64,000 nt of DNA from an uncultured Spartobacteria bacterium (lineage in GTDB: Bacteria; Verrucomicrobiota; Verrucomicrobiia; Chthoniobacterales; Chthoniobacteraceae): NCBI GenBank assembly GCA_903882875.1, contig CAIRYQ010000124.1, forward strand, positions 1 to 64,000. Direction: 5' to 3'. Shown here piece by piece: positions 1 to 64,000 of the stretch (the stretch's first letter is position 1; each line of letters opens with the position of its first letter). A model generated the notes under the pieces. It made no database searches and was not told the origin of the DNA. It saw nothing but the letters and a program-made list of their open reading frames with translations. Both the position numbers and the translations under genes were made by a program.

Positions 1-1
1 C

Positions 2-658
2 AACTACTGCGCTCCCACGGCAATCTCGAACGGCCTGATCTATCTGGCGCAGGCGCGGGGCATGAAGGGATTGGTTGCCGGTACCGGACATGATCATCAA
101 ATCGCGCTCATCGAGAAGCTGGCTCGTGAGATGGACACCGACCCCAAGAACGGAACCAGTCCGGACAAAATCATCACCGGTCTGCGCCGTTATGTGGAGG
201 CAAACGGCTTTCGCATGAAACGGCTGGAAGTCGCCACATGGCGCGGACTCAGCGAGGTGAACAGGGCTTGCTCCGTGGGCAAAAAGCCGGTGCTGGAATG
301 GCTCCGTGCAGCGGCGGCTGACCCGGATTGCGTCGAAGTGTTCAACGTGGGCTGGTACCGCAAGGAGGAGAACGGCTTCAACCGGCACAGCGGCCATTGG
401 GTGACCGTCGTGAATGCCGGTCCGGGATTGCGCGACTTCTCGATCCACAATCCCCTCCTGCGTCCGGATGCTCAGCAGCAGAAAAAAGCTGTCTCACTCA
501 CCATGCTCGACAAAGGTTTCAATGTCATCAACGCAGAGGGCAAGGACACCGGCAACATGAGCGGCTACTATCAGGTCGCAGGACCGGGACTGCCCTTGGG
601 TGCCAAGACTGCTGCAGCGGTTCTCGATTCGGTGATCGTGTTCAGTGTGCAGAAGTAG
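2..658 (+). CDS. C39-like cysteine peptidase domain protein (5' truncated by window edge)
   Basis: The reading frame is open from base 2, before the first ATG at 62, so the gene begins outside the window. The first visible residues are N-Y-C-A-P-T-A, which look like the catalytic cysteine region of C39/papain-like peptidases: a Cys at the N-terminus of a helix, here with Cys at bases 8-10. A histidine in S-G-H-W-V-T-V (His at 395-397) followed by I-H-N-P fits the His and Asn/Asp part of the triad. The 218 visible residues have no membrane segment; any signal peptide would lie upstream. In this family the fold is used for peptide cleavage or as an inactive binding domain; the substrate here is unknown. 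The ATG at 62 lies after the catalytic cysteine and is therefore unlikely to be the start. The fold call is moderately sure, activity is inferred. Confidence 0.6.
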   Translation, partial: NYCAPTAISNGLIYLAQARGMKGLVAGTGHDHQIALIEKLAREMDTDPKNGTSPDKIITGLRRYVEANGFRMKRLEVATWRGLSEVNRACSVGKKPVLEWLRAAAADPDCVEVFNVGWYRKEENGFNRHSGHWVTVVNAGPGLRDFSIHNPLLRPDAQQQKKAVSLTMLDKGFNVINAEGKDTGNMSGYYQVAGPGLPLGAKTAAAVLDSVIVFSVQK

Positions 659-946
659 GATCGGACGGCCCCGTGCTTTCCGCACCACACCGCAGCAAGG
701 TGACGTCAAATGGATGCCGGGGTTATCGAGGGAGGCCTCGTTATGTTAACGTGGAGCGGCCGACGAACGCACCGAGATTGCCATCTCAGCTTGATGGCAC
801 CCGCCAGCCTTGCAGTTTGCCGGCGCGGTGAATGTCGAGAGTGGCGGATGCGCGTGTTGGCGCGACCCTTCGCCCTGACCGCAAAAAGCCTTCTGTTCGC
901 GTTCGCGATCCGGTAAAATTCCTGCTCACAAAATCGGAGGAACAGC

Positions 947-1825
947 ATGCAGGACAAAATCGTCAGATCACTGGAGGAAGGTCCGGATCATCAGCCGGAC
1001 TGGAGGAGTCGCGTCGTCGAACTCTATATCGCCGACGTCGCGAAGGCTCAGGATGCCAAGGCGCGTCTATCCGAGATTCTCTTTGCGGAAAATGATCCGT
1101 TCGTCCGGCAGTTCCTGCGATTCCGCTACGATGGCGTCTGTTCCAATGCCGCCGGCTTTCGTTACGCTGCGGGATGTCAGGCGCGAAATGCGACCACCGG
1201 TACCGCCAGTATGATTCGTGCGATGTTGATCGCCGATCGCACCGCGGATGAAATCGCGGTGGAGTTGGGAACCTCCAGAATTAACATCGTGACGTTCATG
1301 AAGGTCTTCTTTGACGTCCGCCGCTACCTCGATAACGAGGTCTGGCTGCGGAGTATCGTGATGACGGTGCCCGACGGTGTGGGTGAAGCCGAGGCGCTTC
1401 GGGAACGGCGATGGCTGACGGCCGCATACCACCGTGGGTGGGAGGGCGTCGAGCAGGTGGTTTTCCATCGTATTGTAGCCACACCCGAATCCATCGAGAA
1501 AATCTCGCGACAACTGTCCGCTGACCTCGGAGCCCGAGCCCTGGAATATGTGGGGGATATCCAAGCCCGAGGCGAAGCCCCAAGTGAAAATGATCTGCGC
1601 CGCTTCCTCGCAGCACGCAACGTGGAGGCTCGGCAGCCCCCTCGTGAGACCGGCAAGGACGACGGGTATCTCAAGTTCGTCACCGCTCTCCACGAAACTT
1701 GGGTGGACAAGGCCGAGAGAACGGGCGATCCGGGGCTTGCGCTTTTGTTGGCGGGGAGGGATTCGGATGGGGTGCATCACGAGGAGCCCCCGCAGAGGCT
1801 CCGCCGACGCTTTGCCGCAGCGTAA
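947..1825 (+). CDS. Uncharacterised protein with HTH-like segment
   Basis: A 292-residue protein preceded by a good Shine-Dalgarno (cggagg about 8 bases before the ATG), which fixes the start. I do not recognise a named family. Residues about 87-125 contain A-D-R-T-A-D-E-I-A-V-E-L-G-T-S, the pattern of a helix-turn-helix (turn at E-L-G-T), followed by an F-F-D-V-R motif. This resembles small proteins in PVC bacteria and Proteobacteria that use a similar HTH to choose a 'next helix' segment, but the function is not known to me. No signal peptide or membrane segment is visible. The C-terminus is rich in Arg, Pro and Glu. It stands alone on the plus strand, with a pseudogene converging from the right. 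A DNA-binding or mobile-element accessory role is possible but unproven. Confidence 0.6.
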   Translation: MQDKIVRSLEEGPDHQPDWRSRVVELYIADVAKAQDAKARLSEILFAENDPFVRQFLRFRYDGVCSNAAGFRYAAGCQARNATTGTASMIRAMLIADRTADEIAVELGTSRINIVTFMKVFFDVRRYLDNEVWLRSIVMTVPDGVGEAEALRERRWLTAAYHRGWEGVEQVVFHRIVATPESIEKISRQLSADLGARALEYVGDIQARGEAPSENDLRRFLAARNVEARQPPRETGKDDGYLKFVTALHETWVDKAERTGDPGLALLLAGRDSDGVHHEEPPQRLRRRFAAA

Positions 1826-1865
1826 CGACGCATTTCGGATGCGATTTTTCCGGGGCGTTGTGATG

Positions 1866-2353
1866 AAGCGCACGGTCACCCGGGCTGCGAACTGCTTCAG
1901 CGCCTCTGTCGCCTGCCCGTCCGCAGTCTCTGGGGCAAGCAGCGACTCAGTGAGGTAAATGGTATTGAGACTCGTTTTCGCGCCTCCGAATTTGTCATGG
2001 TTGAACGGCTGAAAGCCGGCGTGCTTCAGATACGGCGGAAGGGACTAGTGGCGGAACTTGTCCACAGTCTCGTTGGTCACCGTAAAGCCGTGAACCCTCG
2101 CCTCTGTCATGCGCCGAACCGTAATCGGCACAGAACGATACAAGGCAGAGGCGGGCTGGGTCCGTTTGACGAAGACAGGCTGACCCTAGTCGACTCCGAC
2201 TCCATTGTTGCCATCCTTCCAGTCGGCCGCGCTCTTTTCCAGGAAGACGAGACTGCGTTTGATTGCCTGATGAAGTTGAACTCGCGAGGGTGGCGCTTCG
2301 GATGCCAGCATTGTCCCTTCGGCGATGCCGAGGGCCGTCAGGATCGGTCGCAT
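1866..2353 (-). pseudogene. Decayed gene with two in-frame TAG stops
   Basis: Reading the minus strand from ATG at 2353 gives M-R-P-I-L-T-A-L-G-I..., then V-Q-L-H-Q-A-I-K-R-S-L-V-F-L-E-K-S-A-A-D-W-K, which looks protein-like. The frame hits TAG at 2186-2188 (codon 56), continues with believable sequence (S-V-P-I-T-V-R-R-M-T-E-A-R-V-H-G-F), hits TAG at 2045-2047 (codon 103), then continues through S-L-N-T-I-Y-L-T-E-S-L-L-A-P-E-T-A-D-G to about 1866. Both stops could be single C-to-T changes of CAG codons. The N-terminal part resembles squalene-cyclase-like alpha-repeat proteins of PVC bacteria ('FLEKSA.DW ... EAR..G'), but the Cys-x-x-Cys-His that many carry at this point is missing. I infer a dead remnant; no single open frame longer than about 60 codons explains this stretch. 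The family guess is weak. Confidence 0.45.
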
Positions 2354-2562
2354 GAAAAACATTCTTTTCGCCTACCGGTGAGACGAGACGCGGACGCAAG
2401 TGCATCCCACTCTGTTCGGCTGCCGCGGCGGTCGCCGCACCATAAATACGACGATGCCCGGTTGTGGAATGTGCATTTTGGATTCGAACACGGCGTGTGA
2501 ATCGGCCCCGCGTCTGTCGAAAATGCCTAATTCCAAATGACTGCCGGGCTCACAGGAACGCT

Positions 2563-5500
2563 ATGCTGACCAATCTTCGACGAGGATTTTCACTTGGCGA
2601 GCTTCTCGGCTGCGTCGCCGGCATTCTTCTCGCCTGCCTGGCGCTGCCCGGACTGGCGGCTCCTCCTGCCTCCGCGTTGCTCCTGGATATCAAGGACGAT
2701 GCGCAGCTTGTCCAGATCCGCACGAGCGAGAAAGCGAAGATCGAGCCGACGCAGGAAACTCACGAAGGCAAGCGCGCTTTCAAGGTCGTGTTTGCGCCGG
2801 TGCCGGAGGGACAGCACGACTATCCGGCCGTGGTCATCGAGGATAGCGCGCTCAAGGTGGAAGACTTCAGTCCGTTCGAGGCCATCACCTTCTGGGTGAA
2901 AAATGTTGGGCCGGAGGAGGCAGACTTATCGCTCTCGTTCAGGGATAAGGATGGCAATCGCGCCTTCCCCATTCCTTCGACGATCACGGTCAAGCCAGGT
3001 CACTGGGAGCAAATCGTGTCACGGCTGGTGCTGCACGGCCTTGATGCGAAACAGATCAGCTCCCTCCATTTTTTCCAAAAGGACAACCGCCGGCCAGCCA
3101 CGCTTCTAATCGCCGATATTCAGCTCCTTTCGCCCTCCGCCGGCCGTTTCGCGGGCCAGGTCCAGGCCACGCGGCAGGCACTGAACAGTGCGCGCGCAAG
3201 CGCCTTGGCCATCGGCGCGAAGGATCAGGTCGAGCCGCAGATCGCCAAGCTCGTGGGGGGCTTGGATCGCCTCGATGCGGTGGTGGACATGAGCACAGCG
3301 GCGGACAAGACGGAGCGCCTGCTGGAACTCGCCCACATCTCGGCGGCAGCGCAGGAGATGCTCACTGCGATCCGAGTCGGCAAGGGCGGCAAGGCGCTCT
3401 ACCTCAGCGGTGGGTCCGTCGAGAGCGGGTGGCTGAGGGATTCAGAGAAGCTGAAGACCATCACGGAGTTCGGACTCTCAAACACCGTGCTCGGCGATGA
3501 AGTGATCCCGCTGCTGGCATCGGCGCCGAATCTGGAAGTCCTCGCACTCGACTCCAACCGCATCACTGGAGCAGGACTGAGCAAGCTCGCAGGCGACAAG
3601 CTCCGCAGTCTGGTGATGTCCACCACCAGCGCGACAGACGAGGCATTGAAGGATGTGTGGAAGTTCGCATCGCTTCAAGAGCTGCAACTCGCGGGCACGA
3701 ACGTGACGAGCGGCGTGCTCGCGCATCTCGATGGGCTCAAGCAATTGAAGAGCCTGTCGCTCGCGGGCACGCAAGTCACCGACACGGGCTTCGCCGCAAT
3801 CAGCAAACTGACCAGCCTCGAGTCGCTCGATCTCAAGCGCACCAAGATTCACCAGGGCCTGAGCCATCTCGCGGCCTTGACCAAACTCAAGTCCCTCGAC
3901 CTCGGCGATACCCAGTTGGACGACAGCGACCTGTCGCAGTTCGTGAAGCTCGCGCAGCTCGAAGCGCTCTCGCTGGAGAACACACCCATCACCGGTGCGG
4001 GCTTCGGCGACATGAAGGGACTCACCAAGCTCGCAGCGCTGAACCTTAACCGAACTCGTGTGGGCGACTTCGCCCTGCGGCAGTTCGGCGCGCTGCCGCA
4101 ACTGCAACGCCTGGAGCTGTCGAGCACGCGCGTCACCGATGGTGGTGTGATCGCGATCATCGCTGCGGCCCCGCTGAAGTATCTGGACCTCTTTGGCACG
4201 AACATCACCGACGCCGCACTGGCACCGCTGCAGAACAAGCAAGGATTGGAACACCTCTTCCTCGCCGGCACGCAAACGTCCGACGTCGGGCTCGGCTACA
4301 TCGGCAAGCGGAAGTTCGGGCTGAAATCCCTCGACCTCGAAGGCACGCAGATCACGGACGCTGGTTTGGAAAACCTCAAAGAGATGCACCCGCTCTCCTT
4401 GAAGCTGGGCAAGACGCGCATCACGGGTTCAGGGCTGAAGCATCTCGCGGGCATGGCCGGTCTGCACGTGCTGGATTTGTCGGGCACGAGCGTGACGGAC
4501 GACAGCCTCGATGCGCTGGCTCCGCTGACGAATCTGCAAACCTTGCTGCTCAGCGGCACCCGCGTCACGGGCAAAGGCATGAGCCGGCTCCAAAGCGCGC
4601 TGCAGATCGCGGAACTTCAGTTGGAAGCAACCGAAGTGGGCGATGAAGGCATCGATCTGCTGGCCGCACTGCCGAATCTCCAGCGGCTCAATTTGAATGA
4701 AACCTCAGTCACGAACGAGGGGCTGAGGCGCCTGAAGAAACTGACCAAATTGGCCGTGCTCAACCTGAGCCGGACGCGCATCACCGACGAAGGCATGGCC
4801 GAGCTGGGCGACAAATTCGTGGAACTGGACCTCAGCCACACGCGCATCACGAACGAGGGCGTGGAGCACCTGCAAGGCTGCAATCAGATGACGAAGCTGC
4901 GCCTCGCCTCCACGGCCATCACCAACGATGCGCTGAAGCTGCTGCAGGTGATGCCGCGCCTCAAGCATCTGGATGTGGCGGAGACGGCGGTGGACGATCT
5001 GGGTTTGCAATACCTCACGCTGCTCCCGCAATTGCAGGAGCTGAATCTCAACGGTACCGCGGTGAGTGATCGCGGCATCGATGCGATTCTGAAGATGACG
5101 AGCCTGCGCCGCCTGTCGCTGGAAGGCTCGCGCGTCAGCGCGCAGGGCGTGTCGTATCTGAAACGAAACGCTCCAAAGCTGGTCGTCGATGTCGTGTTCC
5201 CGTTCGTGTGGGGCGAGAGCTTCTCGCATTACGATCTGTCCAATCAGGCCGGCGCTGCGGTTCCTGCGAGCCCAACGGTCTTCGTGCAGCAACTCAAGAG
5301 TCTGCAAAGCCTGCGTCGTCTGCGCATCAATGACTCGCTGCTGGCGCCGGAGGTCCTGCGTTCCCTGAAGGATCTCGCTGCACTCGAGGACTTGAGCTTT
5401 GAAAACACAGCGGTCACCGACGGCCAGCTTGCGAACCTGCTGGGCTTGTCGCAGGTGGCGCGCCTCGATTTCTCGGACACACGCATCAGCGATGAAGGAA

Positions 5501-8500
5501 TGACGCATCTGGCGGACATGCAGGCCCTGCGCGAGTTGTCGCTGCAAGGCACACGAGTGAACGGCAGCGGCTTCGTGCATCTGGCCAGCCTGAGCCGTCT
5601 GCAGGTCCTGAATCTCCGGCGCACACGGCTCGATGACGATGGCGTGGCGCATCTGATCGGACTGAGGGAGCTGCGCAAACTGGAGCTTGGCAACACGCGC
5701 GTGAGCGACGCTGGCATGGAGCATCTGGTGAAGCTGCCGCGTCTGCAATACCTCGATCTCTACGGCACCGCCGTGACGGACAATGGCGTGAGAACGCTGA
5801 GCCGGCTGACCACGCTGCGCTACTGCTACCTGACCAATACCAAGGTCACCGACGCCGCCATCGAGCAACTGCGCGGGCTGACTGAGCTGGAGGAACTCGC
5901 AGTCGATGGCACGGACGTGACGGATCGCGGACTGGCCCAACTCGCTCCGCTGACGAACCTCATCCGGCTCCGAATCGGCCGCAGCAAGGTCACCGAAGCA
6001 GGCCTGTCTCACTTGTCGGTGCTGTCCAAACTCGAGAGCCTCGGCTTGACCGGTCTGCCGGTGACAAATGCGGGCATCGAGCCGCTGCAAGCCATGTCGA
6101 GCCTCAAGTCGCTGGACCTCTCCGGCACGATGATTGATGACAACGCCCTGCCCGCGCTGGCGAAGCTCCCGTCTCTCGTCGATCTGAATGTGCGTGACAC
6201 CGGCCTCACGGAGGCAGCCCTCGCGCGCTTCCAGTTGGCGCATCCGTTGATCCACGTCATCACTGGCATGACGCGAAGTGGCTACTCCATCGGCGCTGTG
6301 ATCATCGCGATCCTTTATCTCATCGCGGTGTGTTTGATCAGCTTCTATGGGCTGCATCGCTGCTGGCTGACGTGGCGTCTGTTGAAGGATCGCGAGACGA
6401 GGAAATCGCCTGTGCCCGCCGGGAGATTCGACATCCTGCCGCGCGTGACCGTGCAGCTTCCGATGTTCAACGAGCGCCACGTTTCCGAGCGCATCATCGA
6501 AAGCGTCTGTGCGATGGATTACCCTCGCGAGCGCTTGCAAATCCAGGTGCTCGACGACTCGAGCGATGACTCCGCCGACATCGCGCGGCTTTGTTGCGAG
6601 CGGATGGTCGCGGCAGGCCATCCGGTGGAGTATCTGCACCGCACCGTTCGCGAGGGTTTCAAGAGCGGCGCTCTGGCGGCGGGTTTGAAATCGGCCACGG
6701 GGGAATTCATCGTCATCTTCGATGCGGACTTTCTGCCTGGCTCCGACTTTCTCCAGCAGACCATCCATTTTTTCACCGATGCCAAAGTGGGCATGGTGCA
6801 AGCCGAGTGGTCGCACTTGAACCGCGCAGACTCATGGCTCACTGAGTTGCAGGCGATGTTTCTCGATGGCCATTGCGTCGTCGAGCAGGCGGTGCGGAGC
6901 CGTAGCAAACGCTGGTTCAACTTCAACGGCACGGCCGGTGTTTGGAGACGAAGCTGCATCGATGAAGCCGGCGGGTGGCAGCATGACACGCTGACGGAAG
7001 ACACAGACCTCTCTTATCGCGCGCAGCTCAAGGGCTGGCGCTTCCTCTATCTGCCGACGATTAAATGCGCTGCCGAACTCCCTTCCAGCATGAGCGCCTT
7101 CCTCGCGCAGCAGCATCGCTGGACGAAGGGTCTCATCCAGACCGCGAAGAAGCTCGTGCCATGCATTCTTGTCAGCAAAGCGCCGCTGAAGATCAAGCTC
7201 GAAGCCTGCATTCATCTCACCACGCCGGTCATGTATTTGGTGATGTTCCTCGTCGCGGCGGTTGCGTTGCCCGCGATGTTCCTGGCCACGCCGTTCACCG
7301 AGGAATCGCGCCTCGCGCTCGCCGCGGGACTCGGCACGCTGATGCTCGGCACGATGGGCGCGGCCACATTCTACGTCGTCTCGCAGCGCATTCAGGGATT
7401 CCCGCTGATCCGGACGCTGCTGAAAATCCCGCTGCTCATGGCGCTCGGCATCGGCATCTGCGCGGTCAATGCGCGAGCTGTCGTAGAGGCGCTGCTGGGC
7501 ATGAAGAGTCCGTTTGTCCGCACGCCAAAACTCGGCGCAGGCGGTGACACCGATCCGGATCAAACAACCGCGCATCGGCGTCGGCGCTTCCCTCGCGGAC
7601 TGCTGGAGCTGCTGATGTCGGGCGTCTTGTTCGCCTGCTTCGCGCTCAGCTTTGTGCGGCCCTTCACCTTAATCGGCGTGCCGTTTCTCCTGCTCTTCGC
7701 ACTGGGTTACGGAGGCGTCGGCTTGCTGCGACTGCTGGATCAATACGCCGCGCGTGTGACGCAGCTCCGCTCGGCCGCCGCACCCTGGCAGATGCTCTCG
7801 CCGGCGCGATTCGCCATCGGAGCGCTCGGCGTGGTGTTCCTCGCCGGAATGGCGTTCGCCACGCTCCAGCTCGACGCTCCCGCAAGGGCCGTTCGACGCA
7901 CGCGCGAGGCTGTTGCACTGGGGCTCGATGTGACCACCGCGAACTGGCAGATCCAACCCCGCCAGACTCCAGGCCAGCCAGGCGGCATCAGGAGTGTGCA
8001 TGCCGAACGCGGCTCGCTGGTGCTCCGCGTGCAGCTCGATGACAAGGCCAACGAAGGCGAAATCTTCCTCGACCTCGACGGTGCAATGCTCGCTCTCGGC
8101 GACTCACTGGGTCGGGGCCGGCAACTGAGCTTTACCGTCGAATACGCCTCGCGCTTCACCGGTGAAATTCAGACCTTCGTCCGAGATCGCAAGGGCCGGC
8201 TCGAATACGGCAACATGCAGATCGTCGAGAGCCACGACGTCCTGCGTCCTGTGACCGTGGCGCTGACTCCCAGCCTGCACATGCCCGCGATGGGCTATCA
8301 GGACAAGGGCTTCGATCCCGCTGCGGGCATCGCTCGCATCGGACTAAAAATCAGCGCGCAGAGCGACCGCGTGAGTGGCGCCGGTTATCGTCCCTTCCGT
8401 GGCACGCTGCGCATCGCGAGTGCCCGCATTAGCGATGTCGAGCACGGCACGCACCTCGATCCCGAGATCCGCCGGCCTGCACACGAAGGCAAACCATTGC

Positions 8501-9360
8501 CTGTGCTCACGAGCAAGGAATTCCTGGCCGGCAGCGGGGTGGATCGCCCGTGGCCGCTTGGCTATGCGTTCTCCGGTCCCGTGACCGACGCAAACAAGGA
8601 GGAACTGGAGCGCACCTACAAGGCCCTCGCCGGCCAGGGCTGCCGCTTCACCCGCGTCTATGTCGGCGACTACCGCACCGGCCTGTTCTTCGACCGCAAG
8701 GGTCTGGTCAGCGGCGTTGACGCCGAGTTCCTGAACTACTTCGACCAGCTCGCGTCCGTCGCCAATGCGCACGGCATCACCGTGATGTTCAGCCTCACCG
8801 ACAACGCCATGGTCAATGGCCGTCGCGCGGAAAGCCTCGCGCTCCTGCGCGAAGGCGAGGGGTCGGATTGCTTCGTCAATCACGCGCTCATCGAGATTGT
8901 GAAGAAGCTCAAGGGCCGGCAGGTGATCTGGGATCTTTTCAACGAGCCCGAAAACGTCACCACGCTGCCACTGCGCGACGTCCAGCGCTACGTGGATCGC
9001 GTCCTCGCCGCCGCGCGCCAGGCCGATCCGCAAGCGCGCTTCACCGTGGTCAGCCGCAGCCGATCCGAGATCGCCTACTGGCAGGGGCGCGGCCTCGATC
9101 TCTACTGCCACAACATCTTCACCGGGCGCACGCTCGAAGACGCACTCAGCGCCGAACCCCGCATCCTCGACGTCGCCATCATGGTCGCCGAGATGGCCCC
9201 CGAGCTTGTGTCCAAGACCAGCCTCGACGCCCTGCGCGGAGCCGGCTATGTCGGCGTCGGCATCTGGGGCTGGGGAACGAAGGACAAATACGAATGGCAC
9301 GAGCGCGATCTTGAACGCATCATGCGACCGCTGGTGGGGATGATTCCGGCAAAAGAATAA
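2563..9360 (+). CDS. LRR / CslA-C-like GT2 polysaccharide synthase / glycoside-hydrolase-like fusion
   Basis: A 2265-residue modular membrane protein. Start: ATG 2563, after aggaa and opening a clear signal peptide (M-L-T-N-L-R-R-G-F-S... to about A35). An ATG 33 codons upstream only adds unlikely residues. Order of parts: beta-sandwich, CBM-like region (about 40-190); helical linker; about 40 leucine-rich repeats of roughly 23-24 residues (about 280-1230, interrupted near 870-905); a membrane span (about 1242-1265); a processive GT2 catalytic domain (about 1294-1526) with D-D-S-S-D-D near 1331, D1387-x-D1389, T1478-E-D and Q1516-Q-H-R-W1520; further spans (about 1553-1770); a beta-rich segment; and a GH-A/GH5-like barrel (about 1985-2260) with N2127-E2128-P and E2210 as candidate acid and nucleophile. 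The N-F-N-G-T-A-G-V-W-R motif favours mannan/glucan synthases of the CslA/C type. The product is unknown. A beta-propeller gene follows, overlapping by 1 base. Confidence 0.85.
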   Translation: MLTNLRRGFSLGELLGCVAGILLACLALPGLAAPPASALLLDIKDDAQLVQIRTSEKAKIEPTQETHEGKRAFKVVFAPVPEGQHDYPAVVIEDSALKVEDFSPFEAITFWVKNVGPEEADLSLSFRDKDGNRAFPIPSTITVKPGHWEQIVSRLVLHGLDAKQISSLHFFQKDNRRPATLLIADIQLLSPSAGRFAGQVQATRQALNSARASALAIGAKDQVEPQIAKLVGGLDRLDAVVDMSTAADKTERLLELAHISAAAQEMLTAIRVGKGGKALYLSGGSVESGWLRDSEKLKTITEFGLSNTVLGDEVIPLLASAPNLEVLALDSNRITGAGLSKLAGDKLRSLVMSTTSATDEALKDVWKFASLQELQLAGTNVTSGVLAHLDGLKQLKSLSLAGTQVTDTGFAAISKLTSLESLDLKRTKIHQGLSHLAALTKLKSLDLGDTQLDDSDLSQFVKLAQLEALSLENTPITGAGFGDMKGLTKLAALNLNRTRVGDFALRQFGALPQLQRLELSSTRVTDGGVIAIIAAAPLKYLDLFGTNITDAALAPLQNKQGLEHLFLAGTQTSDVGLGYIGKRKFGLKSLDLEGTQITDAGLENLKEMHPLSLKLGKTRITGSGLKHLAGMAGLHVLDLSGTSVTDDSLDALAPLTNLQTLLLSGTRVTGKGMSRLQSALQIAELQLEATEVGDEGIDLLAALPNLQRLNLNETSVTNEGLRRLKKLTKLAVLNLSRTRITDEGMAELGDKFVELDLSHTRITNEGVEHLQGCNQMTKLRLASTAITNDALKLLQVMPRLKHLDVAETAVDDLGLQYLTLLPQLQELNLNGTAVSDRGIDAILKMTSLRRLSLEGSRVSAQGVSYLKRNAPKLVVDVVFPFVWGESFSHYDLSNQAGAAVPASPTVFVQQLKSLQSLRRLRINDSLLAPEVLRSLKDLAALEDLSFENTAVTDGQLANLLGLSQVARLDFSDTRISDEGMTHLADMQALRELSLQGTRVNGSGFVHLASLSRLQVLNLRRTRLDDDGVAHLIGLRELRKLELGNTRVSDAGMEHLVKLPRLQYLDLYGTAVTDNGVRTLSRLTTLRYCYLTNTKVTDAAIEQLRGLTELEELAVDGTDVTDRGLAQLAPLTNLIRLRIGRSKVTEAGLSHLSVLSKLESLGLTGLPVTNAGIEPLQAMSSLKSLDLSGTMIDDNALPALAKLPSLVDLNVRDTGLTEAALARFQLAHPLIHVITGMTRSGYSIGAVIIAILYLIAVCLISFYGLHRCWLTWRLLKDRETRKSPVPAGRFDILPRVTVQLPMFNERHVSERIIESVCAMDYPRERLQIQVLDDSSDDSADIARLCCERMVAAGHPVEYLHRTVREGFKSGALAAGLKSATGEFIVIFDADFLPGSDFLQQTIHFFTDAKVGMVQAEWSHLNRADSWLTELQAMFLDGHCVVEQAVRSRSKRWFNFNGTAGVWRRSCIDEAGGWQHDTLTEDTDLSYRAQLKGWRFLYLPTIKCAAELPSSMSAFLAQQHRWTKGLIQTAKKLVPCILVSKAPLKIKLEACIHLTTPVMYLVMFLVAAVALPAMFLATPFTEESRLALAAGLGTLMLGTMGAATFYVVSQRIQGFPLIRTLLKIPLLMALGIGICAVNARAVVEALLGMKSPFVRTPKLGAGGDTDPDQTTAHRRRRFPRGLLELLMSGVLFACFALSFVRPFTLIGVPFLLLFALGYGGVGLLRLLDQYAARVTQLRSAAAPWQMLSPARFAIGALGVVFLAGMAFATLQLDAPARAVRRTREAVALGLDVTTANWQIQPRQTPGQPGGIRSVHAERGSLVLRVQLDDKANEGEIFLDLDGAMLALGDSLGRGRQLSFTVEYASRFTGEIQTFVRDRKGRLEYGNMQIVESHDVLRPVTVALTPSLHMPAMGYQDKGFDPAAGIARIGLKISAQSDRVSGAGYRPFRGTLRIASARISDVEHGTHLDPEIRRPAHEGKPLPVLTSKEFLAGSGVDRPWPLGYAFSGPVTDANKEELERTYKALAGQGCRFTRVYVGDYRTGLFFDRKGLVSGVDAEFLNYFDQLASVANAHGITVMFSLTDNAMVNGRRAESLALLREGEGSDCFVNHALIEIVKKLKGRQVIWDLFNEPENVTTLPLRDVQRYVDRVLAAARQADPQARFTVVSRSRSEIAYWQGRGLDLYCHNIFTGRTLEDALSAEPRILDVAIMVAEMAPELVSKTSLDALRGAGYVGVGIWGWGTKDKYEWHERDLERIMRPLVGMIPAKE

Positions 9361-10598
9361 TGAAGGAGCTGAACAAGAACCCGATGCGCCACTTCATCAA
9401 GACCTCACACATGGCATCAGCCGTCCTGCTTGTCCTCACCGGACTGACCTCCGCTGCCGACTGGCCGCAATGGCGCGGCCCTGATCGCAGCGGTCTGGGA
9501 CCGAAGAGCCCCGCGCTCTCCAATTCACTCGCAGGACTCACGCCGTTATGGTTATCCGAGCACATTCCCAGCGGCGACAACGGCGGGCGCGGTAGTCTCG
9601 TGGTCTATCATGGAAAGGTCTATGGATTCACCAGCGGAGCGACGAAATCACCCGCGACCGATGAGGTTTTCTGCCTCGACGCCGACAGCGGCAAGACCCT
9701 GTGGAAATCCAGTCTCAAGGACTCCCGTGGACGCGAAGCGTCGTCAACGCCGTGCATCGCGAATGGCAAGCTCTACATCATGGGATCCGGCAACAAGGCG
9801 TTCTGCATCAATGCCGATGACGGTGCGCCCATCTGGGAATCGCAACTCGACCGTTCCCGTAAAGAATCCGTCTCCTCATCGTTTGCCGTGGTTGGCAAGG
9901 TGGCGATCGTTCAGGCCGATATGTTGTTCGGCCTGGATGCCGACACCGGAAAGCCGCTCTGGACTCAGCCTCTGATCAAAGGGGAACAAGCATCGCCCGT
10001 GACGTGGTCGTCGAAAGGTCGGGACTATGTGTTCTGCAACAGCCCACGCGAAACCCACTGCGTAGACGCAGCCGACGGGCGCGTGCTGTGGTCGGTGCCA
10101 GGCGGCGGCCAGTCCACACCCGTCGTTGCGCAGGAGTATGGCGGTGATTACCTCGTGAATTTGTCGGAGAGTCGCAAGCCTGGCCTCTTCGCCTACCGCC
10201 TCACGGACAAGGAGCCGCAACTTCTGTGGACGCAGCCCGAGTATGACCGAGGTGGCAGTCCCGTGGTCTTCGACGGCCACGTCTATGCCGCTGCCGGAGG
10301 CGGGGGCCACGGCCACAGCGCCCATCTGGTCAGTGTCCATCTGGACACCGGCAAGGTGGCCTGGAAAGAAGTGGTGGACTTCGCCGAAGTGTCATCGCCC
10401 ATCATCGCTGATGGCAAACTGTTCGTCGTCTGCGGCACCTACCTCTCGTTGCTGCAGGCCACCCCAGAGAAATACAGCCTGCTCAGCAAGGACGACTACC
10501 GAATCACCCTGTGTACCTCGCCCGCACTCGTCGGTGGCCGACTCTATCTGCGGCAGGGCAACGCCGTCGCGTGCTACGATCTGCGGTCCGCTCCGTAG
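9360..10598 (+). CDS. PQQ-like beta-propeller protein, exported (BamB-like fold)
   Basis: A 412-residue protein whose ATG overlaps the last base of the preceding stop (TAATG), suggesting translational coupling. A second ATG at 9384, 14-15 bases after gaaggag, is an alternative start; either way an N-terminal hydrophobic signal ends near A-D-W-P-Q-W-R-G-P. That W-P-Q-W-R-G-P opening is typical of PVC PQQ-repeat propellers. Repeating blades show the 'D-A-D-x-G-K-x-x-W' pattern: D-A-D-S-G-K-T-L-W, D-A-D-T-G-K-P-L-W, D-T-G-K-V-A-W. No metal-cofactor dehydrogenase residues were identified, so a binding or scaffolding role in the periplasm is more likely than catalysis. Coupling to the synthase fusion suggests it serves the same glycan pathway, for example as an assembly factor; this is inference. 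Confidence 0.8.
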   Translation: MKELNKNPMRHFIKTSHMASAVLLVLTGLTSAADWPQWRGPDRSGLGPKSPALSNSLAGLTPLWLSEHIPSGDNGGRGSLVVYHGKVYGFTSGATKSPATDEVFCLDADSGKTLWKSSLKDSRGREASSTPCIANGKLYIMGSGNKAFCINADDGAPIWESQLDRSRKESVSSSFAVVGKVAIVQADMLFGLDADTGKPLWTQPLIKGEQASPVTWSSKGRDYVFCNSPRETHCVDAADGRVLWSVPGGGQSTPVVAQEYGGDYLVNLSESRKPGLFAYRLTDKEPQLLWTQPEYDRGGSPVVFDGHVYAAAGGGGHGHSAHLVSVHLDTGKVAWKEVVDFAEVSSPIIADGKLFVVCGTYLSLLQATPEKYSLLSKDDYRITLCTSPALVGGRLYLRQGNAVACYDLRSAP

Positions 10599-11080
10599 GA
10601 CTCACGCCATCTCCAGTCCCTTCATCGCTCCTTTGCCGTCGGAGAACGCGCTCTCTTGGATGCCGAGCCGTTAGAGCGTGCAGTAACGGACTTGCCTGTG
10701 CCTCACGAAATTGAATGACCCGAAGAGCCTGTCGCTGTTGCAATGAATTCCCATCGCCACCACACGCGCCGTCCACCTTGCGTACGGGGCACGGATGGTG
10801 GCGGCGGTTACCAAATCGTTACCGAATTTGAAAAAGAGCATGCCCCCAAAAAGAGTGCATGCGCGGAACCCTTGTATCCATCAGGATCCCAAGGCGATTG
10901 AGCGCAAAAAACCGTGCGTTGTGATGAAGCGCAAGGATGTGATTTTCCATCACTGGCACGCGCACCGTGAACCGCAGCTCCGCGGTGAAGTTGGAGATGT
11001 AGAGTTGGAGAGGTGGCGCCTTATGGCTAAGGGCCGGGCACGCGCAAGCGCACCCGGCCCGCAAGCCGCGCATGGGGTGG
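10599..11080. other. Intergenic region, no supported gene
   Basis: About 480 bases between the propeller gene and the small ORF downstream of the recombinase. Possible frames are short or have composition unlike real proteins. The only structure seen is a GC-rich palindrome at 11031-11060. The 3' tail of the small membrane ORF could extend through here in its original frame to 10819, but that sequence does not look like protein. Confidence 0.5.
11031..11060. repeat. GC-rich inverted repeat / hairpin
   Basis: GGGCCGGG and CCCGGCCC arms (8 bp, perfect) enclose a 14-base centre that itself contains gcgc-aa-gcgc. It lies 20 bases after the TAA of the minus-strand small ORF (11081), so it may end that transcript. 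There is no T-run, so intrinsic termination is not supported; it could also be a palindromic repeat. Confidence 0.4.
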
Positions 11081-11490
11081 TTACTTTCTGCGCAGGAACG
11101 CCCGCCCGAGGGCGGGCAGCGGCGCGAAGCCGAGGAGCGCGCCGATAAGTGGGAGGCTATGGCCGCGAGATTTGCGGCCACTGCAGCGTCCGCTGCGCTG
11201 GCTGCTGCCGTGCCTTCGAGGAGCAAAAGAACAGCCGGCCCGACGATGAGCGTTGGCAGCCCAATGAGCAACGCGAGCTTGAGGATCGGGCGCAGCACAC
11301 CACGCAGGGTGCCGCCGGGCGAGGTCCAGCGTTCGGCACGCGCCAGGGTGTGCCGAACGACTTCCGCCAACCGCTCGCCTGCCGGGCACGCGCACCAATC
11401 GCGAAGCCAAGCAAGAGCCTGCGGCATGAATTTTCTCGGTATGGGATGAAAATTCCATTCTTCGTCCCGGATGGGAAGGCTCTCAGTCAT
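11081..11490 (-). pseudogene. Small membrane protein ORF, apparently frameshifted
   Basis: Starts at ATG 11490, 7 bases after the recombinase stop codon (11498-11500), with ggtga as a possible ribosome site inside the recombinase end, so it forms a two-gene unit with the recombinase. The first frame reads M-T-E-S-L-P-I-R-D-E-E-W and on to a hydrophobic stretch (L-K-L-A-L-L-I-G-L-P-T-L-I-V-G-P-A-V-L-L-L-L). After N-L-A-A-I-A the frame loses sense, while a -1 shift near 11155 gives H-S-L-P-L-I-G-A-L-L-G-F-A-P-L-P-A-L-G-R-A-F-L-R-R-K and stops at 11081. The joined product would be about 136 residues with two membrane segments. A 1-base deletion, a sequencing error or, less likely, programmed frameshifting would explain it. 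Function unknown. Confidence 0.45.
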
Positions 11491-11497
11491 AAGATTC

Positions 11498-12631
11498 TCA
11501 CCCGAAGTAAACCTTCCCCGCCTGCCGTCGGGTGTGCTCATCCGACAAATGGCCATACACTTTCCCAATCAGCAATCCGCCGTCGCGGTGACCGACCCAT
11601 TTTGCGATGGTCATGAAGTCCACGCCCGATATCACGGCTTGCGAGATGAAAAAGTGCCGGCAGTCGTGAAATCCGAAATCCGGCAGCCCCGCGGCGGTCC
11701 GGGCAAGGATGCGGGACTCCCGAAAGGATTTTGCGGCAAGATCCTTGTCCCCACGCTGAGGGGAGGGGAATAGCCACTGTGAGTCTGGAGCCCTCCTCGT
11801 TTCCATCTCGTGAAGATGGGCTTCGAGCACCGGCGACATGTCCACCCAGCGGAATGAGTCATTCTTCGGGTTGCCGTCCCACCCGATGCACACCTGTTTT
11901 CGCTCAAAATTCACATCTTCCCATCGCACCTTGAGAGCCTCGACCTCCCGCGCACCTGTGAAGGCGAGGAAGCGGATGTAGTCGGCGAACTGCACGCCGT
12001 TTTTCGTGGCCTCCAGCGCTTTGGTGCAGACGCGCTCGATCTCCGGCAGAGTGTAGAGCCGCCGCTGTTTCGACACGGCCTTGAACCGCTTGACCTCCGA
12101 GGTCGGCAGCACCTTGAGATAGGTGTCCGTTTTTGCCGCCCTGAGGAGATTGTTCAAGGCCACCAGCGCACCGTTGCAGGTGCGCGGCTGGAGCGTCTTC
12201 CTCATCTGGCCGAACACACTCAGGACATGACTCGGGCGAATTTTGTCGAGGCGGAGGTGGCCAAGTCCTCTCCGCCAGTGCTGAAGATGCCCGCGTTCGG
12301 TGATGATGGTGTCCGGCTTTTTGCCGGAGGCGAGGAGGAGGGGAAGGTAGCTCTTCGTGTAATACGTCTCCAGGGTGGGGGACTCGCCGACGTGACGGAG
12401 GGTTTGATCTTCGCGCTCGACGAGAACACGCCTGAGTTCCTCCTGCGCCTGCGCGGTGGTTTCCACCGCGAGCGGAACCCATGCCTTCTTTTTCCTGCCC
12501 TGCTCGTCCTCGACGCTGATGCGGGCGAAGAACAAGCCGTTGCGCCGGTAGAGGTGGCGAACGGGCCGCTTGCGGACGTCCAGCACCTTGGTGTAGGAGT
12601 GCCTCCGTTGAGATGAAGTCTTCCGAATCAT
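11498..12631 (-). CDS. Tyrosine recombinase / phage-type integrase
   Basis: A 377-residue site-specific recombinase, starting at ATG 12631; an extension to a TTG at 12682 is possible but adds atypical residues. An N-terminal SAM-like core-binding region (about 75-175) is followed by the catalytic domain. Conserved residues are visible: Arg in F-T-G-A-R-E-V-E-A-L, the H-x-x-R box as H-D-C-R-H, the His in W-V-G-H-R, and the nucleophile Tyr in G-K-V-Y-G-H-L. All key residues are present, so the enzyme looks active. It lies about 100 bases from the 5' side of a tRNA-Leu gene, a common integration target, and is transcribed away from it. This supports a mobile or integrated element to the left, although recombinases more often sit beside the 3' end of the target tRNA. 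No flanking att repeats were located. Confidence 0.9.
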   Translation of the reverse strand: MIRKTSSQRRHSYTKVLDVRKRPVRHLYRRNGLFFARISVEDEQGRKKKAWVPLAVETTAQAQEELRRVLVEREDQTLRHVGESPTLETYYTKSYLPLLLASGKKPDTIITERGHLQHWRRGLGHLRLDKIRPSHVLSVFGQMRKTLQPRTCNGALVALNNLLRAAKTDTYLKVLPTSEVKRFKAVSKQRRLYTLPEIERVCTKALEATKNGVQFADYIRFLAFTGAREVEALKVRWEDVNFERKQVCIGWDGNPKNDSFRWVDMSPVLEAHLHEMETRRAPDSQWLFPSPQRGDKDLAAKSFRESRILARTAAGLPDFGFHDCRHFFISQAVISGVDFMTIAKWVGHRDGGLLIGKVYGHLSDEHTRRQAGKVYFG

Positions 12632-12737
12632 TGCAGAGCGTTTCAGAGCGGCACAGTGTAGCAAAAAGTGTAGCACTGTCAAACGGCTGCTTCAGCGGAA
12701 TTATAAAAAGCTCTTCATCAGAGCAGTTTGAGAAAAT

Positions 12738-12819
12738 GCCGAGGTGGCGAAATTGGCAGACGCGCCAGACTTAGGATCTGGTTCCGCAAGGAGTAGGGGT
12801 TCGAGTCCCCTCCTCGGCA
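12738..12819 (+). tRNA. tRNA-Leu (anticodon UAG)
   Basis: An 82-base cloverleaf. The acceptor stem GCCGAGG pairs with CCTCGGC, followed by discriminator A. The anticodon arm GCCAGA-CTTAGGA-TCTGG(T) gives anticodon TAG (Leu, CUA). A short variable arm is followed by the T arm with GTTCGAGTC. No CCA is encoded (next bases c-t-t). It is the only tRNA in the window and lies beside a recombinase gene. Confidence 0.95.
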
Positions 12820-12845
12820 CTTCTTCAATCACAACGATTGAGAAG
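12820..12845 (+). terminator. Hairpin just after tRNA-Leu
   Basis: CTTC-t-TCAATC pairs with GATTGA-GAAG around an ACAAC loop (about 10 bp with one bulged T), starting right after the discriminator base. Only a weak T-rich tail (tttgtg) follows, so it may be a weak terminator or a processing signal for the tRNA transcript. Confidence 0.4.
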
Positions 12846-12929
12846 TTTGTGAAGTGGTAGGCGCGTCGTGCCGGTAGAGCGATTCGCTCCGCTTGGGGCG
12901 AGGTGCTGGAGCACGGCTGAGCCCGAGGC

Positions 12930-12953
12930 AGGCAGTTTTATTTCTGCCTTTTT
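12930..12953 (+). terminator. Candidate intrinsic terminator
   Basis: AGGCAG pairs with CTGCCT around TTTTATTT, and TTTTT follows. It lies 110 bases after the tRNA and 86 bases before the lipoprotein start. The stretch before it (about 12870-12925) holds two small hairpins (gagcg-att-cgctc and gtgct-gg-agcac), so the terminator could close a short untranslated RNA or the tRNA transcript. Confidence 0.45.
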
Positions 12954-13038
12954 CCGATGGTTGTGGAGATTCATGTAAAGAGGTCTGTCTTGCAAATTTG
13001 CTGTTGGCGAAAGTGTGCGGGCACCTCTATGTGCGGGC

Positions 13039-13560
13039 ATGTTTCTCCGAGCCTCCATATTGTTTTTGTCAGTCGTGCTTCTTTCAGGCTGTCCGATGCC
13101 TGGGAAAAAGCCAAAGCCTGCGGAGGGAAAAAAGGAAAAGATGAAGGATCAGAATGGCGACACGTCGTTTCAGGCGTTCCTCGGGCGGTTGAGGAAGGCG
13201 GTGGAAATGAAGGACAAAGTCACGCTTGCTTCGATGATGGCGCCGGACTTTGGCTACCGCTGGGACAACGGGCCGGCCGGTGAGACGCCGTTTGCCTACT
13301 GGGATCGCAACAAGCTCTGGGGCACGCTCGCGGCGCTGATGCGCGAGCACTGGACGCCGCACGAGGGCTTCATGGTCGCGCCGCCGCAGTTTGCGCAGAG
13401 CGAGAGCTATCCCGGCTATCGAGCTGGACTTACGATGGTGAACGGAAGCTGGCGCTTCGCGTATTTTGTCGGCGCACCGGGGCCGGGCGAACCATCGGTA
13501 TCGGTGCCGTCGTCGCCATCCGCGGCCGAGGAACAGCCGCTGCCACCGCTGCCGCAGTGA
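13039..13560 (+). CDS. Small lipoprotein, NTF2/DUF4440-like
   Basis: From ATG 13039 the product is 173 residues; a GTG at 13015 is possible but gives a poorer signal peptide. The start M-F-L-R-A-S-I-L-F-L-S-V-V-L-L-S-G-C has a clear lipobox (L-L-S-G-C), so it should be lipidated and exported. The mature part, after a lysine-rich linker, has a pattern (F-L-G-R-L-R-K-A-V-E-M-K-D...M-M-A-P-D-F-G-Y, later N-G-S-W-R-F) like SnoaL/NTF2-type small folds, followed by a Pro/Ser-rich tail. Its stop overlaps the start of the FabZ-like gene by 4 bases (GTGA), so the two are co-translated. Function unknown. Confidence 0.7.
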   Translation: MFLRASILFLSVVLLSGCPMPGKKPKPAEGKKEKMKDQNGDTSFQAFLGRLRKAVEMKDKVTLASMMAPDFGYRWDNGPAGETPFAYWDRNKLWGTLAALMREHWTPHEGFMVAPPQFAQSESYPGYRAGLTMVNGSWRFAYFVGAPGPGEPSVSVPSSPSAAEEQPLPPLPQ

Positions 13561-13967
13561 GCGGGGAAGATCCGATTGCGCTCGGGCTGCCGCACCGGGA
13601 GCCGTTTGTCTTTGTGGATGCGCTCGTGGCGCGCACTGCGGGCGAGTCGGCGGAGTGCGTGAAAATTTTCCCCGCTGCGACGCCATTTTTCGCAGGACAT
13701 TTCCCCGGTTCGCCGATTGTGCCGGGCGTGATTCTCGCCGAGGCGCTCGCGCAGACGGCTGGCCTCGCGGTGGGACAGCCGGGGCGCAGCTTCCGGCTCT
13801 CCTCGATCAAGGCGATGAAATTTCCGGCAGCCGCGCTGCCGGACGAGGAGATCCATTTTTTCGCGAAGCGCGTGGCGACAGTCGGCGGGCTGTGGCAGTT
13901 CGAGGTGCGCGCCGTCAGCGGGGAAAGGCTGGTAGCTGAAGGCGCTGTGGTTCTAAGCGAGGCGTAG
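13557..13967 (+). CDS. FabZ-like hotdog dehydratase
   Basis: A 136-residue protein starting at GTG 13557 within the end of the lipoprotein gene. It has the (3R)-hydroxyacyl-ACP dehydratase signature: L-P-H-R-E-P-F near the N-terminus, G-H-F-P-G-S-P-I-V-P-G-V with the catalytic His48, and the acidic partner Glu62 in A-E-A-L-A-Q-T-A-G. Length matches short FabZ proteins (about 140-150). FabZ removes water from beta-hydroxyacyl-ACP in type II fatty acid synthesis. The usual lipid A neighbours (lpxD, lpxA) are not here, so this may be a paralogue for a specialised lipid, perhaps linked to the glycosylation genes next door. Its 3' end overlaps the convergent membrane-protein gene by 53 bases. Confidence 0.8.
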   Translation: MSGEDPIALGLPHREPFVFVDALVARTAGESAECVKIFPAATPFFAGHFPGSPIVPGVILAEALAQTAGLAVGQPGRSFRLSSIKAMKFPAAALPDEEIHFFAKRVATVGGLWQFEVRAVSGERLVAEGAVVLSEA

Positions 13968-16221
13968 ATTTTTCCCCTTCCTCACCGACCGGGAGCGGCG
14001 GCGTGTGCAGATCGAAAATTTCGCCCCATTCGCCGGACGCGACCACGGTCGCTCCCATGCGCCACGATTCGTAGGACTCGGGCCAGACTTTCCGTTCGCC
14101 GGGTCCGAAAAAAAGGTAGCGTACGTGCAGACGCGCGGCGCGGATGCGCCAGTCGGGGAAGCCGCGCATGAGGCCGTCGAGTTCGTCGTCCACGGGGCCG
14201 TACACGATGCCATGGCTGGCGAGGTGGCCGTTGTAGCCCATCACGAGTTTGCGTCCGCAGAGGAGCAGAGGGTGGTTGTAGGTCGGCTCCGCGGCGAAGG
14301 CTTCGGTGATCGGGATGTCACGCACGGCGAGTTCGACGGCGTCGAGTGTCGAGAGGCGTGCAAAACCGTGCCCGTGATGTTCGCTGCCGATCCCGCCGAG
14401 CAGCGAGCAGAAGCCGGAGAAAAACAGCAGCACGCAAGCAAGCGCACGCCACGGTGCGGGCCAGTGCGCGAGGATCGTTTCCCAAAGTGCGGGGAGCGCG
14501 ATGAGCAGGGACCACAGCATGAGCTTCGTGTTGTCCCAGTCCCATTGCGCGAAACGCACGTTGCAGCAGACGAAGAAGAAAAACAGCGCGGGCACACCCA
14601 TGAGCGTTGGCCAGCCGGTGTCAATTTGGCGTGCGCGCCAGAGGAAAAATCCGAATGCGATGGTCGCGAGCACGAGCGGCACGGCGTTCGCCCGGAGCAG
14701 GGGAATGTGCGGGTTCCACGAGTGCAGGAGTGTGAACAACGAGTCGAACATGAGCGTCGCTGCGAGCGCGAAGAACACGCGGTGCAGCAGGAGGCTGCGA
14801 GGCTCCCAGCGTCGCAGGCTGAAGCCTGCAATCAGCAGAGCGATCGCCATGACAGGCACTGCTGCGGCGCGCGTGCCGAGTTCGCCGGTGCCGCCGGTGA
14901 GCAGTGCGCCGAGCGACTTGTGCTGGTAGCCATCCCACAAGCCGAGCAGCGGCGTGACGAGGATCGCCCCGATGAAGATGCCCCATGCCGCAAGATGCGA
15001 CGGGCTGCGCGGGAGCACGGGACGCAGCAGCGCGACGAGCAGCGGCACGAGCAGCAGCGGGAGGATGCCGAAATTTCCAAACCAGAAGATCAGAAACTTT
15101 CCGAGGGGTGCTAAAAAATTAACATTGGGTGCTGTGGTGGCGAACTGGTTCCAGATTTCGCTCGTCCTGTCGTCGTTCACCATCCATCCGGGCTGCCAGC
15201 CGAGGGCGTCCATGCTTGGGCGGTGCGGCGGATTTTCAAACTGGCCCATGTCCTCCCACATCGGCTCGGCGTTTGTCTTGAACATGCCGACGGTGAGATA
15301 GGACAGGATGGTGGCGGGGATGAGTGCCGCGCCGATGAGCCGGACGATCTGCTTTCTCGCCGCGGTGCGCGCGATCAGCAGCACGCAGAGGAAAAACGAG
15401 AGCGCAAGGAATGTGTGGATGTGAAATGTCGGCATCGCCGCGTAGAGCAGCAGCTCGCCGTGGAAGGGCATTTTCCATCCCTCGCCGTCGCGGAAAAAAC
15501 GCGTGCGCCAGGACGTGAGCAGCAGCAGGCCCGCGGGCAGTGCGAACAGGAATCCGCGCTGTGTGACGAGAATCGAGAGCGCGATATTTTTCCACGCCCA
15601 CTGCGCCTGCCAGTCGTGGAAGAGCGATGCGTCCGGCGCGGACGCGAACCACGCGAGGACGGCGAGGCCGCCGTTGCACAGCAGGCCGATCACGGTGAAT
15701 GCGCCGCCCCAGCGCAGCAGCGCGAGCGAGGTGCCGAGCGCGCCGAGCAGCCCGGTCCACAGCAGGCCGCGCACGGTGTCCATGCCGATGAGCGTGAGCA
15801 GCGCATTGAAGAAATCCATGCCGATGGAGTACGTGAGCTTGCCCTCGGAAAAAATCGGGCTGTCCGGCCAGAAGGGTGCGCCATTCGCGAGGTAGCGGAT
15901 GAAGGTGAGGTGCAGCGGCAGGTCGCCGAGGTTGTTCGGCGAGAGCACGCAGATGTCGTCGCCGTTGCGGAAGACGAGCCAGAGGAATGCACGGAGGCTG
16001 AAAATCGCGAAGAGCACAAGCGACGCCGTGGCCCAGAAACCGGGGAGGGGGAGACGCGGTCCGCGGCGTCCGCGCCACCATCCGAAGATACCGACTGCCA
16101 GTCCGCCGCAGAGCGCGAGCAGTGCTGCGAGCGGAGTGAGCGCGCCTTTTTGAAAGCCGAGCGCAATCCCGATGAGCACGGAACTGGCGACGGTGTAGAG
16201 TGCGGCGGCGAGGAAGTTCAT
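13915..16221 (-). CDS. Large polytopic membrane protein, GT-C glycosyltransferase-like
   Basis: A 768-residue protein with roughly 14-16 hydrophobic segments and a C-terminal soluble tail (last about 110 residues). I do not recognise a named family, but the layout fits GT-C type enzymes: a first long loop with acidic residues (N-G-D-D, N-N-L-G-D-L-P-L-H) and the motif G-K-L-T-Y-S-I-G-M-D-F-F. GT-C enzymes use lipid-linked sugars on the outer face of the membrane. It starts 12 bases after the stop of the TIGR03663-like gene on the same strand, so the two likely form an operon. The frame is uninterrupted; the ATG at 16221 begins directly with a membrane segment. The function call is inference from topology and neighbours. 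Confidence 0.6.
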   Translation of the reverse strand: MNFLAAALYTVASSVLIGIALGFQKGALTPLAALLALCGGLAVGIFGWWRGRRGPRLPLPGFWATASLVLFAIFSLRAFLWLVFRNGDDICVLSPNNLGDLPLHLTFIRYLANGAPFWPDSPIFSEGKLTYSIGMDFFNALLTLIGMDTVRGLLWTGLLGALGTSLALLRWGGAFTVIGLLCNGGLAVLAWFASAPDASLFHDWQAQWAWKNIALSILVTQRGFLFALPAGLLLLTSWRTRFFRDGEGWKMPFHGELLLYAAMPTFHIHTFLALSFFLCVLLIARTAARKQIVRLIGAALIPATILSYLTVGMFKTNAEPMWEDMGQFENPPHRPSMDALGWQPGWMVNDDRTSEIWNQFATTAPNVNFLAPLGKFLIFWFGNFGILPLLLVPLLVALLRPVLPRSPSHLAAWGIFIGAILVTPLLGLWDGYQHKSLGALLTGGTGELGTRAAAVPVMAIALLIAGFSLRRWEPRSLLLHRVFFALAATLMFDSLFTLLHSWNPHIPLLRANAVPLVLATIAFGFFLWRARQIDTGWPTLMGVPALFFFFVCCNVRFAQWDWDNTKLMLWSLLIALPALWETILAHWPAPWRALACVLLFFSGFCSLLGGIGSEHHGHGFARLSTLDAVELAVRDIPITEAFAAEPTYNHPLLLCGRKLVMGYNGHLASHGIVYGPVDDELDGLMRGFPDWRIRAARLHVRYLFFGPGERKVWPESYESWRMGATVVASGEWGEIFDLHTPPLPVGEEGEKSTPRLEPQRLQLPAFPR

Positions 16222-16233
16222 TGGCTCATTGGC

Positions 16234-18027
16234 TCACTTGCGTGACGGGTCGGGCAGCGCGGGATTTCTCTGCTGCACGCGCGGATGGATCTCAGGCGTG
16301 CGCCCTGGGAACTGCGATGCGAATCGTTCGGCGCTGAGGTAAAGCCAGCCGCGGTCGAGGCCGCTGCGGAGCCGGATTCCCTCGCGGTAGTAGATGCCGA
16401 AGGCGCGATCCTCGAATTCCACCTGCCGGTCCGCGGGCACGAGGATGAAATCGGCGTCGTAATTTTCCACAACCGAATCCGACGCGAAGTAGGTGATGTT
16501 CGGAAAATCATTCAGCTCCCACGAGAGCGGAAACGCCTCGGTGAAGATGTTGCCGCGCATCTGCCGTTCGAGTGGGTTTTCGCGCACGAGGCCGCGCACG
16601 GCGCGAAGCAGCTTGTTAATGTCGGGCGTGGTGTGGACGTAGCAGTAGCGGTCGCCGTCGCTCGTCGGGTGCCCGTAGTTCAGAGCCCAGCAGTCGCGCA
16701 GCGGAGTCACGGCGAGGAGCGTGCCGACGACGTACACGAGCCAGCGCGAGGCGGTCTGCGCGAGATTTTCCGCGAGCTGGCCGAGGATGAAAAAGAAGGG
16801 CCAGAGCAGATTGATGATGCACCACGGAGTCTTGTAAGGGATGAGCGAATACGCGGCGAACGAGGCGAGGCCGAAGAGTCCGAGCCAGCGCATCTCGCGG
16901 CTCTGCGCCGGCGACGCGGCGAAGAATCCCACGCTGCACACGAGGAGCCATGCGCCGAGCGATGCCAGCGACGTGAGCTTCAGGTGAGGCTTGAGGAATT
17001 CCTTTGCATCCTCGATGTGCAGGCCGATTGCGCTGCTGAAAATTCCCGCCGCGACGAGCAGCGCGCCGGTGAGGAGTAGCACCGTGGCGAGCAGCGGCGA
17101 ACGGCGCAGCGAGAGGATCGGCGCGGCCACGAGCCCGAGCAGTGCCGGCCACTCGTAGTTCGCCATCAGTTTCGCCCAGTAGAAAAATTCCTTGTTGTGC
17201 CCGGCCTCGGCTTCGGTGCCCTTCGCGATCATGAGGCGAAAAGTCTGGAAGAGTCCGCTGATGCCCTCCGGGAACATGCCGAAGCCGGATTGAAAAAGGA
17301 CGACGGCTGCGACGCAGGTGAACGTCACGATCGCGATTTGGCGGTTTGAAAAATACGCGCCGCGCGGAACCGGCGGCGGCTCGTCCGCAGATCGTCCGGA
17401 AAAAAGATACGCGGGGCGCGGGCGCTGCACACGCGGGGTGAGCGGCGCGATCCATTCGAGAAAGCGTGCGGCGGCGAGCGCGAGCGCCGCGGCGATCCAG
17501 TGGACGAGGTAGGTCTCCTTTGTCAGCACCATTCCCGCGAGCCCCGCTCCGAGTGCCCACAGGTCGCCAAGTCGCCCCTCGCGCCGCACGATGCCGCAGC
17601 CGCCGTACACCGCGAGCAACGTGAAAAATGGCAGCCACATTTCATGGATCGCGTAGCGCGAGTAGAAGACCATCGCGGGCGAAATCGCCGCGGCGACCGC
17701 GGCCACCCACACCGCGCGCCACGGCAGGAAACGGCGGAACGCAAGCATGAGCCACACCAGCGCAGTGCCGATGAGCACCGTCGGCATCCGCAGCGCCCAC
17801 AGGCTCCGCCCGAAAAGCTGCTGCGATGCGAAGAGCGTGTAGAAATGCAGCGGGCCGTGGAAATTCCCAGGGTCGTACGCGTAGTGGCCCGTGGTGCGCA
17901 TGCTGTCTATGAACGAGCCGTTCACTCCCTCGTCGAAATGCGCGGGCCGCAACGCGAGCACTGCCACGCGCAGCGCGAACGCGAGCGCGATGATGAGGAT
18001 GGAAGACCAACGCCGGCGGGCTGACAT
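16234..18027 (-). CDS. TIGR03663/Agl23-like membrane glycosyltransferase-family protein
   Basis: A 597-residue multi-span protein starting at ATG 18027. The N-terminus has one membrane helix followed by L-R-P-A-H-F-D-E-G-V-N, an acidic pair in the first outer loop as in PMT/ArnT-type GT-C enzymes, and then Y-D-P-G-N-F-H-G-P-L-H-F-Y. That H-G-P-L-H-F-Y signature and the size match the TIGR03663 family ('flippase activity-associated'). About 11-12 helices precede a C-terminal domain. These proteins are thought to act on lipid-linked glycans, but their exact reaction is not established. It is divergent from the ALG5-like GT2 gene (53 bases apart), which could supply the lipid-linked sugar donor. 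Confidence 0.75.
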   Translation of the reverse strand: MSARRRWSSILIIALAFALRVAVLALRPAHFDEGVNGSFIDSMRTTGHYAYDPGNFHGPLHFYTLFASQQLFGRSLWALRMPTVLIGTALVWLMLAFRRFLPWRAVWVAAVAAAISPAMVFYSRYAIHEMWLPFFTLLAVYGGCGIVRREGRLGDLWALGAGLAGMVLTKETYLVHWIAAALALAAARFLEWIAPLTPRVQRPRPAYLFSGRSADEPPPVPRGAYFSNRQIAIVTFTCVAAVVLFQSGFGMFPEGISGLFQTFRLMIAKGTEAEAGHNKEFFYWAKLMANYEWPALLGLVAAPILSLRRSPLLATVLLLTGALLVAAGIFSSAIGLHIEDAKEFLKPHLKLTSLASLGAWLLVCSVGFFAASPAQSREMRWLGLFGLASFAAYSLIPYKTPWCIINLLWPFFFILGQLAENLAQTASRWLVYVVGTLLAVTPLRDCWALNYGHPTSDGDRYCYVHTTPDINKLLRAVRGLVRENPLERQMRGNIFTEAFPLSWELNDFPNITYFASDSVVENYDADFILVPADRQVEFEDRAFGIYYREGIRLRSGLDRGWLYLSAERFASQFPGRTPEIHPRVQQRNPALPDPSRK

Positions 18028-18080
18028 CTTGCGGATTCGTTCAGCGGACGCGGGAAGGAGGAGGGAGAAAAATTGCGCTC

Positions 18081-18893
18081 ATGGCTTTTGACCGGTCGGG
18101 CATTCAACTGATACGCAGTGCGGACACAACCGAAATGTCCGACAGCGGAGCACCATTTGTCTCACTCATCATCCCCGCCTTTAACGAGGCCCACCGCCTG
18201 GAGGCGAGCCTCGACGCGCTCCACGGATACCTCGCTTCCGTGCCGTGGCCGCACGAAGTCGTCCTCGTCATCGAAAAAAGTTCGGACGGCACGCTGGACA
18301 TCGCGCGCCGGGTAGAGGACGCAAGGCCGTATCTGACGGTCATCGGTAACGACGTGCAGCGAGGAAAAGGCTACGCCGTGCGCACCGGGATGCTGCGCGC
18401 GCGCGGCGCGATCGCATTTTTCATGGATGCCGATCTGTCCACGCCGCTTGCGGAGATTGATCGGTTCGTCGCGCGTTTTTCCGGAGACCCGAAAGTGGAA
18501 GTGCTCGTGGGCAACCGCCAGCACACGCACAGCGAGATTCTCACGCAGCAGCATTTTCTGCGGAGGAAAATGGGGCAGACCTTCAACGCGATTCTCCGCA
18601 TGATTGCGGGCATCCGGCTCGCAGACACTCAGTGCGGCTTCAAGGCATTCCGGCGCACCGCGCGCGAGGCGATCTTTTCGCTTCAGAAGATTGACGGCTT
18701 TGCCTTCGACGTGGAGGTGCTGCTGCTTGCCGGGCGACTCGGTTTTTCCGTGGAGGACATGCCCGTTCAGTGGGCTAACGCGCAGGGCAGTAAAGTCCGA
18801 ATCGTCCGCGATTCCTGGCGGATGCTTTGCGACGCGATCCGTGTCAGGCGTCTGGTGGCTAGGACGCTCGCCGGACGAAAACTCGCGGCGTGA
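18081..18893 (+). CDS. GT2 glycosyltransferase, dolichyl/polyprenyl-phosphate glycosyltransferase-like (ALG5/DPM1)
   Basis: A 270-residue protein; an internal ATG at 18135 would remove 18 residues and is equally plausible because the sugar-binding core starts just after it. The GT-A fold signature is visible: S-L-I-I-P-A-F-N-E-A-H-R-L, G-K-G-Y-A-V-R-T-G-M-L, and D116-A-D118 in F-M-D-A-D-L-S-T-P. Later D-T-Q-C-G-F-K-A-F and D-G-F-A-F-D-V-E match the ALG5/DPM1 group that transfers glucose or mannose from a nucleotide sugar to a polyprenyl phosphate. No C-terminal membrane helices are seen, so it is of the soluble or peripheral type. Its product would be a natural donor for the adjacent GT-C-like proteins. 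Confidence 0.85.
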   Translation: MAFDRSGIQLIRSADTTEMSDSGAPFVSLIIPAFNEAHRLEASLDALHGYLASVPWPHEVVLVIEKSSDGTLDIARRVEDARPYLTVIGNDVQRGKGYAVRTGMLRARGAIAFFMDADLSTPLAEIDRFVARFSGDPKVEVLVGNRQHTHSEILTQQHFLRRKMGQTFNAILRMIAGIRLADTQCGFKAFRRTAREAIFSLQKIDGFAFDVEVLLLAGRLGFSVEDMPVQWANAQGSKVRIVRDSWRMLCDAIRVRRLVARTLAGRKLAA

Positions 18894-18923
18894 CGCGCAC
18901 GACGCCCATCTTCGCTGTTGCGA

Positions 18924-21900
18924 CTACCAGGGCGAGAACCGCTTGTTGGCGATGATCCGGAAGCGATAGGCAGTCTCTAGGGACTGGGTCTGCGCGTTGA
19001 TCTGGCTCGTGGCAGGCTGGTAGGTGGACTGGAAGCGCGGATCCTGCGGGTCGAGGTAACGTTCGATGGTTGTCTGCCCGCGGAGTTCAGACATGATCTG
19101 ATCCCGGCTTTCATCAAACGTGCGGTAGTAGGCGACCGCACCTCTTGGGTCTCCGGTATAAGCCCGTTGCCGCAGCGTCTGCACACGGTAATGCACGGTG
19201 AACGTGTTCGACTTGGTCGTGATCCGGGGATAGAGATCCGCATAAGGCTTTTCACGGACATTGTCACCGGTAAGCTGGTTTCTCGCCCAGAATGCCTGAA
19301 TCTGGGCTTCGCCAGCCGTGTATGTGACCGTCGAGCCGTCGAATGTCTGGCCCTTTGGATAGAGGAAACGCTCACAAATCTGTGAGGCGCACTTGAAAAA
19401 GCCGCCATTCCTGTTGTTTGTATATTGTGCAAAGAAAGCATCGAATGCCTTGAGTGTCTCCTCGCGATCCACCAGATAGCGAAGATTCTGTTGGTTATCC
19501 GTGCCCTTGTATTTGAACACCTTGTTCCCATCCACTAATGTCTGCGGGATGGCAGTGACACGAAGCGGTTGCAGGGCTGCGCGGAGGGCGGTCGTCCGCT
19601 TGAGGTAGCTGAACGGCACAATCGGGTAATTCAGGTTCACTTTGCCTGCGGTGGAAAAGGGTTCGCTAATGGCATAGGGCTGGACAACGGGCATGTTAAA
19701 GAGATCCAGCAACAGATGATCCGGCGGTGTCTTCGCCCCAGGATGGTTTGCACCCGCGGGATTTGGACAAAAGAGAAGCGTTTTCCAGCCCGCATTGGCC
19801 CAAGAACTTTGTGGTGCAGGGAGCGATCCGAACATGACCGGCCCTGGAACTTGGCGGTTCGGCGAAAAATAGGTATCCAGCGGGGAATCATAAAGCCATG
19901 TCGAAAAGTAGGGTTCGACGAAGTTGTAAATCTTATTGACGGCGTCGTACCAGTATTGGGCGACATTCCCTTCGTCAGCCTTCCCTGCAAATGCCCCATC
20001 TGGGAAGTTGCCGATTCCAGTGTCAAAATCCGCCGCTCCCCCGTCACTTCGGACTGCAACAAAAGGGATCTTTCCATTGGCGTCTGTAAATGGCGGGAGA
20101 TCCGGGCCGTAGTTGGTTGAGTATTTTGAGCCGCCGAGGGGAAAGAAGGCGCCTGTTGCCGGCGAGGCCGTTGTCTCGGGCAATTCGGCATAGACGGTCG
20201 GGTCAAAATAAAAGCCCCCATAACCGACGCGGAGTTTCTGCACGAGATGCTTGGTGGCACTCTGGTATTCCGGATGGGGTTGGAGGGTGCTGACGGTTTG
20301 TTGGAGGGCGGTGATCCGTACGTCTGCATTCGCGGGGACGGCTCCATTGACGCCGCCGCCGACAATCAGGCTGCGGATCGTGTCTCCCGGCTGGAGGATC
20401 TGCAGATAGCGGTTGGTGTAATTTAAGCCATCCCCGGTTTGGTTACCATACTGGTCCAACAACGGCCACGGAGTCCCTGAATTTTGCTGGGACCATGCTA
20501 TCCTGGTTGGCAGGTAATAGGGCATCGCCCAACCGCCCAGCATCCCATACTTTGAAACAAAGGTGCCCCAGGGAGTCCATGAGGAAGCGTTGGTGGCGTT
20601 ATAGCCATTGACCCGATTGTCAAATCCGCCTACGTCCTGGCGGTAGGAAGGCGTCGGCAATGGCCAACTGCCGCCATCGGGATAGGTCAGTGACAATTTC
20701 TGAATCTGTACGTTATGGCCGACCTGGTCCTGATACTTGACAAACATATCCATCTCGCCACCTTTGAAGGTGAACGACTTTTCGGTCCATCCGACACGGA
20801 TACCATCCATTACCGGGTCGGTGCAGGGAGTCTGGAAGACGTAATAATTTGATTTGGCGGGAGTGTTGCCGATGGAGTCAATGATCGTATGGTAGAAGCC
20901 CTCGGTGCCTCCGAAATTACGCCCACCCCAGGTGTCGCCCGATGTCTTGGTAAAGTTGTTTGTGAGCAAGCCCGTGGAGACCCCGCCCCCAATTCCCAAT
21001 GGGATTGCAGCGCCCGTTGTCGGTGTCTGGATTGCGAAGGCCCCATTGATCTGCAACTGGTGTACATAGACGCCCTTGTTTGGATCCGGGTAGTTATAGC
21101 GCGGCATCAGACCGTTGACGGCATTGACATCCGCGGGTGTAGTATCCACCAGGCTGATGTTTGCAAAATTGTCCACCGGTGCATATCCTTGCATCGGGTT
21201 GTAAGTTCCAAAGATCATGAATGCCCTCACAAGCTGGCCTTTCCACGTTCTGACATTCGCCTTGGCCCAAGCAGACTTGAGCAGCGAGTTATTATCAGTG
21301 TACGATGGAGCCACTGGAATCTTCGCGAAATCGTAAATCACGACTTCATTGGGGCTTTTTGGAGAACGCGCCGATCCGTTGCCCGGCAAATCCTTCTTTT
21401 CTAGGTCGCTGCCCGGCAGCGGTTCACAGATATAACCTGCATGGTAAAATACTATTGATGCTTCCGATACCGTCGGATAGCGCCCCAGGCCTGACACCTG
21501 CGTGCCATTGAACGTGGCACGGGTGGGGATGACGAGGGCATGCGGTGCGTAGCGGGCGGCCGTCTTGAGCTGATTGTTCACGAGCGAGTTGACTTTCGTC
21601 AATTGGTCGATCGTCTTGTCACGCGAAGCGTCTTTCTGATTAATCGTCCGGATATAATCGAAAATTTCAACGAGGATCTGATCCATGCCTCCGGATCCTC
21701 CGGCATATTTTTGGCCAAAGCTCCCGCCGAAACCGGGGACTTGTGAGGTCGTGAGCCCATGCAGGTAGTTAAAGATTTGCTGATTGCGAGCAAGGGTGAA
21801 ATCCGTCGTCGGGCTGTAAGGATCCTGGCGGTCGAAAATGAATTCCCCCTGCCGGGTGAGTGTCTGGACGGCGGTATTTGCGTTGCCGCCGATGGTTGAG

Positions 21901-23618
21901 CAGAAGCGGATGAAGTCGTCGCTCACGTTCCGGATGCCGTACGTTTGCAAAAGCTGCTCGCGGGATGCGGTGGGAACCGGCCACATGGTCACCCGGGGGC
22001 GCCCAAAGAGATTCAGCTCCGGAGATCGGTTTCCGGCTGTGACGCAAAAGCGGACCTGATCTACCATCTGCGGAGTGATCGAACCGGCCACCATTGGTTT
22101 CTGCGGGACAAAGAAGATGTCGCTTGTGTTATTGGGGTTGCTGTTGAAAGTCGGAACCCACGCGTTAATCCCGTCCACAGCCGATGTCCGCAGGCCATTG
22201 GTCATCAGGCCATTTTGCGTCGTATAGAAGAATTCGTCCAGGGAGGCGTAGAGATGGTTGCCATTCGCTCCCGGCAGTGCGGCGCTATAGCCGGCCTTGA
22301 CGGCAAGCGCTCCATTCACTTTGGTATCGAGCCGTCGTGTTCCACTTTGTGAACCGCCCGGATTCAGGCGCGGGGCCAAGGCATAGAGCTTTTCGGAGTT
22401 AAAGCCAGTGTTGCTTGGCAGAAGATACTGGAAAACCAGACCGAGGGAAGTGGTGGCGGGATGGCCGGGATACCGCTGGAATTCATTTTGCTGCGGTTGC
22501 GCATTTGACAGGCCGGGGCGGAACGCAGTGGGTGTGTTGCTGTTAAGGCCCCGGTCGAACCACGTCTGCACACGGGGTGTGTCCCAGAAGGAGCCTGCGA
22601 TGAATGCAGGATTTGGATCGGTTGTCGGACCAGCCCCGTTGTACATGGGGCTGCTCGCATAGTTATTGAATTTTGTCTCATCCACGATGAACCCGCCCGC
22701 AGTGTTGAGGTTGACCTTGCACGATTCGTCGTCAGTCCAGAATGCGATGCGTCCCACGATGGGGTTGGCCTGAGTGGGAACGCCGGTTACGGATTGGCCA
22801 TCTGAACCGATGGCAGCCCAGTTGGCCACCAGGCCGGCCGTACCGGATGCTGTGCCGTTGATCGGAGTGGGGGCGGTGAGCGTGCCGTCCTTGAGGACAT
22901 AAATCCACCGGACCGGCATGGGGGCGTCATTGAGGGTGCGGTCAGTTGCAGCGAGGGCAATTTCGCATCCCTCGATTCCGCCTGGATTTTTCCAAGCGGG
23001 CGTGGCAGGACGACCCCCGGGGTTGTAAATCAAGGCCACGGACGGATCGAAGATGGGGTATCGTTTGACCGGTGTCGGTCCGCCATTGGGATTCGGAATG
23101 GATACGGGCTGATTCAAGTCGGTGAAATACGCGGGTTGTTGCATCCACCCGCCAGTGCCGAGGGGGACCTCAACCGGAACCGCCGAGGTGGCAGGATTGG
23201 TGAGGGAGGGATCAAAGCGGCTGATCTCATTGCCCGAGACAATCAAATCCTGTGAGGAATAAAGTTTGTAGAACGCGTAGGCGTTTACACTTGGCTGGCC
23301 TCCTGCCGATCCATAGACACGGATCATGCCAGGTTGAGAGGCCCAGCAGCCGTTCGGGACGGTGGTTGCTGCGCGAATCTGGCCCATGACGACGCCCACG
23401 GCGTTATCAGCCAGTTGGCGGACATTGATCCCCTCGGCATAGGAGCGGGAACTGGAAAGGTCGGTCGTCACCCGGCTGAAGAAGCTGAGCACCAGTGCGC
23501 TGATCAGAACGATAAATGCGATGACCAGCACGAGCGCAACCGCTTTGCGACGATGCTTGCCCAGGGCAAAACGGGACAGTGAGTTTTGGGGCTGTGATGG
23601 ATTTTGAGGGGTATTCAT
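18924..23618 (-). CDS. Verru_Chthon cassette protein A
   Basis: A 1564-residue protein with a short basic N-terminus and one membrane helix (about 25-48: A-V-A-L-V-L-V-I-A-F-I-V-L-I-S), followed by a prepilin-like helical stalk (S-S-S-R-S-Y-A-E-G-I-N-V-R-Q-L-A-D-N-A-V) and a long Gly/Asn/Tyr-rich exported region. It lacks the G-F-T-L-V-E cleavage site of B and C, as expected for the A protein. Location, size and partners match the Verru_Chthon cassette (TIGR02600 family, by recall), a set of pseudopilin-related proteins typical of Verrucomicrobiota. The start at ATG 23618 lies 28 bases after the C gene stop. It is the last gene of the B-C-A unit and converges with the GT2 gene (30-base gap). 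The role, perhaps in assembling or exporting a surface structure, is not established. Confidence 0.85.
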   Translation of the reverse strand: MNTPQNPSQPQNSLSRFALGKHRRKAVALVLVIAFIVLISALVLSFFSRVTTDLSSSRSYAEGINVRQLADNAVGVVMGQIRAATTVPNGCWASQPGMIRVYGSAGGQPSVNAYAFYKLYSSQDLIVSGNEISRFDPSLTNPATSAVPVEVPLGTGGWMQQPAYFTDLNQPVSIPNPNGGPTPVKRYPIFDPSVALIYNPGGRPATPAWKNPGGIEGCEIALAATDRTLNDAPMPVRWIYVLKDGTLTAPTPINGTASGTAGLVANWAAIGSDGQSVTGVPTQANPIVGRIAFWTDDESCKVNLNTAGGFIVDETKFNNYASSPMYNGAGPTTDPNPAFIAGSFWDTPRVQTWFDRGLNSNTPTAFRPGLSNAQPQQNEFQRYPGHPATTSLGLVFQYLLPSNTGFNSEKLYALAPRLNPGGSQSGTRRLDTKVNGALAVKAGYSAALPGANGNHLYASLDEFFYTTQNGLMTNGLRTSAVDGINAWVPTFNSNPNNTSDIFFVPQKPMVAGSITPQMVDQVRFCVTAGNRSPELNLFGRPRVTMWPVPTASREQLLQTYGIRNVSDDFIRFCSTIGGNANTAVQTLTRQGEFIFDRQDPYSPTTDFTLARNQQIFNYLHGLTTSQVPGFGGSFGQKYAGGSGGMDQILVEIFDYIRTINQKDASRDKTIDQLTKVNSLVNNQLKTAARYAPHALVIPTRATFNGTQVSGLGRYPTVSEASIVFYHAGYICEPLPGSDLEKKDLPGNGSARSPKSPNEVVIYDFAKIPVAPSYTDNNSLLKSAWAKANVRTWKGQLVRAFMIFGTYNPMQGYAPVDNFANISLVDTTPADVNAVNGLMPRYNYPDPNKGVYVHQLQINGAFAIQTPTTGAAIPLGIGGGVSTGLLTNNFTKTSGDTWGGRNFGGTEGFYHTIIDSIGNTPAKSNYYVFQTPCTDPVMDGIRVGWTEKSFTFKGGEMDMFVKYQDQVGHNVQIQKLSLTYPDGGSWPLPTPSYRQDVGGFDNRVNGYNATNASSWTPWGTFVSKYGMLGGWAMPYYLPTRIAWSQQNSGTPWPLLDQYGNQTGDGLNYTNRYLQILQPGDTIRSLIVGGGVNGAVPANADVRITALQQTVSTLQPHPEYQSATKHLVQKLRVGYGGFYFDPTVYAELPETTASPATGAFFPLGGSKYSTNYGPDLPPFTDANGKIPFVAVRSDGGAADFDTGIGNFPDGAFAGKADEGNVAQYWYDAVNKIYNFVEPYFSTWLYDSPLDTYFSPNRQVPGPVMFGSLPAPQSSWANAGWKTLLFCPNPAGANHPGAKTPPDHLLLDLFNMPVVQPYAISEPFSTAGKVNLNYPIVPFSYLKRTTALRAALQPLRVTAIPQTLVDGNKVFKYKGTDNQQNLRYLVDREETLKAFDAFFAQYTNNRNGGFFKCASQICERFLYPKGQTFDGSTVTYTAGEAQIQAFWARNQLTGDNVREKPYADLYPRITTKSNTFTVHYRVQTLRQRAYTGDPRGAVAYYRTFDESRDQIMSELRGQTTIERYLDPQDPRFQSTYQPATSQINAQTQSLETAYRFRIIANKRFSPW

Positions 23619-23646
23619 AACAAGTGAGGTTATATCAAGCGGGGGA

Positions 23647-24756
23647 TTACTTCGACTGGTTGCGGCTCCATTTTGCGCCGCGGATGCTTACGTTCGTGGA
23701 AAAGATACGGTAGGAAACACGCTGGGATGCGAGTATCGCTGCCAGCTTGGAGAGGTCGCCGTCGTCAGGCGCAGCGGTCGAGGGATCATCCTCGAGGACG
23801 GCAGGATTTCGGAAGAGGGAGGAATAGCTGACACCGAGGTTCGGATCGGTTCCAAACTGATCCTGCAGTTTCTGAGCGGAAGGCTCATCAATGGCAATCA
23901 TGGCCACCTGAACCACCGGCGGGAGCTGGTTATGCGGATTCAGGATCGGATCGGTGACGGTGTTGTTTGTGGAGTCGTAGCTGTAGAGCGGAGCAAGTAT
24001 CGGCGGGGTCCTGGAGCCGTTCTGTGTCATCCAGAGTTGTTCGTCGCTTTTTGAAAGGCGTGGCAAAACGACGAGTGCCACAATATTCTCCGCAAGCACG
24101 CGGGTCGGGCGAGTCGTTGCGGTGACGAGCGGGGCGAACCAAGCCGCCCCTTGGGAAAAAGTCGGTGCGGCGGCAACCTGCTGATACTGATAGGTCATCA
24201 ACTGCTCGGAAGGCTGCCTCAATTCCATAAGGCGGAACCGCGTCCTGGCGGGAACCAGGTTTTGCAGGAACTGAGGCAATGAATCGGCATCGGAGCCGAT
24301 TTCCACGAAGTATCCCCAAAGATTGATGAGGTGATCGAGCACACCATAAGTCTTCTGGTCACTCACGTAGCCATTTGGTGCATGGAAGAACACGCTGTGT
24401 CCGGGACGGGTGTAGCCATTCGTTCCGGTGCCGCCGGTCAACGTATTGGTGACACCGGAGACGAAGCGCAATTCGGACGACCGCTGATAGCCGATCGGGG
24501 GGGCGCCCGGCTTCGCATTTGGTGCATACTGGTAGTCCCAATAGGTGTTCAGCGTCGCCTGGGCGAGACGTCGTGTCATGGATTCAAATGCCACGCGTGC
24601 ACCCTGAAATTGTTCCACTTTTGACGAGGTCCCTTTCATGAGGCGCTGGGTTTGATCCGTCATGGAGAGAAGGATGCCCATCAGGATTACGACAATAGTG
24701 GCCGCGACAAGGACCTCGACGAGCGTGAATCCGGTAATTTGGCGGCGCATTTTCAT
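23647..24756 (-). CDS. Verru_Chthon cassette protein C (prepilin-like)
   Basis: A 369-residue protein. I chose the ATG at 24756 because it overlaps the B stop as ATGA (4 bases) and gives a proper prepilin leader: M-K-M-R-R-Q-I-T-G then F-T-L-V-E-V-L-V-A. An upstream ATG at 24780 would add eight residues inside the B gene. The type IV prepilin cleavage/methylation site (Gly before Phe, Glu+5) is intact, followed by a hydrophobic helix and a stalk with Q-F-Q-G-A-R-V-A-F-E-S-M-T-R-R. The globular part has no known enzyme motifs. It needs a prepilin peptidase from elsewhere in the genome; none is in the window. Confidence 0.85.
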   Translation of the reverse strand: MKMRRQITGFTLVEVLVAATIVVILMGILLSMTDQTQRLMKGTSSKVEQFQGARVAFESMTRRLAQATLNTYWDYQYAPNAKPGAPPIGYQRSSELRFVSGVTNTLTGGTGTNGYTRPGHSVFFHAPNGYVSDQKTYGVLDHLINLWGYFVEIGSDADSLPQFLQNLVPARTRFRLMELRQPSEQLMTYQYQQVAAAPTFSQGAAWFAPLVTATTRPTRVLAENIVALVVLPRLSKSDEQLWMTQNGSRTPPILAPLYSYDSTNNTVTDPILNPHNQLPPVVQVAMIAIDEPSAQKLQDQFGTDPNLGVSYSSLFRNPAVLEDDPSTAAPDDGDLSKLAAILASQRVSYRIFSTNVSIRGAKWSRNQSK

Positions 24757-25379
24757 ATTCCCTGGTTGTTGCCCAGACATGCGGAATACGTCAGTATCGT
24801 CACGCCTGTGGTGGTCTGGAAAAGGTTTCTGGAGGGGATATTTGGATCACTGGCAGAACCGGCCACGATGGGAATGGTCTGGTTGCCCGGGTTGCGCGCG
24901 ATTTGGATGGTGATCTGGGCCACATTGGATCCCGTTTCGTTGATGGTCGGCAGGATGGCCCGCGGTATGATGCGGATATTGACGTGATAAACGATCTGCT
25001 GTCGTTCCAGGGCGCTCGGCGTGGTGCCCTGCAAAATCACTTCCTCTCCTTGTTCGTCAAAATAGCGGAGCTTGGGGGCCTGCACTATGGGTGCGCGGAA
25101 ACTGAAGTTCGGGGGGCAGTAGCCGGTTGCGTCGGTGGGGAGGTGGGTGATGTCAATGAGCGTGGAAAATTCCGCCTCCTCCATGTCGTGCATGAGACGT
25201 TGTGCGATCTGGGCCGTCACCGAGGCGTCCATCGCCTTTCGGAAGTTTGACATTCCTGCCGGCATCAGTCCCAGCAGGGCGATCAAGGCCACAGCGAGAA
25301 TACTGATGGCGATCGCGATTTCCACCAAAGTGAATCCTGCTTTTTTTCCGTGACTGGAACTGAGGGGGAGGGGAGTCAT
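24753..25379 (-). CDS. Verru_Chthon cassette protein B (prepilin-like)
   Basis: A 208-residue protein starting at ATG 25379. The leader (H-G-K-K-A-G) is followed by F-T-L-V-E-I-A-I-A-I-S-I-L-A-V-A, an intact prepilin cleavage site and helix (about 15-38). The stalk (R-K-A-M-D-A-S-V-T-A-Q-I-A-Q-R-L-M-H-D-M) and small size match cassette protein B. It is the first gene of the B-C-A unit, with translational overlap into C. Upstream lies 1.6 kb of intergenic DNA; I found no cassette protein D on either side. Confidence 0.85.
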   Translation of the reverse strand: MTPLPLSSSHGKKAGFTLVEIAIAISILAVALIALLGLMPAGMSNFRKAMDASVTAQIAQRLMHDMEEAEFSTLIDITHLPTDATGYCPPNFSFRAPIVQAPKLRYFDEQGEEVILQGTTPSALERQQIVYHVNIRIIPRAILPTINETGSNVAQITIQIARNPGNQTIPIVAGSASDPNIPSRNLFQTTTGVTILTYSACLGNNQGI

Positions 25380-25693
25380 CGTGGAGTTACAATGTGTTTA
25401 CGTCAATATGCGGAGTTTCACGGCCATGCAAGGGATTTGTTGTTTTTTCTGTCGGTTCGTGTCTGTGCATCGGCATCGCCCTTGGCATGCCCCTTTTTGG
25501 AAAGTCTGCCTTCAAAATTTCCGCTGAACTGAGGCGGCGAGGCACGGGGTATGGGGAGATGTTGAATACGGCTTGCCGGTTATTCCCGATGAACCCTCTG
25601 CAAAATACACCGGCCCGCAGATGACGCGGATATTTTGACCACGGATGACGCGCGTAACACGGATGGTGGTCAGAGGGAGACGCTTTCATCCGC

Positions 25694-25768
25694 GATTATG
25701 CCTTTGACGCAACTTTCCTCCGAAAGCTCACCGAGACGCTCTCTGTAAATCGCATCAAGGGCATAATC
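25694..25768. repeat. 17-bp inverted repeat
   Basis: Left arm 25694-25710 (gattatgcctttgacgc) and right arm 25752-25768 are reverse complements with two mismatches, separated by 41 bases. It is 315 bases upstream of the cassette B start. It could be a large stem-loop or a paired binding site. Confidence 0.5.
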
Positions 25769-25777
25769 ACGATTCAA

Positions 25778-26247
25778 TTACCCTCTCGTGACGGCGGCCT
25801 GCAGGCTTGCTGCGAGATTCAGGCCGCGGATTCGCCCGAGGCAGATGCCGGCGTTGGTGGCAATGCCGAGCGCATCCGTGATGCTCGCCTTGGCATGCGC
25901 CACCGCCTCCCGCTTTTCCTTGATGCCGCCGAGGCCGAGCAGTTCCGCCACCTGCATTGCTTCACCGAGGTGCATCCTCAGGATCACCCATGCATGCAGC
26001 TCGCAACGGCTGATTACCCCGGATCGCCGATCAAAAAAACGCGCACCCACTTTCCGAAATCCGCAAAGACGGTGTGGAGCGCGGCTTTGCCGATTGCGCC
26101 GACATGATTCACGCGGAGGCCCAGCGCGAGCTGCACCACCGCCATAATCGGCCCGTTGCCGCCGAGTTTCAAGAACGGCGGCACGAATTCAAAGTTCGCG
26201 CTCACGCCGGACGCTGCCGTGATGTGGCACGACCATTCGCCATCGTT
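25778..26247 (-). pseudogene. Possible decayed ORF with a poly-T frameshift
   Basis: Two overlapping minus-strand frames look protein-like and join at a 7-T run (26033-26039 as A on the plus strand). The first, open from 26247, reads W-S-C-H-I-T-A-A-S-G-V-S-A-N-F-E-F-V-P-P and later A-A-L-H-T-V-F-A-D-F-G-K-W-V-R-V-F, and stops at TAA near 25998-26020. In the next frame D-R-R-S-G-V-I-S-R-C-E-L-H-A-W-V-I-L-R continues to a stop at 25778. There is no good start codon (a GTG at 26205 only) and an in-frame TGA at 26248-26250. I do not recognise the family. It may be the remnant of a gene once next to the cassette, but chance cannot be excluded. Confidence 0.3.
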
Positions 26248-26581
26248 TCAAACCGTTCGTTTCGCCGGCGAAAGCCTCGCTTTGACGGCATGGGGAATCG
26301 TATCCGCGAAGCAGGTGAATCCGGTGAAAGCCTTTGGTTTTGCGCTTCCGGAGGCCGCCGCCCGAAGCAGCCGGAGGGTCTGTTTTGGGAGGCTGTCTGG
26401 CATCCTCTTCGACGTAGCTCGTGTGCGGTGCTGGTTTCGAGACATCATGACGGGAAATTTTTATTGCCGTGTCTTTGTGCGGAAATCCCGGATCCTCTGC
26501 GATTGGATTTCGCCGCGCTATGGAGCGCACTTGAAGTCATCGCCACTGGTTGGTCGAATTGGCAAGGGCGTCAAAAACAGG

Positions 26582-26614
26582 GCGCGCGCACGCGCGCGCG
26601 TGCGCATGCGCGCG
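26582..26614. repeat. Alternating purine-pyrimidine (Z-DNA-prone) tract
   Basis: 33 consecutive bases alternate G/A with C/T, mostly GC steps with single CA, GT and AT steps. Such tracts readily adopt Z-form under negative supercoiling. It lies about 400 bases upstream of the giant repeat-protein start. Confidence 0.7.
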
Positions 26615-26657
26615 AGAGAACGCATGAGATTTCCCCTTCGAGACTGTGTAAGAAGTC

Positions 26658-26732
26658 GAATTTGGAAGCCAAGAAGCCAGGAAAAAAGGGCGGGTCAATT
26701 TCTCCCTTCCTGGGTTCATGGCTTCCAAATTC
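26658..26732. repeat. 26-bp inverted repeat (long stem-loop)
   Basis: Left arm 26658-26683 (gaatttggaagcc..., 26 bases) matches the reverse complement of 26707-26732 at 24 of 26 positions, around a 23-base loop that has an extra aggg/ccct pairing. It is by far the strongest palindrome in this intergenic region. It may be a repetitive palindromic element, a transcription attenuator for the giant gene 280 bases downstream, or a small mobile-element remnant. Confidence 0.7.
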
Positions 26733-27008
26733 ATCCCGCTGCTGCATCCACAGCGCGCATCGGCCGTCATTTTTCACAGCCTCTTACGAGTGTTGCGGAC
26801 GCGGTCCCGACCGCCTTTCCCGAATTTTTTGGAAATGGAGGGCCCGCAATTTGTTTTCAGGCCGCGAATTTTTCCTGAATAATGGGTCGAGGCTCTCGTC
26901 CAACATGGAATGCGACTCCAATTCTGAACGTGCGAATTTCTGTTTCCCGTTGGCAAAATAACCCGTCGGCGGTGCGGATAATTCGTTGCATTGGGTGGGG
27001 ACGCACGT

Positions 27009-30000
27009 ATGGTCATTGTCAATCCACTGATGAAGAGCCCCTGCATTTCCCCCCGCAGAATTTCCAGCGCAAAAAGACGGCCGGTGCCTAGACGCGATGG
27101 GAGGTCGGCGCTTTCCGGCACCATCGCTTTGCTTGCCGTAGCGATCCTGTCCTGCGCGAGCACGCCGCGGGCGCATGCGACCACCTACTACTGGGACGGC
27201 GACGGCTCGGCTCCGCTGAACGATGCGACCACCGGGAACGGACTCGGTGGCACGGGGACTTGGGATACCGCTTCCTCAAAATGGTGGGATCCCAATAACC
27301 CCAACGTGGACGGACTTTGGGGAAATGCCGCTTACAGCATCGCAGTTTTCATCGGAACACCGGGCACGGTCTCATTGGGAAGCGGTCTCCAAACCAATGG
27401 GCTGAGTTTTTTTTCCAATGGCTTCAACCTCACCGGCGGGACGCTTACGCTCGTTGGAACGGCGCCGACCATTTATGTCGCCCCGGCGCAGACGGCGACC
27501 ATCACCAGCACAATCGCGGATTCGGGTGCCGCCGGACTTTACAAATCCGGCTTGGGCACCCTGGTGCTGAATGGCGTGAACACGTACACGGGTCCGACGA
27601 CGGTGGGCTTCGGCTCGCTGCTCGTGAACGGCTCGACGAGTGCAACGAGCGCTGTGGCTGTCGGCGATCCCCTGAATCCCGGTGGCGGCGTGCTGGGCGG
27701 TACCGGGACAATCGGCGGTGCCGTCACGGTGAACGGTGTCGGGGGCATCAGCCTCGCCAATGGCTCGATCGGCACTCTGACGCTGGGTAACACGCTCACC
27801 GCCACCGGCACCGCCGGGAACAATCTTTTCACTTTTGACATGGGATCGGGAGGGGCCGGGACCGATAGGATCAATGTTGTCGGAAGTGGAACCACAGGCG
27901 TTGTCGTGACCAATGCCGGGGCGCCGGTGATCGTATTGAACCAAATCGGCGGGGTAGCTGCGCCAATCACTAGCGGCACTTACAATCTGATTTCCGTTAC
28001 CGGAGCCTCCGCAACGATGGCCGCGGCGGCAAGGTTCAGCCTTGCGACCAGCCGGGCTTTTGGTGAGCTATACTCCTTGCAACTCGACAGCGCCACCAGC
28101 AAGATATTGCAGGTGGTTGTCACAACGGGCAACCCCGGCCCCATTAGTGGTGCCTCGTTTTGGTCGGGAACCGCCAGCAACAATCAATGGAACGTGTCTT
28201 CCAGTTGGAAGACTGATGCCACTTCCAACACAGCCGGAGCCATCCCCGGATACCTGACCAATGTCACATTTTACACGACGAATCCGGCTCCTGTTCTCGG
28301 AAATAGCACGCTGAATCAGGATTTTGACATCAACAGTCTCACCTTCAGCGCCACGGCGACTTCCGGCGTGAATATTCTGGCCGGGGTGGGGAAGATGCTG
28401 ACGATCGAGGCTGCGGCCGTGAACGGCAACACCGCAGGAAACGGCATTACCCTGAAGAATTCATCCGGAACGCAAACAATAACTGCGCCCGTGGGGTTGG
28501 CCTCGAGCCAGACATGGACTGTGGCCGCCGGCGCCACGTTGGGGGTCAATGGTGTCATCAGCGACTTTGGTGCCGGAAACGGCCTCACCTTGGCTGGCGG
28601 GGGCACATTGACGCTCACGGCTCCAAACACCTTTTCCGGTGGCGTCATTCTCAATAGCGGCAAACTGATCATCAATAATCCCACGGCCTTGGGGGCTTCG
28701 GCGGGCGTGTTCACGATCAATGGCGGAACGATTGACAACACCACCGGAGCGTTCTTGGGCCTGCAAAACGACAACCCGGTCACCATCGGGGGGAGTTTCG
28801 CCTTCAGCACGACCGGCGGTTCGTCCCTCAACAACCTGAACCTTGGCCTTGGCGCAGTGAGCCTCAATGGCAGCCGCACGATCACGCTGAATCCGCTGAA
28901 TGCGCTCAATCCGGCTACACTGACATTTGGCGGTGTGGTGACCAATACGACGAACGGCACAATCACGACCACGGTGAACGGGCCTGGCAATACGCTGGCA
29001 ATTGGCTCGTTTGCATTGAATAGCGGAGCCGCCTCCGTGGTGGATATTTTCAATGGGAACGGGAACATCACCATGAACGGGCCGGTGAGCAATGGCGGCA
29101 GTGCGGCGAATGGGCTGACATACAGCGGGACGGGCACGCTGACCTTGCTGGGAGCGAATAACTACACGGGTGCCACAACGGTGTCCTCCGGCGCGTTGAT
29201 TGTGAACGGTTCCATCGGGGCGTCCAGCGCGGTGAATATCTCAGGCGGCGTCCTCGCCGGCACCGGAACGATTAATGGCCCGGTCACGTTGAGCGGGACG
29301 GGTGGCATCAATCTGCCCTTAGGGACAGCAGGCACAGGCACCGGGATAATGACGCTGGGTGGCAACCTCAGCATCACCGGTGCTGCTGGCGCCAACAAGC
29401 TTGCGTTTGATTTGGGGGCGGGGACCTCCCAGACGGACGAAATCATTGTCGCCGGCGTCACGTCCGTCACCAATTCGGCGGCGATCAGTTTCAATCAGAT
29501 CGGCCAGGCCCAGGGATCGCGCGTCAATGCGGGCACCTACACACTCATCGCGGCATCCAATACGCTCAATCTTTCCAATTACACCTTGATCACGCACACG
29601 GCGTTCGGATCGACCTTTTCGCTTGGACTTGATGGTACCCTCAAACAGTTGCAGGTGACGGTTACCTCGTCCGCTCCGGGCCCCTCGGTCGCCTACTGGG
29701 CGGGCAGTGCGGGCAACAACTGGAGCACCGCCACGAACTGGAGGACTGACGCCACTTCCAACATCAACACTTCGGGCGCTCCTGCATACAACTCCGACGT
29801 CTTCTTCAACACGGTAACCCCGACCGCACTGAATCTCACGAACACCGTGCTCGGGGCTGATTCGGACATCAACAGTCTCACCTTCAGTTCTGCCGCGAGC
29901 ACGGGCGTCACCATCGGTGGCAACAATACGCTCACGATCGAGGCCACGCTGACCGCCCTGAACGCCGCCAACAGCGGCATCATTGTCAACGCCCCCGTCT

Positions 30001-33000
30001 CGCCGATCACCGGTGTCACCACACACACCATTTCTGCAAATGTGGCCCTTGCCGAAAGCCAGACATGGACCGTGAATCAAGGCACGGCGCTCGCCGTCAC
30101 CGGGAGTGTCACCGATTACGGTGCAGGATATACCCTCACCAAAGCGGGGGATGGCACCCTGAAACTGTTCGGAGCCACCATCCCCACGCTTGTTACTGCA
30201 GTCAAAGCCGGTGCGTTGATCATCAGCACCACAGGGGCTTCCGCGAACGATACCTCGACATTCAATATCACCGGTTCCACGGTGCGTACCAGCAATGGCA
30301 GTTCAAACGGCGGTGTGCTTGTCCTCGAGAACACGACCGGCACGGCCTCGCCCACGCCCTTTGCGGGCACCATCACCCTGAGCGGCTTCGGGCCCAATTT
30401 CATCGGCACGTCCAATCCCGGCGGCACGCTGGTGAGCGTCAGAAACAATACCCTTTCTGGTCTCGTCAGCACGAATGACAACGTCACTCTTCCCAATGTG
30501 AACACCGGGATCGTTTCAGCCAACGGCCTGCTCACATTTTCGGGTTCGCTTGCCATCGGGAGAGGCACCCAGACTTTTTTCGGCGCGTATAATTCGAGCA
30601 GCGGTGTGGGCAACTATGCGATCACCGGCAGCCTTCTGGACTCGGGTAACGCAACAATTCCCATTCCCGGCATCCTGGTAAAAATGGGGCCGGGAACGCT
30701 GACTCTCAATCCATCGAATTCCAGCGGATATTCCGGAACGATCCGGGTGTCGGGTGGCACGGTCCGCATTCTCTCGGGCACGGCATTGGGTTCCGACACA
30801 AATACAGGGGCCGTAGCGGGCACCGCCTCTGCGGTGCTGGACATGAACGGCGGAGCCTTGGAAGCGTTGTCGGATTCGGGGGCTATCAATGCGAACGTCT
30901 ATGGACGGGCGAATTCCACCTTCTTTGTGGATCATGCCCTCGTTAGCACGCTTTCCGTCGGCACGGCCATCAATGGAACGACGACTTTTGGGCAGTTCAC
31001 TTTTGCTGCGGGCACCACCCTCACACTGACCGGTCGGGACGGCTACGGCGTGACCTTTATGCCCGGTTCCAATCCGGCGACTCTCAGTGCGTTGATTGAC
31101 CCCGCGTCGCAGGCGAATAACTCCGCGTTTACGAACAACCTCAACGGACTCCTCACCCTTACTGGCGATATCTGGGGACAAACCAACACCACTTCCCGGA
31201 CGATGACGATTTCGGGCAGTGGGGACACGCTGATTACCGGCTATATCCTGGCCACGGGATCGGATCACTTTCTGACCAAGTCCGGCCAGGGGACGCTGAC
31301 GCTGAACGCATCGAACCCCACGGCGGCCAGCAGCACTTACACGGGTGGCACGAACATCAGCGGCGGCACGCTGGCCGTCACGAACATCAAGACGCTGCTT
31401 AACCAGAACAGCGTAACCACGACCGGAGCTAACAACGCGATCAACCTGAATGGTGGTTCGCTGAGCTACCTCGGCACACTCAGCACCGGTGCGGGCGAGA
31501 CATCCCCGACGGTGATCAATCTTTCCGGCACCACCGGAGCAGGTATCATTCTGGCGAATCAGGCGGGCTCGGTGCCCACGGCATTGACACTCAGCAGCGG
31601 AGTCTCTGCGGGGGGCGCAGGCGTAAAGACCCTCTTCCTCGGTGGCGCTGCTTCCTCCAACCTGATCAACACGGTTAGCGGCGTGATTCAGAACAACTCC
31701 TCCACGAACCTGACCTCGCTGACAAAGGTGGGGACGGATACCTGGCTCTACTCGCCGAGCGCGGCCAGCTACGGTACGGGAGCGTATGGCGTGAATGTGC
31801 AGACCACCGTTACGGGACTCGGAGCGCCCCAATCAAATACGATCACGGTGGCAAGCGCATCGAACATTCGGACCGGGCAAGTAGTCACGACGGGCGGCAC
31901 CGGCGTGCCTGTGGCCGCGGTGGTGACCAACATCAACGGCACCACAATCACTCTCAGCAGCAACATTGGCGCGCAGATTGCGAGCGGAACTTCGATTACC
32001 TTTGGAGCCATCACAAACTTCACCGGATCGGTGACGGTCGGCGGCGGCCTCCTGCAAGTGAAGCCGACTGCGGCGAGCGGGACGAGCGGTGGCAACCTGT
32101 TCACCACGGCGCAGAATCTGATCTTCAACACGGACGCGCTGACGACCAATGGATCCGCGGGTGGAACTTTTGAACTCGTCACTCCCGCAGTAACGATGAC
32201 TGGCAACCTGCTTCAGACCATGGGAGCGCTTCAGTTGTCCGCCGGGGCCGGCAAACTGCAGGTGGATGCCGGGAATGGCGGATTCAGCAACATATTGACC
32301 TTCAACGCCTACACTACGCGGACGGCGGGAGCGGTGGTGGACTTCGCGCCGGCGGCCAGTCTGGCGGGCATTCAGTTCTCAGTGGTCCCGACGGCGGTTT
32401 CGAGCGGCGTGTTGAGCGGATCGTATTTCACCAGTTCGACCGGTGCGATAGACTTTGTAGCCACGCCTGCTGCGAATACCCCTGTTGCCGCACTCGGTTC
32501 GACGACTGCGCTGCCTTTGACTGGAGCACTCGGCACGGCAAACTATCGCGTCAATGCCAACACAACCACCACTGGAGCGGATGTGGCCAATACCATTCGC
32601 ATCATATCCGGGGCCAACCTGACCCTTGGTGCAAATCTCACGATCACCTCCACAAACGCGAATAACCTCGGCGGCATCCTTCACGACAATGCGGGAGGCG
32701 CTTCCAAAATCAGCAGTACGTCAACAGCCACGATCTCCACAGTGACGGCCAATCAGGAACTCCTGATCACCACAGGAGGCATAAACAGCAATTTGGCAAA
32801 CGTGTTGCAGACCCCCAGCACTGCACTTCTGACGATCTCCTCTGTCTTGGCCAACGGCTCCGGCGGTGTGACCAAGGCAGGCAATGGTCTCCTCGTCCTC
32901 AGCGGCCAGAATACGTTCACCGGGGCGCTGACTATTGATGAGGGCGGCCTGCGCGCCTCCGGCACAAACACCCAGACACTGGGCGCTCCGGCTGCAACCA

Positions 33001-36000
33001 CTGTGGACATCCTGCGCCAGGGGGCCTCACTTGATGTCTTCGGAGCGGGTGCAAGCACTTCGCCTTACACTGGAGGCACTTCGCTCCCGACGCTCATCGC
33101 TGCACCGATCAGCGGTGCAGGCAGCATCACCAGCACCGCATCCGGCTCGCAGGCGATCCAGCTCGGCACCAGCGCCAGCACTGGCAGCGGTGTCTTCTCG
33201 GGGATCATTTCCGATGGTTCGGGCACCATGACGGTGATCCGCAACGGTGCCGCCGGAACGGAGGTTCTGACCGGCCTGAACACTTACACCGGGCCGACGG
33301 TGCTCAGCGGCGGGGCAATCCTTCAGGCAAACGTTCTTGCCAACGGCAGCACGGCTTCTTCCATCGGCGCGTCCTCGAATGCCGCCGGCAATCTTGTGCT
33401 CAACGGCGGCACGCTGCTTTACCAGGGTGAAAATGCGACGGTGTACTCGCCCACGCAGACGCCTTCAGTCTCGACGGATCGTCTCTTCACGCTCACAGCG
33501 AACGGCGGGGTGATTGACTCCTCTGGCACCTATGGGAACCAGCAGGTCGGCACGACCACGCCGAATAATGCGGCACTTGTCTTCAGCAATAGCGGACAGG
33601 TCGCTTTCAGCGCCTCGGGCATCAGCCCAACACTGACCCTTCAAGGCAGTTCCACAGGTGACAATCAGTTCAATCCCTGGTTGACCAACCCAGCCTCGGG
33701 AATTCTCTCAATTAACAAGACTGGCGTGGGCGTTTGGGTGCTGAACAACATCCAGAACAACTACACCGGCCCCACGACGATTAACGCGGGCGTCCTCCGG
33801 GCATTCACAGACGCGACACAGGCAACCGGAGTCACTCTGCCGGTTACGTCGAATCTTACGTTCAATGGCGGTGTCCTCGAGTCCACCGGGAATTTCTCAC
33901 GCACCCTCGGTACGTTGGCCGGCAATGTGCAATGGAAGGCGACCTTGACGGGCAATGGGTCGGGTGGTTTCGCTGCGGCTTCATCCAATTTGACGGTCAC
34001 CTTCGGCGGCAGTCCGGTATGGGGCGCGGCACCTTTCCTCGACACGGGATCCCTGATATTGAATTCCACCACCGCGATGGCTGAGGTGCAGATTGTGAGT
34101 GGCTTTGGGATTAATTCAGGTGCGACCGCCGCACTCACTGCCACCACCGCGAACGGGAGCGCGACCGTGAACCTGACGGGCGTCTCGACAACCGCAGGGC
34201 TGACTATCGGACAGGTGGTAACAAGTCCGTTCCTTCCAAACGGGACCACATTTACCATTGCTGCTATCAACAGCACCACGCAATTTACCTTGAGCACGGG
34301 CACGGGGGTGTCGGCTGGAACCAACATATCGGTCTCTGTCGCCGCGGGAGGAGTCCGCCAGATCATCGTCAATGACAACCCCAACACGAATACTGACCTT
34401 GCGACCATCACCGGCAGCATTAGCGGGACAGGAAGCCTGAGCAAAGCCGGTGCGGGTGTCCTCCAGCTCTTCGGTGCGAATACCTATACCGGCAGCACGG
34501 CGGTCACAGCTGGAACCTTGGTGGCGAATACGCTGGGACTCAGCACGGCATCAGCTACGGGCACAAGCGTCGGAAGCAACGTCGGGGGCAATACTCTCAC
34601 CCAGGCTCTGACCCTCGGAAATGGAACGACAGGCGCAGCCATCCTCCAGTATGTCGGCACGGGTGAGACCAGTGATCGCCTGATTCAGGTGAATACCACG
34701 ACTGGGAGCGATCAAATCTATGCCGACGGGACTGGGCCGCTCGTGCTCACCAATGTGGTGAACAACACGAGCCTCGTCGGAGCAAGGACGCTTTTCTTGC
34801 GCGGCTCCAATACGCAGCCAAATGTGCTTGGCCTCCCTGGGGCCACCACCAGCAGCCCCGTGGGCCTCGCGGACGGATCTGGCACAAGCCCCTTGAGCAT
34901 CACCATTGATGGCAGTGCCACCTGGGTCCTTGCTGGAAACAATACCTTCACCGGATCCGTCACCCCGAACTATGCACCGTTGGGGCTAGGCAGCAGCGCA
35001 GCGCTCCGTGATGGAAAACTCGTGCTGGGTGGCAGCTTGCAGTCTGTCTTTGCCTACGGAGGAGACCATATCCTTTATAGTGACAATCCGGCTGTCACTC
35101 AGATTCAACTTGGCGGCAATACCTATTTCGCCGGCAACTACAGCCTTAGCTTCTTGGGAACGCTCGCATTGACCGGATCTGTAAGTAGCGCGAACAACAT
35201 CATCAGCGGCAAAACCCTGACCTTCTCATCCGTGACAGAAACTCCGCCGACTGGCGCCGTCACTTGGACCATCAACGGTTCGGGCAATACCGCCGTCACT
35301 GGTGTGATTGCAGACAACCCTGGCGCGACCCTCAATCTGGTCTTCAATCCCCCGAGCAGCTCGAACACACTCACGCTGTCCGGTGCAAGCACCTACAAAG
35401 GGACCACCCAGCTCCTGAACGCCACAACCATCCTTAACGGGAGCGGCGGCCTTTCACCCAACACCGCGCTCACGCTTGGAAATGCCACCACCTCGGCGAC
35501 CCTTCAGCTTGGCGACAGTTCGGGACCCGTCAACGTGACGATTGGATCGCTCGCAGGCGGCAGCGCTGGGGCAAATCAGATAATCAATGGCAATACATTG
35601 AATGCCGTCGCCTCCACGTTGACACTCAATACTGCGGTGAACACCACGCTCGATCCTAACGTCTCGGTCGGCATCAGCCCGTCCGTTTCCGGATTGCTGA
35701 CGGATCCGAGAAATAACATTGCCTTGGTAAAGACGGGAACTAATGCTACTTTGACCGTCGCCAATCCGACCTACTACACTGGCGGCACCTTTGTGGGCAC
35801 TCCGAATGGCCCCGATGGGGGCACTTTGGCGCTAGTCAGTGCCGGAACATTGGGGATAGGTCAGATTTCACCTGGCCCCGTGACCGTCTATGCCGGAACC
35901 CTGAAGCTGGACGACCCGTTGAATCCCCCGGGAACGCAGTATATTACCAACCTGACGGTCGGCGGCGGTGGATCTGGCACCACTGCAAACGTGATTGTTG

Positions 36001-39000
36001 GCACCACCCTGACTCTCGGTGATTACACGCATCCGGGCAACATCATATACGATGCGACCAACAATCCCAACCCCGCCACCATCTCCGCAGGAACCTATGG
36101 CGGAGCTCTCAATCTCAATCCGAACGGGACCACAATCACCGTCGGCAGTTCCACTGCCGGATCGGGTGCCGGGCTGCCGGATCTGACCATCAGTGTTGGT
36201 CTTGTGGACCAAGGCGGGCCTCTCATAAAAGCCGGTCTTGGAACTTTGCAGATCATTTCGAATTCTGCCACATCCTTCAACCAACCGGTGTTCGTGAATG
36301 CCGGCAGCTTGATTCTGAACGGCAGCAGTGGAACCCCCGTATTTGGACCCGGCGTGCCGGTTACAGTGGGGACTGCGACGAATGGAGCAACATTGGACCT
36401 CGGCGGATCGGGCTACACAACTTTCAACAATCTGAGCCTCTATAGCAACTCGCATTTGGTCTTCAATCTCGGACCGAACAATGTGAATTATGATCAGCTT
36501 GGAGCGCCCGGTAACCCCATTTCTATCATTCTAAATCCCGCAGGACCTCTTTCGACAGGGTTGAAAGTGGACTTGAAGGCGCTTGCGGGTTTTGGAACAG
36601 GCACTCCAAGCGGGGTCAACTTTCAATATATCTTGTTGGATGAAATTGGCACAGACTTGAGCGTTCGTCCGTTCAGCCTGGGTTCGACCCCGGGTGGTTT
36701 TGGATTCAACCTGCAAACACTTCAAATCGGAGCCCCCAGTAATAATGAGTGGCAATTGCTCCTCACCCTCTCTCCGGCGACCACGGATTTTTACTGGAAA
36801 GGCGGGGCAAGTGTAAATTGGAACAATGGTGGGAACTGGAGTAACTCCAATGGATCGCCGGTTCTTAATGCCGTTCCGAGCAGTGTGAACAACGTTTATT
36901 TTGCAACCTCATCTGGTCCGGCCAATCAGTCAAATACGATTGTGGACGTCTCCATATCGGTAAACAATCTCACCATTTCCGATCCTGTAGTGGTAACCAT
37001 AAAGGGGGTGAACGGAACTCTCCTCACCATCTACGGCGACCTTTTGATTGATACAACAGCCGGAACCAGCGGACCGGTAACTTTTGGTTCCGCCACGGCG
37101 GGCAGCGCGCTCTCCCTGGGAGTGGCAAGCAATCAGGAGACATGGACGAACAATGCGAAAAACGGCTCGGGCAGTCTGATCATTCTGGGCTCGGTTTCCA
37201 GCCAGGGGACCAGCGGAACCCAGATTCTCACTTTCGCCGGTGCAAGCCATACCACTCTGGCAGGCAGTATCAATGATGGTGGACTCGGTGGGCAACTCGA
37301 ACTGATCAAGACAGATGCCGGCACCCTGTCGCTCACGAATGCTTCAAACACTTACACGGGTGGAACCAAGATTCAGCAAGGCATGCTGGAGTTTGCTTCG
37401 GCATCCACATCTTCTGCATTGGGAACCGGAAAGATAGCTTTCACTGGGGATGCGACTTTAAGGTGGCTTTCCGCGACTGGCGGCGACATTTCCAGCCAAC
37501 TGGTGATCACCGATACCGGGTCGTCCTTGTTCCATTATACTGCCACGCTCGACACGAACGGCAAAAACGTGACCTTCGCGACTCCCCTCCAGAACGGAAG
37601 CCCGACGAACGGCGCATTGACGGTAACCGGGGCGGGAACCCTTTTCCTGAATGCGGTCAATAACTTTACTGCGGGTTACACAGGAGGAACCAATATTTCT
37701 GTCGCCACCTTGGAATTCGCACACCTCGGGATTCCGACCACAGGTAGTCTTACTTTCACCGCGGGTTCCCTCGTGGGGAGTTCCGTATTGCAGTGGGGGC
37801 CGGGGAACACCGACGACATTTCCAGCCTCTACAATGTGCAAATCGCGAACAACGTGATCGCGACTCTTGACACTAACAACAACAATGTGATCCTGCTCAA
37901 CCCGATCCTTTCCACAACGGGTGCCTTGGCGAAGACAGGCAATGGAACACTGAGCTTGTATAACGCGGGTACGCCCGGAACTTACCCCGGCGGGACTTTC
38001 ATCAATGGTGGCACCTTGGAGTTTCTCACAGGGGCGCTGCCCACGGCTGGAGGTGTCACGTTCACGGGAAACTCAACTTTGAGGTGGGCGACTAATTTCT
38101 CGAATCCTACCAATGGCGACGATGTCTCCAGCATAGCCGGTGGACTGGTTATCCAGTCTTCGGTTGTGGCAACCTTGGATACCAATGGCAACAACGTGAC
38201 ATTTGCCAGTCCGATCACAAATTCCGGAACCCTCAACAAGATCAATGCCGGAACGCTCACGCTCGGTGCGGATAACTCTGCGAACTATACGGGCTTGACA
38301 CTCCTTGCAGGCGGCACTGTGGAATTCGTCCCAAACGGTCTTGGGTCACTGACTGCCGCGGCCAGAACCATTACATTCACGGGCAACTCGACCTTGAGGT
38401 GGGGGACTGCGGACAGCACGGTCGTCACGAATCCGTTTAATACCGATGACCTTTCCAGCCGGCTGAACATCGCGAACAGCAGTGCGATCACGGCGACTCT
38501 CGACACCAACGGCAATAACGTGAACTTTGCCAACCCGATCAATGGGGCAGTTGGAGCTTCCACGGGTAACTTGTTCAAGACGGGAGCCGGAACCCTCACC
38601 ATGCAGGCTTCCAGCCCGAATTTTCAGGGGGCGGTTACCGTTGATAGCGGAACACTCGCAGTGAGCGGCAGCCTGAGCGGCACGACTGCCGTGAATGTGG
38701 CGTTAGGGGCGACGTTGCAATTCTCCGGTGGGGCCAATTCCATCAAATCTACTGCAGCCGTCGTGATGGGCATTCCTAGTTCGACAAGTTCGACGGCTGC
38801 TGCAACGCTCCTGACGAATAACACCAACCAGCAAATGGGTGTGTTCACGCTGTCGGGAAATGCGGTTATTGATTTCAATCTTTCAGGCCATACCGGTGCA
38901 GTGTCGCTGAAATTTGCGGACAGCTCTGCCGTTAGTTCAAGCTGGAATGGAACCCTGAGCATTGATAACTGGGTGAGCAACGGGGATCATCTGTTCTTTG

Positions 39001-39209
39001 GCAATGGCACTGGAACCGGACTTACCCAGGCTCAGTTGAACATGATTACGTTTTACTCCGACGGCGGTTCTTCCTCGCTTGGAACCGCGACCTTCGCCGC
39101 TGGCGGTGAGGTCGTCCCAGTGCCTGAACCGGCCGGCCTGCTGACTCTGCTAGGCGGTGCGGGGCTCCTGTTGGGGCTTCGCCGCCGCCAGCAGGTGAAC
39201 CGGGTCTGA
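27009..39209 (+). CDS. Giant PATR (autotransporter-associated beta strand repeat) protein with PEP-CTERM signal
   Basis: A 4066-residue exported surface protein. I chose ATG 27009 (ggtgggg 8 bases upstream) over TTG 26991 and ATG 27030. A long basic leader is followed by a hydrophobic segment ending T-P-R-A-H-A. The body is a beta-helix of many PATR units of the form G-x-G-T-L-x-L-x-G-x-N-T-Y-T-G-x-T-x-V-x-x-G-x-L. Four modules start with W-x-G-x-A-x-N-x-W (near residues 60, 383, 895, 3259). Two similar 70-residue modules (about 1597-1667, 2372-2447) look inserted. Four copies of a roughly 105-residue unit with L-D-T-N-G-N-N-V lie near 3460-3845. The C-terminus (about 4036-4066) has V-P-E-P-A, a hydrophobic helix and R-R-R, a PEP-CTERM tail, instead of an autotransporter barrel. 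Anchoring would need an exosortase from elsewhere. It neighbours the pseudopilin cassette. Confidence 0.88.
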   Translation: MVIVNPLMKSPCISPRRISSAKRRPVPRRDGRSALSGTIALLAVAILSCASTPRAHATTYYWDGDGSAPLNDATTGNGLGGTGTWDTASSKWWDPNNPNVDGLWGNAAYSIAVFIGTPGTVSLGSGLQTNGLSFFSNGFNLTGGTLTLVGTAPTIYVAPAQTATITSTIADSGAAGLYKSGLGTLVLNGVNTYTGPTTVGFGSLLVNGSTSATSAVAVGDPLNPGGGVLGGTGTIGGAVTVNGVGGISLANGSIGTLTLGNTLTATGTAGNNLFTFDMGSGGAGTDRINVVGSGTTGVVVTNAGAPVIVLNQIGGVAAPITSGTYNLISVTGASATMAAAARFSLATSRAFGELYSLQLDSATSKILQVVVTTGNPGPISGASFWSGTASNNQWNVSSSWKTDATSNTAGAIPGYLTNVTFYTTNPAPVLGNSTLNQDFDINSLTFSATATSGVNILAGVGKMLTIEAAAVNGNTAGNGITLKNSSGTQTITAPVGLASSQTWTVAAGATLGVNGVISDFGAGNGLTLAGGGTLTLTAPNTFSGGVILNSGKLIINNPTALGASAGVFTINGGTIDNTTGAFLGLQNDNPVTIGGSFAFSTTGGSSLNNLNLGLGAVSLNGSRTITLNPLNALNPATLTFGGVVTNTTNGTITTTVNGPGNTLAIGSFALNSGAASVVDIFNGNGNITMNGPVSNGGSAANGLTYSGTGTLTLLGANNYTGATTVSSGALIVNGSIGASSAVNISGGVLAGTGTINGPVTLSGTGGINLPLGTAGTGTGIMTLGGNLSITGAAGANKLAFDLGAGTSQTDEIIVAGVTSVTNSAAISFNQIGQAQGSRVNAGTYTLIAASNTLNLSNYTLITHTAFGSTFSLGLDGTLKQLQVTVTSSAPGPSVAYWAGSAGNNWSTATNWRTDATSNINTSGAPAYNSDVFFNTVTPTALNLTNTVLGADSDINSLTFSSAASTGVTIGGNNTLTIEATLTALNAANSGIIVNAPVSPITGVTTHTISANVALAESQTWTVNQGTALAVTGSVTDYGAGYTLTKAGDGTLKLFGATIPTLVTAVKAGALIISTTGASANDTSTFNITGSTVRTSNGSSNGGVLVLENTTGTASPTPFAGTITLSGFGPNFIGTSNPGGTLVSVRNNTLSGLVSTNDNVTLPNVNTGIVSANGLLTFSGSLAIGRGTQTFFGAYNSSSGVGNYAITGSLLDSGNATIPIPGILVKMGPGTLTLNPSNSSGYSGTIRVSGGTVRILSGTALGSDTNTGAVAGTASAVLDMNGGALEALSDSGAINANVYGRANSTFFVDHALVSTLSVGTAINGTTTFGQFTFAAGTTLTLTGRDGYGVTFMPGSNPATLSALIDPASQANNSAFTNNLNGLLTLTGDIWGQTNTTSRTMTISGSGDTLITGYILATGSDHFLTKSGQGTLTLNASNPTAASSTYTGGTNISGGTLAVTNIKTLLNQNSVTTTGANNAINLNGGSLSYLGTLSTGAGETSPTVINLSGTTGAGIILANQAGSVPTALTLSSGVSAGGAGVKTLFLGGAASSNLINTVSGVIQNNSSTNLTSLTKVGTDTWLYSPSAASYGTGAYGVNVQTTVTGLGAPQSNTITVASASNIRTGQVVTTGGTGVPVAAVVTNINGTTITLSSNIGAQIASGTSITFGAITNFTGSVTVGGGLLQVKPTAASGTSGGNLFTTAQNLIFNTDALTTNGSAGGTFELVTPAVTMTGNLLQTMGALQLSAGAGKLQVDAGNGGFSNILTFNAYTTRTAGAVVDFAPAASLAGIQFSVVPTAVSSGVLSGSYFTSSTGAIDFVATPAANTPVAALGSTTALPLTGALGTANYRVNANTTTTGADVANTIRIISGANLTLGANLTITSTNANNLGGILHDNAGGASKISSTSTATISTVTANQELLITTGGINSNLANVLQTPSTALLTISSVLANGSGGVTKAGNGLLVLSGQNTFTGALTIDEGGLRASGTNTQTLGAPAATTVDILRQGASLDVFGAGASTSPYTGGTSLPTLIAAPISGAGSITSTASGSQAIQLGTSASTGSGVFSGIISDGSGTMTVIRNGAAGTEVLTGLNTYTGPTVLSGGAILQANVLANGSTASSIGASSNAAGNLVLNGGTLLYQGENATVYSPTQTPSVSTDRLFTLTANGGVIDSSGTYGNQQVGTTTPNNAALVFSNSGQVAFSASGISPTLTLQGSSTGDNQFNPWLTNPASGILSINKTGVGVWVLNNIQNNYTGPTTINAGVLRAFTDATQATGVTLPVTSNLTFNGGVLESTGNFSRTLGTLAGNVQWKATLTGNGSGGFAAASSNLTVTFGGSPVWGAAPFLDTGSLILNSTTAMAEVQIVSGFGINSGATAALTATTANGSATVNLTGVSTTAGLTIGQVVTSPFLPNGTTFTIAAINSTTQFTLSTGTGVSAGTNISVSVAAGGVRQIIVNDNPNTNTDLATITGSISGTGSLSKAGAGVLQLFGANTYTGSTAVTAGTLVANTLGLSTASATGTSVGSNVGGNTLTQALTLGNGTTGAAILQYVGTGETSDRLIQVNTTTGSDQIYADGTGPLVLTNVVNNTSLVGARTLFLRGSNTQPNVLGLPGATTSSPVGLADGSGTSPLSITIDGSATWVLAGNNTFTGSVTPNYAPLGLGSSAALRDGKLVLGGSLQSVFAYGGDHILYSDNPAVTQIQLGGNTYFAGNYSLSFLGTLALTGSVSSANNIISGKTLTFSSVTETPPTGAVTWTINGSGNTAVTGVIADNPGATLNLVFNPPSSSNTLTLSGASTYKGTTQLLNATTILNGSGGLSPNTALTLGNATTSATLQLGDSSGPVNVTIGSLAGGSAGANQIINGNTLNAVASTLTLNTAVNTTLDPNVSVGISPSVSGLLTDPRNNIALVKTGTNATLTVANPTYYTGGTFVGTPNGPDGGTLALVSAGTLGIGQISPGPVTVYAGTLKLDDPLNPPGTQYITNLTVGGGGSGTTANVIVGTTLTLGDYTHPGNIIYDATNNPNPATISAGTYGGALNLNPNGTTITVGSSTAGSGAGLPDLTISVGLVDQGGPLIKAGLGTLQIISNSATSFNQPVFVNAGSLILNGSSGTPVFGPGVPVTVGTATNGATLDLGGSGYTTFNNLSLYSNSHLVFNLGPNNVNYDQLGAPGNPISIILNPAGPLSTGLKVDLKALAGFGTGTPSGVNFQYILLDEIGTDLSVRPFSLGSTPGGFGFNLQTLQIGAPSNNEWQLLLTLSPATTDFYWKGGASVNWNNGGNWSNSNGSPVLNAVPSSVNNVYFATSSGPANQSNTIVDVSISVNNLTISDPVVVTIKGVNGTLLTIYGDLLIDTTAGTSGPVTFGSATAGSALSLGVASNQETWTNNAKNGSGSLIILGSVSSQGTSGTQILTFAGASHTTLAGSINDGGLGGQLELIKTDAGTLSLTNASNTYTGGTKIQQGMLEFASASTSSALGTGKIAFTGDATLRWLSATGGDISSQLVITDTGSSLFHYTATLDTNGKNVTFATPLQNGSPTNGALTVTGAGTLFLNAVNNFTAGYTGGTNISVATLEFAHLGIPTTGSLTFTAGSLVGSSVLQWGPGNTDDISSLYNVQIANNVIATLDTNNNNVILLNPILSTTGALAKTGNGTLSLYNAGTPGTYPGGTFINGGTLEFLTGALPTAGGVTFTGNSTLRWATNFSNPTNGDDVSSIAGGLVIQSSVVATLDTNGNNVTFASPITNSGTLNKINAGTLTLGADNSANYTGLTLLAGGTVEFVPNGLGSLTAAARTITFTGNSTLRWGTADSTVVTNPFNTDDLSSRLNIANSSAITATLDTNGNNVNFANPINGAVGASTGNLFKTGAGTLTMQASSPNFQGAVTVDSGTLAVSGSLSGTTAVNVALGATLQFSGGANSIKSTAAVVMGIPSSTSSTAAATLLTNNTNQQMGVFTLSGNAVIDFNLSGHTGAVSLKFADSSAVSSSWNGTLSIDNWVSNGDHLFFGNGTGTGLTQAQLNMITFYSDGGSSSLGTATFAAGGEVVPVPEPAGLLTLLGGAGLLLGLRRRQQVNRV

Positions 39210-39259
39210 AAAGTCAGCCGTCCCCTTCTGTACGCGGCTACCTGCGCAACGTGCGGAAT

Positions 39260-40924
39260 CTACCTCGCTCCCTTTGTTGCTGATGTCGGCGTATATTCGA
39301 GCACTTGCTTGTCCGCGAGCAGGCGCGCTCGAAGCTTTGCGTAGTCCACTTGCTGCACCGCCACATTTTCATCGAGCGCGAGGCTCGCGGCAGTCGCGGC
39401 GGACTGTCCGAGGATCATGAAGACCGGCTCCATGCGGATCGATCCGAATGCGATGTGTGAACTCGAGACCGCCACGGGCACGAGGAGGTTGTCGCACTGC
39501 CCGCGTTTCGGAATGAGCGCGCCGTATGCGATCTCGTACGGAGCCTTCAGGCCCACGCCGATGTCGCCTTCGTTCTGCACCGAGCCGTCGGACGGAATGT
39601 AGCGCTGGATGTTGTGCGAATCAATTCCGTAGCTGCCCATGCCGATCGAGTCGGGCGTCGGGCGTTTTTTCATCAGCTCATGCTCGGTCATCACGAAGCT
39701 CCCGATCATCCGCCGCGCCTCGCGGACGTAGATCTGGTGCGGCCATCCGCCGTTGTCCTTGAACTCGTCTTTCGGCAGCCCCCACTGCTGCATTTTCTCG
39801 CGCGCCTCGGCGGGCACGCGCGGATCGTTCGCGATGAAATACAGCCAGCCCTTTTGATACGCCTCGTGCTGCTGCAAGATATCGCGTCGCCTCGCATAGT
39901 CTGCCTCGGGATACTCGTAATTGCGCCCGATGTTGTCCGTGCTGAACGGCCCGTGGTTGTTCGTATCAGTCTTGTGATTCGGAATCGGATCGAACTTCCC
40001 GAACGTTTCCCGCCAGCCCGCGTTGAAGACGCGCAGCAGCAGCTCGTAGTTCTTCGCGTCGTAGTCGTCCGGTTTTGAAAATGGGATGCGGTTCTCCGGC
40101 TGCTGCGTGAGGCACATGCGGTAGCAATACGCCTGCACTTTTTTGTCGCCCGCGCCGTATTCGCCGGGCGGCTCCGCGCTCACGCCGGGCAGCACGCCGC
40201 TCTTCGGATCGCCGGGCGCGATATACGCGCTGATCTTTTCCTTCAGCACGCCGAAGTGGTGGCGGTGATGCAGCACGCCCGTCTGCACGCCCGCCCACTC
40301 CTCGCCGTACGTGGCTTTCGCCTCGCGACCGACGTGATATTCCACGCCCGCCGCCGCCATCAGATCGCCCTCGTAGGTCGCATCAATGAACATTTTTCCC
40401 TCGTAGGTTTTCCTGCTCAGCGTCGTGATCGCCGTGATGCGCGCGCCGTCCTTCTTCACGCCCTTCGCGCGGTCGAGCCACTCGTCGCGCTGCACCGGGA
40501 TTTCAAATTCGCGCACGAAATCCTCAAACACTTGCTCCGCGACATGCGGTTCGAAAATCCACATCGTGCGCGCATCGCCATCCATCGCCGGAGTGCCCTG
40601 GCCCTTGTTCCCGTATTCCTCGCGCTTTTGCCAAGTCCACGCGCCCGGCTGATCGTAGTGCATCCACACGCGGTGGTAAAATTCACGCGCGAGTCCGCCG
40701 ATGACCGCCTTGTTTCCTGTGTCGGAAAAGCCGAGCCCGCCGCTCGAAAGCCCGCCGAGGTGCTTGTCCGGCGAGACGATAATCACCGAGCGCCCCATCT
40801 TTTTCGCCTGCACTGCCGCAGTGACTGCCGCCGCGGTGCCGCCGTAGATCACGATGTCGTGGCCCGCCGCGTGTGCGGCGACGGAGAGCAGGGGGAGCAG
40901 GAAAAAATGGAGCGGGGATTTCAT
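39260..40924 (-). CDS. Secreted FAD-dependent oxidoreductase (FAD_oxidored family)
   Basis: A 554-residue protein from ATG 40924, chosen because the next residues form a signal peptide (M-K-S-P-L-H-F-F-L-L-P-L-L-S-V-A-A-H-A-A-G). The open frame extends 58 codons further upstream, but without protein-like sequence. Right after the signal is the dinucleotide-binding motif I-V-I-Y-G-G-T-A-A-A-V, then L-G-G-L-S-S-G-G-L-G. This matches the FAD_oxidored (PF12831) family, abundant in PVC bacteria and often tied to breakdown of complex glycans; the substrate is unknown. It converges with the giant surface protein (50-base gap) and is divergent from the PanB-like gene. Confidence 0.85.
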   Translation of the reverse strand: MKSPLHFFLLPLLSVAAHAAGHDIVIYGGTAAAVTAAVQAKKMGRSVIIVSPDKHLGGLSSGGLGFSDTGNKAVIGGLAREFYHRVWMHYDQPGAWTWQKREEYGNKGQGTPAMDGDARTMWIFEPHVAEQVFEDFVREFEIPVQRDEWLDRAKGVKKDGARITAITTLSRKTYEGKMFIDATYEGDLMAAAGVEYHVGREAKATYGEEWAGVQTGVLHHRHHFGVLKEKISAYIAPGDPKSGVLPGVSAEPPGEYGAGDKKVQAYCYRMCLTQQPENRIPFSKPDDYDAKNYELLLRVFNAGWRETFGKFDPIPNHKTDTNNHGPFSTDNIGRNYEYPEADYARRRDILQQHEAYQKGWLYFIANDPRVPAEAREKMQQWGLPKDEFKDNGGWPHQIYVREARRMIGSFVMTEHELMKKRPTPDSIGMGSYGIDSHNIQRYIPSDGSVQNEGDIGVGLKAPYEIAYGALIPKRGQCDNLLVPVAVSSSHIAFGSIRMEPVFMILGQSAATAASLALDENVAVQQVDYAKLRARLLADKQVLEYTPTSATKGAR

Positions 40925-41100
40925 GGGTGGAGGAATGTGGGGCGCATTCAGATATGCCCGCAGTGCGTGCCGTGCGATAGTGATCTTGCTCGGAGAGAGC
41001 GACGCCCGCGAAATTTCTCTGTGGCCGCGCGGTGCCGGATAACTTATGCTTGCGTGGGATGGCGGTTGAGTTTGCGCGCACATTTTCGTAATGTACACCG

Positions 41101-41913
41101 ATGCTCCGCCCTCGAAAAAAGTACACCGTTCACGATCTCCGGCAGCTCAAGGGCAAGCGATGCCTCACCCACATCCACGTGAAATCTCCCGAGGAAGCGG
41201 CGGCTGCGGAACAGGCTGGTGTGGATCTGATGAGCTGCAGCTTCGACACGCCGGAGTCGCAGGCGCGACTGCCTCTCCTCGTCGCCGCCGCGCCGCAGAG
41301 CTTTCTCTCCGCAGCCACACCGCACGGGCTCGCATCGCCCGAGGAGGCGATCCGCGTTGCATTTCGCGCGTTGGAGGCGGGGGCGAGTTCGGTCTATTGC
41401 TCGGCGAGCCCGTTCATCATCGGGGCGATGGCGCGCGAGGGGATTCCGGTCGTCGGGCACCTCGGCCTCGTGCCGCGTCATGTGACGTGGACCGGCTATC
41501 GCGCAATCGGCAAGACGGACGACGAAGCGCGTGAACTGTACCGCCGCATGAAGGAACTCGAAAGCGCCGGTGCGTACGCCGCGGAACTCGAAGTCGTCCC
41601 GCACAACCTCGCGCGCTGGCTCTGCTCGCAGACGAAGCTGCTGCTCATGTCCCTCGGCTCCGGCGGCGGATGCGACACGCAGTTCCTTTTTTCCGACGAC
41701 ATCCTCGGCGATTACGAAGAGCGCCCGCCGCGTCATGCAAAGGCATACCGCAATTTTTCCGAGGAGCACTGCCGCCTCCAGCAGGAGCGGGTTGCGGCTT
41801 TCGCTGAATACATCGCCGACGTGAACGCGGGGCGTTTTCCGGAGCGAAGCCACCTCGTCGAGATGGATGCGAATGTGCTCGACGAGTTCGTGAAGTCGCT
41901 CAGTGGCTGTTAG
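41101..41913 (+). CDS. Ketopantoate hydroxymethyltransferase (PanB)-superfamily enzyme, divergent
   Basis: A 270-residue protein that follows the PanB fold in order: K-Y-T-V-H-D-L, V-D-L-M-S-C-S, a G-H-L-G-L-V-P-R segment (PanB: GHIGLTPQ), A-A-E-L-E-V-V-P (catalytic Glu region) and G-S-G-G-G-C-D-T-Q-F-L-F-S-D-D-I-L-G (PanB: CDGQVLV..D.LG). The first PanB metal and substrate block (usually G-D-S-L-G) is changed to L-M-S-C-S-F-D, so it may not make ketopantoate. It could be a specialised phosphoenolpyruvate-mutase/KPHMT-superfamily enzyme. The other panthothenate genes are not nearby. Its last codon overlaps the convergent methyltransferase stop by 4 bases. Confidence 0.7.
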   Translation: MLRPRKKYTVHDLRQLKGKRCLTHIHVKSPEEAAAAEQAGVDLMSCSFDTPESQARLPLLVAAAPQSFLSAATPHGLASPEEAIRVAFRALEAGASSVYCSASPFIIGAMAREGIPVVGHLGLVPRHVTWTGYRAIGKTDDEARELYRRMKELESAGAYAAELEVVPHNLARWLCSQTKLLLMSLGSGGGCDTQFLFSDDILGDYEERPPRHAKAYRNFSEEHCRLQQERVAAFAEYIADVNAGRFPERSHLVEMDANVLDEFVKSLSGC

Positions 41914-42926
41914 GCCGTCGCGATCACCGCGCTCTGCGCGGTCGGGGGCAGGGGATGCGGCTCCGCATCATGGAAGCCCGCGGCGGTGAGCATCTCGCGG
42001 TATTCGCCGAACGTGTAGGCATCGCCCTCCGGCGTTGTGCCGAGCATCACCAGACTGAAGGCCGCGGCCGGCGGCGGCGTCACGCGATCCTCGTTCGGCG
42101 CGAATTCCACGATCACCACGCGCCCGCCGGGGCGCAGCGCCGCATGCACGCGCCGGAGGAAGCCTGTGCATTCCGCCGCGCTGAAGTGGTGCAGGAAATT
42201 TGGCACGAGCACGGCGTCGTAGCCGCTGCCAAGATTCACGGTGAAGGCGTTCCCCACGACTTTGCTGAAGCGATTTACGATGCCCGCCGCGGCCGCATTC
42301 TGTTCCGTGATGGCGAGCACGCACTCCCAGTCGAGCGCCACGAGATGCGCACGCGGATTCCGTTTTGCAAATGCGATGCCGAATGCGCCGTGGCTCGCGG
42401 AAATGTCGAGCACGCGCGTGTCGCGCGCCGGATCGAGCTGCACGAGATCCGCGGCACCATTTGCCGCAGGCCCCATCATCGGCCCCATCGCCCGGGCAAA
42501 CTCGATCCACGCCGGATGATCCGGCGCAGTCGTTCCGTGCTCAGTCGTGTGGAGCCGTCCGCGGCGGATCGTCGAGGCGAGATCGCCGAATGCCTCCGTG
42601 AGTCCCGGAGCGAGGAGAAAATTCACCGCGTCGCCGAAATACGTCGGCGAATTTTTGTCGAGGAACACTGCGGACGACGGCGTGAGCGCATAGAGCGATC
42701 CGTCCTTCGTGAGGAAGCCCATGATCGCGAGATTGTCGCTCAGGATGCGGATGCCGCGTTCCGGGCAACCGCACCGCGCCGCGATCTCCGCCGCCGTGGA
42801 CGGCGCTCCGCCGATTGCCGTGAACAGGCCGAGATCCACCGCAGCCTTCAGCGCACCCGAGCGTTGGAAGGCATTGATCGTCTCGAAGAAAAGCTGGGGC
42901 GAGGGTGCTGCGTCAGGGCTCTGCAT
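41910..42926 (-). CDS. SAM-dependent O-methyltransferase (Methyltransf_2-like)
   Basis: A 338-residue protein from ATG 42926, preceded by aagga at a proper distance; a GTG at 42950 would add eight residues. An N-terminal winged-helix dimerisation region (I-N-A-F-Q-R-S-G-A-L-K-A-A-V-D-L-G-L-F, then T-A-A-E-I-A-A-R-C-G) is followed by a Rossmann SAM domain with V-L-D-I-S-A-S-H-G-A-F-G-I as motif I and L-R-P-G-G-R-V-V-I-V-E-F after the active-site loop N-F-L-H-H-F. This is the layout of the acetylserotonin/hydroxyindole-type methyltransferases used on small molecules. The second gene upstream on the same strand encodes a PIG-L deacetylase, hinting at a small biosynthetic set; the substrate is unknown. 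Confidence 0.8.
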   Translation of the reverse strand: MQSPDAAPSPQLFFETINAFQRSGALKAAVDLGLFTAIGGAPSTAAEIAARCGCPERGIRILSDNLAIMGFLTKDGSLYALTPSSAVFLDKNSPTYFGDAVNFLLAPGLTEAFGDLASTIRRGRLHTTEHGTTAPDHPAWIEFARAMGPMMGPAANGAADLVQLDPARDTRVLDISASHGAFGIAFAKRNPRAHLVALDWECVLAITEQNAAAAGIVNRFSKVVGNAFTVNLGSGYDAVLVPNFLHHFSAAECTGFLRRVHAALRPGGRVVIVEFAPNEDRVTPPPAAAFSLVMLGTTPEGDAYTFGEYREMLTAAGFHDAEPHPLPPTAQSAVIATA

Positions 42927-42954
42927 GACTCCGTTCCTTTCCACGCACACGCCG

Positions 42955-44049
42955 TCATTCTTCTTCCCGCCGCACCGTCCGGATATTGCGCCGCGCGACG
43001 CCGGAATCTCCGAAAGCCGGAAGGACTTCTCGCCAGCCTGACGAGTCGAAAAAGAAACGCCGGCTCGTCATTTTTACGAACACGGATTCGATCGGGTGCA
43101 TCGCTGCCGCGGGGATTCTCACCTCGCTGAAGCCGTCCTTCACGCGCACGGTGCAGCAGCGGAGGAGCGCACCGGAGGTTTCGTCCTGCATCTCCACGGT
43201 GCGGCTGCGCGCGGGCAGCACGAGCGACCAGCGCACCATGCCGAGCGGGATGCTCTGCGCGGCGATGAAAAGCCTCCGGCGCGGCAGCGGTGTGCGGCCC
43301 GTGCGGATGAGCAGACGCAGCGCGCCGCCGACGAATTCCGCCTGGCGAACCGGATGATGCTCGGATGCGAATCCCGGAGCCTGGAGCATGTCGAACGGCT
43401 CCTCGGTTCTCGCGTAAGCGGTGAAGCGTCGCTTGCTCAACGCCATCTGCGTCTCGTGGCAGAGAATCGCGTGACGCTTGTCGCGCACCTCGGCATCGGT
43501 GAGATGAAGGAGGATCGCGGGCCACGGCGCGGAATTTCCACGGCGGTGGACGACGTAGGTGAGGACGCGGCAGCCGCGCAGTTCGCCCATGAATGCAAAG
43601 CGCGCGAGCACATGCAGCGCGCTGTGATCGGGATGCGCGTCGTTTTCCGAGGGCAGCACGACGAGGGTCGGGCGCAGCGCGACAAATTCCGCGCGCAACG
43701 TGGCGATCGCCTGCTCTCCGCCGTGCAGCAGCAGCCGCGTGACACCCTGATCGGGAAGGTTCAGGAATTGCGCGGCATCGTCGCTGCCGAGCAGAAATCG
43801 CAGCGCCGCGCGCGCTTCCTCGCGCCGCCGCGCAGCCCAGCGCAGCCGCGCCGCGGTGGAGATGAACACGCGCCGCTCGATGGCGCGCTGGGGCCAGGGG
43901 TTGTTGTCGCCGCTCGTGCAGAAAATCACGCGAACCGTGGCGCCCGCCTGTCTCGCGCGCCGGAGCAGCCCGCCGGTGCCGATGGATTCATCGTCCGGAT
44001 GCGGGGCGATGACGAGGATGCGATCCTTCGATGAAATGGAGAGCGACAT
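42955..44049 (-). CDS. PIG-L family N-acetylglucosaminyl deacetylase-like protein
   Basis: A 364-residue protein (start at ATG 44049; ATG 44058 adds three residues). The N-terminal domain (about 1-210) has the family zinc motif V-I-A-P-H-P-D-D-E-S and the second histidine block H-P-D-H-S-A-L-H. PIG-L enzymes remove acetyl groups from N-acetylglucosamine-containing lipids or small molecules (LmbE family). The remaining 150 residues are a C-terminal domain with beta-rich character I do not recognise, which is unusual for the typical 220-250 residue family size. It lies upstream of the methyltransferase on the same strand (28-base gap) and is divergent from scpA. Confidence 0.85.
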   Translation of the reverse strand: MSLSISSKDRILVIAPHPDDESIGTGGLLRRARQAGATVRVIFCTSGDNNPWPQRAIERRVFISTAARLRWAARRREEARAALRFLLGSDDAAQFLNLPDQGVTRLLLHGGEQAIATLRAEFVALRPTLVVLPSENDAHPDHSALHVLARFAFMGELRGCRVLTYVVHRRGNSAPWPAILLHLTDAEVRDKRHAILCHETQMALSKRRFTAYARTEEPFDMLQAPGFASEHHPVRQAEFVGGALRLLIRTGRTPLPRRRLFIAAQSIPLGMVRWSLVLPARSRTVEMQDETSGALLRCCTVRVKDGFSEVRIPAAAMHPIESVFVKMTSRRFFFDSSGWREVLPAFGDSGVARRNIRTVRREEE

Positions 44050-44210
44050 GGGCCTCATGCACGCTAGCCACTGCCGGGCGAATGGCAATGCGCAAGGTTT
44101 GTCGCGACGGTGCCCATGCGGGGAGCGCACCGATATTGCGCGTTCCGCGACGTTTTCCTTCCCATCGCATTTTCGTCCGCTAGCCTCCGCGCCCTCCAAC
44201 ACCACGACGA

Positions 44211-44924
44211 ATGCAGGAATACAAAGTGAAACTGGAAGTCTTCGAGGGGCCGCTCGATCTGCTGCTCTATCTCATCAAGCGCGATGAGATAGACATCCAC
44301 GACATTCCGATCGAGCACATCACGAAGCAGTATCTGGATTTCATGGAGCTGTTCAAGATGCTGGATCTCGACGTGGCGGGCGAGTTCGTGGTGATGGCGG
44401 CGAATCTGATCTACATCAAGAGCCGCTCGCTGCTGCCCGCGAGCGTGCAGCCGCCGGAGGAGGAGACCGACGAGGAAGACCCGCGATGGGAACTCGTGCG
44501 GCAGCTTCTCGAATACAAAAAATTCAAGGAGGCCGCGGGGCATCTGCACCAGCGCGAATTGGAGCGCGAGGGCGTGTTCCCGCGAGTGGTGGAGGGGCCG
44601 CAGGAGGCGGAGCGTCCGCTCGGCGAAGTGTCGGTGTTTGACCTCATCAACGCGTTCAACAAGATACTCAAGCGCATCGAGGGCAAAAAGGAGGATCTGC
44701 GCGAAATCTTCGAGGAGAACTTCACGGTTGCCGACAAGATCGATCTGATTTTGAAAATGGCGGCGCCCGGTGTGGCGCTGAAGTTCACCGAGCTGTTCAC
44801 GGACGCCGCGTCACGCTCGGAGGTGGTGATCACTTTCCTCGCGCTGCTGGAGCTGATCCGCATGAAGCAACTGCGCTGTGTGCAGGTGGAGGCTTTCGGT
44901 GAAATTGAACTGAGCCGCGTCTAA
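44211..44924 (+). CDS. scpA: Segregation and condensation protein A
   Basis: A 237-residue kleisin subunit of the SMC-ScpA-ScpB chromosome-condensation complex. Family motifs are visible: V-F-E-G-P-L-D-L-L-L-Y-L-I near the N-terminus, I-H-D-I-P-I, and F-V-V-M-A-A-N-L-I-Y-I-K-S-R-S-L-L-P. The C-terminal winged helix ends in L-L-E-L-I-R-M-K-Q-L. Length is normal. It is followed at 15 bases by scpB and by pheA, suggesting an operon of three genes. No clear Shine-Dalgarno precedes the ATG. Confidence 0.95.
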   Translation: MQEYKVKLEVFEGPLDLLLYLIKRDEIDIHDIPIEHITKQYLDFMELFKMLDLDVAGEFVVMAANLIYIKSRSLLPASVQPPEEETDEEDPRWELVRQLLEYKKFKEAAGHLHQRELEREGVFPRVVEGPQEAERPLGEVSVFDLINAFNKILKRIEGKKEDLREIFEENFTVADKIDLILKMAAPGVALKFTELFTDAASRSEVVITFLALLELIRMKQLRCVQVEAFGEIELSRV

Positions 44925-44939
44925 CTTGTCCGAACTGCG

Positions 44940-45776
44940 ATGACGCCAACTATCAAACATGCCGTGGAGGCGCTTGTGTTCGCTTCGCCGAAGCCGATCA
45001 CTCTGGAGGAAATCGCGAAGGCCATCCGTGGTGCCGCGGTGGAAAGTGAGAACCTTGCGTTGCATCCGATGAGCGAGGTGAAGGAGGCCGATGTCGCCGC
45101 TGCGCTCGCGGAACTGCAGGCCGAATACGAGCAGCAGGGCCGTGCGTTCCAAGTCACCGAGGACATCAGCGGCTGGACGATGAAGACGGTGCGCGAATCC
45201 GCGGATTTCGTGCGCCAACTTTATCCCGAAGCGAAGCCGACGCGACTGAGCGGCCCCGCGCTGGAGACGCTCGCGATCATCGCCTATCGCCAGCCCGTGA
45301 CTCGTGCCGACATGGAGGCCGTGCGTGGCGTCGCGGTGGATGGTGTGATGCAGGTGCTGCTCGACCGCAACCTCGTGAAAATCGTGGGCCGCGCCGAAGT
45401 GCCGGGCCGTCCGCTTCTCTATTCGACGACGGAATATTTTCTCCAGCACTTCGGACTGAAGAACGTGGACGAACTCCCGAATGCCGACGAACTCCGGCGC
45501 GTGCCACTGCCGAAGGCGGAGATTTCCGAGGAGGAAAAACCAGCCAAGGGCAGGAAGGGTGCAAAAGACGCCGCAGCCGCTCCCACCGATGGCGCACATG
45601 GGCAAGAAGGAGCCGCACCCGAAGCTGTGCATGAGGCTGCAACCGAAGCGCACGCGGAGCCCGCGGGCGAAACAACGCACACCGGGCAGGCAGCCGAGGA
45701 AAGTGCACCCGCCGAATTGCAGGCCGAGACCGCCGAGGTGGAGCCCGGCGATGCCACGCCCGCTTCCGAAATCTGA
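44940..45776 (+). CDS. scpB: Segregation and condensation protein B, with long C-terminal tail
   Basis: A 278-residue protein. The N-terminal about 180 residues match ScpB (two winged-helix domains): A-V-E-A-L-V-F-A-S-P-K-P-I, L-S-G-P-A-L-E-T-L-A-I-I-A-Y-R-Q-P-V, and G-R-P-L-L-Y-S-T-T-E-Y-F-L-Q-H-F-G. It pairs with ScpA on the SMC complex. After about residue 190 there is an extra ~85-residue Ala/Glu/Pro-rich low-complexity tail, predicted disordered, that most ScpB proteins lack. It is 15 bases after scpA and 6 before pheA. Confidence 0.92.
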   Translation: MTPTIKHAVEALVFASPKPITLEEIAKAIRGAAVESENLALHPMSEVKEADVAAALAELQAEYEQQGRAFQVTEDISGWTMKTVRESADFVRQLYPEAKPTRLSGPALETLAIIAYRQPVTRADMEAVRGVAVDGVMQVLLDRNLVKIVGRAEVPGRPLLYSTTEYFLQHFGLKNVDELPNADELRRVPLPKAEISEEEKPAKGRKGAKDAAAAPTDGAHGQEGAAPEAVHEAATEAHAEPAGETTHTGQAAEESAPAELQAETAEVEPGDATPASEI

Positions 45777-45782
45777 TCGAAT

Positions 45783-46856
45783 ATGGACCTTCCCGAAATC
45801 CGCCGGAAAATTGACGCAGTGGACGAGCAGATGATCCGCCTGCTCAATGAGCGCGCGGATCTCGTGCATGAAGTCGGCGTCGTGAAGAAGGCGCAGGGCC
45901 AGCCGATTTATGCGCCCGAGCGTGAGGAGCAGGTGCTGCGTGCGCTCGCCGCGAAGGCGATCGAAATGAACAGCCGCCTGCCGGAAAAAAGCATCCGCGC
46001 GATTTACCGCGAAGTCATGTCCGCCGCGCTCGCGCTCGAAAAGGATCTCACGATCGCTTACTTCGGCCCGCCTTCGACGAACACGCACCAGGCCGCGCGC
46101 AGCCGCTTCGGCGCAAGCGTGAACTACGTGCCGGAGGTGACCATCGCGGATGTATTCGACGCCGTCGCGCGCGGCCGCGCCGACTACGGCGTGGTGCCGA
46201 TCGAGAACAGCACCGAGGGCGCGGTGAACCACACGCTCGACGTCTTCATGGACAGCGATCTGCGCATTTGCGCGCAGATCCTGATGAGGATCGAAAATCA
46301 CCTCGCGGCGAAATGCGCGCGTGGTGAAATCACGAAGCTCTATTCGCACCCGCAGGTCTTCGGCCAGTGCCGCCAGTGGCTTCAGCGCACGATGCCGAAC
46401 GCAGAACTCATCGAAGTCGGCAGCACGCCACGCGCTGCGGAACTCGCCGCGCAAAACGCAAACGCCGGCGCGCTCGTCGGCCGCATGGCCGCGGAGGAGC
46501 ACGGCCTCGGCATCATCGAGCAGAGCGTGCAGGACAATCCGAACAACACCACGCGCTTCCTCGTCATCGCGCCGAAGTCCGCACCGCCGACCGCCGACGA
46601 TCGCACGTCGCTCATGTTCTGCATCCGCGACGAGCCCGGCGCGCTCTTCCACGCGCTCGAGCCGTTCAACCGGCTGCACATCTCGATGAGCAAAATCGAG
46701 AGCCGCCCGAGCAAGCGCAAGGCGTGGGAATATTTCTTCTTCGTGGATGTCGAAGGCCACGCCGAGCAGACCCCGCTGAAGGAGGCCATCGCCGAACTCA
46801 GCAAGCACTGCACGCTGGTGAAAATCCTCGGCACGTATCCGAAGACGGCGGGATAA
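45783..46856 (+). CDS. pheA: Bifunctional chorismate mutase / prephenate dehydratase (P-protein)
   Basis: A 357-residue enzyme of phenylalanine synthesis. Residues 1-about 90 form an AroQ chorismate mutase (R-R-K-I-D-A-V-D-E-Q-M, L-L-N-E-R, Y-A-P-E-R-E). About 93-275 form prephenate dehydratase, with A-Y-F-G-P-P-S-T-N-T, V-P-I-E-N-S-T-E-G and the T-R-F-L-V-I motif. About 278-350 form an ACT regulatory domain (E-P-G-A-L, E-S-R-P-S), so phenylalanine feedback control is likely. The domain order is the usual one. It lies 6 bases after scpB, an unusual but seen pairing of cell-cycle and amino-acid genes. Confidence 0.95.
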   Translation: MDLPEIRRKIDAVDEQMIRLLNERADLVHEVGVVKKAQGQPIYAPEREEQVLRALAAKAIEMNSRLPEKSIRAIYREVMSAALALEKDLTIAYFGPPSTNTHQAARSRFGASVNYVPEVTIADVFDAVARGRADYGVVPIENSTEGAVNHTLDVFMDSDLRICAQILMRIENHLAAKCARGEITKLYSHPQVFGQCRQWLQRTMPNAELIEVGSTPRAAELAAQNANAGALVGRMAAEEHGLGIIEQSVQDNPNNTTRFLVIAPKSAPPTADDRTSLMFCIRDEPGALFHALEPFNRLHISMSKIESRPSKRKAWEYFFFVDVEGHAEQTPLKEAIAELSKHCTLVKILGTYPKTAG

Positions 46857-46867
46857 GGTGATCGGGT

Positions 46868-46950
46868 TATCCGCAAATTGCGCAGGTTTTCGCGGAGGAG
46901 GGCTGCGCGCGTTTCTGGAAATCTGCGTCCATCTGCGCAATCTGCGGATA
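46868..46950. repeat. Intergenic inverted repeat rich in 'TGCGGAT'
   Basis: Left arm 46868-46885 and right arm 46933-46950 are reverse complements at 17 of 18 positions (one mismatch), with a 47-base centre. It lies between pheA and the SDR gene. Its motif (ctgcgcaatctgcggata) resembles short intergenic repeats often seen in PVC genomes and the heptamer repeat at 49291. Confidence 0.6.
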
Positions 46951-47029
46951 GCCGCATGGCATCCGCGGTTTTGTTTTCGCGTTCAGTTTGCCTTTGCCAA
47001 GCGCGGCATCACTCGGCTGTCCTCTGCAC

Positions 47030-47842
47030 ATGAGCAAATCCCTGTTTGATCTTACGAATGAAGTCGCGGTCGTCATCGGTGCGACGGGTGTGCTCGGCGG
47101 CGCGCTGGCGGACGGCCTTGCTGCGGCGGGCGCGAAGATCGCGGTGCTCGGTCGCAATGCGGAGCGCGGGCAGGCGCGTGTGAAGGCGATTCGTGCAGCG
47201 GGTGGGACGGCGGAATTTTTCGCGGCGGACGCGATGGACAAGGCAAGCCTGCACGATGCGCACGAGGCGGTGGCAGCAGTGCTCGGTGCGCCGGCGATTC
47301 TCGTGAATGCGGCGGGCGGAAATGATCCGAAGGTGACGGTGACGCCCGAGCGGCCCATCGAGGCGATTACCATCGAGGACTGGCACGCGAACTTTGACAT
47401 GAACGTCGTCGGCGGCGTGCTGCTGCCGAGCCAGGAATTCGGCCCTGCGATGTGCGCGCGCGGGCGCGGGAGCATCATCAACATCGCCAGCGCAAGTGCG
47501 CGCATCCCGCTTTCACGCGTGGTCGCGTACTCGGCGAGCAAGGCGGCGGTGCTGAGTCTCACGATGTTCCTCGCGCGCGAGTGGGCGACGAAGGGTGTGC
47601 GCGTGAATTCGATTACGCCGGGGTTTTTTCCCGCGGAGCAGAACAGGAAGCTGCTTTTCAACGAGGATGGTTCGCCGACACCGCGCACGCAGGCCATCTG
47701 GGGCCACACGCCGATGAAGCGTTTCGGCGAAAGCCACGAGCTGATCGGGGCCGCCGTTTTTCTCGCGGCGCACAAGGCGTCGAGCTTCGTCACCGGCGCG
47801 GACATTGTCGTGGACGGCGGCTACCTTTCGCAGACGATCTGA
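47030..47842 (+). CDS. SDR-family oxidoreductase, mannonate/fructuronate-type
   Basis: A 270-residue protein from ATG 47030 (a TTG at 46988 adds 14 unlikely residues). The Rossmann fold motif G-A-T-G-V-L-G-G and the catalytic Y-S-A-S-K-A-A-V block (Tyr and Lys of the SDR tetrad) are present, with N-A-A-G-G in between. The opening M-S-K-S-L-F-D-L and overall fit resemble D-mannonate oxidoreductases of the SDR type (fructuronate reductase role of YjmF/UxuB). It converges on the GntP permease gene (12-base gap), which transports sugar acids, supporting a role in gluconate or uronate use. Substrate assignment is inference. Confidence 0.75.
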   Translation: MSKSLFDLTNEVAVVIGATGVLGGALADGLAAAGAKIAVLGRNAERGQARVKAIRAAGGTAEFFAADAMDKASLHDAHEAVAAVLGAPAILVNAAGGNDPKVTVTPERPIEAITIEDWHANFDMNVVGGVLLPSQEFGPAMCARGRGSIINIASASARIPLSRVVAYSASKAAVLSLTMFLAREWATKGVRVNSITPGFFPAEQNRKLLFNEDGSPTPRTQAIWGHTPMKRFGESHELIGAAVFLAAHKASSFVTGADIVVDGGYLSQTI

Positions 47843-47854
47843 CGGAGCGTGCCG

Positions 47855-49282
47855 TCAGTGGTGGAACACCTGCCACACCTTGTGAACGCCGAGTGTGATG
47901 ACGAGCCCGATGACGCCGATGATTGTCTCGGTGATCGTCCAAGTGCGCAGCGTCTGGCTCACGCTGAGGCCGAGGCTTTCCTTCACAATCCAGAAGCCGC
48001 CGTCGTTCAGATGGGAGAGGAAGAGTGAGCCGCAGCCGATGGCGATGATGAGCAGTTCGACGTTCGTGCCGGGATAATTCGCGAGCACGGGTGCCACGAG
48101 GCCTGCGGAGGTCATGATGCTCACCGTCGCGCTGCCCGTGGCGACGCGGATGAATGCGGCGATGAGCCAGCCGTAGAGCAGCACGGGCAGGCCGAGTGCG
48201 GAGGCGAGCTTGCCCATCGAGGCGGCCACACCGGCATCGCGCAGCACCGCGGCAAATCCGCCACCACCGCCGACGACGAGCAGGGTGAGGCCGACGCCTG
48301 CGATGCTTTGTTCGGTAAACTTCAGCACCTGAGCGGGCTGGTAGCCGCAGCGCGTGCCGAAAGACCACGAGGCGAAGAGCACGGAGACGAGGAGCGCGAC
48401 GGTGCTGTGGCCGACAAAGCTCGCGCAGTTCAGCACAGTCGTCTGAAGCTCGGTGCGCTCGGCTGCGGCCGCGGGGATCAAGATTCGCGCCACCGTGTCC
48501 ACGAGCATGAGCAGGATTGGGAGAAGAACGGTGAAAAGCGTGAGGCCAAACGAGGGGGGAGTGATGCCGACGCGATCTGCGAGGACGGGCATCGGCGGCG
48601 CTTCCGCTGACACGAGGCGCACCGCGCGCCGCGCGAAGATCGGCCCGGCGATGAATGCCGTCGGCAGACCGATGACAAATCCCCAGAGGAGGATCTTGCC
48701 CATGTTCGGGGCAAAGTGCGCATCGCGAAATGCGCCCATCGCTGCGACGGGGCCGGGGTGCGGCGGCATGAGTCCGTGCATCACGCTCATGCAGGAGATG
48801 AGCGGAATGGCGAGAGCCAGGAACGGCTGCTTTGTCTCATGCGTGAGGCTGATGAGCACCGGCAGCAGCAGCACGAGGCCCACGGCAAACCACGTCGGCA
48901 GTCCGACCACGACGCCGAGCGCCATCACGCACCATACGACGCGCTTCGGGCCGAAGATTTCCGTGAAGCGTTTTGCGATCACATTTGCGCCGCCGCTTTC
49001 CGCGAGCAGTTTGCCGAACATCGTGCCGAGGCCGATGAGCGCGGCGATGCTGCCCAGAGTCTTGCCGAGGCCGAGGCCGAAAAGCTCGGTCACGGTGAAC
49101 ATGGTCAGCGGTTCCTTTGCACCTGGCGGCGTCACTTTCATCGCGACGGCACCCGCGCCAACAACCAGCGAAGCGACCGCGAGTGCGATGAATGCGTTCA
49201 CTTTCCACCGCGTGACGAGCACGACGAGCAGGACGACGGATGCGAGGGCGAGGGTGATGAGCGTCCAGTCCTGTGGGGTCAT
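47855..49282 (-). CDS. GntP-family sugar-acid permease
   Basis: A 475-residue protein with 12-14 hydrophobic segments and the family's F-G-K-L-L-A-E-S-G-G-A and G-L-P-T-W-F-A-V-G-L-V-L-L-L-P motifs. GntP proteins import gluconate, fructuronate or related acids with protons. It faces the mannonate-type SDR gene tail to tail. A (GCGGATT)4 tandem repeat sits just upstream of the ATG at 49282 (49291-49318). Confidence 0.9.
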   Translation of the reverse strand: MTPQDWTLITLALASVVLLVVLVTRWKVNAFIALAVASLVVGAGAVAMKVTPPGAKEPLTMFTVTELFGLGLGKTLGSIAALIGLGTMFGKLLAESGGANVIAKRFTEIFGPKRVVWCVMALGVVVGLPTWFAVGLVLLLPVLISLTHETKQPFLALAIPLISCMSVMHGLMPPHPGPVAAMGAFRDAHFAPNMGKILLWGFVIGLPTAFIAGPIFARRAVRLVSAEAPPMPVLADRVGITPPSFGLTLFTVLLPILLMLVDTVARILIPAAAAERTELQTTVLNCASFVGHSTVALLVSVLFASWSFGTRCGYQPAQVLKFTEQSIAGVGLTLLVVGGGGGFAAVLRDAGVAASMGKLASALGLPVLLYGWLIAAFIRVATGSATVSIMTSAGLVAPVLANYPGTNVELLIIAIGCGSLFLSHLNDGGFWIVKESLGLSVSQTLRTWTITETIIGVIGLVITLGVHKVWQVFHH

Positions 49283-49290
49283 GGGGAATT

Positions 49291-49318
49291 GCGGATTGCG
49301 GATTGCGGATTGCGGATT
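49291..49318. repeat. Tandem repeat (GCGGATT)x4
   Basis: Four exact heptamer copies, 28 bases, 8 bases upstream of the GntP start codon and before RidA's end. Such heptamer arrays are common between genes in PVC bacteria; copy number may vary between strains. It lies where the GntP ribosome site would be, so it could influence translation. Confidence 0.8.
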
Positions 49319-49369
49319 TGGAAAACCTCCTGCGTTCGACAGTGTGAATTCGGACTCATCGGTGCAGGC

Positions 49370-49831
49370 TCAACGCAGCTCGAAAATGGCTTCCACCTCG
49401 ACGGCGATGTTGCCGGGCAGCGGGCCCATGCCGACTGCGCTGCGAGCGCCGATGCCGTTCTCGGGGCCCCATATTTCGGCGAAGAGTTCGGAGCAGCCGT
49501 TGATCACCTTCGGGTGATCGTAAAAATCCGGCGCGGTGTTCACCATGCCGAGCACCTTGATGAGGCGCGCGACGCGGTCGAGGCTGCCGAGTTGGGCGCG
49601 CAGTGTGGCGAGGATCGCGAGGCCGACCTGTCGTGCGGCGGACTTGCCGGCTTCGAGATCGAGATCGCGTCCGACAACGCCGGTGATCACCGTCTTGTCG
49701 GATCGCAGCGGGCCGTGGCCGGAGACGTAGGCGAGGTTTCCTGTGATGACGAGCGGCTTGTAAACGGCGACGGGCTTCGGTGCGGGCGGGAGTTCGAGGC
49801 GGAGTTCTGCGAGGCGTTGTTCGGGAGACAT
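49370..49831 (-). CDS. RidA-family (YjgF/YER057c) protein
   Basis: A 153-residue protein from ATG 49831; the open frame extends 28 codons further but without family sequence. RidA proteins hydrolyse reactive enamine/imine intermediates from pyridoxal enzymes. It has the family layout: L-A-Y-V-S-G-H-G-P, D-L-E-A-G-K-S-A-A, and the end block G-A-R-S-A-V-G-M-G-P-L-P-G-N-I-A-V-E-V-E-A with the conserved Arg and Glu needed for activity. It is slightly longer than the short (130-residue) subgroup. It lies downstream of the GntP gene on the same strand; a shared role is not evident. Confidence 0.9.
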   Translation of the reverse strand: MSPEQRLAELRLELPPAPKPVAVYKPLVITGNLAYVSGHGPLRSDKTVITGVVGRDLDLEAGKSAARQVGLAILATLRAQLGSLDRVARLIKVLGMVNTAPDFYDHPKVINGCSELFAEIWGPENGIGARSAVGMGPLPGNIAVEVEAIFELR

Positions 49832-49957
49832 GCGCGCGGAGCGTAGGGGATCGCGCGTGCGAGTCACTCCGTTTTCACTCCGCGGAATTCGCGAGGTGAG
49901 CCAGATCTTGCACAAAGCCTCTCGCCATCCGCACGCGCGCCGCTACAACCGCGCGCG

Positions 49958-50647
49958 ATGCTTTCCCTGATCATCCCGCTCTACAACGAGGAGGACAATG
50001 TCGCCCCGTTGCAGGACGAACTTGCCGTGGCGCTGCGCGGTCACGAATACGAACTCATCCTCGTGGACGACTGTTCGACGGACAAAACGCTGGAGCGCAT
50101 CAAGCGCGGGCCGGGCGTGCGCGTGATCGAGTTTGAACAAAACACCGGGCAGAGCGCGGCGATGTATGCGGGCATCATGGCGGCGAAGGGCGACATCCTC
50201 GTGACGATGGACGGCGACATGCAGAACGATCCAGCGGACATTTTGCGCATGATGGAAAAGCTGAACGAGGGATTCGATTTCGTCGTCGGCTGGCGAAAGC
50301 AGCGGCAGGACAACCTCTCGAAAAAAATCAGCAGCCGCATCGCGAACTTCGTGCGCAGCCGGTTCACGCGCGACGGCGTCCACGACACGGGCTGCTCGCT
50401 GAAAGTCATGCGCCGCGAGTGCCGCGACGCGCTGTTCCTTTTCCGAGGGATGCACCGCTTCATCCCGGCGCTCGTGAAAGGGCTCGGTTTCAAAATCACC
50501 GAGCTTCCCGTGAACCACCGGCCGCGCACCGCGGGCGTGAGCAAGTACGGATTCGGCAGCCGCGCGTGGAAGGCGACGTGCGACATGCTGGCGGTGCGGT
50601 GGTTTCTTTCGCGCCAGCTCAAGCTGCGCATCCGGCGCGAATCTTAG
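49958..50647 (+). CDS. GT2 glycosyltransferase, polyprenyl-phosphate glycosyltransferase-like
   Basis: A 229-residue GT-A protein: S-L-I-I-P-L-Y-N-E-E-D-N, V-D-D-C-S-T-D-K-T, M-D-G-D-M-Q-N-D-P (DxD), and the C-terminal G-Y-S-K-like motif as G-V-S-K-Y-G. This is the DPM1/GtrB-like group that charges polyprenyl phosphate with a sugar, but without the C-terminal membrane helices of GtrB. It is transcribed alone with a clear terminator about 90 bases downstream. Confidence 0.85.
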   Translation: MLSLIIPLYNEEDNVAPLQDELAVALRGHEYELILVDDCSTDKTLERIKRGPGVRVIEFEQNTGQSAAMYAGIMAAKGDILVTMDGDMQNDPADILRMMEKLNEGFDFVVGWRKQRQDNLSKKISSRIANFVRSRFTRDGVHDTGCSLKVMRRECRDALFLFRGMHRFIPALVKGLGFKITELPVNHRPRTAGVSKYGFGSRAWKATCDMLAVRWFLSRQLKLRIRRES

Positions 50648-50735
50648 CCTCTGCAATTCCCATCAAGATTTCCCTTGGCAGATCCCGGCGAACTGTTACC
50701 TATCCGCACCCGAAAAATTTCCCCTTAGTTAAAAA

Positions 50736-50779
50736 CGCGGCCCGAAGCGCCCCCAGTGCTACGGGCCGCGTTTCCTTTT
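50736..50779 (+). terminator. Intrinsic terminator after the GT2 gene
   Basis: CGCGGCCCG (50736-50744) pairs perfectly with CGGGCCGCG (50762-50770) around a 17-base loop; TTTCCTTTT follows. It ends the GT2 transcript and separates it from hpt (44 bases downstream). Confidence 0.8.
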
Positions 50780-50822
50780 CCGGCAAAAATCTCTCGGCGG
50801 TGACGACGCGCACGGTTACGAA

Positions 50823-51389
50823 ATGCGCGCCATGCAGAACGACATCGAGTGCACGCTTTTCCACGAGCAGACGATTCTGCGCCGCCTCGACGAACTCGGC
50901 GGGCAGCTCACGCGCGACTACGACGGACGCGAGCTGACAGTCATCGCGGTGCTGAATGGCAGCATCCTCTTTGTCGCCGATCTCATGCGGCGCATCCAGC
51001 TCCCGCTGCGGCTCGACTGCATCAGCGTGTCCAGCTACCACGGCGGCACGGAGAGCAGCGGCACGGTGACTTTCGACCAGACTTCGCTCCCGGATGTGAG
51101 CGGGCGGCATGTGCTGATCCTCGACGACATCCTCGATACCGGCCGCACGCTGCACGCGATCCGGCGACGGCTGCACGAGGAGGCGAGCGCGTTGAGCGTG
51201 CGCATCTGTGTGCTGCTGCGAAAGGCGAAGATGCGGGCGGAGGAGCTCGACGCGGACTATGTGGGCTTCGACATCGGCGACGAGTTCGTCGTCGGCTACG
51301 GCCTCGACTACCGCGAGCAGTACCGGAATCTGCCGTTCATCGGTGTGCTGAAACCGGGCGTGATTTCGGCGGATGCGGTGTGTCCGTGA
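50823..51389 (+). CDS. hpt: Hypoxanthine phosphoribosyltransferase
   Basis: A 188-residue purine-salvage enzyme. The PRPP-binding motif V-L-I-L-D-D-I-L-D-T-G-R-T-L is intact (about residues 97-110), and A-V-L-N-G-S-I-L-F is the family's upstream PPi loop. Near the C-terminus D-Y-V-G-F-D-I-G-D-E-F-V-V-G-Y-G binds the purine. Length is normal. ATG 50832 is an alternative start. The transcript begins after a strong terminator. Confidence 0.93.
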   Translation: MRAMQNDIECTLFHEQTILRRLDELGGQLTRDYDGRELTVIAVLNGSILFVADLMRRIQLPLRLDCISVSSYHGGTESSGTVTFDQTSLPDVSGRHVLILDDILDTGRTLHAIRRRLHEEASALSVRICVLLRKAKMRAEELDADYVGFDIGDEFVVGYGLDYREQYRNLPFIGVLKPGVISADAVCP

Positions 51390-51470
51390 CTCCGCTTTTG
51401 TAACCCCGCAGGGCGTGTCGGGCGGCTATCGCCGCGCATGAATTACGGATGGGCTGAACCCGGCTGGGCG

Positions 51471-52466
51471 CTACTCCGGCTTGGGATCGCGCCCGAGCAG
51501 GCGGCCCATTGCATTGGCCGGGGATACGGCGCCGTCGAGGATTGCTTTCACCTGATCAATGATGGGTGTCTCCACGCCGGATTTTCGCGCACACTCGAAG
51601 GCGCTGTAAGTCGTGGGCACGCCCTCGGCGACCATCTGCATGGAGGCGATGATGTCGGCGAGGCGTTCGCCGCGTCCGAGACGTTCGCCGACGGCGCGGT
51701 TGCGGCTGTGCTTGCTGAAGCAGGTGACCATGAGATCGCCGATGCCGCTGAGGCCCATGAAGGTCTCGCGTTTTCCGCCGAGTGCGCCGCCGAGGCGGCC
51801 GAGTTCGACGAGGGCGCGCGTGACCATCGCGGCCTTGGCATTGTCGCCGAGGCCGAGGCCGTCGCTCACGCCGGCGGCGAGGGCGAAGATGTTTTTCAGC
51901 GCGCCGCCGACTTCGACGCCCGCGATGTCGTCGCTCGTGTAGGCGCGGAAAAAAGGGAAGGTGAATGTGCGCTGGAGCTTCTGCGCGATGACAGAGTCAC
52001 CGCAGCCGAGCACCACGCACGTCGGCATTTTTCGAGCAACCTCCTCGGCGTGACTCGGGCCGCTGAGGACGGCGAGCGGGTGTCTTGGAAAGTGTTCGGC
52101 GATGACTTCACTCATGCGAAGGCCGCTGCCGCGCTCGACGCCTTTCGTGCAGTTCAGCAATACGGCGCCGTCGCGAACGCCGCTGGCGGAGAGGCGCGCG
52201 GAAACTTCGCGGATGGCTTTTGACGGCGTGACGAGCAGAAGCAGATCGCAGTCGCGCAGGTCGGCGAGTTCCGCAGTGACCTGCATCGAGCCAGGCAGTG
52301 CGATGCCGGGGAGATAGACGAAGTTCTCGCGCCGTGCGACGATGCCGCGGACGTGATCCGCGTCATGGCCCCAGAGCGTCACCGGGATATTGTTTCCATG
52401 CAGCAGCAGCGAGAGCGCGGTGCCCCAGCTCCCGGCACCGATGATTCCGACGTTTGCAAAGCTCAC
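51471..52466 (-). CDS. gpsA: Glycerol-3-phosphate dehydrogenase [NAD(P)+]
   Basis: A 331-residue enzyme making sn-glycerol-3-phosphate for phospholipids. The true start is GTG 52466, after a strong ribosome site (gggagg) and overlapping the plsY stop (GTGA); the frame is open further but that sequence belongs to plsY in another frame. Motifs: I-G-A-G-S-W-G-T-A-L at the N-terminus (NAD-binding), G-P-S-H-A-E-E-V, and the C-terminal G-A-L-K-N-I-F-A-L-A-A-G with the catalytic Lys. It supplies the substrate for PlsY, encoded just before it. Confidence 0.95.
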   Translation of the reverse strand: MSFANVGIIGAGSWGTALSLLLHGNNIPVTLWGHDADHVRGIVARRENFVYLPGIALPGSMQVTAELADLRDCDLLLLVTPSKAIREVSARLSASGVRDGAVLLNCTKGVERGSGLRMSEVIAEHFPRHPLAVLSGPSHAEEVARKMPTCVVLGCGDSVIAQKLQRTFTFPFFRAYTSDDIAGVEVGGALKNIFALAAGVSDGLGLGDNAKAAMVTRALVELGRLGGALGGKRETFMGLSGIGDLMVTCFSKHSRNRAVGERLGRGERLADIIASMQMVAEGVPTTYSAFECARKSGVETPIIDQVKAILDGAVSPANAMGRLLGRDPKPE

Positions 52467-53122
52467 GCCTTTTTCCTCCCGAAGCGATTCTCGGTGCCGG
52501 CGCGCAGGCGCGCGATGTTCGAGCGGTGCCGTGCGATGACGAGCAGGCCCACGACGGCGGCGAAGCCTGAGACCGGCCAGCCGTAGCCGCGCTGCATGAG
52601 CTGCATTGTGATCGCGGTCGCAGGCAGCGCGACCGCCGCGATGATGCTCGCGAGCGAGACGTATCCGCTCATTTTGAAAACGACAAACCACAGTCCGAGC
52701 GCAATGAGGCTCGGAAGAGGCATGAGGCCGAGGAAGACACCGAGCGAAGTGGCGACGCCCTTGCCGCCCTTGAAGCCGAGCCACACGGGGAAGCTGTGAC
52801 CGATGATGCACGCGAGCGCAGCCACGATGCCGTCCCACGAGCCGTTTCCGGAAAAACGCACAGCGAGCCAGCGCGCGAGCCAAACGGCGGCGACGCCCTT
52901 CAGCACATCGAGCACGAAGACCGGCAGACCGTAGCGCCAGCCGCACACGCGCCAGACATTCGTCGCGCCGATGTTGCCGCTGCCGTGTTTGCGGATGTCC
53001 ACGCCCTTCAGCCGCGCGGCAAGCAGGCCGAATGGAATGGAGCCAAGGAAATATCCGCCGATGAGACTGAGCGCGAGGGCAAGCACGCGCGGATGGGATG
53101 TTTCCGCGGGGTGCGGTGTCAA
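52463..53122 (-). CDS. plsY: Acyl-phosphate:glycerol-3-phosphate acyltransferase
   Basis: A 219-residue membrane enzyme that makes lysophosphatidate from acyl-phosphate. Starting at TTG 53122 (a GTG at 53086 would fit equally well, giving 207 residues). Family motifs: G-S-I-P-F-G-L-L, S-G-N-I-G-A-T-N-V-W-R, and G-F-K-G-G-K-G-V-A-T. Five to six membrane spans. It is translationally coupled to gpsA and follows the C39-like protein gene by 22 bases. Confidence 0.92.
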   Translation of the reverse strand: MTPHPAETSHPRVLALALSLIGGYFLGSIPFGLLAARLKGVDIRKHGSGNIGATNVWRVCGWRYGLPVFVLDVLKGVAAVWLARWLAVRFSGNGSWDGIVAALACIIGHSFPVWLGFKGGKGVATSLGVFLGLMPLPSLIALGLWFVVFKMSGYVSLASIIAAVALPATAITMQLMQRGYGWPVSGFAAVVGLLVIARHRSNIARLRAGTENRFGRKKA

Positions 53123-53144
53123 CTTTCTTCGCGTCGGCGCGCGC

Positions 53145-53834
53145 CTACTTCACCTTTTCGTAAAAGCGCAGCGCCTCGATCTTGCTGCCGAATTCCTTCA
53201 GCGGGTAGAGCCCTTTCGCCGCGTCAGCGCCGGGGTCGCGCGTGAGGTAGTCGTAGCCGTCCTTGCCGGCGATGACGACGAAGTGCGTGATGCCGCCCTG
53301 TGTGCGCAGCCGCACGATGACCGGATTTTTCTTCGCGAGATTTTCGTCAATCAGCCGGTAGCTGGGATCTGCCTCATACACTTTGCGGGCGATGTTGCCG
53401 GTGACCTCGGCGGCCTTGTCCCAATCGAGCCAGCCCTGTCCTTCGTAGCCGTTGGCTTCGGTGACGAGTTTGTTGAGCCGGCCTGGATCGGTATCAATGC
53501 CGTAGCTCGCGAGCACCATCGCAGCGGATGCGACGGCGCAGCCTTCCGCGCCGAGCGTCGCGGGCGTGTTGCCGAGCCTGTCGTCGCGCCAGCGATCATC
53601 GCCCTGACGGAAAATCGGGACACTGAGTTCGAGGCGCGGATACTGGAACGATCCGCCGCTCGGTTCTAGCGGGCCGAGGCGGCTCCACTCGGCTTCGAGC
53701 CGCTTGCGTGTCTGCCAGTGTTCGTAAAAGTGGTAGCCGAGGCTGCCGCAAATGGTGAATGCGATGCAAAGGAGCGCAAGGCGGAGTGTGCGCTCTTTGT
53801 CGGCCTGCGAGGGTGTGTGCGGGTCGTTCGTCAT
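53145..53834 (-). CDS. Membrane-anchored C39-like cysteine peptidase
   Basis: A 229-residue protein from ATG 53834, which overlaps the MDR gene stop (ATGA). An N-terminal membrane helix (about 18-34) is followed by a peptidase-like domain with candidate triad Cys99 (L-G-A-E-G-C-A-V-A-S-A-A), His184 (T-H-F-V-V-I-A-G) and Asp200 (R-D-P-G). The order Cys-His-Asp fits C39/papain-like enzymes, and the Cys-His core is intact. A preceding Q-Y-P-R-L stretch and R-Q-G-D-D-R-W suggest a substrate groove. Its target is unknown. It sits between an enoyl-reductase-like gene and plsY. Confidence 0.65.
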   Translation of the reverse strand: MTNDPHTPSQADKERTLRLALLCIAFTICGSLGYHFYEHWQTRKRLEAEWSRLGPLEPSGGSFQYPRLELSVPIFRQGDDRWRDDRLGNTPATLGAEGCAVASAAMVLASYGIDTDPGRLNKLVTEANGYEGQGWLDWDKAAEVTGNIARKVYEADPSYRLIDENLAKKNPVIVRLRTQGGITHFVVIAGKDGYDYLTRDPGADAAKGLYPLKEFGSKIEALRFYEKVK

Positions 53835-54826
53835 GAGTCGGAGCAGAGGAGCAAAATTTTTCCTGCGCGCTGCGGGCGCTGCGCGTGCGCGAGGGCGGCG
53901 GCAATCTGATCGAGCGGATACACGGCCTCGACGGGTGTGAAGATCACGCCGCGCGCTGCGAGCGATGCGAGTTCGCCGAGCAACTCGGCGGCGGCGGATT
54001 TTCCGGCCCGCTGATACCAGCGTGTGATCCAGAATCCGCGCCACGCGATGTCCTGAAAGATGAGCTGGCCGTTCGGAATTTTCAGCGGCTGGCGGGCCAT
54101 CGCGCCGTACGTCGCAATCGTTCCGCCGGGCACGAGTGCGCCAGCGATACGCGTAGCGCTGTCGCCGCCGACGGCATTCAGCGCGAGGCGCACGGGCTCG
54201 CCACCAGTCACGGACTTGATTTCAGCGGAAAGTTTTTCACCCTCGACGAGCACGGCATCCGCGCCTGCGGCCTTGAGTTCATCCACGAGTTCCGGGCGGC
54301 GCACGACGTTCACGGTGCGCCAGCCGAAGTGCCGTGCGAGACGGATCACGCAGCGGCCCACGGCGGAGTTTGCGGCGTTCTGCACGATCCATTCGCCGGG
54401 CTGGAGCGTGACGAATTCGCGGAGCATGACGAGTGCGGTCGCGGGATTGATGTGCAGCATCGCGGCCTGTTCCAGCGGCACGTCCGGTCTGATTTTCACG
54501 AGTTCGCTGGCGTGCGCATTGCCCGCCTCGCGCCATGTGCCGAAGCGGTGCGGCAGCAGCACGACATCGCCCGGGGCAAAGGCGTTCACGTCTGCGCCGC
54601 ACTCTTCGACGACGCCCACCCCTTCGACGCCGGGTGTGCCGGGCAGCTCGGGACGAATCGGATATTTGCCCTCAAGCACGTTGATGTCCGCGGGATTGAT
54701 GGGCGCAAATTTCACGCGCACGCGCACCTCGCCGACGGTGGGCGAGGGGAGATTGATCGTCTCCAGCTTTGCGACGGCCTGCGGATCGCCGTGCTCACGG
54801 ATGATGATGGCTCGGATTTTTTGCAT
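53831..54826 (-). CDS. MDR-family reductase, 2-enoyl thioester reductase (MECR/Etr1)-like
   Basis: A 331-residue medium-chain reductase without zinc residues. N-terminal I-N-P-A-D-I-N-V-L-E-G-K-Y-P, G-V-E-G-V-G and the central Q-N-A-A-N-S-A-V-G motif are characteristic of MECR/Etr1-type NADPH-dependent trans-2-enoyl-CoA/ACP reductases. It could be the enoyl reductase of fatty acid synthesis; being just upstream of plsY and gpsA supports a lipid role. The first gene of the four-gene minus-strand unit. Confidence 0.8.
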   Translation of the reverse strand: MQKIRAIIIREHGDPQAVAKLETINLPSPTVGEVRVRVKFAPINPADINVLEGKYPIRPELPGTPGVEGVGVVEECGADVNAFAPGDVVLLPHRFGTWREAGNAHASELVKIRPDVPLEQAAMLHINPATALVMLREFVTLQPGEWIVQNAANSAVGRCVIRLARHFGWRTVNVVRRPELVDELKAAGADAVLVEGEKLSAEIKSVTGGEPVRLALNAVGGDSATRIAGALVPGGTIATYGAMARQPLKIPNGQLIFQDIAWRGFWITRWYQRAGKSAAAELLGELASLAARGVIFTPVEAVYPLDQIAAALAHAQRPQRAGKILLLCSDS

Positions 54827-54928
54827 GAGGGCAAAGACGATGCCGCGTCGCGAGTCCGCTGCAAGCCCGCGGGTAATCGCAATCCGAGGAGCGTGCAGTG
54901 CCGGTCACAAACACACCACGCGCGCTCT

Positions 54929-55000
54929 TTACTGAGATGCCTTGGTTGCACGCGCGGAGACGATCGCGGCGAGCGCAAGAAAAAGAAAGAGGCGAAACAT
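54929..55000 (-). CDS. Candidate 23-residue hydrophobic mini-ORF
   Basis: ATG at 55000 to TAA at 54929. The peptide opens M-F-R-L-F-L-F-L-A-L-A-A-I-V-S-A and ends R-A-T-K-A-S-Q, a signal-peptide-like or single-span peptide. It lies between the clpC terminator and the MDR gene on the same strand. The upstream ribosome site (gtggaa) is weak. It may be a leader peptide, a small membrane protein or chance. Confidence 0.3.
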   Translation of the reverse strand: MFRLFLFLALAAIVSARATKASQ

Positions 55001-55035
55001 TTCCACGGGGTGAAGTGCATCCCCGCCCGTCGTCA

Positions 55036-55088
55036 GTGAAAAAAGGAAGGGCGGGCGAGCTTTCGACTGGGGGAATGCTCGCCCGCCC
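55036..55088 (-). terminator. Intrinsic terminator of clpC
   Basis: A perfect 12-bp stem (GGGCGGGCGAGC, 55077-55088 on the minus strand, with 55049-55060) around a 16-base loop, followed on the minus strand by TTCCTTTTTTCAC. It lies 27 bases past the clpC stop. Confidence 0.92.
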
Positions 55089-55114
55089 TCGGAGGAGGAA
55101 TCTGTGTGCGCCCG

Positions 55115-57598
<2,484 letters not shown>

Positions 57599-57808
57599 CA
57601 TGTTTGGTTGAGCTATCCCCGTGCCTCGCCGCATGTGCTCCGCACTTCGCGTGAAATGGAGCGATGCAACAGGGATGCGACGCACATTGGAGCGTTCCAT
57701 CCATTTGCGCAAGGTGTGACATCACGGCGCGCGGAAATATTTTGCAGCGACAGAAATGTCCCGCTGGCGCACTTGCGTTTCCAGTTCCGCCGTGCAAAGA
57801 GTCCGTGC

Positions 57809-58396
57809 ATGAAACTCCTCTCACTTGCCGCCGCCATCCTCACAGCCACCACCTTTGCCGCCCGCGCGGAAGTCAGCCCGATCCATCTCACGGTCGAGCA
57901 GGTGACCAAGACCGATGCGAAAGCGGGGGCAAGGGGCCAGCCGTCCTTTGACAAGACGCAGACGCGTTCGCTGAAGATTCGGGTGGACAACAATTCCAAG
58001 GAGGCGTTCGACGGCCTGGTGATCAAATACTGGTTCCTCGGACACGGGATGACCGAGCACGGCACGAAGATCCTCGTCGAAGGTGAACGCAAGGCCACAA
58101 TCGCTCCTCGCGGCAAGGAAAACGTTGAGAGCGAAGTCGTGACGAAGCAGTATGTCGAAGCTCACAGCAATGTTGCCGCGAGAGGCAGGGTCGGTGCGAT
58201 GGGCGCGGCGACCAAAGTGCCGGCCTCCGGCGAAAAGCTGGTGGGCTACGCGGTGCGGGCGTTGAAAGACGGGAAGGTGCTCGCTGAGTACTACAGCGAT
58301 CTCAGCTACAAGGAGATCATTGACAAACCGGGCGCTGCGGCTCCGGCACCTGCGGCTGGTGCGGCACCGGGGGCAAAGCCGCCCGTAAAAAAGTAA
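57809..58396 (+). CDS. Exported protein of unknown function
   Basis: A 195-residue protein from ATG 57809; the same frame is open long upstream but only as antisense of clpC. The signal peptide is M-K-L-L-S-L-A-A-A-I-L-T-A-T-T-F-A-A-R-A-E. The mature region is a compact beta-type domain (I-R-V-D-N-N-S-K-E-A-F-D-G-L-V-I-K-Y-W-F-L) with an Ala/Pro/Gly-rich C-terminal tail. It does not match a family I know. It is convergent with the amidase gene (14-base gap). Confidence 0.7.
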   Translation: MKLLSLAAAILTATTFAARAEVSPIHLTVEQVTKTDAKAGARGQPSFDKTQTRSLKIRVDNNSKEAFDGLVIKYWFLGHGMTEHGTKILVEGERKATIAPRGKENVESEVVTKQYVEAHSNVAARGRVGAMGAATKVPASGEKLVGYAVRALKDGKVLAEYYSDLSYKEIIDKPGAAAPAPAAGAAPGAKPPVKK

Positions 58397-58410
58397 GCCT
58401 GCGCTTTCCG

Positions 58411-59103
58411 CTATTCCGCTGCGAGCATCGCACCGGCACCGCGGCGCTGGATCAGGATGCCGCGAGCGATCGCCTGAGCGAGCAACTCGCGATATTCGCA
58501 GCTCCCGCAGCGACGCCCCTCGATCGGATTGCTGAAGTAGCCGCATTCCACGAGCACCGCAGGATAGAGAGCCTTGCGCAGCACGCGGTAGTTTGCCGTG
58601 TGGATCCCGCGCGATGAAGCCCCGGGAATCGCCGCCACTTGGTTGAGGATATTTTGCGCGATGCGTGCGGAGCACGGCGAAGTGTAGTACACTTCCGTCC
58701 CGCGAATGCCCGACCGCGGCGTGTCGTTGAAATGCACGCTCACGAAAATCACGTTGCTCTGGCGGTTCGAGATCGCCGCGCGCGTGTCCAGCGGGATGAA
58801 CGTGTCGTCGCTCCGCGTGAGCACCGTGCGGAATCCGGCGGATGCGACCTTCGGGCGCAGGCGCATCACCACATCGAGCGTAGCATCCTTTTCGCGCCCG
58901 GCGTAGCGCGAGGTCGTCCCGCTGTCGTGCCCGCCGTGCCCCGCGTCGAGCACCACGCCGGAAAATGTGCGGCTCGTGTCCTTCACGCCCGTCGCGCACG
59001 AGGAGAAAATGCACGCCGCCACGCACCCGGCGATCAGCGCGAGCGTGCGACGCACCTTGCCACTCGCGCTCGGTTCGGGGAGGATCGCTGGAATGTTTTT
59101 CAT
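58411..59103 (-). CDS. N-acetylmuramoyl-L-alanine amidase (Amidase_3), lipoprotein
   Basis: A 230-residue protein whose N-terminus has a basic stretch then A-C-I-F-S-S-C, a lipobox giving a lipid-anchored enzyme. The zinc ligands of Amidase_3 are visible: [15 protein letters not shown] (Glu), S-V-H-F-N (His) and V-E-C-G-Y (catalytic Glu), so it should cleave the amide bond of peptidoglycan. It is short: no AMIN or LysM domain. Its start overlaps the divergent DUF255 gene by 11 bases. Confidence 0.9.
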
Positions 59104-61366
59104 GTCAAAATGCGCTCGTTGGAAATCCGCGGCACTTCTGCTCGCACAGGCGATCCAGTGTCAAGCAGCCGACGCGCCAAATTCCAAACCCAACACACCC
59201 GTGGCCGCCTCATCGCAATCCCCGCAATTCACCAACCGCCTCGCGAAGGAAAAATCACCCTACCTTCTCCAGCACCAGCACAACCCCGTGGACTGGATGC
59301 CGTGGGGCGCGGAGGCATTTGAGCGCGCGAAAAAGGAGAACAATCCAATCTTCCTCAGCATCGGCTACTCGACGTGCCACTGGTGCCACGTCATGGCGCA
59401 CGAATCGTTCGAGGACGCAGCGACCGCGCAGTATATGAACGAGCACTTCGTCTGCATCAAAGTGGATCGCGAGGAGCGGCCCGATGTGGACAAAGTGTAT
59501 ATGACCTTCGTGCAGGCCACGACCGGCGGTGGTGGCTGGCCGATGAGCGTGTGGCTCACTCCGGATCTGAAGCCCTTCCTCGGCGGCACCTATTTCCCGC
59601 CGCAGGATCGCGGCGGACGCCCGAGCTTCCGCAACATCCTCGCGCGGATCGCCGACGGGTGGAAAAGCGATCGCGATGGCATCGTGAAGCACGGCGATGA
59701 GGTCGCGCGCCAGCTCAACGAAGCCGCGGCGAGCACGGAATCAAACGCCGAGCAGCCCGGCCGCGCGAGCCTCTACGGTGGCCTCGGCCAGCTCGTGAAA
59801 CGCTTCGACGACGAGCACGGCGGCTTCGGCAGCTCGCCGAAATTTCCGCAGCCCAGTATTATCAATTTTCTCCTCCGCATGTCCGTGCGCCGTGGTCTCG
59901 GCGCAACGCCCGAGACGGAGGAGACCGACCGTGCGCGCGCGCGCAAGATGGCCCTTTTCACTCTCGAAAAAATGGCCGCGGGCGGAATGCACGATCACAT
60001 CGGCGGCGGCTTTCACCGCTATTCGGTGGACACCTACTGGCACATCCCGCACTTCGAGAAAATGCTCTACGATCAGGCGCAGCTCGCACGTGCATACGCG
60101 GACGCATTCCAGCTCACGCACGACAGACGCTGGGAAAAAATTGCGCGTGACGTGCTCGACTACGTGCTCCGTGACATGACCGACAAGGACGGCGGCTTTT
60201 ACTCCGCCGAGGACGCCGACTCGCTGCTCGCACACGGCAAGCCTTCGCATGGCGAAGGCGCATTCTACATCTGGACACAGGCGGAGATCGAATCACTGCT
60301 CGGCGAAGGTGCCGCGCTGTTCAAAAAATTCTACGGCGTCGAGGCCGATGGCAATGCTCCCGTCGGCAGCGATCCGATGCACGAGTTCACCGGCAGGAAC
60401 ACGCTCATCCAGCGGCTCAAGGTTGGCGATGCTGCGAAGGAATTCAAGAAGTCCGAAGCCGAGATCGAAGCCTCGCTCGCTGCGTCCCGCGCAAAACTTT
60501 TCGCCGTGCGTGCCGCGCGACCAAAGCCTCACCTCGACGACAAAATCATCGTCGCATGGAACGGCTTGATGGTCTCCGCGCTCTCACGCGCCGCACGGGT
60601 GCTCGACGAGCCGCGTTACCTCGCCGCGGCGCAGCGCAGTGCAAAATTCATCCGCGAAAACCTGTGGCGCGACGGCGCGCTCATCCGGAGTTTCCGTCAC
60701 GGGCCGAGCGGCATCGCCGCATTTGCAGACGACTACGCCGCGCTCATCGCCGGCTTGCTGGATTTGTACGAGGCCGACTTCGACACCGTGTGGCTGCAAT
60801 GGGCCGTCGAATTGCAGGTGAAGATGGACGCGCTTTTCCTCGACAAAGAGCATGGCGGATATTTCCAAACTGCGCCGGGTGCATCTGACATTTTGTTCCG
60901 CACGAAGGAAGACTACGATGGCGCAGAGCCCGCACCGGGCAGTCTCGCGGCCGCAAATCTCCTGCGGCTCGCGCAGATCACCGACTCGAAGGAACTCCGC
61001 GAACGCGCGGAGAAAACAATCGCGAGCGCAGCCGATCAGCTCGCGCGCCTGCCCAGCGCGATGACGCAGATGCTCTGTGCCGTGGACGCCTCGCTCGCAA
61101 AGCCGCGCCAGATCGTGATCGCGGGCAAGCGCGACGCCGCCGACACAAAGGCGCTTCTGCACGAAGTCCATGCCGCATTTTCACCGAACCAAATCGTGCT
61201 GTTTGCCGACGGTGGAGCGCACCAGCAATGGCTCGGGACGAAGCTCGAATTTTTCCGTGCCGTGACTACAGTGGACGGCAAGGCCGCAGCGTACGTTTGT
61301 GAAAATTTTACCTGCCAGGCTCCGGTGACTGATCCCGCAAAGCTCCGCGAGCTGCTCGCGCACTGA
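59093..61366 (+). CDS. DUF255/thioredoxin-domain protein (YyaL/SSP411-like), exported
   Basis: A 757-residue protein from ATG 59093 (ggggagga 7 bases upstream; ATG 59102 is three codons in). An N-terminal signal-like segment ([16 protein letters not shown]) precedes [20 protein letters not shown] and [14 protein letters not shown], the hallmark of the DUF255 thioredoxin-like domain (C-H-W-C). An (alpha/alpha)6-barrel follows with [14 protein letters not shown]. Members (human SSP411) are found in many bacteria; the enzymatic role is poorly known. Most family members are cytosolic, so the export signal is a slight oddity and could be chance. Confidence 0.88.
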
Positions 61367-61486
61367 GCCGCGTGATTTTCTGAATACCGGCGGGACCGCT
61401 CCGTCCATCACAGGCGAACGGCCGACCTTGCACCGGCTGTCCTGCCGGTGCAAAAGGGAAGCCCCAAGAACAACCAACAACACACC

Positions 61487-61807
61487 ATGAAAAAACTCCT
61501 CATTGCATTCCTCATCGTTCCCTTCTGCGCATTTGCCGCGGACAAGCCTGCTAAGCCTGAAAAGCCCGCCGCTCCGAAAGCCGAGAAGGCGGACAAATAC
61601 CAAGTCACCGGTCCCGTGACCGAACTCACCGATACGAAAATCGTCGTGACGAAAGGCACCGAGCGATTCGAGGTCGCGCGCAGCGCCGACACGAAGGTGA
61701 CCGGCGATCTGAAGGTCGGCGCGAAGGTCACGATCAAGTACGTGATGACCGCTGCGACCGTGGATGTGAAGACCGACGAGAAAAAGGAAGCTCCCACGAA
61801 AAAGTAA
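61487..61807 (+). CDS. Small exported protein, OB-fold-like
   Basis: A 106-residue protein from ATG 61487, with signal peptide M-K-K-L-L-I-A-F-L-I-V-P-F-C-A-F-A-A-D, a Lys/Pro/Ala spacer, then a small beta domain (V-T-G-P-V-T-E-L-T-D-T-K-I-V-V, K-V-G-A-K-V-T-I-K-Y) of DUF5666-like/OB type. It is a periplasmic or surface protein of unknown role. A terminator follows at 61835. Confidence 0.75.
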   Translation: MKKLLIAFLIVPFCAFAADKPAKPEKPAAPKAEKADKYQVTGPVTELTDTKIVVTKGTERFEVARSADTKVTGDLKVGAKVTIKYVMTAATVDVKTDEKKEAPTKK

Positions 61808-61834
61808 TTTTCCCCGCGCATCGCGCGATCCAGC

Positions 61835-61870
61835 ACAGCCTCCGTCCGTAGTCCGGGCGGAGGCTGTTTT
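61835..61870 (+). terminator. Intrinsic terminator of the small exported gene
   Basis: ACAGCCTCCGTCCG (61835-61848) pairs with CGGGCGGAGGCTGT (61854-61867) with a single wobble/mismatch, followed by TTT. It ends the plus-strand transcript before the convergent rlmH gene. Confidence 0.85.
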
Positions 61871-61922
61871 GTCGTGAGAGCCGCGGGCTTCGATGCCGGC
61901 TGGCGTGGGCGTGGAAGCCGGG

Positions 61923-62366
61923 CTACCCGTCGCGGTGATAGGGCGTGCCGGAATTGATGCAGCGAGCGCGGTAGAGCTGTTCGAGGAGGACGACGAGTGC
62001 GAGTTCGTGCTGGAGGGTGAGGGAGCTCAGCGACCAACACCAGTCGGCGGCGCAGCGGATGTCGTCGCTGTGGCCATCCGCGCCGCCGACGAGGAATGCG
62101 ACGGACTTGGTGCGATGGAGTTCCCAGTCGGAAAGTTTGCGGGCGAGTTCGCGGGAGGTGACTTGTTTTCCGTGTTCGTCGAGGACGACGCGGAGCATTC
62201 CTTCGCTGCGGGCGAGCAGAGCCTTGCTTTCCTCGTCGCGTGTGGAGGCGCGCAGGGATTCGAGTGCGATGCCGTTCCTCGCAGGGAAGCGCGCGAGGTA
62301 TTCCGCGACGCCGGCCTTCGCGAAGGCGAGGCGCGGCTTGCCGATGGCGAAGACGTGCAGGCGCAT
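61923..62366 (-). CDS. rlmH: 23S rRNA (pseudouridine1915-N3)-methyltransferase
   Basis: A 147-residue SPOUT methyltransferase. Family motifs: F-L-V-G-G-A-D-G-H (SAM-knot region) and the C-terminal H-E-L-A-L-V-V-L-L-E-Q-L-Y-R-A with G-T-P-Y-H-R-D at the end. It modifies helix 69 of 23S rRNA. Length is normal. It is 3 bases from the stop of the upstream RNase R gene on the same strand, so the two form an operon of RNA-processing genes. Confidence 0.95.
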   Translation of the reverse strand: MRLHVFAIGKPRLAFAKAGVAEYLARFPARNGIALESLRASTRDEESKALLARSEGMLRVVLDEHGKQVTSRELARKLSDWELHRTKSVAFLVGGADGHSDDIRCAADWCWSLSSLTLQHELALVVLLEQLYRARCINSGTPYHRDG

Positions 62367-62369
62367 CGC

Positions 62370-64000
62370 CTAGACGGGCGCGAAGTCAATCATCCGGCGC
62401 GCGGCGTCCACTCGGCAGACGATCACTTTCACTTCGTCGCCGATCTTGAAGATGCGCTTCGTGCGACGGTTCACGAATGAGGAGCGTACGCGGTCGAAGA
62501 CGTAAGGCCCGCCGGGCAGCGAGTCGGCGGCGATGAGGCCCGTAGTGTCGGCATCCGGCAGCTCGACCGTGAGGCCGTGGATGCGCGCGTCGGAGACGAT
62601 CGCGCGGAATGTCTGCGGCTTCTGCGAGTCGAGCTGGCGCTGGAAGAATTCGATCTTCTTCACAAGGCGGCTCTCCTGCTCGGCCTGCGCGGAGGTGCGC
62701 TCGGTGTCGGAGATGTGCTTGGAAAGTTCCGTGAGTTCCTTGCGGCTTGGGCCGCGCTCGCCGGCGAGGACGCGGTGCGCGACGAGGTCGGCGTACCGGC
62801 GGATGGGGCTGGTAAAGTGCAAGTAGTTCGCTTTATGCAATCCGTAATGCCCGAGCGGGTCGGGGCTGTATGCGGCGCGGCGCAGGCTCTTGAGAAAATC
62901 AATCTTCAGCCGGAATTCGTCGGGCCGCCCGCGAATGGCGGAGAGCATGCGCATGACTTCCTTGCGCTGCGTCATGTCGCCGAGCTTCAGCCCGGCGGTG
63001 GCGGCGTTCTTGCGAAATTCATTGAGCCGATCCGGGTCGGGCTTCTCGTGGATGCGGTAAATGCACGGGACGTTTCGACGCTGCGTTTCTTTTGCGACGG
63101 CTTCATTCGCGAGCAGCATGAATTCCTCGACGAGCTGGTGCGACTCGTCGTTCACGAGGCGCTCCATGCGATCGGCGCGGCCCTCGGCGTCGAGCCAGAT
63201 TTTGATCTCGGGAAAGTCGAGATCGAGCGAGCCTGCGGCGAAGCGGTGCTTCCGCACGAGTGAAGCGAGCTGCCACGAGTTTTGCACGGCCTTCATCACA
63301 TCGGGCGAAAAGCCGGCGACGTGTTCACCTTTGATCATCGCCATCGCCTGTTTGTAGGTGAGGCGCGCGTGGACCTGGATGACGGTCTTTGCAAAACGGA
63401 CGTGGGAGATTTTTCCCTGCGCCGTGAGATCGAAAAACACGGAGTGCGCGAGCCGGGGAATGCCTGCGCGCAGCGAACAGAGATCCGCGCTGAGTCGGAA
63501 GGGGAGCATCGGGATGCAGCGATCCACGAGATAGGTGGAGTTCGCGCGGCGGCGCGCCTCCTTGTCGAGCGCGCTGCCGGGGCGGACGTAGTGTGCGACG
63601 TCGGCGATGTGGACGGTGAGCTGCCAGCCGTGCGCGGTGCGTTCGACGGAAGTCGCGTCGTCGTGATCCTTCGCGTCGTCGGGATCGATCGTAAGGACGA
63701 ACTGCCCGCGGCAGTCCTCGCGCTTCGCGATGACGGCGTCTGAGATGTCGTCGGGCACCGCGGCGGCTTCGCGTTCGCATGCCTCGGGAAATTCCGCAGG
63801 GAGATCGTGGCCTCGGATGACGGAGAGCATGTCCACGCCAGGTGCGCCGACAGCGCCGAGCAACTCGGTGATGCGACCCGTCGGCAGTTCGACTGCGTCG
63901 CTCCACGGGTCGAGGTGGAGCGCGACTTTGTCGCCGGCGCGCGGCGGACGCGCGAGCGCCTTGCCACCGCTGCGCACGAGGAAGACGTGAGGGTTCCGCG
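62370..64000 (-). CDS. rnr: Ribonuclease R / RNase II-family exoribonuclease (5' truncated by window edge)
   Basis: 543 residues are visible; the frame is open to the window edge (F-L-V-R-S-G-G-K before the GTG at 63977), so the N-terminal CSD/S1 domains lie outside. The RNB catalytic motif T-I-D-P-D-D-A-K-D-H-D-D-A-T is intact, with its four Asp residues, and F-T-S-P-I-R-R-Y-A-D-L marks the C-terminal RNB block. A last S1-like segment ends in R-M-I-D-F-A-P-V without the usual basic tail of E. coli RNase R. The choice between rnr and rnb is not certain without the N-terminus. Confidence 0.9.
   Translation of the reverse strand, partial: RNPHVFLVRSGGKALARPPRAGDKVALHLDPWSDAVELPTGRITELLGAVGAPGVDMLSVIRGHDLPAEFPEACEREAAAVPDDISDAVIAKREDCRGQFVLTIDPDDAKDHDDATSVERTAHGWQLTVHIADVAHYVRPGSALDKEARRRANSTYLVDRCIPMLPFRLSADLCSLRAGIPRLAHSVFFDLTAQGKISHVRFAKTVIQVHARLTYKQAMAMIKGEHVAGFSPDVMKAVQNSWQLASLVRKHRFAAGSLDLDFPEIKIWLDAEGRADRMERLVNDESHQLVEEFMLLANEAVAKETQRRNVPCIYRIHEKPDPDRLNEFRKNAATAGLKLGDMTQRKEVMRMLSAIRGRPDEFRLKIDFLKSLRRAAYSPDPLGHYGLHKANYLHFTSPIRRYADLVAHRVLAGERGPSRKELTELSKHISDTERTSAQAEQESRLVKKIEFFQRQLDSQKPQTFRAIVSDARIHGLTVELPDADTTGLIAADSLPGGPYVFDRVRSSFVNRRTKRIFKIGDEVKVIVCRVDAARRMIDFAPV

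Follow-up and report, generated by a model that had tools for sequence, protein, structure and literature searches.

A Verru_Chthon gene cassette with predicted minor-pseudopilin folds, its giant PATR/PEP-CTERM neighbor and the decayed kinase gene between them in a Spartobacteria genome

In the genome of an uncultured Spartobacteria bacterium, a cassette of pseudopilin-like genes lies next to, and divergent from, a gene for a giant PATR-repeat protein with a PEP-CTERM tail. The question raised by this locus is whether the two units make up a single surface-display system. The original prediction was that they could, given that the giant protein would need some export route other than an autotransporter barrel and that the two units appeared to share an intergenic region of 1.6 kb. 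We analyzed a stretch of 64,000 nucleotides that contains the locus (referred to as the window throughout) and compared it with cassettes from other genomes. The features relevant to the question are as follows.

18924..23618, minus strand: Verru_Chthon cassette protein A, a predicted giant GspK-like minor pseudopilin (1564 aa; TIGR02600 at 806.9 bits and the predicted structure of a homologue)
23647..24780, minus strand: Verru_Chthon cassette protein C, a predicted GspJ-like minor pseudopilin (377 aa; TIGR02599 at 309.3 bits and its own predicted structure)
24753..25379, minus strand: Verru_Chthon cassette protein B, a predicted GspI/PilV-like minor pseudopilin with a GFTLVE leader (208 aa; TIGR02598 at 47.8 bits, a B-family HMM, and XpsI and PilV matches)
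25790..26412, minus strand: decayed ketohexokinase (PfkB-type) pseudogene (tblastn with the intact kinase of a same-genus genome)
26991..39209, plus strand: giant PATR-repeat protein with a PEP-CTERM tail and no barrel (up to 4072 aa; PF12951, TIGR02601 and a PEP-CTERM profile)

The cassette spans positions 18924-25379 on the minus strand with the gene order B-C-A, which is a common core order among cassettes, and it is separated from the giant gene by a gap of 1611 bp. A pseudopilin cassette beside a giant PATR/PEP-CTERM protein is what the window contains, and the coordinates first given for them were right. When scored against the NCBIfam models, proteins A and C pass the respective cut-offs of 332.3 and 256.5 bits, while protein B falls just under its cut-off of 51.4 bits. 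Protein B does occupy the right position in the cassette, and it matches a local B-family HMM, made from 48 B-type proteins, with an E value of 2.4e-31. Its score against the NCBIfam GspI model TIGR01707 is 21.2 bits, below the cut-off of 44.35, which indicates a likeness to GspI and not membership of that family. A search with a D-type HMM revealed no D gene (TIGR02596), the canonical fourth gene, near the window cassette, and D is likewise missing from many A/B/C-type cassettes elsewhere in the DNA available. A lone full-length GspH-like D gene, with A, B and C not nearby, is found on contig C105 of the same genome (L208:9489-10535, minus strand) and could supply in trans the D protein that the cassette lacks. 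Contig C80 carries a remnant of a second cassette A (L145:6094-7089, plus strand), comprising the frameshifted C-terminal third of the gene and adjoining a sulfatase-type gene; no PATR match was found within the surrounding 18.8 kb. An A-HMM match in a PATR gene on contig C44 proved to be spurious.

The NCBIfam entries state no function for the Verru_Chthon families, and we compared predicted structures of cassette proteins with solved structures. For protein A, the model is that of a 1077-aa homologue which is 38% identical to the window protein (47 sequences, pLDDT 85.8, pTM 0.87). The three best matches in a structure search with this model are all of the GspK type: 5vtm_X (GspK/XcpX type; Z 10.8, 237 of 259 residues aligned), 3ci0_K (Z 10.6, 254 of 280 residues) and 6utu_I (Z 10.4, 224 of 247 residues). 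The next match is unrelated, with a Z score of 4.7. This identity came from structure alone, since an A profile searched against the sequences of solved structures produced nothing useful, with a single match at E 1.1. Foldseek alone returned no significant match to the model, with GspK having the top probability among the matches shown. Protein C of the window was itself modeled (51 sequences, pLDDT 89.1), and its model matches GspJ/XcpW/EpsJ at Z scores of 9.4-10.5 in eight solved entries and one integrative pseudopilus model. The score is just as high for a type IV-like pilin of Thermus (Z 10.5), and thus the fold of C by itself does not tell a GspJ apart from a type IV minor pilin. At the level of families, GspH is matched by 31 of 32 D members (best 2.9e-13) and is the best match of D after its own family, and B members show weak matches, at E 0.01 or better, to PilV (15/33), XpsI (14/33) and GspI (4/33).

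Given that A matches GspK, C matches GspJ, the D family matches GspH and the B family weakly matches GspI and PilV, the cassette most probably encodes a set of minor pseudopilins of the tip type, in which GspK is unusually large. In Pseudomonas aeruginosa, GspH, GspI, GspJ and GspK build the tip of the pseudopilus, with GspK on top (PMC6211770), and by analogy the cassette may act in secretion. A search of the open literature, with most subscription journals outside its coverage, found no paper that uses the Verru_Chthon family names and none that joins "minor pseudopilin" with "PEP-CTERM". The cassette family and PEP-CTERM sorting were thus already known, and it is the GspK and GspJ folds of A and C and the cassette-PATR statistics described below that were not found in the literature so covered.

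Could the cassette serve a type IV pilus, in attachment, motility or polysaccharide capture, instead of protein export? Minor pilins and pseudopilins have common folds, as the Thermus match to C illustrates; PilV is matched by members of the B family; and cassettes are found in sugar loci. We also count in favor of this reading that minor-pilin tip complexes exist in type IVa pili (PMC7541494). However, A specifically matches GspK, a tip protein of type II secretion, and the best match of D outside its own family is GspH. We consider a role in a type IV pilus to be doubtful, albeit one of the better alternatives.

The giant gene begins at TTG 26991 or at ATG 27009 or 27030, and its product has a signal peptide as judged by inspection. 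It contains 14-15 PATR repeats (15 stretches of PF12951, E 3.9e-40; 14 stretches of TIGR02601). Its tail, VPEPAGLLTLLGGAGLLLGLRRR, passes the NCBIfam PEP-CTERM profile (22.3 bits against a cut-off of 16) and lies just under the cut-off of Pfam PF07589 (19.4 against 20.7). A C-terminal beta-barrel (PF03797) was not found with Pfam at E values of up to 0.1, where PATR is the only family detected, and the expectation that this protein lacks an autotransporter barrel is borne out. The same genome encodes at least one exosortase (TIGR02602, over the cut-off, on contig C94) and three secretins over the cut-off. Elsewhere in this genome, two PATR loci (L206 on contig C98 and L207 on contig C50) do encode autotransporter barrels, and so the genome seems to use both kinds of PATR protein. 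A 970-aa N-terminal segment of the giant protein was searched for in nine congener genomes; no match at 1e-15 was observed in seven of them, and the matches in the other two are only at the level of the repeats (36-38%).

The closest orthologous cassette is that of a same-genus genome, whose A protein is 67-75% identical to that of the window. In that cassette, no giant gene is found next to B; instead, an intact ketohexokinase gene (L183:3164-4303, minus strand; Pfam Khk, E 4.9e-63) lies upstream of B and runs in the direction of the cassette. A tblastn search with this kinase revealed its remnant in the window. What is left of the gene is split into two pieces, 49% and 43% identical to the intact kinase and read in different frames; it contains an in-frame stop and lacks its middle part, and the matching DNA is approximately 69% identical to that of the intact gene. 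The divergent units are indeed separated by about 1.6 kb, but this region is not empty: a dead gene makes up part of it. Synteny with the same-genus genome is found on both sides of the cassette, and the glycosyltransferase and Agl23-like genes beyond A are syntenic at approximately 80%. The comparison stops 196 bp past the kinase, where the same-genus contig ends in a genome that is 92% complete. The simplest reading of these sequences is that the cassette and the giant gene became neighbors secondarily.

A FastTree phylogeny of A proteins groups the window with Chthoniobacter flavus (L065) and lake Spartobacteria (L064, L067). No PATR neighbor was seen, in the DNA available, for the cassettes of these relatives or for those of G332, G297 and G296. 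In the DNA covered, the pairing of cassette and giant is not conserved among the closest relatives, one of which has the kinase instead. Within the genus of the window, there is also a cassette whose A gene is followed immediately, on the same strand, by a PATR/PEP-CTERM gene of 2053 aa (L192:3330-9488, minus strand).

The idea of a display system implies that cassettes and PATR proteins co-occur more often than by chance, and a comparison across genomes supports this. A contig scan of bacterial and archaeal genomes yielded 77 cassette loci, each taken together with its flanks (10 kb at most), and a PATR frame is present in 25 of them. As a controlled test, the positions of cassettes and PATR clusters were mapped in five whole Verrucomicrobiota genomes, and the expected number of coincidences was calculated as a Poisson expectation from density over genome length. 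Counting only the strongest PATR repeats, ignoring contig ends and including some cassettes that lie close together and one, of 61, from a genome without PATR, we observed a PATR cluster within 10 kb of 28 of the 61 cassettes against 6.3 expected, and within 6 kb of 19 cassettes against 4.4 expected. The number observed at 10 kb is roughly four times the Poisson expectation, with p below 0.04 in each of the five genomes (3.7e-6, 0.018, 1.2e-4, 0.036 and 0.0036).

This association is real but partial. In the 6.6-Mb genome LW23, at least 17 cassettes score over the cut-off (among them loci L074, L083, L092, L096, L111, L112, L122 and L126), and a PATR search of it at 1e-7 gave no match; of the 135 PATR clusters listed, only 18 (approximately 13%) have a cassette within 6 kb, and most PATR genes have none; and many cassettes reside in sugar loci. 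The neighbors of cassettes include GH5, GH2 and polysaccharide lyase genes, as well as genes judged by inspection to be of the LacI/AraC and MFS types. At L056, L097, L098, L111 and other loci, large glycosidases or lyases and apparent sugar regulators or transporters adjoin the cassettes, with junctions that sometimes overlap or measure 4-30 bp. The notion that every cassette sits beside secreted cargo was unsupported, as a crude count found signal peptides in 36% of same-strand genes at rank 1 and in 33% further out. The association with PATR is strongest in lineages other than that of the window. Since it is significant in general, a functional link could exist at the window too. Nevertheless, with a kinase at the orthologous position, no close congener relative of the giant's N-terminus and the PATR-free cassettes of LW23, we regard a dedicated surface-display system as unlikely for the window pair.

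Orientation and gene order bear on the nature of the association. In an unbiased set of direct PATR/PEP-CTERM neighbors, 10 of 11 run in the direction of the cassette, and the divergent layout of the window is the minority one. Cassettes in which A comes first have a PATR/PEP-CTERM gene as a direct neighbor in six of nine cases, compared with 6 of 58 for other gene orders (p 0.0006). In several genomes, the same-strand neighbor immediately upstream of A is such a gene, as in Chthoniobacter flavus Ellin428 and Verrucomicrobium sp. BvORR034, where A-B-C-D follow it; the gaps measure 4-267 bp in L118, L121 and L128. At L130:5461-11847 (minus strand), a PATR/PEP-CTERM protein and A occupy one stop-free frame of 2129 aa, each with its own terminal signals, which could be a real fusion, a lost stop or a sequencing error. 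On the A tree, PATR-adjacent states are scattered, changing 13 times where shuffled labels give 20 changes on average; a single PATR-adjacent clade of A was rejected on this basis, the scatter being nonetheless less than random.

One way to accommodate these patterns is that Verrucomicrobiota cassettes are exchangeable, dedicated tip adaptors with which one shared machine exports co-encoded cargo, the A-first type being used for PATR/PEP-CTERM giants and the window being perhaps a rearranged member. We put this forward tentatively, as about as doubtful as the pilus reading. If true, it would couple type II-like export to exosortase sorting in a new surface-display route.

Less likely still is a dedicated pair at the window itself, in which the cassette tip would carry the giant protein through a secretin, an exosortase would finish or anchor it, and the divergent units would be one display system. 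The excess of cassettes near PATR clusters, the upstream same-strand genes at A-first cassettes, the shared 2129-aa frame and the prevailing co-orientation all speak for such a pair. Against it stand the divergent layout of the window with a pseudogene in between, the clade relatives whose cassettes lack a PATR neighbor in the available DNA, and the lack of conservation of the giant within the genus. Equally improbable is a passive association in all lineages, whereby surface-protein genes and cassettes share islands or move together without a common mechanism: the small fraction of PATR clusters near cassettes, the commonness of cassettes without PATR and the scatter on the A tree would fit it, but the strong co-orientation, the short gaps upstream of A and the enrichment in A-first cassettes would not.

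The explanation that we favor, and hold to be probable by a modest measure when taken as a whole, is that of a minor-pseudopilin tip set that works with a shared machine and became the neighbor of the giant gene secondarily. A would be a giant GspK, C a GspJ and B a GspI-like protein, while the GspH-like D would either have been lost or be provided in trans. The role envisaged for the set, on the analogy of the type II tip, is to prime and cap a pseudopilus or pilus that a shared machine, for type II secretion or type IV pili, would build. The sets of Verrucomicrobiota would be exchangeable tips in varied neighborhoods, often sugar-utilization loci and, in some lineages, PATR/PEP-CTERM giants. 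At the window, a cassette beside a sugar kinase gene would have been left with the giant gene as its nearest intact neighbor once the kinase decayed. The giant itself would most simply be a Sec-exported, beta-helical surface protein that is sorted by the exosortase of the genome without need of the cassette. We count against this explanation the significant association across genomes, the PATR/PEP-CTERM neighbor at L192, the contig end just past the same-genus kinase and the fact that, in a crude signal-peptide count, cassettes in general show no excess of secreted neighbors.

A four-gene family with placeholder names, which reaches tens of copies in some genomes, thereby gains a testable structural identity, that of a giant GspK with GspJ-, GspI- and GspH-like tip proteins. 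This bears on two questions: how a single secretion machine can deal with many substrates, and how barrel-less giant PEP-CTERM proteins get to the surface. The A-first operons, in which a PATR/PEP-CTERM gene is followed by A-B-C-D, offer a clean genetic place for probing the link. The window also illustrates that gene neighborhood alone may mislead, as a decayed gene lies inside what appeared to be a shared promoter region.

Compared with known systems, the locus resembles the Verru_Chthon cassette as defined by TIGR02600 (A), TIGR02598 (B), TIGR02599 (C) and TIGR02596 (D) in its B-C-A core and in the passing scores of A and C, B scoring just under its cut-off, and differs from it in having no D. 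The type II secretion tip GspH-GspI-GspJ-GspK (XcpU-V-W-X; PDB 3ci0, 5vtm and 6utu) is similar in the predicted folds of A and C and in the matches of the D and B families to GspH and GspI/PilV models. The two differ in length, the cassette A proteins having about 1080-1750 aa and the GspK chains used here roughly 250-280 residues. They also differ in that the cassettes, known here from genes and predicted folds, occur as numerous paralogues within a genome, dispersed over different neighborhoods. As in PEP-CTERM/exosortase sorting (PMC1569441), the tail of the giant scores over the cut-off and the genome encodes an exosortase, although the passenger in this case is a PATR protein of 4072 aa. 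Type V autotransporters with a PATR passenger (PF12951 and PF03797) have the same passenger repeat but, unlike the giant, a beta-barrel. Finally, a polysaccharide locus has been described from a Verrucomicrobiota genome with an expanded set of 67 PulG-like pseudopilins, one of which is over-expressed on alginate (PMC13274419). Many pseudopilin paralogues are common to that expansion and to the cassettes, the former being PulG-like and the latter sets of the GspK/J/I/H type.
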